From Candidatus Omnitrophota bacterium (GTDB taxonomy: Bacteria; Ratteibacteria; UBA8468; B48-G9; JAFGKM01): a stretch of DNA of 32,898 nt. Of this stretch, positions 1 through 32,898 are shown piece after piece. Where the stretch lies: NCBI GenBank assembly GCA_023819375.1, contig JAMWDI010000004.1, forward strand, positions 194,190 to 227,087, in the 5' to 3' direction. The position numbers were made by a program, and so were the translations under genes. Position 1 is the stretch's first letter. Each line of letters starts with the position of its first letter. The notes beneath the pieces were generated by a model. The model did not search any database and had not been told where the DNA came from. It saw only the letters and a program-made list of their open reading frames with translations.

Positions 1-1625
1 TCATTATCTTTCTCTCTTAAGTTTCTATATCCAAAATATTCAGGACTCATAGATTCACCCTTATATAAATTCGGGTCAATATCTTTATTTGGCTTAAATG
101 CATCTGGAAATAATTTCTGATATAAATCAAGACATGAAAAAAATCTGTAAGATGAGGGGACTGAACCCAAAACAAAACTTATTTTATAATTTTCTTTTGG
201 TCTTATAGCAATCCTTAGTAAATAACTCAAAATTCCTGTGTTTTTATTTAAATATTTGAAAGATGTTTTTTCATATGAAAAATATTGATATGGGTCTCTT
301 CCAAGAATTATTCCAGAATTTTCATCGTATAAGGCAATAAATGGAATCTGATATGGATATAAAGCCCCATAAATTGTTGGTTCATAGATTCTTTCTACAT
401 AATCTTGAGGATTTTTATAAAATTCACATCCATCATAATAAAAAAACTCCTCATTTAAATTACAGGGAAGGTTAAATTTTATCTCAAGTTTTTGAACTTT
501 ATCTTTTTTATTTTCAATAAATATATGCCAAAATATTGCATCTTTTTCTGGTTTTATTTTATTTTCAATTTTTATTTCCTCATTACTCTTTTTTGATATT
601 AAGGAGTTTTTATTTAAATATAAATTTTCTGTTTTTAATGCAACTTCTTTAAAATCTTTGTTTCCATCGAAAACAATAATTGGTTCAATTTTAGTCTTTT
701 GTTTCTCTTTTCTTATAAAATTTTCAATTTCAAGGATTTCAAGTTCTTTATTTAATGAAAGTTTTAAATTGCCTCCTTTAATAAAGACCATATCTTTTTT
801 TATTTCTATAGAAGGTTTTAAATCTGAAACTTTATATAATGGTAAATTCCAGTTGTTTCCAAGTTTATATTCCTTCCACGTTGTAAGAAATTTTTCAATA
901 CTTGGTAAAATATACTCATCTAAAGAAACTTCATGTAAATCATCCCATATAAATGCAAATTCTCCTTCTGATTGTGTTTGCATATAATATCTTATTTTTT
1001 TTATATTTCTTGGATCACCTTCTCCTTTTGTTAGTCCCCCTCTATAAGGAGAAGCAGGATTTACATTGAATGAAAATTCAAGGGGATCGCCTAAACTTCC
1101 CCACATTCCTAAAGTTGCTACATGCCACCAACATACCCAATTATGTCTTGCAACAAGTTTATTATTTATATCATAAAATTCTATTCCAAAATTTGCATGT
1201 TTTGTTCCACCTATTATATCAGGTCCTTCCCATTGTCCTTTTATCGGTCTTATCCAGAATTTAAAATTTTTGCCTTCAAAATTCATAACTTTGTATTCTT
1301 TTTCTACCCATATCATAGGGAATTTACTTTCTTTTATTTTCTTAACTTTCCATTCAATAAGTAATGAACCTTCTCCCTCTTTTTTTAAACCTTTCTCAAT
1401 ATATATTTTTGCATCACTAATCCCTTCTTCATATCCAATCTTAAATCCGTCTATTTTGTCAAAACTCTCTTTAAATAATTCTTCTGAATTTAAACCAAAA
1501 GAAATTAAGAATAAAAATAATAAAAAATTTATTAATTTTTCTCCTCCTTTTGCTCTTTTAATTACTGTTAGATAAGTAATCAGATAAACAAGAAGTTCTA
1601 TTAATATAAATTCTCTACTTTTCAT
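1..1625 (-). CDS. Large secreted hydrolase-like protein, binding-like domain plus catalytic region (partial, runs off window start)
   Basis: The reading frame is open from the ATG at 1625 to the window edge (541 codons), so the C-terminus is missing. The ATG has a good ribosome site (GAGGAG, 5 nt spacing) and overlaps the end of the upstream gene by 11 nt. Residues 6-13 read FILIELLV, a degenerate prepilin leader. After a hydrophilic KRAKGG stretch (itself coded by an AGGAGG sequence) comes a second hydrophobic signal-like segment at about 31-42. A jelly-roll, carbohydrate-binding-like region follows (about 45-200), then a beta-rich domain with YDENSG at 433-438 and an IDP motif near 517. The same YDENSG and IDP order occurs in the 12562-15291 gene, so the two are related. 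The catalytic barrel expected by that comparison lies beyond the edge. Specificity is unknown. The real start might instead be near 1531, but only a non-standard ATA codon is available there. Confidence 0.75.
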   Translation of the reverse strand, partial: MKSREFILIELLVYLITYLTVIKRAKGGEKLINFLLFLFLISFGLNSEELFKESFDKIDGFKIGYEEGISDAKIYIEKGLKKEGEGSLLIEWKVKKIKESKFPMIWVEKEYKVMNFEGKNFKFWIRPIKGQWEGPDIIGGTKHANFGIEFYDINNKLVARHNWVCWWHVATLGMWGSLGDPLEFSFNVNPASPYRGGLTKGEGDPRNIKKIRYYMQTQSEGEFAFIWDDLHEVSLDEYILPSIEKFLTTWKEYKLGNNWNLPLYKVSDLKPSIEIKKDMVFIKGGNLKLSLNKELEILEIENFIRKEKQKTKIEPIIVFDGNKDFKEVALKTENLYLNKNSLISKKSNEEIKIENKIKPEKDAIFWHIFIENKKDKVQKLEIKFNLPCNLNEEFFYYDGCEFYKNPQDYVERIYEPTIYGALYPYQIPFIALYDENSGIILGRDPYQYFSYEKTSFKYLNKNTGILSYLLRIAIRPKENYKISFVLGSVPSSYRFFSCLDLYQKLFPDAFKPNKDIDPNLYKGESMSPEYFGYRNLREKDN

Positions 1626-2679
1626 ATTTTCTCCTCTTTTTTAAATAATTTTCAAGAGCAATTATTCCAAAAAATGTAGATATATCTCTTTGAAAAGGAA
1701 CCCATTTATTATCTTTAAACAATTTTGAATGGTAAAATTGACCATCTTGCAGTTGATTGTCAAGAATAAATCTTAGACATCTTAAACCTGATTCAAGATA
1801 TCTTTTTTCATTAAATAATAAATATGTTTCCAACAATATGATAGCACACATAGCAGTTGCAGTTCCATCATTTCCTTCGCGGTTTTCTAATCTCCATGAA
1901 CCATCTGTTTCAATTCCTGCTGGTATACTTCCATCCCATAATTGTAATCTTAAAATTCTATCAACTGCTCTTATAAGTGGTGGTATTAAATATTTTTCTC
2001 TTAAAAATTTATATGCCATTAAAATTGGATAAGTGAACCAATATAATGTTCTACCAGAAGATGGTTTTATTTCTTTAAAATAGTAATGACCACAATACCA
2101 ATTACCTTCTAAATCTTGATTTTTAATTAAATAATCAATCTGGTCTTTAAAAACTTTTAAATATTTTTCTTCTTTTGTTTCTTCATATAACATCAAAAAA
2201 CTTGCATCATCATGTATTGGTAAAGGATTTATATGTTCCCATTTCTCTATATCAAATAACTGTCCTATTACTCCAGGTGAATGAAGATTTTTAATTATCC
2301 AGTCAGCAGCAAGTTTTGCACTTTTTAAATATTTTTCTTCTTTTGTTTCTTTATAAATTTCTATTATTCCAGAAAGACATTCAAAGATATCACTTGGAGC
2401 AATTTGATTTTTTGATGTATATGCAGGTGTCTCATATGCACCATATAAGGGAGAATTTTTATTAAGATACTGTAAACTTAAAATAAAATCAGCACATCTC
2501 TTTGCTCTCTCAATTAGTATATGTTCTTTTGTCCTTCTGTAAATTGATAAAAGTGCTCTAATGCCTTCTCCATCATGCCATATGAAATCTCCATGAAAAC
2601 AGCCATTTTCTTTCTGTAAGTTCAATACCCATTTTTTTGCTTTTTCAATTGCATTAATAATTTCTTCTTTTTTAATCAT
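1615..2679 (-). CDS. Alpha/alpha-toroid enzyme with six QxxG-type repeats (glycosidase-, lyase- or terpene-cyclase-like fold)
   Basis: 354 aa with no signal peptide, so probably cytoplasmic. Six helical-hairpin repeats can be read at about residues 14-30, 62-82, 124-142, 181-200, 239-256 and 300-318. Most contain a Q-x-x-(D/N/E)-G turn, such as LQKENG, LQLWDG and NQLQDG. This spacing is typical of alpha/alpha toroids, a fold shared by six-hairpin glycosidases, some polysaccharide lyases and squalene-cyclase-like proteins. A conserved-looking HDD lies at 156-158. The location among secreted hydrolases favours a role in oligosaccharide breakdown, but no catalytic signature assigns a family. The start overlaps the upstream gene by 4 nt (ATGA), implying translational coupling. 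Confidence 0.8.
   Translation of the reverse strand: MIKKEEIINAIEKAKKWVLNLQKENGCFHGDFIWHDGEGIRALLSIYRRTKEHILIERAKRCADFILSLQYLNKNSPLYGAYETPAYTSKNQIAPSDIFECLSGIIEIYKETKEEKYLKSAKLAADWIIKNLHSPGVIGQLFDIEKWEHINPLPIHDDASFLMLYEETKEEKYLKVFKDQIDYLIKNQDLEGNWYCGHYYFKEIKPSSGRTLYWFTYPILMAYKFLREKYLIPPLIRAVDRILRLQLWDGSIPAGIETDGSWRLENREGNDGTATAMCAIILLETYLLFNEKRYLESGLRCLRFILDNQLQDGQFYHSKLFKDNKWVPFQRDISTFFGIIALENYLKKRRKYEK
2155..2351. repeat. Perfect 29-nt direct repeat inside the toroid gene
   Basis: Positions 2155-2183 and 2323-2351 are identical on the plus strand, 168 nt (56 codons) apart. On the minus strand both encode the same peptide, ETKEEKYLK, in successive toroid repeats (residues 110-118 and 166-174). 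The identity covers synonymous positions, so this looks like recent duplication or gene conversion rather than only protein-level conservation. Confidence 0.85.
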
Positions 2680-4073
2680 ATTTCTTTTTTTAAACCAGTA
2701 AATTCTCTTGCTATTTTAAATATTTCTCTCTCTTTCTCCTCTGATAAGTTATGAAATGGCTCTTTTTCCAAAAGTTTTTTTGTCTTTTCTTTTGCAATTT
2801 CAAGTTCAAAACCAAATTTTATTTTATCAAAATTAACTATATTAAAAATTTCTGGAAAATACATCTGACTTCTCATATTTTCAACTGTTTCTTTAAGTTC
2901 TAAAAAACTGCCTCCTATACCAACTTTTTCTATTAATTCATAAGAAATTTTCTCTTCATTAACTTCTATACCTTTAAAAAATTGATTTAACATCTCACAT
3001 ATTTCCGCATCTATAACCATTTGTTCAAGACAGCCACAACTTCCAGCAGGTCCTAAAACACCAATTCTAAAACTTACTTTTTTTGTATCATTGACCATTA
3101 AAGAAATCAGAGATGTAAAAACTCTCTGAGATGCTGCCATAATCCCTGGAGTAGGTGCATCTGTATCTCCTAAATGTCCTCCTTCTGGAATAAGTCCATA
3201 AAATCTACAAAAATCAGATATCGCTGCATTCATAATAACTGTTTTTGGATTTGCATAATTTCCGCAACCAGTCCTCATATCCATACAAATTGGATTCCCG
3301 CCATAACTTCTTATTGGTTGGTTGAAAATATAATTTAATATCCAGCCAGAAATAACTTCTGCATTACATAATGTTAATGTTCCTGCAAGAAAAAGTGGAC
3401 CTGTTCCACCAGCAACTGTCATTGGAGTACCAAAATTTACTGTTAGACCCATATTTAATGCTTCATATGCTATCTCAAGAGCATCTTCTGGATATCTTAA
3501 AGGAGAAGAGATAAAACATTGATATCCTGGCTTTTCTCTTCCTGCTATTTCACACATTTCAACAATTGGTTTTAAACTTTCTTTTTTTAATATAGGTGCA
3601 CTTGATGGTTTTATACTTCTTGTTAAAGAAATTGCCCAGCCCCAGATATCCTCATATGGAAAGCAATCCATAGGAAGGAATAGAATACTATTATTATATA
3701 CCTGAGAAAGTTGATTTCCTATCCTTAATGCTTTTTCAGCATCTTGTAATGTCGGTTTTCTTCTTCCCTTTTCTAAATCATAAATATTCGGAGTAAATCC
3801 ACCAACAACACCTTTAATTTCAATTTTTTCAGATATATTTATTTCCCTCTTTGTCTTTCTTATATTTTCAATAACTTCATCAATCAAATCTATAGGAAAT
3901 TTTACTATCTGATTATTAAAGTCAACATTGCATCTTGAACTTAAAAATTTTAAAAATTTCTCATTTGGGATTTTGACACCAATTTCGGAAAGAATCTTCA
4001 CTGAGTAATAATGAATTTTTTCAATTTCTTTTTTACTTAACACTTTATATTCTGCTTTTGGATTGAAAAACAT
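2676..4073 (-). CDS. MttB-superfamily (trimethylamine methyltransferase-like) protein, non-pyrrolysine type
   Basis: 465 aa, near the usual length of COG5598/MttB family proteins. Recognisable features are the N-terminal helical SVKILSEIGVKIP segment (about 29-41), the glycine-rich GTPMTVAGGTGP barrel segment and the late VLGPAGSCGCLEQMVIDAEI segment, which occupies the place of the substrate-pocket region in the family. The frame has no internal TAG, so this is a non-pyrrolysine member. Characterised members of that class demethylate quaternary amines such as glycine betaine and pass the methyl group to a corrinoid protein. No corrinoid protein or methylcobamide:THF methyltransferase gene lies nearby. 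Start chosen at the ATG with AAAGGA upstream; it overlaps the preceding gene by 1 nt (TAATG). Substrate unknown. Confidence 0.88.
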   Translation of the reverse strand: MFFNPKAEYKVLSKKEIEKIHYYSVKILSEIGVKIPNEKFLKFLSSRCNVDFNNQIVKFPIDLIDEVIENIRKTKREINISEKIEIKGVVGGFTPNIYDLEKGRRKPTLQDAEKALRIGNQLSQVYNNSILFLPMDCFPYEDIWGWAISLTRSIKPSSAPILKKESLKPIVEMCEIAGREKPGYQCFISSPLRYPEDALEIAYEALNMGLTVNFGTPMTVAGGTGPLFLAGTLTLCNAEVISGWILNYIFNQPIRSYGGNPICMDMRTGCGNYANPKTVIMNAAISDFCRFYGLIPEGGHLGDTDAPTPGIMAASQRVFTSLISLMVNDTKKVSFRIGVLGPAGSCGCLEQMVIDAEICEMLNQFFKGIEVNEEKISYELIEKVGIGGSFLELKETVENMRSQMYFPEIFNIVNFDKIKFGFELEIAKEKTKKLLEKEPFHNLSEEKEREIFKIAREFTGLKKEI

Positions 4074-4783
4074 TATTCTTCCTTTAATTTAACATTATCA
4101 ACAATCCAGTTTGTTGTATCATAAATATAATTTAAAAATCCAACTTCAAATATTTCAATTTTCTCTGGAATTTCTGGTTTTCCTTCTATATTTAATGAAT
4201 CTTTTAAATCAAATTCAAAATCAAACCATATGTTTTGTTTTAAATCCCATGAACCTGTCTGAACATTTTTTCCAATCCATGATAAAAATGTATAATTATT
4301 AGGTATTATTCCTTCAAATGCATTTAACCTTTCTTTTTCATTATCCCATCCCCAAACTTTTTTTGCTTCCTTTATCAAATTAAATTCTTTTTCTCCAGAA
4401 TGGATAATAAAATAATAAAATCTATAAACTGGTTTTTCTTTTTCAATCGGTTTTCCTTTTAAATAAAATGAAACAAAATATCCATTATATCTTTGTAAAA
4501 ATTTAATTGAAAAACTCACTTTTAATGATTTTTTTGTATCCCATATTATATCCGGATTTATTTTTATCCCAGGAGAAAAGTATTTTGCTTCCTTGGCAGA
4601 AATATTTAAAGCATATTTCCCATCCCTTGCATCTTCAACTATTTTATATTCACATCTTCCATCAATCTTCTCCCATCCTGTTAACTTTCCTTCTTCAAAA
4701 CTACCATAAATATTCAAAATTTCACACTCTTTAGAAAAAATTAAAGTTAAAAGTATAAAAAGAAAAATTAAAATTTTTCTCAT
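4073..4783 (-). CDS. Secreted carbohydrate-binding-like jelly-roll protein
   Basis: 236 aa with a clear signal peptide (MRKILIFLFILLTLIFSKEC; cleavage around 17-19, and the Cys at 20 also makes a lipoprotein-like reading possible). The mature part begins with NIYGSFEEGKLTGW and contains GKYALNISA. That pattern, a stretch of GSFEEG...GW...DGKYAL, is typical of CBM4/CBM22-like and related beta-sandwich binding modules. No catalytic domain is present, so it is probably an auxiliary binding protein for the enzyme encoded just upstream. ATGA overlap (4 nt) with that gene; the GGAGG ribosome site lies inside the upstream coding sequence. Ligand unknown. Confidence 0.72.
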   Translation of the reverse strand: MRKILIFLFILLTLIFSKECEILNIYGSFEEGKLTGWEKIDGRCEYKIVEDARDGKYALNISAKEAKYFSPGIKINPDIIWDTKKSLKVSFSIKFLQRYNGYFVSFYLKGKPIEKEKPVYRFYYFIIHSGEKEFNLIKEAKKVWGWDNEKERLNAFEGIIPNNYTFLSWIGKNVQTGSWDLKQNIWFDFEFDLKDSLNIEGKPEIPEKIEIFEVGFLNYIYDTTNWIVDNVKLKEE

Positions 4784-7053
4784 ATTTCTGCCTCCATTTT
4801 TATTGACTTTAAGTAAAAATTTGTATCATAAATTGTTTCAAAAACATTCTCTCTTTCAAAATAAGATATTTCGATTATATTTCCTTCTTTTTTAATGTAT
4901 GAGATAGGTATTTCCCATCTGTTTTTTATATATTCTTTTTCCCATTTTTTTCTTTCCATTTCTATCCCATTTATCTTAACAATTAATATTCCTCCTTCTG
5001 GATTGAAAGGCATTTTCCCTTCAATTTCTATATTTAATTTTTTTATTTTTGAAAAATTTGGAATGTCAAACTTATATTCTGCTTTTGTTCCATTATATAC
5101 GAGATCACATTCAAGTTTTTCATAACCATTGAGTTTCTTTTCAATTATCATTTTATTTTCTTTTGTTTCAATTTTACATTCTGGGTCTGAAATATAATAT
5201 GGAACTCCTGAATTCTTAAGCCAATCATTTTTCGTTCTTTCTTTTATCTTCTCCATCAATTTATCTATTTTTAAAATATAATTTTTATCAGGTCTTTCAT
5301 TTTCTATCTTTTTAATTATTCCCTCTTCATATATTTTTTCATTTGCTTTTTTAAAATATTCCCAGTAAGGTAAATGGTTTTCCCATATGTTTTTTCCTCT
5401 CTCTGGATTATTCTCACCATAAAGCCATGCTCCTGGTCCTGTTCTTAAAAGATAATAATATTCTTCACCTGCTTTTTCAGGACTATATTGTGGATAACGA
5501 GGATATGTTATATAATCAATACTTGTTAAAAATATTCCTTCATATCCAAGTTTTTCTCTTAAAAATTTCTGTCCTTTTTCCGGCAATTTTTGATTTCCAG
5601 TAAAACCAGTCCAGTAACAGTTATCATCCCAGACAAAAAATGGAATTTCTTTTTTCCCAAGTCCTTTACATATTCCTACCTGCCACCAACTATCTTCTGG
5701 TTTTATATACCAATCATTAAATGGATAAAGTGCAAAAAAAATTTCTTTTTCTTTATGAATTTTATCTCTAAATTTTGAAAGTATTTCTGCTAAATAATCT
5801 TCTAAAAAAATTTTATATTCATCAAGCAATTTCTTTTTTAATAAAAATATTTTCCTTTTCTTTAAATCAACTTTTTCATCTATCCCTCTCCTTTTTAAAA
5901 ACTCATAAAATACAATATCTGAAAAATCAATTCCTCCTCTATAAGGTTCAAGATCTATCATGACTCCATCAAAAATGTCAATATTTTCTTTTTTTTCAAA
6001 ATCAATCAACTCTTTTATTACTTTATAAAATCTATCTTCCCAAAAATTCTCATCAAATAAAGATGGTAAGTTTCTACTCCAATAACTTCTTATATCTCCA
6101 TTCTCATCAATCCACCAATTATATTCTCCAGTTTCAATATTTCCTATATATCCAAGATGTGCACAAACTTTAAGCCCTTTCTTTTTTGCATATAACATTG
6201 CGAGTAAACTTTCCCCATTTAATGAAGGACTTTTTTTATAGGGATAATATCTTAAAACAATCAGATTAAATTTACATTCATCTATCTTATCAATTACTTG
6301 ATAAATATTATGTTTATATTCTGGCCTTCTTTCTATATTTGTTAGCCATCCGCAATAACCTCTTATCCTTTCTTCTTTAATCCAATTTAATTTTTTTGAT
6401 ATATCCATTAATTTATTTATATCGTAAGTATAAACAGAAATTGGAAAGATAGGATTTGGTTTAATTTCTGATAATTTAATTTCTGATAAATCAAATTCTT
6501 CCCATTCTTCCTCTTTATGATACCAGCCACAAAATGTATAATATTGTAAAACTGTTTTTCTATTTCTACATAAATTTATTTTCCATTTATTTTTCTCTGG
6601 ATTGAATTTTAAACTACTTATTGGTAATTTAACTTCAATTACATATCCATCATTTTTAATATCTGTTTTAACTTCACATTTTGAATTCCATTCTGCTATA
6701 CTTGGAGATAGAAATTTATCATATATCTTTCCTAATGTATTTACTATAATCTGAAAATATTCTCCCTTTTTATCTATTTCTGGTTTTATAAATATTTCAA
6801 CTGAGTCGTCATTCCATATCTCTGTATCATTTTCTTTTTTTTCACATTTTATATCTTTAATATTTGGCTCTTTACAATCAAATATAAAATATAAACTTTC
6901 TCCATCTGAATAAATCTTTGCTTTTGTTTCAACTGGTTCTCCTTCTCCTTGCTTTTTTGTAAGATTTAAAATCAAAGGACTATTTATCTTAATTTTTAAT
7001 TGGGCATTTATAAAAAAACTAATTAAAAAAAATATTATTAAAAATTTTTTCAT
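4780..7053 (-). CDS. Secreted hydrolase-like protein: CBM9-like domain, TIM-barrel-like domain and C-terminal beta-sandwich
   Basis: 757 aa from the ATG at 7053, which starts a good signal peptide (MKKFLIIFFLISFFINAQ). An ATG at 7065 would add MSHK but lies inside the pseudopilin gene. Residues about 20-195 resemble a CBM9/DOMON-type module: DGESLYFIFDCKEP, then NDDSVEIFI. Residues about 205-550 look like a (beta/alpha)8 domain with FDGVMIDLEPY; D367 and E369 are the best catalytic candidates. The C-terminal 150 or so residues form another beta-rich domain. The IDxE strand is shared with the 7752-9404 and 18815-19891 proteins. Tightly follows a pseudopilin gene. Substrate unknown; a glycosidase is the natural inference. 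Confidence 0.75.
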   Translation of the reverse strand: MKKFLIIFFLISFFINAQLKIKINSPLILNLTKKQGEGEPVETKAKIYSDGESLYFIFDCKEPNIKDIKCEKKENDTEIWNDDSVEIFIKPEIDKKGEYFQIIVNTLGKIYDKFLSPSIAEWNSKCEVKTDIKNDGYVIEVKLPISSLKFNPEKNKWKINLCRNRKTVLQYYTFCGWYHKEEEWEEFDLSEIKLSEIKPNPIFPISVYTYDINKLMDISKKLNWIKEERIRGYCGWLTNIERRPEYKHNIYQVIDKIDECKFNLIVLRYYPYKKSPSLNGESLLAMLYAKKKGLKVCAHLGYIGNIETGEYNWWIDENGDIRSYWSRNLPSLFDENFWEDRFYKVIKELIDFEKKENIDIFDGVMIDLEPYRGGIDFSDIVFYEFLKRRGIDEKVDLKKRKIFLLKKKLLDEYKIFLEDYLAEILSKFRDKIHKEKEIFFALYPFNDWYIKPEDSWWQVGICKGLGKKEIPFFVWDDNCYWTGFTGNQKLPEKGQKFLREKLGYEGIFLTSIDYITYPRYPQYSPEKAGEEYYYLLRTGPGAWLYGENNPERGKNIWENHLPYWEYFKKANEKIYEEGIIKKIENERPDKNYILKIDKLMEKIKERTKNDWLKNSGVPYYISDPECKIETKENKMIIEKKLNGYEKLECDLVYNGTKAEYKFDIPNFSKIKKLNIEIEGKMPFNPEGGILIVKINGIEMERKKWEKEYIKNRWEIPISYIKKEGNIIEISYFERENVFETIYDTNFYLKSIKMEAEI
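6460..6489. repeat. 15-nt perfect tandem duplication in frame
   Basis: TTTAATTTCTGATAA occurs twice back to back (6460-6474 and 6475-6489). On the minus strand it encodes LSEIK twice at the junction between the CBM9-like domain and the barrel of the 4780-7053 gene. It is in frame and looks like a slippage event in a linker. Confidence 0.85.
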
Positions 7054-7054
7054 T

Positions 7055-7747
7055 TTATGGCTCATGTGTATAATCTCTTTTACTCATATCATAGTAGTAA
7101 TATTGAGGGTCTGGTCTTCCATCTGTATTAGGTGATACTTTTACCCAATCCCTTGTCTCCCATACTCTTACACTTCCATCAGCCCAAACAGCATTTATTC
7201 TTTTCCCTCTTGGAAGTTCTCTGTAATCACTATATGGTTTACCTGGCTCATGAAATTGACCATATTCATAAAGTATAATTGTTTTACTTGGAAATTTTAA
7301 TCTTTGAATGGGAACCTGTTGCCAGTCTTGTGTAAGTCTTGCATTTACATACTGGCATGTCCCCATATATGAATAATAATAAGCATAGGATTTCCCTAAA
7401 CCTGCTAAATAAGGACTTTTTCTCCATGAAGGACAAAGCCACACATCATTTGGATATTTTTTACCAACATATGGGTCAATTCCTGTAAAATAAATCCTTC
7501 CCAGTGCCTTAAAATGAAAAACACTGTATTGACCACTTTTATAATAATAACAACTTGGTAAATATCCATTATAGTCCTCTGCATACTGTAAAATAGCAAG
7601 TCCAAGTTGTTTTAAATTGCTCATACAAACTGCTTGTCTTGCTCTTTCACGTGCTATACTTAAAGCAGAAAATAGCATCGCAGCAAGAATAGCGATTACA
7701 GCAATCACTACCAACAACTCTATTAACGTAAACCCTTTCCTTCTCAT
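7055..7747 (-). CDS. Prepilin-like secreted protein (pseudopilin family), degenerate C-terminal motif
   Basis: 230 aa. The leader MRRKG is followed by [20 protein letters not shown]: a type IV prepilin/pseudopilin signal with the peptidase site after Gly5 and Glu at mature position 5. A conserved [22 protein letters not shown] helix follows, then a variable Tyr-rich, probably globular domain. Near the C-terminus [13 protein letters not shown] matches the end of the H-X9-DG motif, but the His is missing. The protein ends close to the start of the CBM9-like hydrolase gene, which follows directly. The start is fixed by an AAAGGAGGTGA ribosome site (7752-7762), inside which lies the stop codon of the upstream hydrolase gene. 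Such proteins are often numerous in PVC genomes; the role of this one is unknown. Confidence 0.9.
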
Positions 7748-7751
7748 AATA

Positions 7752-7762
7752 TCACCTCCTTT
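7752..7762 (-). promoter_or_regulatory. Ribosome binding site containing the upstream stop codon
   Basis: AAAGGAGGTGA, read on the minus strand, is a near-perfect anti-16S match. Its last three bases are the TGA stop of the upstream hydrolase gene, 4 nt before the ATG of the pseudopilin at 7747. Termination and re-initiation are therefore probably coupled. Confidence 0.8.
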
Positions 7763-9404
7763 CTTTAAAAATTTTTATCTTCTGCCATATACCACCATAA
7801 TTTGAACTATCAAATACTTTAATCACTATCTTATTTTTCCCTTCTCTAAGTTTTCCAGTTATATCTATTTTAAAAGGTATATTCCATCCAGTTTCTCCAA
7901 TATCATGTTCTCCTACAAAAATACCATTTATCCATACTTTACAACTTTCATCAACAGCACCAAATACAAGATATAAATTTTTATCTAAAATATCTTTGTT
8001 TACTTCAAATTCTCCTCTATACCATGCATATCCATCATAGTTTATTCCAAAATCTTCCCACCATTGCGCTATTTTTATATCTCTCCAGTTTTTATCATCA
8101 AAATCCTCTTTAAAATATCCTTCCTTCTCTCCTTTATTCTCTTTATCAGTAATGAATTTCCATCCATCAATTGGCAAATCCATTATAAATTCAAATTTAT
8201 TATAATATTCCTTAAAAACATTCTCTTCTTTGTATCTTGGATTCCTATTTATATACTCTTCTGTTTTTAAAGTTGGTTCCCACTTACCTATTAAATATTG
8301 TTTTTCTCTTTTTACTTCTTTCTCTTTCCAGTTTTTCCTCTTTACATTTCTAAAAGCATTTAAATATTCTTCAGGTATATTTGGACTTCTAAAAAATTTT
8401 GCTTTCTGTGAATATATCCATACATACTCATCTGCATATTTTAAAGCATATCCAAGAGAGTTCTCCCATTCTTCTGGTGTAAAGTAGTTATTTTCAAAAT
8501 CCTTTGTATCCCATACACTTCTATTATCAATCCATAAACCATATCCCATCTTTACTTGTTTTTTAAATTTATCTGGATATTTTGTTATCTTAATTCCTTC
8601 TTCAATTACCATTTTTTTTGCCTCTTTAAAACTTGCTTCATTTTTGTATCCATAACTTGGTTCATATCCATTATAAAAAATTGTCCTTCTATCAGATGCA
8701 GATAACATTCCTTCAAGATATGGAAAGAGTAACCCATAAAAAGCGTTTTTTAAATCACCTTTGTATTTCTTCATCTCATTTAAAATACATTCCCAACTGT
8801 AATAAAAATAAATCTTTATATTTGGAAAAATCTTATTTATTCTTTTTATTGTTTCTTGGCCCCTTTCAAATGCTTTTTGACAATACTCTTCCCAACTTTT
8901 ATCAAGATATTTTTCTTTATGAAATGGATAATGAAATAGATTATAATTATATGCTTCAAAATCAATTATTAAACCAACTGCTTTTATTTCTTTTGCTATC
9001 TTTGTAATAACTTCAATATTATTCAAAAATATATCCCATCTTTCATCATCAAACCAGGTAAGCCCTTCTGAATATCCACAATTTGGTTGAATTGTTAAAA
9101 ATATATCCTTTAAGTTCTTAAATTTTACATCCTTCATATCTTCTATCGCTTCTTTGAAATCTTCAAATTTAAACTTTCTCTTTCCCCCTAAGTTCCAACC
9201 CAAATCATTTCCTGTATATATAGGACCCTTTCTATCTATAGTAATTCTTAAACTGAACCCATCAATTGGAACTTTATCCATCTCTTTCCAGTTTTCTTTC
9301 ACAAATTCAGTTGTTGGGCTATCCCATCCAGAATATATTATTTTTTTATCATAAGAAAATAGAAAAATAACCCACATTATTAAAAATAAAATTGCTTTTT
9401 TCAT
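7752..9404 (-). CDS. Secreted TIM-barrel-like hydrolase with C-terminal galactose-binding-like jelly roll
   Basis: 550 aa from the ATG at 9404, chosen because AAAAAGGAGGGAAACA precedes it and it opens a signal peptide ([17 protein letters not shown]). An earlier ATG at 9431 lacks this. Residues about 18-360 form the region shared with the 18815-19891 protein: [32 protein letters not shown] (D148, E150), GYGLWIDN and EYVWIYSQ. The last 150 residues (from about DGWKF) resemble the sugar-binding jelly roll of GH2-type enzymes, with [21 protein letters not shown] and GKNKIVIKV. The fold is presumed; the reaction is unknown. It follows a pseudopilin gene with only a ribosome-site gap. Confidence 0.77.
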
Positions 9405-9418
9405 TGTTTCCCTCCTTT

Positions 9419-10207
9419 TTAATTTCCACACCAGGCTTGATTATACCAGTTGCCATAAATTGGATTGTTTGTTGCTTTAGGTAAATCTCTATCTCTTATG
9501 TATTCAGCATGTCCATCACAGTAAAGCCAGTTATTTCCTCCAACAGGTGAATTCTGAGGAAATGATAAAATTCTAATAATATTTGGATTATTATGTGTTC
9601 CAAAATAAACAAATCTAACACCAGGGTCATTTTGTGGACCTGCATAACAACCTGAATAATATCTATCTGTTATATCTGCTCTTCCAGTTTCTGCAAGTAA
9701 TATTGTCCTTGAAGGATTTTTAACAAGAGAAAGTTTTTTCTTACTTCCCAATCCCCATGTACTTAAATATGCATTTATAGCATAATCCCTTGCGCCAACA
9801 TATTTTCCATATAGCCATTCATTACTTACTCCCCTTCTTTTTTCAATATAACTTGGGCAAATAAACATCTTCACATTTTTCACATATCCATTGTAATATA
9901 ACCTTGCACTCCATGTTGGATATGTATTATTTGGTCCTGCATTTGGTGCTGGTGGTCCTCCCCATCCACTTAAAGTTAAACAATTGTCTGGAAAATAATC
10001 ATCATAATCCTGAACATACATCAGAATTGAAAGTCCAATCTGCTTTAAATTATTCAAACAACTTGTTTGCCTTGCTCTCTCTCTTGTTCTTGAAAGCACA
10101 GGTAAAAGCATAGAAGCAAGGATGGCAATTATAGCAACTACAACAAGCAATTCTATCAGTGTGAAACCATGTAGTTTTGAAAAACTCTTTGAAAATTTGT
10201 TCTTCAT
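9419..10207 (-). CDS. Prepilin-like secreted protein (pseudopilin family)
   Basis: 262 aa from the ATG at 10207, preceded by AGGGGGGG at ribosome-site distance. Upstream in-frame codons back to 10252 only translate promoter repeats (MYKMYNMYK) and are not counted. The leader is longer than in its relatives ([13 protein letters not shown]) and is followed by [20 protein letters not shown], then the [23 protein letters not shown] helix. The variable domain is rich in Asn, Gly and Tyr. The C-terminal region has a His in GTHNNP and ends [13 protein letters not shown], a stretched version of H-X9-DG. It is followed by the 7752-9404 hydrolase gene. It has its own promoter-like region and probably starts a transcription unit. 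Confidence 0.9.
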
Positions 10208-10225
10208 AATACCCCCCCTCTTATT

Positions 10226-10252
10226 TTTATACATATTATACATTTTATACAT
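10226..10252 (-). repeat. Three 9-bp tandem TGTATAAAA-type repeats upstream of a pseudopilin
   Basis: Read on the minus strand, ATGTATAAA, ATGTATAAT and ATGTATAAA lie end to end. Each copy contains a -10-like TATAAA/TATAAT. A two-copy version with the same 9-bp period lies upstream of the 20560 pseudopilin. Either stacked -10 elements or a regulator's direct-repeat site would explain this. Confidence 0.7.
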
Positions 10253-10265
10253 TATTTTTTGTCAA
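10235..10265 (-). promoter_or_regulatory. Candidate sigma-70-type promoter for the 10207 pseudopilin unit
   Basis: TTGACA at 10265-10260 overlaps the stop codon of the upstream gene. TATAAT at 10240-10235 follows after a 19-nt spacer, longer than the ideal 17. Two other TATAAA hexamers in the adjacent repeats could serve instead. The pseudopilin start lies about 28 nt downstream. Confidence 0.55.
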
Positions 10266-12565
10266 GTTTCTTTAAGCAATATATAATTTCCTTTTAAAAT
10301 CTTCAGTTTATCACCTTTCTTATAAATTTTATCCGTGAAAAAATCAATCCCTTCAATATTTAAAATTATCTCAATATCATTTTGATAATCTGTATTGTTA
10401 AGCAAATGATATATCTCTCCATTTTCATCTTTGTAAATATATGTTTTTATTTTTTCATTATCAAGTTGAAGGTTTAAAAACTTTAAATTTTCTTTTATTT
10501 TATTAAGTTTAATTTTTATAAGATTTTCCTTTGGTAAATTTTCCCATTCCTTTATCTTTTCTCCATCAGGATATATTGGTATTTCATCAAATGTATAAAA
10601 TATTTTTCCTCCTTTATTTACAAAATTTTTTAAATTTTCAAATTCCTCACAGTTTAAAACAGGTCTTTTTGGAGCATATAAAACAGGGATATCTTTTTCA
10701 ACATTTTTAAAATTATTTGTTATTCCATAGTCAATATTGATTTTAAAAAGATATTCATAAATTTCCTTCCATCTACCAGATTCTTCATTATCATAATTAA
10801 CAAGGTCATTAAAAACAATTGAAGTAGGAAGCCATATATAAACAGGTGGAACATGTTTTAATATTGTTGTTGCATGTGTTAATCTTGAAGAATAATAAAC
10901 CATTTTCATCCAATTTATTCTATCTTTTGAAATCATCAATTTATAAAAACTCCAAGGACATACTTTATCATTCAATGCACTTATTGCTGAAATTGTTGTT
11001 GTCAAATCTTTTTCAGGAGGTCCAAGATAAATTGGAGGCCAAATATAACTTTTTCCATTATATTCTTCTGCAATTTTTATTATTTCTGCAGTTGCCTTTG
11101 AAGAAGATGGTGAATTATATGACCAACTTGCTGAAATAAAATTGTTTTTTGCAATATAAACAGGAAAATAACAACTATGATTCATTGTTTCTGGTCCTAT
11201 ATCTCCATTTCCAGGCATAACTGGTATTTTCTCTAATGGTGTATCTTTTATTGCTTTTTTTACTAATAAAGGAACAGTATTTAATCTAAAGATATAAAAA
11301 TAATAAAAATTCCAACTATATGATGGTTCAGGTATTCCATTTTCTTTAACTTTTTCTGCAATATCATTCTTACCAATTTCTTTCAAATAATTTATAAATT
11401 CTCTTTTTGCTGTCTCACTATAATCACCAATCCCTCCTGAATACCAACATCCTCTTGGTTCATCTATCATGAAAAATTCTGCGTTTTTACCTGTTTCTTT
11501 ATAAATTTCCTTCCATTCATCATTTAAAATCCTTATTGCTTCAGGACAACAATTGCTCCATACATTCTTTATTGTAAAAAATTCTCCATTTTTCTTTCTT
11601 ATCAAATTCAATGTAACTTTCTCATTTAATCTTATATTTTCTGCATGTCCACTTATTGCATATTTCAATCTATGTTTTCTTATTTCATTTATTGAAACAG
11701 AGTATATGTCGCTTCCACCAACAAATCCATCTACTCCCATTTCTTTAAAACAATTCACAATTTTTTCTGTGTTTATATTTTTTGCCTTTTCAATTAACCT
11801 ATCTATTCTTCCAAGTCCACCAGAAGGGAAATATTCTCTATAATTTCTGTATTTCTTCTTTATCTTTTCAAATTTTTTATCCCAGTATTCAAAATCAACC
11901 CCTTCTTTTTTTAATTCTTCTTTTGCTATTTGCCAATCAGATATAAAATTTTTTTCAAATCTTTCCCAATTTTTCCTATAGTCATCCTCTGTAACCTTTT
12001 CAGGTATAACTTTAATTTGAATTGGTATATCTTTATCTGTTTTTTCACATATTATTCCAGAAATGTAAGGTAATTGATTTTCTGACTTTAATTTAATTTC
12101 AATTTTATCTTCAGAATCTATTGAGAATGTATAAATTTTTAATGTTCCACCCTCTGTAGATTCATTCTTAATTATCTCTTTTTCATTTACAAAAATATTA
12201 AATCCAAATCTGCTTTCTCCCGGTGAAAGATCTCCAATTATTATTGTAATTTTATATCTCCCTGGGATAACTTTGAATAAAAATGGTATATTGTTTATAG
12301 GTACTATACCATCACAATATAAATTGTAAAATGAATCTTTCTCCTCTGCTTTGTAATAAAAAGGATTTAAATAATCATCTCTTACCACTTCACTATTTAC
12401 ATTTCCTTTCCATCCATAACCAATTTTTTCATCATATTTTGTATCTTTTGTTATCTTTACAAAACCATACTCTAAAGGACTTTCTCTACTACCAAAATCA
12501 AATTTGTATATTTGAGAAAAAGTAAAATTAAAAATAAAAAGTAAAAAAATAAATATTTTTTTCAT
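10262..12565 (-). CDS. Secreted beta-galactosidase-like (GH42-like) candidate hydrolase with N-terminal binding domain
   Basis: 767 aa with signal peptide MKKIFIFLLFIFNFTFSQ. Residues about 19-190 start with YKFDFGSRESPLEYGFVKI, the FDFG...GY start typical of the malectin/rhamnogalacturonan-esterase N-terminal jelly roll. The middle (about 230-560) looks like a TIM barrel with FFMIDEP; D368 and E369 are catalytic candidates. Near residues 640-680 an NLKNFVNKGGKIFYTF segment resembles the class-I-amidotransferase-like trimerisation domain of GH42-type enzymes. The last part is beta-rich. The start overlaps the upstream gene by 4 nt (ATGA) and uses an AGGAGA site inside it. Family membership is inferred from architecture, not from an established motif set. 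Confidence 0.7.
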   Translation of the reverse strand: MKKIFIFLLFIFNFTFSQIYKFDFGSRESPLEYGFVKITKDTKYDEKIGYGWKGNVNSEVVRDDYLNPFYYKAEEKDSFYNLYCDGIVPINNIPFLFKVIPGRYKITIIIGDLSPGESRFGFNIFVNEKEIIKNESTEGGTLKIYTFSIDSEDKIEIKLKSENQLPYISGIICEKTDKDIPIQIKVIPEKVTEDDYRKNWERFEKNFISDWQIAKEELKKEGVDFEYWDKKFEKIKKKYRNYREYFPSGGLGRIDRLIEKAKNINTEKIVNCFKEMGVDGFVGGSDIYSVSINEIRKHRLKYAISGHAENIRLNEKVTLNLIRKKNGEFFTIKNVWSNCCPEAIRILNDEWKEIYKETGKNAEFFMIDEPRGCWYSGGIGDYSETAKREFINYLKEIGKNDIAEKVKENGIPEPSYSWNFYYFYIFRLNTVPLLVKKAIKDTPLEKIPVMPGNGDIGPETMNHSCYFPVYIAKNNFISASWSYNSPSSSKATAEIIKIAEEYNGKSYIWPPIYLGPPEKDLTTTISAISALNDKVCPWSFYKLMISKDRINWMKMVYYSSRLTHATTILKHVPPVYIWLPTSIVFNDLVNYDNEESGRWKEIYEYLFKINIDYGITNNFKNVEKDIPVLYAPKRPVLNCEEFENLKNFVNKGGKIFYTFDEIPIYPDGEKIKEWENLPKENLIKIKLNKIKENLKFLNLQLDNEKIKTYIYKDENGEIYHLLNNTDYQNDIEIILNIEGIDFFTDKIYKKGDKLKILKGNYILLKET

Positions 12566-15291
12566 TTTTTAATCTCTCCTAAACTGAATGTTGAATCGTA
12601 AACTCCAATATATTTAAGCATCTCTATTGTTTCTAAATTTTTCTCTCTTGGCTCGTCCCAATAATACCATAATGTATCTGCAACATGGAATTTGCCATAA
12701 TAGACATATTTTTTGTCAAGTAAATAAAGCAACTTCTTTATAGTCTCTTTCAATTCCTCGTTGGTTCCTTTTATTATCAAACTATTGCCCTCTATTCTTA
12801 TCTCTGGAATTTTATCTTCTTTTATTATTATCTTATATTCATTCTCAATTTTCTCATCTTCTATATTTTTTACAGGAATTATCAATTCTTTCCGATATTC
12901 ACTACCGTATTTATACCAGAACCTAAAATATTCAACTATCCTCTCAGCAAAATTCTTTAACCCTCTCTCTACAAAAATTACACTTTTATCATATGGGAAA
13001 TTTAATATCTCCTCTTCTCTTGATTTTATCACTTCTGAAACAAACTTAATCTTAACTATATCATTGACTTTAGGCTTAATCCCATAATTTAAATCCCTTA
13101 AATTTATCTTCTTCTCATTTATTTTTATCTCATTTAATTCATATCCATCTGGTTGATATAAAATAAATTTGTGATTTCTTCCCTTTACATCTAATAATTC
13201 TAAAATTAATTCAATAGAATCTGCTCTTTTTATCTCCTTAGTTTTTACTCTTATACCGTCCCCTTTATATCCACAGATTGATTTGAAAACTAAAAACTCT
13301 CTTGGCAAAATCTCTATGTCAAAAATTGTATTTTTATTGATATCAAATATATATTCTTTCCCAAACCAATTAGTTAAAATAGGAGAAAATCCTTCAAAAT
13401 ATTTTCCTAAAATTTCAACTTTCCCATTTATTCTATCTTTTGTGGAATTACTAAATGTAAAATACTTAACTTTTTTGCCAAATCTTGAAATAAGTAAATT
13501 TTCAGGTCCTTTACATCCTGTCAATGGTTCCCAGCCAGTATCTTTTATTTCAATAAGTAATGGTAATATTTCAAACATCTCTGGTATTCCTCTTATTAAG
13601 TCAGGATATGGCAAAATTCCCCAGTATAAACAACCAATTATCATATGTTTCCATAAGCCTCTATATGTATCAAGTATTTCCTCTTTTTTAAAATCTCTCC
13701 AGTTTATTCTCTCTGCAAATTTATCCCCTCTTAATGTTGAATGCATACCAATCACTTTTCTACCCATAAGTAATCTGTAAATGTTTAAAAGTTCTTTTGT
13801 ATTTTTATCATATGTATTTATCCATCGCCATTCAATCATTCCTCTATCACTTCTAAAAACTATCATATATGGAATAGGATGTTCTCCCCCTGGATTTATC
13901 CATATACCTACTTTATATTTTCCATCTTTTGTTCTCAATGAATGAATAAAATCAAAATTTTTAGCAATACCCACTCCTTCAAGGATATAAATACCTTTTT
14001 CATCCCATGCCTTTGGTAAATCAAGAATTTCTATTAGTTTTCCATAATATTTTCTATTTCCCATTCCACCAGAAGAATCATAAGCAATACCTGTAACTCC
14101 ATCTATCTCTTTGAAAATTCTTTTTAAACCATCTTCAAAAAATTCGCCAAACTTGCCTCCATAGGGAAACATCCAGTATGCTGTTTCATAATAGTATGAC
14201 ATAAATGATGGTTTATCAGTTATCTTTGATTCTGGAAATTTCTCATCTGCTAAGGAACTTTCACAACCATTCCAAATATAAAAACATCCTCCTACGTCAT
14301 ATTCTTTAACAAGTTTAAATCTCTCCTCCCTATATTTCCTATATTCTTCCGCAGTTTTTTGCCATTGAATTGACTTTTTGGCTACTTCTTCATTTGCAGG
14401 TTTATAATCCCAATACTCATCCCTACAATACCAATCTCCTTCTCTCTTCCATGGACCGTAACACCAACAAGTAGTTGCTCTTATCCTTCTTAAAATTTCA
14501 GGGCTCATACCAGAATAATAATAGCCAAAAGGAAATCCTGCAGTATCTACTCCTTCTACTATCTTTGGGTCTATTTCTTTATTATGTATGAAAAATTCGG
14601 AGAATGTATCATAATATTTCTGAATGAAATTTCTCCATCCAAAATCACTTTCACAAGCAAATATTAAAAACCTTATTTTCTCTTTATCTCTACTTTTTAA
14701 ATATAATCTTGTTGAATATTGAAAATTCTTATTTTTATCAAACTTGCTACATAAATATGAAATTAACTGTTCAGGAGTTATACCAATAGCAACTCCAGAA
14801 TTTTCATCATAAACACATGAAAGGGGAAATGTTGAATTTATATCATCTCTTTTAATTTCATTTTTTATTTCTAAATGCTCATATCTACCATCAAAAAATT
14901 TCCATCTCCCTTCAATTAAAGGTAAATTTATTCCAATTTCAATCCTTTTTTCTTTATCTTCAAGATTTTTTATATAAATATTCCAGATAATCAAATTATT
15001 TATTTTTTCAAAAGAATTATCTAACTCCATTGTTTCATCTTCGCTTTGCCATAAAAATCCATCTTTCCTTTCTTTTATTACTCGCCCTTTCTTTAAAATA
15101 ATATCTTTCTCTTTATCATAAATACAAAAATAACCATTTTCTTTCAAAAATTTCTTCCCTAAAAAATAAATATTAATTATCTCTCCAGTTTTCTTATCAA
15201 AAATAATCTCTGTATTTCCATTTTTTACTTGTATTTTTGCCTCAATTGATAAAATTAGAATAGAGAAGAAGATGAGTAATTTTTTTAACAA
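12562..15291 (-). CDS. Large secreted hydrolase-like protein, unassigned family
   Basis: 909 aa from a TTG codon at 15291. AAGGAGG (15297-15303) sits 5 nt before it, and the codon opens a signal peptide (LLKKLLIFFSILILSIEA). The ATG at 15318 would place the ribosome site inside the gene and overlap the upstream gene. An N-terminal beta-rich domain holds YDENSG (161-166) and an EIDP motif; both match the partial gene at the window start. A presumed TIM barrel follows with GGCFYIWNG, GIAYDSSGG (D405), ILEGVG (E438) and IEWRWINTYD. The C-terminal third is beta-rich. D405 and E438 are only candidates for catalysis. The preceding small binding-like gene seems to be the detached N-terminal domain of this protein. 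Confidence 0.72.
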   Translation of the reverse strand: MLKKLLIFFSILILSIEAKIQVKNGNTEIIFDKKTGEIINIYFLGKKFLKENGYFCIYDKEKDIILKKGRVIKERKDGFLWQSEDETMELDNSFEKINNLIIWNIYIKNLEDKEKRIEIGINLPLIEGRWKFFDGRYEHLEIKNEIKRDDINSTFPLSCVYDENSGVAIGITPEQLISYLCSKFDKNKNFQYSTRLYLKSRDKEKIRFLIFACESDFGWRNFIQKYYDTFSEFFIHNKEIDPKIVEGVDTAGFPFGYYYSGMSPEILRRIRATTCWCYGPWKREGDWYCRDEYWDYKPANEEVAKKSIQWQKTAEEYRKYREERFKLVKEYDVGGCFYIWNGCESSLADEKFPESKITDKPSFMSYYYETAYWMFPYGGKFGEFFEDGLKRIFKEIDGVTGIAYDSSGGMGNRKYYGKLIEILDLPKAWDEKGIYILEGVGIAKNFDFIHSLRTKDGKYKVGIWINPGGEHPIPYMIVFRSDRGMIEWRWINTYDKNTKELLNIYRLLMGRKVIGMHSTLRGDKFAERINWRDFKKEEILDTYRGLWKHMIIGCLYWGILPYPDLIRGIPEMFEILPLLIEIKDTGWEPLTGCKGPENLLISRFGKKVKYFTFSNSTKDRINGKVEILGKYFEGFSPILTNWFGKEYIFDINKNTIFDIEILPREFLVFKSICGYKGDGIRVKTKEIKRADSIELILELLDVKGRNHKFILYQPDGYELNEIKINEKKINLRDLNYGIKPKVNDIVKIKFVSEVIKSREEEILNFPYDKSVIFVERGLKNFAERIVEYFRFWYKYGSEYRKELIIPVKNIEDEKIENEYKIIIKEDKIPEIRIEGNSLIIKGTNEELKETIKKLLYLLDKKYVYYGKFHVADTLWYYWDEPREKNLETIEMLKYIGVYDSTFSLGEIKK

Positions 15292-15296
15292 ATTTA

Positions 15297-15303
15297 CCTC
15301 CTT
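15297..15303 (-). promoter_or_regulatory. Ribosome binding site that selects a TTG start
   Basis: AAGGAGG lies 5 nt before TTG at 15291 and 2 nt after the TAA stop of the upstream gene. It rules out the longer ATG start at 15318. Confidence 0.75.
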
Positions 15304-15304
15304 G

Positions 15305-15868
15305 TTAAGGTATATCAATAATATCTTTTATACTTTTCACTTCTTTAAATCCATCATAAATTACAATCGCTTCTTTTTCTGCCTCTTTACTATTAAAATA
15401 AAAATGTATCCTATTTATTTTTTTAAAATCATCCTTACTTTTTTCAAAATAATTTGAATCTCCTTTTTCTCCAACTTTTATTATTATCTTATTCCAATCA
15501 CCAATTTTTATATTATGCCAAGCATTCATACTTACTCTTCCATCTTTATCATATAAGGCAAAAAAGAAAGTAGGAATAACATTTTCTACCGGTTTTATCC
15601 ATATTGTAAATGTTTTCCCTGTAAGGTTGCTTTCAGGAATAATTTTTTCAATCCCTCCACTACCAATTCCATTTTCCATACCTTTCCATATTACTTTCAC
15701 ACTTCCTTTTCCTTCTTTAAAATCATCTTTTATCACCTCAAGTTTTATCTCCTTACACTTATATCCTTTATATGGTTTTATATTTTCAGTATTATCAAAT
15801 TTTTCATCAATATACTCTCCAAAAACAAAATTCAAAAGTATAAAAATTAGAAGCAAAAATTTCTTCAT
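15305..15868 (-). CDS. Secreted carbohydrate-binding-like jelly-roll protein
   Basis: 187 aa with signal peptide MKKFLLLIFILLNFVFGE. The mature protein is beta-rich: YIDEKFDN, GKGSVKVIWKG, FTIWIKPV, WNKIIIKVGE and NRIHFYF. This order matches the carbohydrate-binding-like domain at the N-terminus of the gene at <1-1625 (there with FWIRPIKG). Here the domain is a separate protein ending just before the large hydrolase gene. Start: ATG at 15868 after AGGGAGATG, which also holds the TGA stop of the preceding pseudopilin. Ligand unknown; a binding partner for the downstream hydrolase is the likely role. Confidence 0.72.
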   Translation of the reverse strand: MKKFLLLIFILLNFVFGEYIDEKFDNTENIKPYKGYKCKEIKLEVIKDDFKEGKGSVKVIWKGMENGIGSGGIEKIIPESNLTGKTFTIWIKPVENVIPTFFFALYDKDGRVSMNAWHNIKIGDWNKIIIKVGEKGDSNYFEKSKDDFKKINRIHFYFNSKEAEKEAIVIYDGFKEVKSIKDIIDIP

Positions 15869-15871
15869 AAT

Positions 15872-16528
15872 TCATCTCCCTATCCATTCCCAATAATTAT
15901 ACGGAAATGGCCATTTTCTCCAGTTAACATGACCATCTAAATACAAATAATTTGCTCCATTGGAATGGCGGGTTGCTGAAAGATACTTTGTTGGAGAAAT
16001 ATCTGGCTTATCAGGAGTATCAATTCCAGGTTCATTCCCAGGTATTCCATCATTTCCATAAACAGTATAGTAACTAAAATAAAGATAATGAGCATCTGCG
16101 CACAAAATGGTAAGAGAGGGTTTTTTAAATGAAGCATATTTTATTTTATATCCTGGTGGTTGACCATTAGTTGCATCAAAATTTACACCAATTGAGCATC
16201 TATCCGTCCCTTCCCATGAATCTCTCTTGGAAGCAGAAGGGCACCGAACTATTTTGCCAAAATCTTCTGCATATTTTTTTGTAAGATATGGAATCAACAT
16301 ACGATAATATGGGCCAAGTCCTCCAACATCATATTCAAAATACATATATTCATGATCCTGTACATACATTAAAGTGGCAAGTCCAATCTGTTTTAAATTA
16401 TTCATACATACTGCTTGCCTTGCCCTCTCTCGCGCTTTAGATAATGCAGGCAACAACATTGCTGCCAAAATAACAATTATTGCCACCACCACAAGAAGTT
16501 CTATTAAAGTGAAACCAACCTTTTTCAT
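15872..16528 (-). CDS. Prepilin-like secreted protein with H-X9-DG C-terminal motif
   Basis: 218 aa. The leader MKKVG is followed by [20 protein letters not shown] and the conserved [23 protein letters not shown] helix. The variable region contains a CPSASKR segment. The C-terminus carries [14 protein letters not shown], an exact H-X9-DG motif. It is followed after a 3-nt gap by the binding-like gene. AAAAAAGGAAG lies before the ATG. The protein is probably processed by a prepilin peptidase and anchored in or displayed from the inner membrane; partner unknown. Confidence 0.92.
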
Positions 16529-16539
16529 TTCTTCCTTTT

Positions 16540-17676
16540 TTAAATTTTAATCTCTCCTTTTTCAAGTTTATTCAATATTTCTTCATATTCATCTCTATCA
16601 ATAGGTATTTTAATCGGCATCCTTTTTATTGATGAAAGAACAAAAGCATTTGAAATCTCAAGTGAATATATCCCCTCTTTTCCTGAACATAATGGTTTAT
16701 CAATACCTCTTACTGCTTTTATAAACTTTTCAAGCAATACATCCCTATTTTTAAACTCAATAACTTCTTCTTCAAAAACATTTTTTACATAAGAAACATC
16801 TTTCATTCCTCTTTCACAATTTTTTATCCAATCAGGAATAGAAGTTGTAAATTTTAATATTTCTGTTTTTTTAATTTGTCTATTTGGATTATCCTGACAC
16901 ATTTCAATTTTCTGCAAAATATTTCCTTTTGTTCCTCTTATTTCTAAATAAAAGGTATGAGGACAATCAGTTATACTTAAACTTACAACACCATTTGTTC
17001 CATTTTCAAACTCAATTATTCCATTTACCAAGGTATCAACAGGAACATTGTGAAAAAGATTTTTTATTTTCCCATAAACTTCTTTTGGTTTTCCAAAATA
17101 CCAGTATAACAAATCAAAATAATGGACCATCTGATTTATAACACACCCCCCACCTGATAATTGCCAATTTCCTCTCCATTTTTTTGAAAAATAGGCATTT
17201 GTTCTAAATTTAACATCTTCGAGTATAAATCTTATAGGAAAACCAATTTCTCCCTTTTCTATAATTTCTTTAATCTGTGAATGAAATTTAAGACCTCTTG
17301 ACTGAAAACCAACAGCAAGAATAAGATTTTTTTCTTCTGCAATTTTTATAATTTCATCTGCTTCTTTAACAGTTTTTGCTATTGGTTTTTCAACAAGAAC
17401 GTGTTTTCCTCTCAGAAGTGCTTCAATGGCTACAGGATAGTGAAGATAGTGGGGTAGAGCAATATAAACTGCTTCAATATCGTCTCTTTTAAGTAATTCT
17501 TTATAGTCAAGATAACCATCAACTTTATATTTTTCTTTACACCCTTCAACAAGTTTTTCATTTATATCACAAACAGCAATAAGTTCTGTATTTGGTGTTT
17601 TATAAATAACATCTGGATAACCTAATTCAACATCAGCTATTCCTATAACTCCAAATCTTACTGGTTCAATTTTCAT
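16540..17676 (-). CDS. Gfo/Idh/MocA family NAD(P)-dependent oxidoreductase
   Basis: 378 aa, the usual length for the family, cytoplasmic. An N-terminal Rossmann domain is followed by EKP at 96-98, whose Lys is the family's catalytic/cofactor residue, and then [16 protein letters not shown] in the C-terminal domain, the usual G-G-x-x-x-D/N-x-x-x-H-x-x-D region. The nucleotide loop is degenerate: [11 protein letters not shown] instead of GxGxxG. Family members oxidise or epimerise sugars, inositols and related polyols; the substrate here cannot be read. It follows the mutarotase-like gene with a 1-nt overlap (TAATG) and lacks a clear ribosome site of its own, so translation is likely coupled. 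Confidence 0.92.
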
Positions 17677-18818
17677 TATTCAACTTCAATTTCATTTAAC
17701 AAATAAAAATCCTCTATTAATTTATTATTTTTCATAATCTTGAAATACCATCTGTAATTTCCTTTATTTGCCAAACCGTCAATTTCTCCTTTTGTTTTAT
17801 ATATTTTTTCTGGACTTAATATGTCAACAAAAACTCCTTTAAAATTCTCTCCAATCCCAAAATTTATTTTTAAATTCTCAATTCTCTGTGGAGATGTAAT
17901 TTCTAAATAATAAGGTATCTTTTCATCTACTTTAACCTTATTTTTTGATTCAAGATTTAATGCAATATTTTCTGATAAATAGGATATATTGTTTAAACCA
18001 GAAATAGAGACAAGATAAATTTTAAATTCATTTTCATTTTCAGGATAGATGACTTCTAAGGTTATACCCCTTTTTTCTCTTTCGTCTTCTAAATTTCCAT
18101 TCCACGAATAAAATATAACTTTTTTATCAATAAATTTTTTCTCAATTACAATACCACCAACCAATTTTTTATTTCTATCAACAATACAAAACCAGTTCTG
18201 TTTGGGTAAATAAAAATAACTTCCTACTTCTGGATGAAAAATTTTTATTCCATCTTTATCTATTATTTCTGTTATATTCCTTACCCTTTCAGTTGTTTTT
18301 GCAACAGGTATAATTAAAAAATCATCCTTATCAAACTCTCCACCTACGCAAAACATAGGATGAAACCAATAACTTTTTTTATCAAAATTACCTTTTACGT
18401 CTATTTCAACAATACTGCTGTTCTTGAAAACATTTACTTTCCTTTCTATCCCACTTATATTTTTTAGATTTATAACAACTTTTTCTTTGCTATTTTCTAA
18501 AATTTCATATTCATATTTTTCTTTTTTTAAATTTCCTCCGCCAGGCCATATCCAATCACTAATACCAGCAAAATTTGGTATTTCATATGTTAGACTTCCT
18601 GGGTAAAATTCTTTTTTAATTAATTTAAAAGGGAAAACTATTGGATTTTCTAAAAATTCATATTTTGAAATAACACCACCATATTGAGGGATTATTTCAA
18701 GTTCAATATAATCATTTTTAACAAAAATTTTGTCAAATTTATCTTTTATTATTTTCAGTTCACATTCACAGAAAGAAATTAAACTTATCAATAAAAAATT
18801 GAAATAAATCTTTTTCAT
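17676..18818 (-). CDS. Secreted galactose-mutarotase-like (aldose-1-epimerase fold) protein
   Basis: 380 aa with signal peptide MKKIYFNFLLISLISFCEC. The Cys at 17 or 19 gives it a possible lipoprotein character. YIELEIIPQYGGVISKYEF near residues 37-55 is the opening beta segment seen in galactose-mutarotase-like and related DUF proteins, where it precedes a large beta-supersandwich. WFHPMFCVGGEF and GSYFYLPKQNWFCIVD follow. The last 80 residues are a further beta domain. No standard pair of catalytic His residues could be confirmed, so it may bind or hydrolyse rather than epimerise. 4-nt ATGA overlap with the upstream hydrolase gene. Confidence 0.65.
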   Translation of the reverse strand: MKKIYFNFLLISLISFCECELKIIKDKFDKIFVKNDYIELEIIPQYGGVISKYEFLENPIVFPFKLIKKEFYPGSLTYEIPNFAGISDWIWPGGGNLKKEKYEYEILENSKEKVVINLKNISGIERKVNVFKNSSIVEIDVKGNFDKKSYWFHPMFCVGGEFDKDDFLIIPVAKTTERVRNITEIIDKDGIKIFHPEVGSYFYLPKQNWFCIVDRNKKLVGGIVIEKKFIDKKVIFYSWNGNLEDEREKRGITLEVIYPENENEFKIYLVSISGLNNISYLSENIALNLESKNKVKVDEKIPYYLEITSPQRIENLKINFGIGENFKGVFVDILSPEKIYKTKGEIDGLANKGNYRWYFKIMKNNKLIEDFYLLNEIEVE

Positions 18819-19891
18819 TCTTCCTTTTTTACTTTCTTAATTGCTTTTAAATATTCCTCTGGTAAATTTGGTGGAAAAAATTTTACTTGTTGTGAATAAA
18901 TCCATACATATTCATCGCTTATTTCAAGAGCATATTCAAGGGATTTTTGAAATTCTTCTGGTTTGAAATAATTTTTTGAAAAATCCTCATTGTTCCATTT
19001 ATTTCCATTGTCAATCCAGAGTCCAAATCCTACTTTAATTTTTTTTCTATATTTTTCTGGATTAATTGAAAATTTACTCGCTTTATTTATGATAGAATGA
19101 TAACTTTCAAGAAATTGAATTTTTTCTTTAAAACCATATGCAAATTCACATATGTCAAAAATTCTCATTCTTTCATCACTTTCATCTATAAAGCCATCTA
19201 CAAAATATGGCAATAGTCCATATGAATTTATTTCAGGCTCTTTTAGTTTTTCAGAAGGATGTAAAACAAGATAGGAATGTGTCCAGAAAAATAAAATTGT
19301 TATATCTGGATATATTTCTTTTGTTATTTTCATTAATTCTTTTCCTCTTTCATAAACTTTCATTTTGTATTCTTCAAATGGTCTATTCACCCTTTCTCTC
19401 ATAGTAGGATAGTGAAAAAAATAAGCACCATAATGTTCTGGATCAATAATTATTCCTTTTAAATTTCCCTCTTTTGCTATTCTTATATATGTTTTCCAAT
19501 TATTTTTAATTATTCTCCATCTTTCTTCATCAAACCAGTTAAAATTTTGATCCTGAGCAGTTGAACATATACATGCAGGTAAAAAATTGTCTTTGAATTT
19601 TTTCCATTGCGGAATTTTTAAATCCTCCACTGCTTCCTTGAAATTATCATATTTAAATTCTCTTTTGCTAAATAAATGCCATCCAAGAATATTACCAGTA
19701 TCTACAGGCCCTTTTTTTCTATCAATGCAAATATTTATTCCTATTCCATCAAAAGGCATTTCTTCCATTTTTTCCCAGTTTTCTCTTATATACATTGTGT
19801 CTCTTGTTCCCCATCCATAATATATAATCTTTTTTGAGACTTCACTAAATAATAAATTTGAAAAAAGAAATAAAATTAATAATTTTTTCAT
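18815..19891 (-). CDS. Secreted TIM-barrel-like hydrolase, short paralogue of the 7752-9404 protein
   Basis: 358 aa with signal peptide MKKLLILFLFSNLLFSEV. It aligns along its length with residues about 18-365 of the 7752-9404 protein: KKIIYYGW, DGIGINICIDRKKGP, GIIIDPEHYG (D150, E152), GFGLWIDN and EYVWIYSQQ. It lacks the C-terminal jelly roll. AAAAAGGAGGTAG directly precedes the ATG. It is the first gene after a pseudopilin. No known catalytic signature was recognised; D150 and E152 are candidate acids because they recur in three proteins of this window. Confidence 0.77.
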   Translation of the reverse strand: MKKLLILFLFSNLLFSEVSKKIIYYGWGTRDTMYIRENWEKMEEMPFDGIGINICIDRKKGPVDTGNILGWHLFSKREFKYDNFKEAVEDLKIPQWKKFKDNFLPACICSTAQDQNFNWFDEERWRIIKNNWKTYIRIAKEGNLKGIIIDPEHYGAYFFHYPTMRERVNRPFEEYKMKVYERGKELMKITKEIYPDITILFFWTHSYLVLHPSEKLKEPEINSYGLLPYFVDGFIDESDERMRIFDICEFAYGFKEKIQFLESYHSIINKASKFSINPEKYRKKIKVGFGLWIDNGNKWNNEDFSKNYFKPEEFQKSLEYALEISDEYVWIYSQQVKFFPPNLPEEYLKAIKKVKKEE

Positions 19892-19903
19892 TCTACCTCC
19901 TTT

Positions 19904-20560
19904 TTACCAACCGTGAATCCAACCAAGTGTTGGGTCATAACATATATAATCAGAAGTATTAAAACTTGCCCATATTACTGAACCATCTCCTCTTAATTGA
20001 TTTTGCCCAACTGGTTTTTTCAAAAACCTTCCATGATTATGGTAAGCTGTATTTGTCGTGTATGTTTCATCGACAAAAATTATTCTTTCTGAAGTGAAAT
20101 CTCTTGATTTTAACTGGAATAAATATTTTAAGTCAGTTCTATCTGATTTGCCTGTATATCCATAGAAAGCAACTCTATAACTCCATTGATCTCTAAACGG
20201 TAAGTAATCCGTTCTTTTTGGCCATCTTAGAGAGGGACTTGGACAGTAAAAAACGTTATAATTCTTATCATTTATATATGATGGAACAAGTGTATCCGCA
20301 AAAAATTGTTTAACTCCATTTATATAAGTTCCACCAGGCCATTTAACCTGCCAAGTTGAGAGATAATCTAAATACCACAATCTTCCATAATCTTCATAAT
20401 ACATAAACATAGCAAGTCCAATTTGTCTTAAATTATTCATACAAACTGCTCTTCTTGCTCTCTCCCTTGCCTTTGATAAAGCAGGTAAAAGCATACTGGC
20501 CAGAATTGCAATTATTGCCACCACAACTAACAATTCTATTAGTGTAAATCCTTTTTTCAT
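19904..20560 (-). CDS. Prepilin-like secreted protein, degenerate C-terminal motif
   Basis: 218 aa from the ATG at 20560, with AAAGGGGAGAA before it. Earlier in-frame codons only translate upstream repeats. The leader MKKG is the shortest of the set, followed by [20 protein letters not shown] and [23 protein letters not shown]. The variable domain is rich in Tyr and Trp. The C-terminal [11 protein letters not shown] keeps the DG of H-X9-DG but has no His at the right distance. It heads the minus-strand block and has a promoter-like region upstream. The next gene is a TIM-barrel-like hydrolase. Confidence 0.9.
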
Positions 20561-20569
20561 TTCTCCCCT

Positions 20570-20605
20570 TTTTATACATTTTATACACAATTATTAAATT
20601 GTCAA
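20570..20605 (-). promoter_or_regulatory. Promoter-like region with two 9-bp TGTATAAAA repeats
   Basis: On the minus strand, TTGACA (20605-20600) is followed by two tandem TGTATAAAA copies (20587-20570). The TATAAA elements lie 14 and 23 nt from TTGACA, neither an ideal spacing, so the exact promoter is uncertain. The same ingredients occur upstream of the 10207 pseudopilin. Confidence 0.5.
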
Positions 20606-20655
20606 ATTTAATTTTCTTTTTAGGGTGTAAAGTAAATAATTAAGATTTAAAAAAT

Positions 20656-20684
20656 TTGAAAAAAAGAAAAAGGAAGTGTATAAT
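20656..20684 (+). promoter_or_regulatory. Sigma-70-type promoter for the acetyl-CoA synthetase unit
   Basis: TTGAAA (20656-20661), a 17-nt spacer and TATAAT (20679-20684), the latter preceded by TG. This is a near-consensus promoter. It fires away from the 20560 pseudopilin, so the 151-nt region between the two starts is a divergent promoter region. Transcription should begin near 20691, about 20 nt before the start codon at 20712. Confidence 0.75.
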
Positions 20685-20711
20685 TACAATTTAAATTAAA
20701 AAAGGAGCAAA

Positions 20712-22799
20712 ATGAAATATTTCTTCAAACCTGAGAGTGTTGCTTTAATTGGAGCCTCAACAAATCCTGAAAAACTTGGATTTAAAATTTTGAAAAATTT
20801 GATTGAAGGAGGATTTAAAGGGAAAATATACCCCGTAAATCCCAAAGGTGAAAATATATTAAATCTTAAATGTTATAAAAGTATCTCTGAAATCCCTTAT
20901 TTTGTAGAACTTGCAATAATTGTTGTTCCGGCAGAGTTTGTTTGTGATATTGCAGAAGAATGTGGAAAAAAGGGTGTTAAAGGATTGATAGTAATTTCAG
21001 CAGGATTTAAAGAAATAGGAGAGGAAGGGAAAAAAAGAGAAGAAAAATTAAAAGAGATTATTAAAAAATATGGTGTGCGTCTTATTGGTCCAAATTGTCT
21101 GGGAATTATTGATACAAGGAATAAATTAAATGCTTCTTTTGCTTTTGAAATGCCTCCCGAGGGTAAAATTTCTTTTATAACTCAATCAGGAGCCCTTGGA
21201 ACTGCTATTCTTGATTGGGCAATTAAAGAAAATGTGGGACTTTCAAAATTTGTAAGTTTTGGAAACAAAGCAGATGTGAATGAAATAGATTTAATTGAAG
21301 AACTAAAAGATGATGAGGATACAAACGTTATTCTTTTATATTTAGAAGGAGTAAGTGAAGGAAGAAAGTTAATTGAAGTTGCAAGAAAAACAATTAGTAA
21401 AAAACCGATAATTATTGTAAAAGCAGGAAAAACCGAAAGTGGAGCAAAATCAGCGAGTTCCCATACTGGCTCTCTTGCAGGTTCTGATATTGCTTTTAAT
21501 TCTGCTGTAAAACAATCTGGTATTATAAGAGCAAATACAGTTGAAGAACTTTTTGATTATGCTTTAATTTTTTCTTATCAACCAATTTTAAAAGGTAATA
21601 GAATTGCCATAATAACAAATGCTGGGGGACCTTCTGTTATGGCTGTTGATATGATTGAAGAAAAAGGGCTTTTACTTTCTCGGTTTTCAGAAAAGACAAT
21701 AAATTTATTAAAAAAATATTTACCACCTGTTTCAAGTATAAATAATCCAGTTGATATTCTTGGAGATGCAAAAGCGGATAGATATGAAAAGGCAGTTGAA
21801 GCAGTTTTATCAGATGAAAATGTAGATGGAATAATTGTAATACTAACGCCTCAAATAGTAACTCAACCCTATGAAACAGCACAAAGTATTGTTAGAACAT
21901 CAAAAAAATATGAAAAATGTGTAATTTCTTGTTTTATGGGCGGAAAAAGAGTAGAGGAAGGAATAAAAATTTTAAAAGAAAATGGAATTCCAAATTATCC
22001 AACACCAGAAAGAGCAGTTATTGCTTTGAAAGGGATGGATGACTACAGAAGATTTAGAGAATCAAATCTCAAAGGTAGGTTTATTGAATTTGACGTTAAT
22101 AAAGAAAAAGTAAGAGAAAAAATTGAAAACTTAAAAAGGAGTAAGACGAAAATTATAGGAGATATTGAAGGAAGAGAAATTCTTTTTTTATATGGAATAA
22201 ATGTTGTTTCCTCTTTTATTGCAAAAAATGAAGAAGAATGCGAGAATTTTTTGAAGAGGAATGAAGGGAAGTTTGTTATGAAACTTATTTCACCTGATAT
22301 AATTCATAAAACCGAGGCAGGTGGTGTAAAAATTGGGATTAAAAGTCCAGAGGAAGCAAAAAAGGCATTTAAGGAAATAATAGACTCAGCCAGAAAATAT
22401 AAACCTGATGCAAAAATTGTTGGTGTTCAAATACAAAAAATGATTGAGAAGGGGATTGAAGTAATCATAGGTGTAAGTAAAGATGTTCAATTTGGTCATT
22501 TGATTATGTTTGGTCTTGGAGGAATATATGTGGAAATTTTAAAAGATGTATCTTTTAGAATTGCTCCTTTAACCGATATAGATGCGGATGAAATGGTGAA
22601 TGAAATTAAATCTGCTAAGATTTTAAAAGGATATAGAAATATACCTGAATGTAATACAGAAAAAATAAAAGAAACAATTTTAAAAATATCTCAACTTGTT
22701 TGTGATTTCCCTGAAATAAAAGAAATGGATATAAATCCTCTTATTGTGAACGAAAGGGATGCAATTGCAGTAGATGTAAGATTTGTTTTTGAATTTTGA
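20712..22799 (+). CDS. Acetate-CoA ligase (ADP-forming), fused alpha-beta subunits
   Basis: 695 aa. It converts acyl-CoA, ADP and phosphate to acid, CoA and ATP in the cytoplasm. Domain order: CoA-binding Rossmann domain (FFKPESVALIGAS at 5-17, then GPNCLGIID), succinyl-CoA-ligase-like domains with SSHTGSLAG (His251 is the phosphorylated-His candidate of the alpha part), then an ATP-grasp domain from about 480 with KLISPDIIHKTEAGGV and MFGLGGIYVEILKD. The length matches alpha-beta fusions in fermentative bacteria and archaea. AAAGGAG before the ATG. It gives substrate-level ATP from acetyl-CoA in sugar or amino-acid fermentation. The acyl range (acetyl or other acids) cannot be read. Confidence 0.95.
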   Translation: MKYFFKPESVALIGASTNPEKLGFKILKNLIEGGFKGKIYPVNPKGENILNLKCYKSISEIPYFVELAIIVVPAEFVCDIAEECGKKGVKGLIVISAGFKEIGEEGKKREEKLKEIIKKYGVRLIGPNCLGIIDTRNKLNASFAFEMPPEGKISFITQSGALGTAILDWAIKENVGLSKFVSFGNKADVNEIDLIEELKDDEDTNVILLYLEGVSEGRKLIEVARKTISKKPIIIVKAGKTESGAKSASSHTGSLAGSDIAFNSAVKQSGIIRANTVEELFDYALIFSYQPILKGNRIAIITNAGGPSVMAVDMIEEKGLLLSRFSEKTINLLKKYLPPVSSINNPVDILGDAKADRYEKAVEAVLSDENVDGIIVILTPQIVTQPYETAQSIVRTSKKYEKCVISCFMGGKRVEEGIKILKENGIPNYPTPERAVIALKGMDDYRRFRESNLKGRFIEFDVNKEKVREKIENLKRSKTKIIGDIEGREILFLYGINVVSSFIAKNEEECENFLKRNEGKFVMKLISPDIIHKTEAGGVKIGIKSPEEAKKAFKEIIDSARKYKPDAKIVGVQIQKMIEKGIEVIIGVSKDVQFGHLIMFGLGGIYVEILKDVSFRIAPLTDIDADEMVNEIKSAKILKGYRNIPECNTEKIKETILKISQLVCDFPEIKEMDINPLIVNERDAIAVDVRFVFEF

Positions 22800-22812
22800 A
22801 TTGGGAATTGAT

Positions 22813-23136
22813 ATGATAGAAGGGAAAATTGTAAAGGTAAGATTTAAAAAGTTTTTTCCAGAACAAAAACTTTGGGTGTTTATAGGCAGGGTTTTAAAAT
22901 TTACAGAAAATTGGATTATGATTGAAGGGAAGGGTATTGTTGTAATAAAAGGGCAAGTAAGTCCTGTAGATATTGACAAAGAGAAAAGAACAATTTTAAT
23001 CCCAAGAGATAATATTTCTCATATAAGGATTTTACCGGATGATTTTGATATAGATAAAATAGAAATTGTTGAAAAAGGATTGAGGATATTTGTGAAAGTT
23101 AAAGGAGGGCCAGATACAAGTATAAGTGAAGTATAA
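22813..23136 (+). CDS. Small beta-rich protein of unknown function
   Basis: 107 aa from the ATG at 22813. The longer frame would begin at a TTG (22783) inside the synthetase gene and is less likely. It is made of short beta strands: KIVKVRFKKF, LWVFIGRVLKFTENW, IMIEGKGIVVI, RTILIPRDNISHIRIL. That pattern recalls an Sm-like or other small five-stranded barrel, but no family was recognised. No signal peptide, no membrane segment, no catalytic motif. It lies 13 nt after the synthetase and 14 nt before a dehydrogenase, so it belongs to that transcription unit. Confidence 0.75.
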   Translation: MIEGKIVKVRFKKFFPEQKLWVFIGRVLKFTENWIMIEGKGIVVIKGQVSPVDIDKEKRTILIPRDNISHIRILPDDFDIDKIEIVEKGLRIFVKVKGGPDTSISEV

Positions 23137-23150
23137 AAGGAGGGAAAAAC

Positions 23151-24203
23151 ATGAAGGATGGAAAATATTTTGTTGGAATTGCTGGATTTGGAGGCATAGC
23201 AAGATTTGCTCATTATAATGGATGGAAAAAATTAAATGATGTTGAAATTTTGGCGATTGCAGATCCATCAGAAGAAGCAAGAGAAATTGCAAAAAATGAG
23301 TATGGTATAAAATATGTTTTTAGTGATTATAAAGAAATGTTGAAAATTGAAGAGATAGATATTATTGATGTTTGTACTCCAAACAAATTACATTATCCAG
23401 TTGTAATTGATTCTTTAAAGGTAGGAAAACATGTCCTTTGTGAAAAACCACTTGCTGTTAGTGCAAAAGAAGTTGAAGATATGATTTTATGGTCTAAAAA
23501 ACAAAAGAAGAAACTTATGGCAGCACAACATTTAAGATTTAAAAGAGAATCAGTTGTATTGAAAAAATATATAGATGAGGGAGAACTTGGCGAAATTTAT
23601 TTTGCAATTGCTCATGCTTTAAGGAGAAGATTTTTGCCAGTAACTAATACCTTCATAGATAAAAATCTTTCGGGTGGCGGGCCAATGTTTGACATAGGTG
23701 TTCATATACTTGATTTGACTTACTGGTTTATGGGTTGTCCTGAAGTTCATTCAGTTACAGGGATAACAATGACAAAACTTGCTAAAAGGAAAGATATAAA
23801 GGGGCTATGGGGTGAATGGGATAGAGAAAAGTATAATGTTGAAGATTTTGCTGCTGGATTTGTGAAATTTAAAGATAATAGAGGATTGAATCTTGTATGC
23901 AGTTTTCTTGCGAATATGGAAAAACTTGATGATTTTTCAACAACATTGTTTGGAACAGAAGGTGGTATAAAATGGCCTAACGGGAAACTTGCAAAAGAGA
24001 AAAATGGAGTATTACAAGATATAGAATTGAGATTTGATGTTCTTCCAGATAACCCACCTCATCATGAGGAAATAAGAGTTTTTTTTGAATGTGTAAGGGA
24101 TGACAAAGAAGTTCCTGTGAAACCAGAAGAATCTCTTCAAGTTATCAAAATTCTTGAAAGTATTTACATAAGTTCTGAAACAGGTAAAGAAATAATATTT
24201 TAA
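23151..24203 (+). CDS. Gfo/Idh/MocA family NAD(P)-dependent oxidoreductase
   Basis: 350 aa, cytoplasmic. The Rossmann loop is canonical (VGIAGFGGIARFAH at 5-18), followed by ADPSEE, the EKP signature at 98-100, and GGGPMFDIGVHILDL in the C-terminal domain, with D and H in the usual active-site positions. It differs from the 16540-17676 protein in the loop and over most of its length, so the two are not recent copies. AAAAGGAGGGAAAAAC precedes the ATG. A sugar, polyol or amino-sugar substrate is likely. Last gene of the plus-strand unit, ending 3 nt before the convergent hydrolase gene. Confidence 0.94.
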   Translation: MKDGKYFVGIAGFGGIARFAHYNGWKKLNDVEILAIADPSEEAREIAKNEYGIKYVFSDYKEMLKIEEIDIIDVCTPNKLHYPVVIDSLKVGKHVLCEKPLAVSAKEVEDMILWSKKQKKKLMAAQHLRFKRESVVLKKYIDEGELGEIYFAIAHALRRRFLPVTNTFIDKNLSGGGPMFDIGVHILDLTYWFMGCPEVHSVTGITMTKLAKRKDIKGLWGEWDREKYNVEDFAAGFVKFKDNRGLNLVCSFLANMEKLDDFSTTLFGTEGGIKWPNGKLAKEKNGVLQDIELRFDVLPDNPPHHEEIRVFFECVRDDKEVPVKPEESLQVIKILESIYISSETGKEIIF

Positions 24204-24206
24204 AAA

Positions 24207-24827
24207 TTACTTTTCTACTTTTAAAATTTCAACTTTTGCATTTAGAACAAAAGAAGAAAAAAGTTTTGCATCTTTTTCAGAACCAACAATATCACCATAA
24301 TGATATGGAATTGCTATTTGTGGTTTTATTGTATTTACTGCATTTGCTGCCTCTTCGCTTGTCATTGTATATGTCCCTCCAACCGGTAAAATAACTACAT
24401 CTGCTTTTATTTCTTTCATTTCTGGTATAAAATCTGTATCTCCTGCAATATAAATTTTTTTACCTTCAATTTCAATTAAATATCCTAACCATTTATTGTT
24501 TTTAGGATGAAATTGCTTGTTTAGATTATATGCTGGAATGCCTTTGATTTTTATCCATTTTAAATCAATTTCCTCTCCCGGAATTAATGTTTTTTTAATT
24601 CCAATTTTTAATCTCATAATATCAGAAGGTCCTACTATTACTGTATCATTAGTACTTATTCTATTTATGTCATCAGGGCTAAAATGATCGTAATGTGGAT
24701 GTGTTATTAAAATTAAATCTGCTTTCGGTTGTTCTTTAACAAGCTTCCAAGGGTCTACATAAATATTTTTCCCACCAATTGAAATTAAAATAGAAGCATG
24801 TCCCAACCACTTAATATTTTCAATCAT
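24207..24827 (-). CDS. Metallo-beta-lactamase-fold hydrolase (UlaG/COG2220-like)
   Basis: 206 aa from the ATG at 24827, which has AAAGGAGG at 8-nt spacing; the GTG at 24836 overlaps that site. Short, single-domain MBL protein: LGHASILI (about 8-15), HPHYDH at 43-48 with the zinc ligands H43, H45, D47 and H48, AGDTDF, and IPYHYGD with a late His. This is the pattern of the COG2220 group of metal-dependent hydrolases that includes UlaG. The substrate is not predictable. It has its own promoter and is convergent with the plus-strand dehydrogenase. Confidence 0.92.
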   Translation of the reverse strand: MIENIKWLGHASILISIGGKNIYVDPWKLVKEQPKADLILITHPHYDHFSPDDINRISTNDTVIVGPSDIMRLKIGIKKTLIPGEEIDLKWIKIKGIPAYNLNKQFHPKNNKWLGYLIEIEGKKIYIAGDTDFIPEMKEIKADVVILPVGGTYTMTSEEAANAVNTIKPQIAIPYHYGDIVGSEKDAKLFSSFVLNAKVEILKVEK

Positions 24828-24850
24828 TTTTCTCACCTCCTTTCAATAAA

Positions 24851-24879
24851 AGAATAACATTATTAAAAATTTATGTAAA
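24851..24879 (-). promoter_or_regulatory. Candidate promoter of the MBL-fold gene
   Basis: On the minus strand, TTTACA (24879-24874), a 17-nt spacer and TATTCT (24856-24851) preceded by TGT, an extended -10. It lies between the stop of the GH36-like gene and the ribosome site of the MBL gene. Confidence 0.5.
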
Positions 24880-24881
24880 GT

Positions 24882-26894
24882 TTAATAAATTTTACTTTTC
24901 AAAAGAGCAAAAGAATTGGGTTTTTCAAGGTTTATTTTAAGAAAATTTTTATAAAAAGAAAAATCACATTTACATGAAGAATATAAAATAGAAAAATCAC
25001 TCTTTTCAATGAAATCTATATAAAACTCATAAATTTTGGAGGGATGATTTTCTCTAAAAATTAAGATATAAAAATTTTTTACATTTTTCCAGGGATATGA
25101 AATAAATCCAGTCCAGTTATATCCATTTGGAACATTTCCAATTGGAAGTATATATGAAGAAAAAATTTCATATCTACATTTTTTATGTAATTTAATCAAG
25201 GGTTTTAAAATTTTTAATGAATCTTCGGGAAATTGAGAAATTTCTCCCCAAAATAAAGGATTTGAAAAGAATGTTATTGCAAAACAATAGTCCCATGAGT
25301 AATTAAACGGAGCAAGTATATCATTTTCAGGATATTGATTTTTATTTAACGAAATATTTAAAATTTCTATTTGCAATTTTTGAGGTAAAACATATTTAGC
25401 AAGTTGCCAAAGATTTCTTAATGTTTTATATGGATAATATTTTTTCTCTATAACATCATTTCTTATGTTTGTATATCTGTTTTCAAGAAAAATATTTCCA
25501 TATTCAAGGAGATAGAAATAACCTGGTCTTCTGTCTATACTTCCTGTTACATCAAAATTGAAAATAATTTTGCCTTTTGATTTTTTATAAATTTCTTTCA
25601 AAAATAATTCAAAATTCTCTTCTGCATCCTTTGTTTGTATATTAATTGCATCAAGTTTGAAGACCTTAATCCCAAATTTTTTATAAAAATCAAGGATTAT
25701 TTCTGTATCCTTTAAATATTCTTTATACTGACAGTTTCTATCTGGAATAAACCATAGACCGAGAGTAATACCAAGTTCTTTGGCTTTCTGACTTATTTTA
25801 TAAAATGAATTTGGAAAAATTTTTTCATTTATTTTCCAGAAATCTTTGTTAATTCTTTTATTAGTTAAAACGTCTATTGCTTTGCCACCCTTTTGCCATC
25901 CATCATCAATTTGATAATGTGTAATTCCAAATTTATGGCAACTTTCAATTTCTTTTAAAACAAAATTTTCACATAAATTCTTATAAACATTTCCATCTCC
26001 CCATGGATTTGCCATAATCATATAGTCTCTTTTAGGTACAAAATTGTATTTTGCCATTTGATATTCTTTTAGTTTTAAAATTCCATTTGGTTCTTCTTTC
26101 CCTTTATAGAAGCCAATAGCAATCTTATAACTCTTTCTCCATTTTAAATTTCCCAGTTCTTCAGGTCTTATCCCCCAGCCCATTACTTTTAATTCATTAT
26201 GATTAATTTCAAAGTCGCTTTTAACTTCCAATCTTAAATCAGAACTTACAAAATATTCTTTCAAAATAAAAATACCACAATCATCTTTTTTATCATTTAA
26301 AAAAATAAGATTCCCTCTTAAGTATAATGGATTGTCTGAATAATGAAGAAATTCCTCTTTAACAAGTTGATTGGTTATATCTGTTCTTGTAAAAAATTCA
26401 ACTACTCTTCCTTTATAGCATATTTCTTTTTTTATATTTAACCTTTCTAATACGTTTTCTCTTTCTTTATAAAAATCGCCTGCAGGATAATTTGAACTTA
26501 AAATTTCAGATTGAATAACTATAATAGATAATTGTGGATAAATTATGTAAATTCTTTTTATCTCAGTTTTTGAATTTGTTTCTATTAAATGGAATATAAT
26601 CTTGAAGACCTCTTTTCCAAATTCTTTTTCTATTTTTGTTTTGAAATTTTTTAAAAGAAGTGCTTGAAAGGATAATCCAAGCATATTAAATTCTGTTAAA
26701 TTTTCATATGAAAAATCTACAAAAATTTTTTTAAAATTTTTGTTTTCAATCCATTCTTTTTTGTTTTCTTTATCGTAAAAACTGATCGTATAAAAACTAC
26801 CATTTTCTATAAGAATTTTTCTCTCAATTTTACTATTTCCAAAGATAAAAACTTTACCTTCTTTCTTAAAATAACAATCTTTAAATTTTTCCAT
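24882..26894 (-). CDS. Alpha-galactosidase-like glycoside hydrolase (clan GH-D, GH36-like)
   Basis: 670 aa without a signal peptide, so cytoplasmic. The first 280 residues are beta-rich, as in GH36. The barrel has HYQIDDGWQ (327-334), GLWFIPDRN (379-387), the nucleophile-region FKLDAIN (412-418, candidate D415), and FNFDVTGSIDRRPGYF. The first two and the K-x-D motif are hallmarks of clan GH-D. The acid/base Asp is not certain: the usual W-x-S-D segment reads ENRYTNIRND here. A C-terminal beta domain follows. It probably cleaves alpha-galactosides or related alpha-linked sugars after uptake. It starts 2 nt after the M28 gene stop, in one operon with it. Confidence 0.8.
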   Translation of the reverse strand: MEKFKDCYFKKEGKVFIFGNSKIERKILIENGSFYTISFYDKENKKEWIENKNFKKIFVDFSYENLTEFNMLGLSFQALLLKNFKTKIEKEFGKEVFKIIFHLIETNSKTEIKRIYIIYPQLSIIVIQSEILSSNYPAGDFYKERENVLERLNIKKEICYKGRVVEFFTRTDITNQLVKEEFLHYSDNPLYLRGNLIFLNDKKDDCGIFILKEYFVSSDLRLEVKSDFEINHNELKVMGWGIRPEELGNLKWRKSYKIAIGFYKGKEEPNGILKLKEYQMAKYNFVPKRDYMIMANPWGDGNVYKNLCENFVLKEIESCHKFGITHYQIDDGWQKGGKAIDVLTNKRINKDFWKINEKIFPNSFYKISQKAKELGITLGLWFIPDRNCQYKEYLKDTEIILDFYKKFGIKVFKLDAINIQTKDAEENFELFLKEIYKKSKGKIIFNFDVTGSIDRRPGYFYLLEYGNIFLENRYTNIRNDVIEKKYYPYKTLRNLWQLAKYVLPQKLQIEILNISLNKNQYPENDILAPFNYSWDYCFAITFFSNPLFWGEISQFPEDSLKILKPLIKLHKKCRYEIFSSYILPIGNVPNGYNWTGFISYPWKNVKNFYILIFRENHPSKIYEFYIDFIEKSDFSILYSSCKCDFSFYKNFLKINLEKPNSFALLKSKIY

Positions 26895-26896
26895 TT

Positions 26897-28552
26897 TTAA
26901 AGTTTTTTTGAATAAAGGATTGACTTAAAAAATTCTTCAAAACCACATTTTTCATACATCTTCCTTGCTGGCAAATGTCCTTCATTAAGTCCTGTTAAAA
27001 CTTCTGCTATTTCCATACCTTCCCTTTTCATTAATTCAATAACTTTGTTTATTTGATAAGTTCCTATTCCTAAACCCGAATATTCAGGATTTACGCCATT
27101 ATACCCAACAGTCCCAATTTTCCTTACTTTATCAATTCTATAAGAGCAAAAACCAACAATTTTCCCATTTGTTTCTGTTACAAATTTTCTTGTTTCTTTT
27201 TCTTTTAAATAACTTTTTATACTTTCCCATACCCATTCATCCCAACTTTTTCTACCAATAATTCCATACTTTTCTTCTCTTAATTTATCAACTCCCATTG
27301 TCCATATTTTTTTTACTATTTTTTCTACTTCTTTTAAGTCATCTTGTCGCATTTTCCTAAACTTAATTTTTGGCATTTCCTTTTCCAGTTCAATTTTTAA
27401 CAATTTTTCAAAAGTATCAAATATTATTTCAGAAATTTTTTCAAGTTTATTAAAATCAATTATTTTTAAATTATCTTCTGGAGAATGGATGTAAAAATAT
27501 TTTGAAGAGATTTCATTATAATCAGTAAACCAGATGTTTGGGATGTCATTATCGTTGAAGATATTGTTATCACTTCCTGGTCTGTAATCATAAACTTCAA
27601 TATTATAATCAGATATAAGATTTTTCAAAATATTTTTTATATAATTTGATTTCCCAACATAACAACAGACATTTCCAATATAAACACCCAAACTATCAAG
27701 ACATCCCATTAATAAAATTTTTTCTTTTTTATGTTTTTTGAAATACTCATATCCACCAAGTCCATAGCCATATCCTCCATATTCTTCACCACCAAAAGCA
27801 ACAAAATCAACTGAATAATTTATATTTTTATCTTTTAAATATCTTGCAAGTTCAATTAAAATAGAAACACCGCTTCCATTATCCCAGGCACCGGGACAAT
27901 TAGGAGAAGTATCGTAATGAGCACCTATAACAATTTTTTTATCTATCTTTCCCTGATATTTTGCAACTATATTATAGGAATTAAAAGTAAAATTTTTTCC
28001 CTCTATTTTCAAACAGAATTCCTTATCAAGGTTTTTGCATATTTCTCTTGCTGTACTTTTGCTTACTGTTAGAATACCTATTTTTTTTAAATTTGGTTCT
28101 CTTACTATTTTTGTTGAACATGTATTTTCATATGGACTTACAATTACTAATGCATTTGCACCATATTCTTCAAGAAATTTTGAGATTCTGCCTGCTTTAT
28201 TAACATCATTAATATCTTCAAAAATAATACATATTTTCCCTTTTAAATCTTTATTATAACTTTCAATATACTTTGGATTGATAGGGAAAAGTTTACCTTT
28301 GACATTACAAGAATTTGAATAAAAACACGGAAAACAGGAAAAATATTTTTTATCTGTTTTTAAAAAATAATTATTATATTTCCAGCCAGGTGCAGGAAAA
28401 CTCTCTCTTATTACCTGATATCCAATCTCTTTAAAACTTTTCTCTATATATTCCTGTGCTCTTTTTTCACCTTCTGACCCAAGATGCCTTTCTTTTAAAT
28501 TACATAAAAAATTTAAATGTTCCTTCAGATTCTTCATCAGAAGTTTTTTCAT
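26897..28552 (-). CDS. M28-family zinc peptidase fused to a C-terminal GNAT acetyltransferase
   Basis: 551 aa without a signal peptide. Residues about 1-390 are an M28 (aminopeptidase Y-like) domain with zinc-ligand candidates H212 (AHYDT), D224 (AWDNGSG), E256/E257 (FGGEEYG), D286 (CLDS) and H356 (YIHSPED). A PA-like insertion may lie at about 85-195 (GKICIIFED, GANALVIVS). Residues about 396-551 form a GNAT domain, with an acetyl-CoA loop SGLGIG at 492-497 and YEKCGFEEF near the end. A single uninterrupted frame joins both. The combination suggests that one protein trims a peptide or amide and acetylates the released amine; this is inference. Confidence 0.85.
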   Translation of the reverse strand: MKKLLMKNLKEHLNFLCNLKERHLGSEGEKRAQEYIEKSFKEIGYQVIRESFPAPGWKYNNYFLKTDKKYFSCFPCFYSNSCNVKGKLFPINPKYIESYNKDLKGKICIIFEDINDVNKAGRISKFLEEYGANALVIVSPYENTCSTKIVREPNLKKIGILTVSKSTAREICKNLDKEFCLKIEGKNFTFNSYNIVAKYQGKIDKKIVIGAHYDTSPNCPGAWDNGSGVSILIELARYLKDKNINYSVDFVAFGGEEYGGYGYGLGGYEYFKKHKKEKILLMGCLDSLGVYIGNVCCYVGKSNYIKNILKNLISDYNIEVYDYRPGSDNNIFNDNDIPNIWFTDYNEISSKYFYIHSPEDNLKIIDFNKLEKISEIIFDTFEKLLKIELEKEMPKIKFRKMRQDDLKEVEKIVKKIWTMGVDKLREEKYGIIGRKSWDEWVWESIKSYLKEKETRKFVTETNGKIVGFCSYRIDKVRKIGTVGYNGVNPEYSGLGIGTYQINKVIELMKREGMEIAEVLTGLNEGHLPARKMYEKCGFEEFFKSILYSKKL

Positions 28553-28576
28553 ATTTTCTCATCAAAAAGAGGTTTT

Positions 28577-31500
28577 TTAATTTCCTCGACTTAAAAATTT
28601 GATATCTTTTAAATATCCATCTTCAAAAAGTTTTATCAACTTAATTTTTTCTTTAAACTCATAAGTTTTATTTTTTTGTTCAATTTCTTCAGATAAAACT
28701 TTTTTATCATTTACATCAATAAAGATAAGTTTTGTTTTTTTATCTTTTTTGAAATCTTTTATTTCTAAATTAATTTTACCCTCAATTTCTTTTATTTCAA
28801 TTCTTTTAGGAAATTTGCCAATACATGCTGTTTCTTCATTCCTTACTTTTTTTATTTTAACAATGTTTTTATCCCCCTGTTTTAAAACTTTCAATTCTTC
28901 CATATTTATTAAATCTACATAATGAAAATCCGGTTCGTCATCCACTTCAAAAATAACTTCTTGAGTATATCCTGTACTATTAAATATCGTAATTATTTCT
29001 TTTATTCCATCTGAAAATAGATTTGCATATATATCTTTCTTCAATGTAGGGATTAATGGTTTAAGTATATTTCCATTAAAAGCATCGCTATTTTCTTTTA
29101 ATATTTCAAATTTTCTGTCGTCATAAAAATAAAGAGGAGGATCTACTTTCCAGGGATGTTTGCCAAGTGTTCCACCTATTGCCATTCCATTGAAAAAAGA
29201 TAATTCTTTAATTAATTTTCTTTCTTTTAAATCGTTTGATACTTGGGAACTCCATTCTATTTGTTTACACTCAGGGAAATAAAATCTGAAAAGATTAACA
29301 GGAATTGATTTTATACCAACTCCAAAATATCCTGGAAGTAAACATCTTCTTATATAATAACAAAGTGCACCATCAAGATTACTTGCCAAATAATCGTTTC
29401 CTACAAATTCAGCAGTTAATATCGTATCCTTATTTATTCTATCTATTTTTTCTCTCACTTTCTTTGCCAAAAATGATTGTCCTTGAAATCCTATATCTTC
29501 TCCCAGATATTTAGCAAATATATGAGTATGTTTGTCTGACCAACAGGAATTTGGTTTTCTATTGCCAGCATATCCAAGTTCGTCCAATCTAACACTATCA
29601 ATTTTTGTATCTCTAACAATTCTTTCAATTATTGAAGAAAAATATTCTGCCCAAAAATCATTATCACAACACATATTATATTCCAAATCTGCTACATATT
29701 CCTTTGGTGCTTCTTCAAGATAAAAAACACCTGCTAATTTCTTTTTGTCTTTTTCACTTATTGGATTTATTATTCCATATTTTTCTCCATATTTTTTTCC
29801 TGTTTCACTTGAACTTATTACTAAATTATAGTCTGTATAAAGAGCAGTAATAATTCCTTTCTTTTTTATATCTTCAATATATTTTCTAAATGATTCAAGA
29901 CCTCCCCATGCCTTTCTATATTCATAATCACCTCTATTAAGATTATAAACCCATTCTCCAGTTTCAGGGTCTTTTTCCCAAGCATATGGTAATCTTTTTT
30001 TTAATGTCTCATATTTAGGATTTTCCATTATTTCTTTTACCGGTATACCCCATGGACCTTCCTTAGAAGGATTCCACCATAAACCAATTTCAATCATATC
30101 TACCTTATCTTTATATTTTTCCCATTCACTATAAAAGATTTTTTCATGTTTATCATAATCATAAAAGGGGTGCAGAGTAAAATAATGATAGACATCTTTC
30201 AATTTTTTAGGTCCTATCCATTTCCATACATTATGAGCCCATTGAGAATATTTTTCCATTGCTTTATGCCAATCATCTTCATGAACCTCTATTATTACAT
30301 CATCAATTTTATAATTTTCTTTAGGTTTAAGTATATACATTTGATAACCAAATCCAATATTTATATACTCACTATCTTTAAATAATTCTTCTACTTCATG
30401 CCAAACATACTCTGTTGGATTTCTTTTTTCATCGGTTCTAATTCTTTTAATTTCAGGATACATTCCTTTCGTTAAAAATATGTTTTTATATTTGCCTTCT
30501 GTATCTGTGCTTCTCATTAAGATGCCATATCCTTTTTCTGGGCTAAATATATCTATCATTTGCCACCAACACTCTTCTGCGCCATAAATTAATGAGAACA
30601 TAACATTTTTGTTTGAGATAAAACCACCATATAGTGGGTATAAATACCAGTTTTCTTTTTCAATTTCTGATAAAGTTATTCCACCAAGATGAGGGAAACA
30701 GACCTTTAGTTTTATGTCTTTTGTCCCTTTATTTCTAAACTCTAAATTCCATATAAACTCAGGATTATTTCTTTTCAATTCTAAAGTTAATTTTGCTTCA
30801 AGTAGATACTCATCAAGTGTTAAAATTAAAGTTGTTCTTTCTTTTTCTATTATTATGTCCTTTATTTGAAAATCTTTTGCTTGTATCAATTTTTCGTTAT
30901 TATCTATTTTCACTACAAAGATTTTGCTATCCTTTGATGATTTTATAATATTCTCACCGTATAAGGTTTCAAATTGTTTCAGTTCTAAATAAGGTTTTAT
31001 TTTAAAAATTATGTTGTAATATTCGTTTTTCAAAGTTATTTCTTCTTCTTTTTTGCCTATTCTAACGCCAAATCCCATATTCTTTTTCATTGGTTTTTCC
31101 AATTTATACCACATACTTATTTGTTCTTGTTTGGGTAAATATCCGGCAAAATATTTTATTCTTATTAAATCTGTTGTAAATTCAGGATTATTAATAACAA
31201 GAGAAAAAGGCAAATCTCTTTCAATTTTTAAAACGTTCCCTTTCCCTATTTCTTTTCCATTTGTATCTTTCCAGATAATTTCACCTTTTATGCCTTCTAT
31301 TCTAATATTACTAAATGTAGATATTTTTCCCTTTTCAAATTCTAAATATAAACTTTGTCCATCATATTCTATAAACTGAACAAGGCCTTGGTCATCTTTT
31401 TTAATTATATCTTTCACTATTTCTATCTCTTTTTCTTCTTTATCCTCATATAATACCAATCTAATCATATATTCGCCAGTAGCATTTACTAAATTTAATT

Positions 31501-32053
31501 TTTCATTAGTCCAAGTTTTTCCACCATCTAAACTTAAGAAACTTGTTCCTTTTTGGACTGAATTGTCTATACCAATATAAATGAAATCATCTTTTGAATT
31601 TTCACCTTTATGAATTATTATTTTATTTTCACCATTTTTTAAGTAAGAAATTGGAATTATAAAATCAATCCATTGATAAGGAGGATAAGAACCTTTATAT
31701 GCACCAGCAATTTTTTCTAAAGTTATCAAAGGGATTTTAATTTCATTTCCATTTATTTTTATTACCATATCTTCTGTAAAACCAGTTCTTGGTTCAGAAT
31801 AATCAACAGTTCCAAAAAATATTTGTAATCTTGCTTCTTTAATTTTATTTAAATTTATCCCTTCTATATTTAAAATTTTCATAATTTGATAATTGGGCTT
31901 ATCTTGATGTGTACATCCTAATGATGCTCCTCCCCATAAATTATTATCGTTATAAATTAGATAGACATTCTCTACTTTTTTAATTTCGCCTTTAAGGTTC
32001 AAAACTAAAAAATAAAAAAATAAAAATACCATTCTCTTAACTTTCATTTTCAC
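28577..32053 (-). CDS. Very large secreted multidomain hydrolase-like protein with TIM-barrel-like core
   Basis: 1158 aa with a signal peptide (about 1-22). A GTG at 32053 with AGGAGG at 5 nt is the best start; an ATG 6 nt later is the alternative. Residues about 25-200 are a jelly roll with an Asp-box-like SLDGGKTW (174-181). Two or more beta-rich domains follow to about 620, then a presumed TIM barrel with MIEIGLWWNP, KKKGIITALYTDYN and IDSVRLDELGYAG (D824, E825 candidates). A C-terminal beta region ends the protein. The barrel resembles uncharacterised glycosidase-like domains (DUF6259-like) found in PVC bacteria; this is from memory and unverified. It is the first gene after the 32888 pseudopilin. 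Confidence 0.72.
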   Translation of the reverse strand: MKMKVKRMVFLFFYFLVLNLKGEIKKVENVYLIYNDNNLWGGASLGCTHQDKPNYQIMKILNIEGINLNKIKEARLQIFFGTVDYSEPRTGFTEDMVIKINGNEIKIPLITLEKIAGAYKGSYPPYQWIDFIIPISYLKNGENKIIIHKGENSKDDFIYIGIDNSVQKGTSFLSLDGGKTWTNEKLNLVNATGEYMIRLVLYEDKEEKEIEIVKDIIKKDDQGLVQFIEYDGQSLYLEFEKGKISTFSNIRIEGIKGEIIWKDTNGKEIGKGNVLKIERDLPFSLVINNPEFTTDLIRIKYFAGYLPKQEQISMWYKLEKPMKKNMGFGVRIGKKEEEITLKNEYYNIIFKIKPYLELKQFETLYGENIIKSSKDSKIFVVKIDNNEKLIQAKDFQIKDIIIEKERTTLILTLDEYLLEAKLTLELKRNNPEFIWNLEFRNKGTKDIKLKVCFPHLGGITLSEIEKENWYLYPLYGGFISNKNVMFSLIYGAEECWWQMIDIFSPEKGYGILMRSTDTEGKYKNIFLTKGMYPEIKRIRTDEKRNPTEYVWHEVEELFKDSEYINIGFGYQMYILKPKENYKIDDVIIEVHEDDWHKAMEKYSQWAHNVWKWIGPKKLKDVYHYFTLHPFYDYDKHEKIFYSEWEKYKDKVDMIEIGLWWNPSKEGPWGIPVKEIMENPKYETLKKRLPYAWEKDPETGEWVYNLNRGDYEYRKAWGGLESFRKYIEDIKKKGIITALYTDYNLVISSSETGKKYGEKYGIINPISEKDKKKLAGVFYLEEAPKEYVADLEYNMCCDNDFWAEYFSSIIERIVRDTKIDSVRLDELGYAGNRKPNSCWSDKHTHIFAKYLGEDIGFQGQSFLAKKVREKIDRINKDTILTAEFVGNDYLASNLDGALCYYIRRCLLPGYFGVGIKSIPVNLFRFYFPECKQIEWSSQVSNDLKERKLIKELSFFNGMAIGGTLGKHPWKVDPPLYFYDDRKFEILKENSDAFNGNILKPLIPTLKKDIYANLFSDGIKEIITIFNSTGYTQEVIFEVDDEPDFHYVDLINMEELKVLKQGDKNIVKIKKVRNEETACIGKFPKRIEIKEIEGKINLEIKDFKKDKKTKLIFIDVNDKKVLSEEIEQKNKTYEFKEKIKLIKLFEDGYLKDIKFLSRGN

Positions 32054-32078
32054 CTTGCCCTCCTTTTCAACATATTTT

Positions 32079-32888
32079 TTATCTACCTTTATAAACTTGC
32101 GGGAAATACCTATTTGGTAATTCTTTTATAAAAGGTCTTTGTAATAATCTTTGTTCATTTAAGGCCTCTACATGACCATCAGCAAATAACATAGTAGCAA
32201 ATCCATTATGTCTTAATGCAGGAGCCCCAACTACTGGTTGTCCATATCCTAAAAGTGAAATATCTGAATCTAACCAGTAAATTTGACACCCATAATATTG
32301 AGGTGCACTTGCCAAAACATAGCCAGTATCTCCTGCTAAAATATATTTATCTGCTATAGGTAATTTTGAAATATTTAAAAAACAAATTACATTTCCTGCA
32401 TGTGTTCTATAAACATACCTATTAGCATATGGGGTTCCTTCTAACCACCTATATGCAAGTGTTATACCATAAGTTCTACTAATACCATCATTTATTCTAT
32501 ACAATCCACTTGGACATACAAAAACACTTCCTTTACCATAATAAGTATAATTTGTTGGCTGGCCATTTTCTGTATAATATGGTTTTCTTGAAGATGTGAT
32601 ATATCCTGGTCTCCATAAAAATTCTGTCCATGCCATTGTTTCAGTTCCTGATACTGTTCTTCCTGGTAATCTGTAAGAATATACATATGGAAAAGAAAGA
32701 ACCCATCCATCATAATCTTCTCCATACATTAAAAAAGCAAGCCCTATTTGTTTTAAATTATTAATACAAGTTGCCTGTCTTGCTCTTTCACGTGCCTTAC
32801 TTAGAGCAGGTAAAAGCATTGCTGCAAGTATCGCTATGATTGCCACTACTACAAGCAATTCTATTAATGTAAAACCTTTCCTTTTCAT
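32079..32888 (-). CDS. Prepilin-like secreted protein with H-X9-DG C-terminal motif
   Basis: 269 aa. The leader MKRKG is followed by [20 protein letters not shown] and [24 protein letters not shown] long, Tyr- and Gly-rich variable domain follows with a VCPSG segment. The C-terminal [17 protein letters not shown] is an exact H-X9-DG. AGGTGA lies 4 nt before the ATG at the very edge of the window, so its promoter is not visible. It is followed by the 1158-aa hydrolase gene, with only a ribosome-site gap of 25 nt. Confidence 0.92.
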
Positions 32889-32898
32889 AATTTCACCT

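What the first reader, a model, noticed from the sequence alone, without database searches (positions are those of the whole stretch)
1..32888. Repeated pseudopilin-plus-hydrolase cassettes
Five pseudopilin genes (starts at 32888, 20560, 16528, 10207, 7747) each lie directly upstream of a secreted hydrolase or binding-protein gene, with gaps of 25 nt or less. The N-terminal helix is shared among the pseudopilins, while the C-terminal domain differs in each. One pseudopilin per enzyme suggests that each forms a dedicated partner: an export adaptor, a surface anchor or a substrate-sensing subunit. The family is known to be numerous in PVC bacteria, but a one-to-one partnership with the adjacent enzyme is, to my knowledge, not described. 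This is the strongest candidate for a new system here.
Basis: partly seen in the sequence, partly recalled or inferred. Interest (0 to 1): 0.8.

Follow-up and report, generated by a model that had tools for sequence, protein, structure and literature searches.

The report
Sugar-switched pseudopilin and secreted-enzyme cassettes
This bacterium arranges most of its secreted, sugar-polymer-digesting proteins in small operons that nearly always open with a pilus-like gene behind a sugar-sensing switch, but the pilus-like gene is swapped over evolutionary time and is not a matched partner of the enzyme next to it.

Summary
All five pseudopilins are present and each is followed within 25 nt by a signal-peptide protein. 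Genome-wide, the gene directly after a DUF1559-type pseudopilin carries a signal peptide in 34 of 38 cases, against 71 of 282 elsewhere (p = 1e-14).

The 'dedicated partner' reading is only partly supported. Orthologous cassettes in sister genomes keep their pair. Enzyme paralogues at 35-47% identity, two of them in this window, carry pseudopilins no more alike than random ones, and orthologous regulators stand before unrelated pseudopilins. The C-terminal 'different domains' are one divergent family. Some unlike pseudopilins of one genome share nearly identical 5' DNA (synonymous codons 0.86-1.0; orthologues about 0.55), pointing to gene conversion.

Best explanation: glycan-induced exoenzyme cassettes whose pseudopilin joins a T2SS/T4P-type filament, most likely for substrate capture (inferred). 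Published proteomics of a verrucomicrobial alginate degrader shows a pseudopilin gene in an alginate-induced lyase operon.

The parts
32079..32888 (-). DUF1559 (H-X9-DG type) pseudopilin, cassette A, 269 aa
   Evidence: PF07963 2.5e-9, PF07596 1.5e-11; AlphaFold2 model pilin-like, best PDB match T. thermophilus PilA4 Z 5.2, rmsd 3.3 over 115 residues
28577..32053 (-). secreted 1158-aa protein with DUF6259 (glycan-active by its company; function inferred)
   Evidence: signal peptide by heuristic; PF19773 8.9e-14; no clear PDB relative
32772..32898 (-). 127-nt repeat over RBS and 5' end of the pseudopilin; identical to the start of contig C10 and the end of contig C7; contig end
   Evidence: exact 127-nt overlaps
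19904..20560 (-). DUF1559 pseudopilin, cassette B, 218 aa
18815..19891 (-). secreted 358-aa protein, 44% identical over 362 aligned columns to the 559-aa protein of cassette D
   Evidence: signal peptide; paralogy
17676..18818 (-). secreted 380-aa protein, second enzyme slot of cassette B
   Evidence: signal peptide; no Pfam match
16540..17676 (-). GFO/IDH/MocA oxidoreductase between cassettes B and C
   Evidence: PF01408 2.7e-26
15872..16528 (-). DUF1559 pseudopilin, cassette C, 218 aa
15305..15868 (-). secreted 187-aa protein
   Evidence: signal peptide; no Pfam match above cut-off
12562..15318 (-). secreted 918-aa protein of cassette C
   Evidence: signal peptide; no Pfam or PDB match
10262..12565 (-). 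secreted 767-aa protein with weak galactose-binding-domain match
   Evidence: PF21254 0.0017, below cut-off
9419..10207 (-). DUF1559 pseudopilin, cassette D, 262 aa
   Evidence: model shows pilin-like helix, C-terminal part low confidence
7752..9404 (-). secreted protein with GH2 sugar-binding domain, cassette D (559 aa from GTG 9431, shorter from ATG 9404)
   Evidence: PF02837 1.1e-13
7055..7747 (-). DUF1559 pseudopilin, cassette E, 230 aa
4780..7065 (-). secreted 761-aa protein with CBM9, cassette E
   Evidence: PF06452 2.5e-10
4073..4783 (-). secreted 236-aa protein, CBM4/9-like below cut-off
   Evidence: PF02018 0.0051
1584..1625 (-). decayed 5' end of a pseudopilin gene, in frame with the following secreted protein
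   Evidence: nucleotide match score 29 against own pseudopilin 5' ends; 300 random stretches reach at most 20
3..1583 (-). secreted protein (1205 aa in all, continues left of the window) behind the decayed pseudopilin stub

Best explanation
These are glycan-inducible exoenzyme cassettes: a sugar-binding transcription factor (LacI, GntR-Peripla_BP, sometimes ROK), then a DUF1559 pseudopilin, then one or several Sec-exported glycan-active proteins. Shown: the arrangement, its genome-wide frequency, its inheritance as a unit between sister species, and exchange of parts over longer times. Inferred: oligosaccharide relieves or activates the regulator; pseudopilin and enzyme are made together; the one prepilin peptidase cleaves the pseudopilin, which inserts into a T2SS/T4P-type filament for which the genome has several sets of parts; the variable outer domain binds or holds the polysaccharide at the surface for the enzyme and for uptake, a job like that of SusD in Bacteroidetes loci. 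The conserved 5' segment of the pseudopilin gene also acts as a recombination joint: gene conversion homogenises it between some copies of a genome, and crossovers in or near it can put a new pseudopilin tail and enzyme behind an existing switch.
For: Pseudopilin followed by signal-peptide protein 34/38 vs 71/282. 15 of 19 Peripla_BP_3 regulators in the genome end <250 nt before a pseudopilin on the same strand. 11 of 13 CBM9 proteins sit in pseudopilin-led operons, the other two at contig ends. Followers include GH123, GH39, GH42, GH2, NAGLU, GH67N, DUF4838, pectate-lyase-like and lectin domains. Machinery: 3 secretins, about 9 T2SSE-type ATPase matches, 1 prepilin peptidase. Orthologous cassettes are conserved with regulator, e.g. 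own L033 vs G001 L182: regulator 81, pseudopilin C-term 84, enzyme 73%. Pseudopilin model resembles type IV pilins. Synonymous-codon homogenisation of the 5' segment. Independent proteomics: in Verruconatronum alginivorum a PulG-like pseudopilin gene lies in the operon-like cluster up-regulated on alginate with PL15/PL39 lyases, another pseudopilin is up-regulated outside it, and the genome has 67 homologues (PMC13274419).
Against: No binding or expression data for this organism. Substrate capture by the pseudopilin is an inference: the model of its C-terminal domain is of middling confidence and gave no ligand hint. Pseudopilin tails do not track enzyme families, which also weakens any tight functional link. 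At least one large secreted protein (window 1625) persists with its pseudopilin decayed. In the named wider PVC set the enrichment is absent (13/45 vs 71/278) and in Victivallales only weak (4/9 vs 13/64).
Confidence: 0.5

Rival explanations
1. Each pseudopilin is an enzyme-specific adaptor or tip subunit that lets the T2SS export its neighbouring enzyme.
For: Tight adjacency and co-inheritance of orthologous pairs; followers have Sec signal peptides and the genome has secretins.
Against: Enzyme homologues at 35-47% identity carry pseudopilin tails at background similarity in 3 of 3 cases, although orthologous pairs show similar divergence of tail and enzyme. Other secreted proteins in the same operons (918, 767, 380 aa in the window) have no pseudopilin of their own.
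Confidence: 0.15
2. The pseudopilins are interchangeable: each operon simply adds a pseudopilus subunit so that secretion capacity rises together with secreted enzyme, with no specificity.
For: Near-invariant N-terminal helix, poor tracking of tails with enzymes or regulators; exchangeability implied by reassortment.
Against: Tails are maintained at 57-87% identity in orthologous cassettes, so they are under constraint; 44 diverged tails are hard to explain if any would do.
Confidence: 0.2
3. The pseudopilin anchors the enzyme at the surface, like a minor pilin carrying cargo.
For: Adjacent, presumably co-expressed and both exported.
Against: No fusion found: the one apparent fusion (L006) is a run of N. 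Tails do not track enzymes.
Confidence: 0.08
4. No functional link to the enzymes: the pseudopilin gene is a multicopy family that spreads by gene conversion and marks recombination joints, and its position behind regulators is a by-product.
For: DNA-level homogenisation of the 5' segment and 127-nt repeats at contig ends; stubs and frameshifted copies.
Against: 15 of 19 sugar regulators directly upstream and alginate-induced expression of a pseudopilin-bearing operon in a cultured member of the superphylum (PMC13274419) argue for selection on the arrangement; most reading frames are intact.
Confidence: 0.07

Closest known systems
Alginate-induced operon of Verruconatronum alginivorum (Verrucomicrobiota, PMC13274419, 2026)
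   Same: PulG-like pseudopilin gene inside an operon-like cluster of secreted polysaccharide lyases, induced by the polysaccharide; 67 pseudopilin homologues in the genome
   Different: Single operon described; no genome-wide regulator-pseudopilin-enzyme rule, no tail exchange and no 5' gene conversion reported there
DUF1559 (SBP_bac_10, PF07596) expansions of Planctomycetes and other PVC bacteria (PMC2754498: 74 in Rhodopirellula baltica; PMC4807772)
   Same: Same protein family and similar multiplicity
   Different: In the broad named set here, dominated by planctomycetes, the gene after the pseudopilin is not enriched for signal peptides; those papers treat the family as solute-binding or of unknown function
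Bacteroidetes polysaccharide utilisation loci (SusC/SusD)
   Same: One sugar-responsive regulator, a surface glycan-handling protein and CAZymes per locus (general knowledge)
   Different: Here the recurrent non-enzyme is a pseudopilin; SusC/SusD were not looked for genome-wide
R64 shufflon and pilin antigenic variation (general knowledge)
   Same: Constant N-terminus with variable C-termini of a pilin, recombination involving the constant part
   Different: No silent C-terminal copies found: apart from one frameshifted gene, C-terminal hits lie in genes with an N-terminus
T2SS major pseudopilin GspG/PulG
   Same: GFTLIE cleavage motif, long N-terminal helix, pilin-like model
   Different: About 44 copies, placed with sugar regulators and exoenzymes outside the T2SS/T4P clusters, with a DGH-type C-terminal family

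Membership tests
DUF1559 pseudopilin family (PF07596 with PF07963) | Prepilin cleavage motif and hydrophobic helix (PF07963 above cut-off) | tested here: met
   all five
DUF1559 pseudopilin family (PF07596 with PF07963) | PF07596 above curated cut-off | tested here: met
   all five; 46 of 47 matches over cut-off genome-wide
Type II secretion pseudopilin | Machinery present: secretin, GspE ATPase, prepilin peptidase | tested here: met
Type II secretion pseudopilin | Pilin fold of the globular part | tested here: inconclusive
   model mean pLDDT 72.5, best Z 5.2 to PilA4; C-terminal loops below 50
Type II secretion pseudopilin | Assembly into a pseudopilus and need for enzyme secretion | not testable with these tools
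   needs mutants or imaging
Polysaccharide utilisation locus (Bacteroidetes type) | Tandem SusC/SusD pair | not tested
   none seen in the Pfam scans of window genes, but no genome-wide search was made
Polysaccharide utilisation locus (broad sense: regulated cluster of CAZymes) | Sugar-responsive regulator next to secreted glycan-active proteins | tested here: met
   genome-wide; in the window itself no regulator is visible
Dedicated one-to-one partner pair | Pseudopilin relatedness follows enzyme relatedness | tested here: not met
   holds only between orthologous cassettes; fails for 3 of 3 paralogue pairs at 35-47% enzyme identity
Shufflon | Silent C-terminal cassettes without N-terminus | tested here: not met
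   profile of the C-terminal domain hits only genes with an N-terminus, plus one frameshifted copy

The most novel reading that the evidence does not exclude
In this lineage the pseudopilin is the universal surface component of glycan-utilisation units, a SusD-like role played by a filament subunit, and the homogenised 5' segment of its gene is a recombination joint by which sugar switches, filament tails and enzymes are re-sorted into new units.
Probability: 0.35. Interest if true: 0.8.

Novelty: new variant of a known kind. Interest (0 to 1): 0.6.

Why it matters
DUF1559 pseudopilins are among the largest gene families of PVC bacteria and their job is unknown. A genome in which nearly every sugar-sensing regulator is followed by such a gene gives the family a testable role in glycan degradation, and suggests that the substrate of uncharacterised pseudopilins and enzymes could be read from their switch. 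The 5' gene-conversion result helps to explain why unlike copies can share the same start and why the assembly breaks there. A one-to-one partner model should not be assumed.

Tried and rejected
Fusion idea: the 1297-aa ORF L006 2561-6454 looked like a pseudopilin-enzyme fusion but its second part is a run of N. Generic gene conversion of all N-termini: most pairs have synonymous codon identity near expectation, mean 0.43; only a minority of pairs are homogenised. Shufflon-like silent cassettes: not found. Broad PVC pattern: the 79 named loci showed no enrichment (13/45 vs 71/278); many planctomycete loci instead have what looks like aconitase after the pseudopilin. Victivallales: 4 of 9 vs 13 of 64, not significant (a first script missed these genes because its motif was too strict). 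PDB sequence searches of three secreted proteins found no clear relative. Foldseek gave no match with E <= 0.001 for two pseudopilin models; absence of a lectin match was not taken as evidence. Literature searches found no description of the regulator-pseudopilin-enzyme rule.
Full report
Observation. All five match PF07963 and PF07596 above cut-off. The window is the right end of contig C9 (194190-227087) of a 1.73-Mb, 13-contig genome with 47 PF07596 matches and 59 PF07963 matches. The organism has no name here. A same-genus genome, G001, has contigs of 43169 and 23038 bases, equal to JAMWBY010000001.1 and JAMWBY010000013.1, deposited as Candidatus Omnitrophota bacterium DG_2.bins.143.Tibet; the same order includes G023, which shows the same matches as candidate division TA06 bacterium ADurb.Bin131.

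Is it more than chance. I fetched stretches around every pseudopilin and seven 20-kb controls, called genes with a longest-ORF rule and signal peptides with a simple charge-plus-hydrophobicity rule (both my own, so error-prone). The gene directly after a DUF1559 pseudopilin carries a signal peptide in 34 of 38 cases, against 71 of 282 other co-directional pairs, Fisher 1.3e-14; in the control stretches the rate is 18 of 100. Most followers are longer than 500 aa. In eight related genomes pooled it is 38 of 57 against 83 of 234, p = 2e-5; contigs there are short and often end in these genes, and single genomes are mostly not significant.

The missing third part. Upstream genes looked like sugar-responsive regulators, and of 25 that I picked, 11 have a GntR and 7 a LacI DNA-binding domain, 2 are ROK, 2 AraC and 1 an ECF sigma factor. 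Because that list was picked by eye, I made an unpicked count: of all 19 Peripla_BP_3 regulators in the genome, 15 end less than 250 nt before a pseudopilin on the same strand; two more have one or two genes between; two have none. The expected fraction is 0.35%. From the enzyme side, 11 of 13 CBM9 proteins of the genome lie in pseudopilin-led operons and the other two are at contig ends. Followers carry GH123, GH39, GH42, GH2, NAGLU, GH67N, DUF4838, DUF6259, pectate-lyase-like, lectin and CBM domains. In the window itself no such regulator is seen: the 20560 pseudopilin is divergent from an acyl-CoA synthetase-like gene, the 16528, 10207 and 7747 ones lie inside a long operon, and the 32888 one is cut off by the contig end. 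The end of contig C7, which carries a GntR-type regulator followed by a pseudopilin start, overlaps the window's end by exactly 127 nt, but overlaps contig C10 by the same 127 nt, so the join is ambiguous.

Are the pairs dedicated. Comparing cassettes within and between genomes gives a two-sided result. Orthologous cassettes keep regulator, pseudopilin tail and enzyme together, with similar divergence: 81/84/73% for own L033 and G001 L182, 83/66/77% for L002 13546 and L181 8966, and others. But enzyme homologues at lower identity do not keep the tail. Window enzymes 18815-19891 and 7752-9431 are 44% identical over 362 aligned columns while their pseudopilin tails score 43, below the background mean of 59. 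L001 2887 and L008 6301 (35% over 644) score 43. G001 L177 and own L015 have regulators 60% and enzymes 47% identical, yet tails score 50. Regulators at 81% (own L001 13459, G003 L168) and 67% (own L028, G003 L153) stand before tails at background. Faster evolution of tails could explain part of this, but orthologous pairs do not show it. I read this as linkage over short times and exchange over long times.

What the tails are. One profile made from 19 tails finds 44 stretches in the genome, all in genes with a pseudopilin N-terminus apart from one frameshifted copy. So the tails are one family with hypervariable loops, not different domains, and there are no silent tail cassettes. AlphaFold2 models of two window pseudopilins have mean pLDDT 72.5 and 71.1; the first aligns to type IV pilins, best T. 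thermophilus PilA4 at Z 5.2, rmsd 3.3 over 115 residues, which is a moderate value. No fold-based hint of a ligand emerged.

The 5' segment. Over the first 38 codons the mean synonymous codon identity between pseudopilins of the genome is 0.43, so the conserved helix is mainly protein-level selection. A minority of pairs are nearly identical at DNA level although their tails are at or near background similarity: window 32079 with L027 (1.00), L020 2568 with L020 7732 (0.97), in G001 L177 with L181 8966 (0.94), in G003 L157 6357 with 11826 (0.89). Shuffling codons within columns gives 0.01 to 0.14 such pairs per genome on average, and at most two in any of 200 shuffles, against 1 to 6 seen in five of the six same-genus genomes and none in the sixth, G005. 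True orthologues of cassette pseudopilins between species share only about 0.46-0.59 at these sites, whereas orthologues of the stand-alone pseudopilin L032 share 0.67-0.76 and are not homogenised. This is the pattern of gene conversion or recombination in the 5' segment within a genome. Some of these pairs touch contig ends, where assembly could mislead; the L020, L157 and L177/L181 8966 cases lie inside contigs. Two other contigs, C1 and C13, end in an identical 127-nt stretch inside their secreted-protein genes, again two different switches leading to the same enzyme segment.

Decay. At 1584-1625 the start of the 1205-aa secreted protein reads MKSREFILIELLV; its DNA matches pseudopilin 5' ends with score 29 against a null maximum of 20. 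No standard start codon follows the internal ribosome-binding-like AGGAGG, so the stub may now supply the start. L002 7411 is a regulator followed by a frameshifted 26-codon pseudopilin stub, and C2:343285-343909 is a frameshifted copy.

Mechanism. The genome has three secretins, several GspE-type ATPases and one prepilin peptidase, so the pseudopilins can in principle be processed and assembled. Co-expression behind a sugar switch is the best-supported step, though itself inferred from gene order. The specific job is inferred. Enzyme-specific export is disfavoured by the exchange data; substrate capture fits a tail that varies with locus but is constrained between orthologues; a non-specific secretion booster remains possible. 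Proteomics of Verruconatronum alginivorum shows a PulG-like pseudopilin gene in an operon-like cluster up-regulated on alginate together with PL15 and PL39 lyases, a further pseudopilin up-regulated outside it, and 67 homologues (PMC13274419; one replicate per treatment). That paper reports substrate induction of such an operon in another phylum of the superphylum, so the association itself is not wholly new; the genome-wide switch-pseudopilin-enzyme rule, the exchange of tails and the 5' homogenisation are not described in the papers I could search.

Reach. In 79 named loci, mostly planctomycetes, the enrichment is absent, and in two Victivallales genomes it is weak, although single cases of a LacI or GntR regulator followed by a pseudopilin occur there and in a verrucomicrobial contig, L089. 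The rule is strongest in the window's own genome and genus.

Noticed in passing
L122, L131, L134, L136, L140, L147, L148: In many Phycisphaerae-type planctomycete contigs a DUF1559 pseudopilin is directly upstream of a gene that looks like aconitase (N-terminus ...DGKIAAGEQIGIRIDQTLTQDATGT; family named from memory).
   Followed up: no
32772-32898 and contig ends C7, C10; C1, C13: Contig ends share exactly 127 nt, so the assembly broke at pseudopilin 5' ends and at a repeat inside secreted-protein genes.
   Followed up: partly
26897-28552: Single reading frame joining an M28 peptidase domain to a GNAT acetyltransferase domain.
   Followed up: no
2676-4073: MttB-family (trimethylamine methyltransferase-like) gene inside the glycan operon, next to a GH88/pectate-lyase-like protein (1615-2679).
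   Followed up: no
C2:343285-343909 (L005) and L002:7340-7411: Frameshifted pseudopilin and a 26-codon frameshifted pseudopilin stub behind a regulator.
   Followed up: partly
L022 6126-7644, L159, L188, L202, L227: Separate tandem pseudopilin arrays of two or three genes without an adjacent enzyme, conserved between genomes; a different class from the cassettes.
   Followed up: no
L032:11047-11748 and orthologues L163, L179, L190, L204: A conserved stand-alone pseudopilin with a fixed upstream gene, 67-85% tail identity across species, not part of an enzyme cassette.
   Followed up: partly
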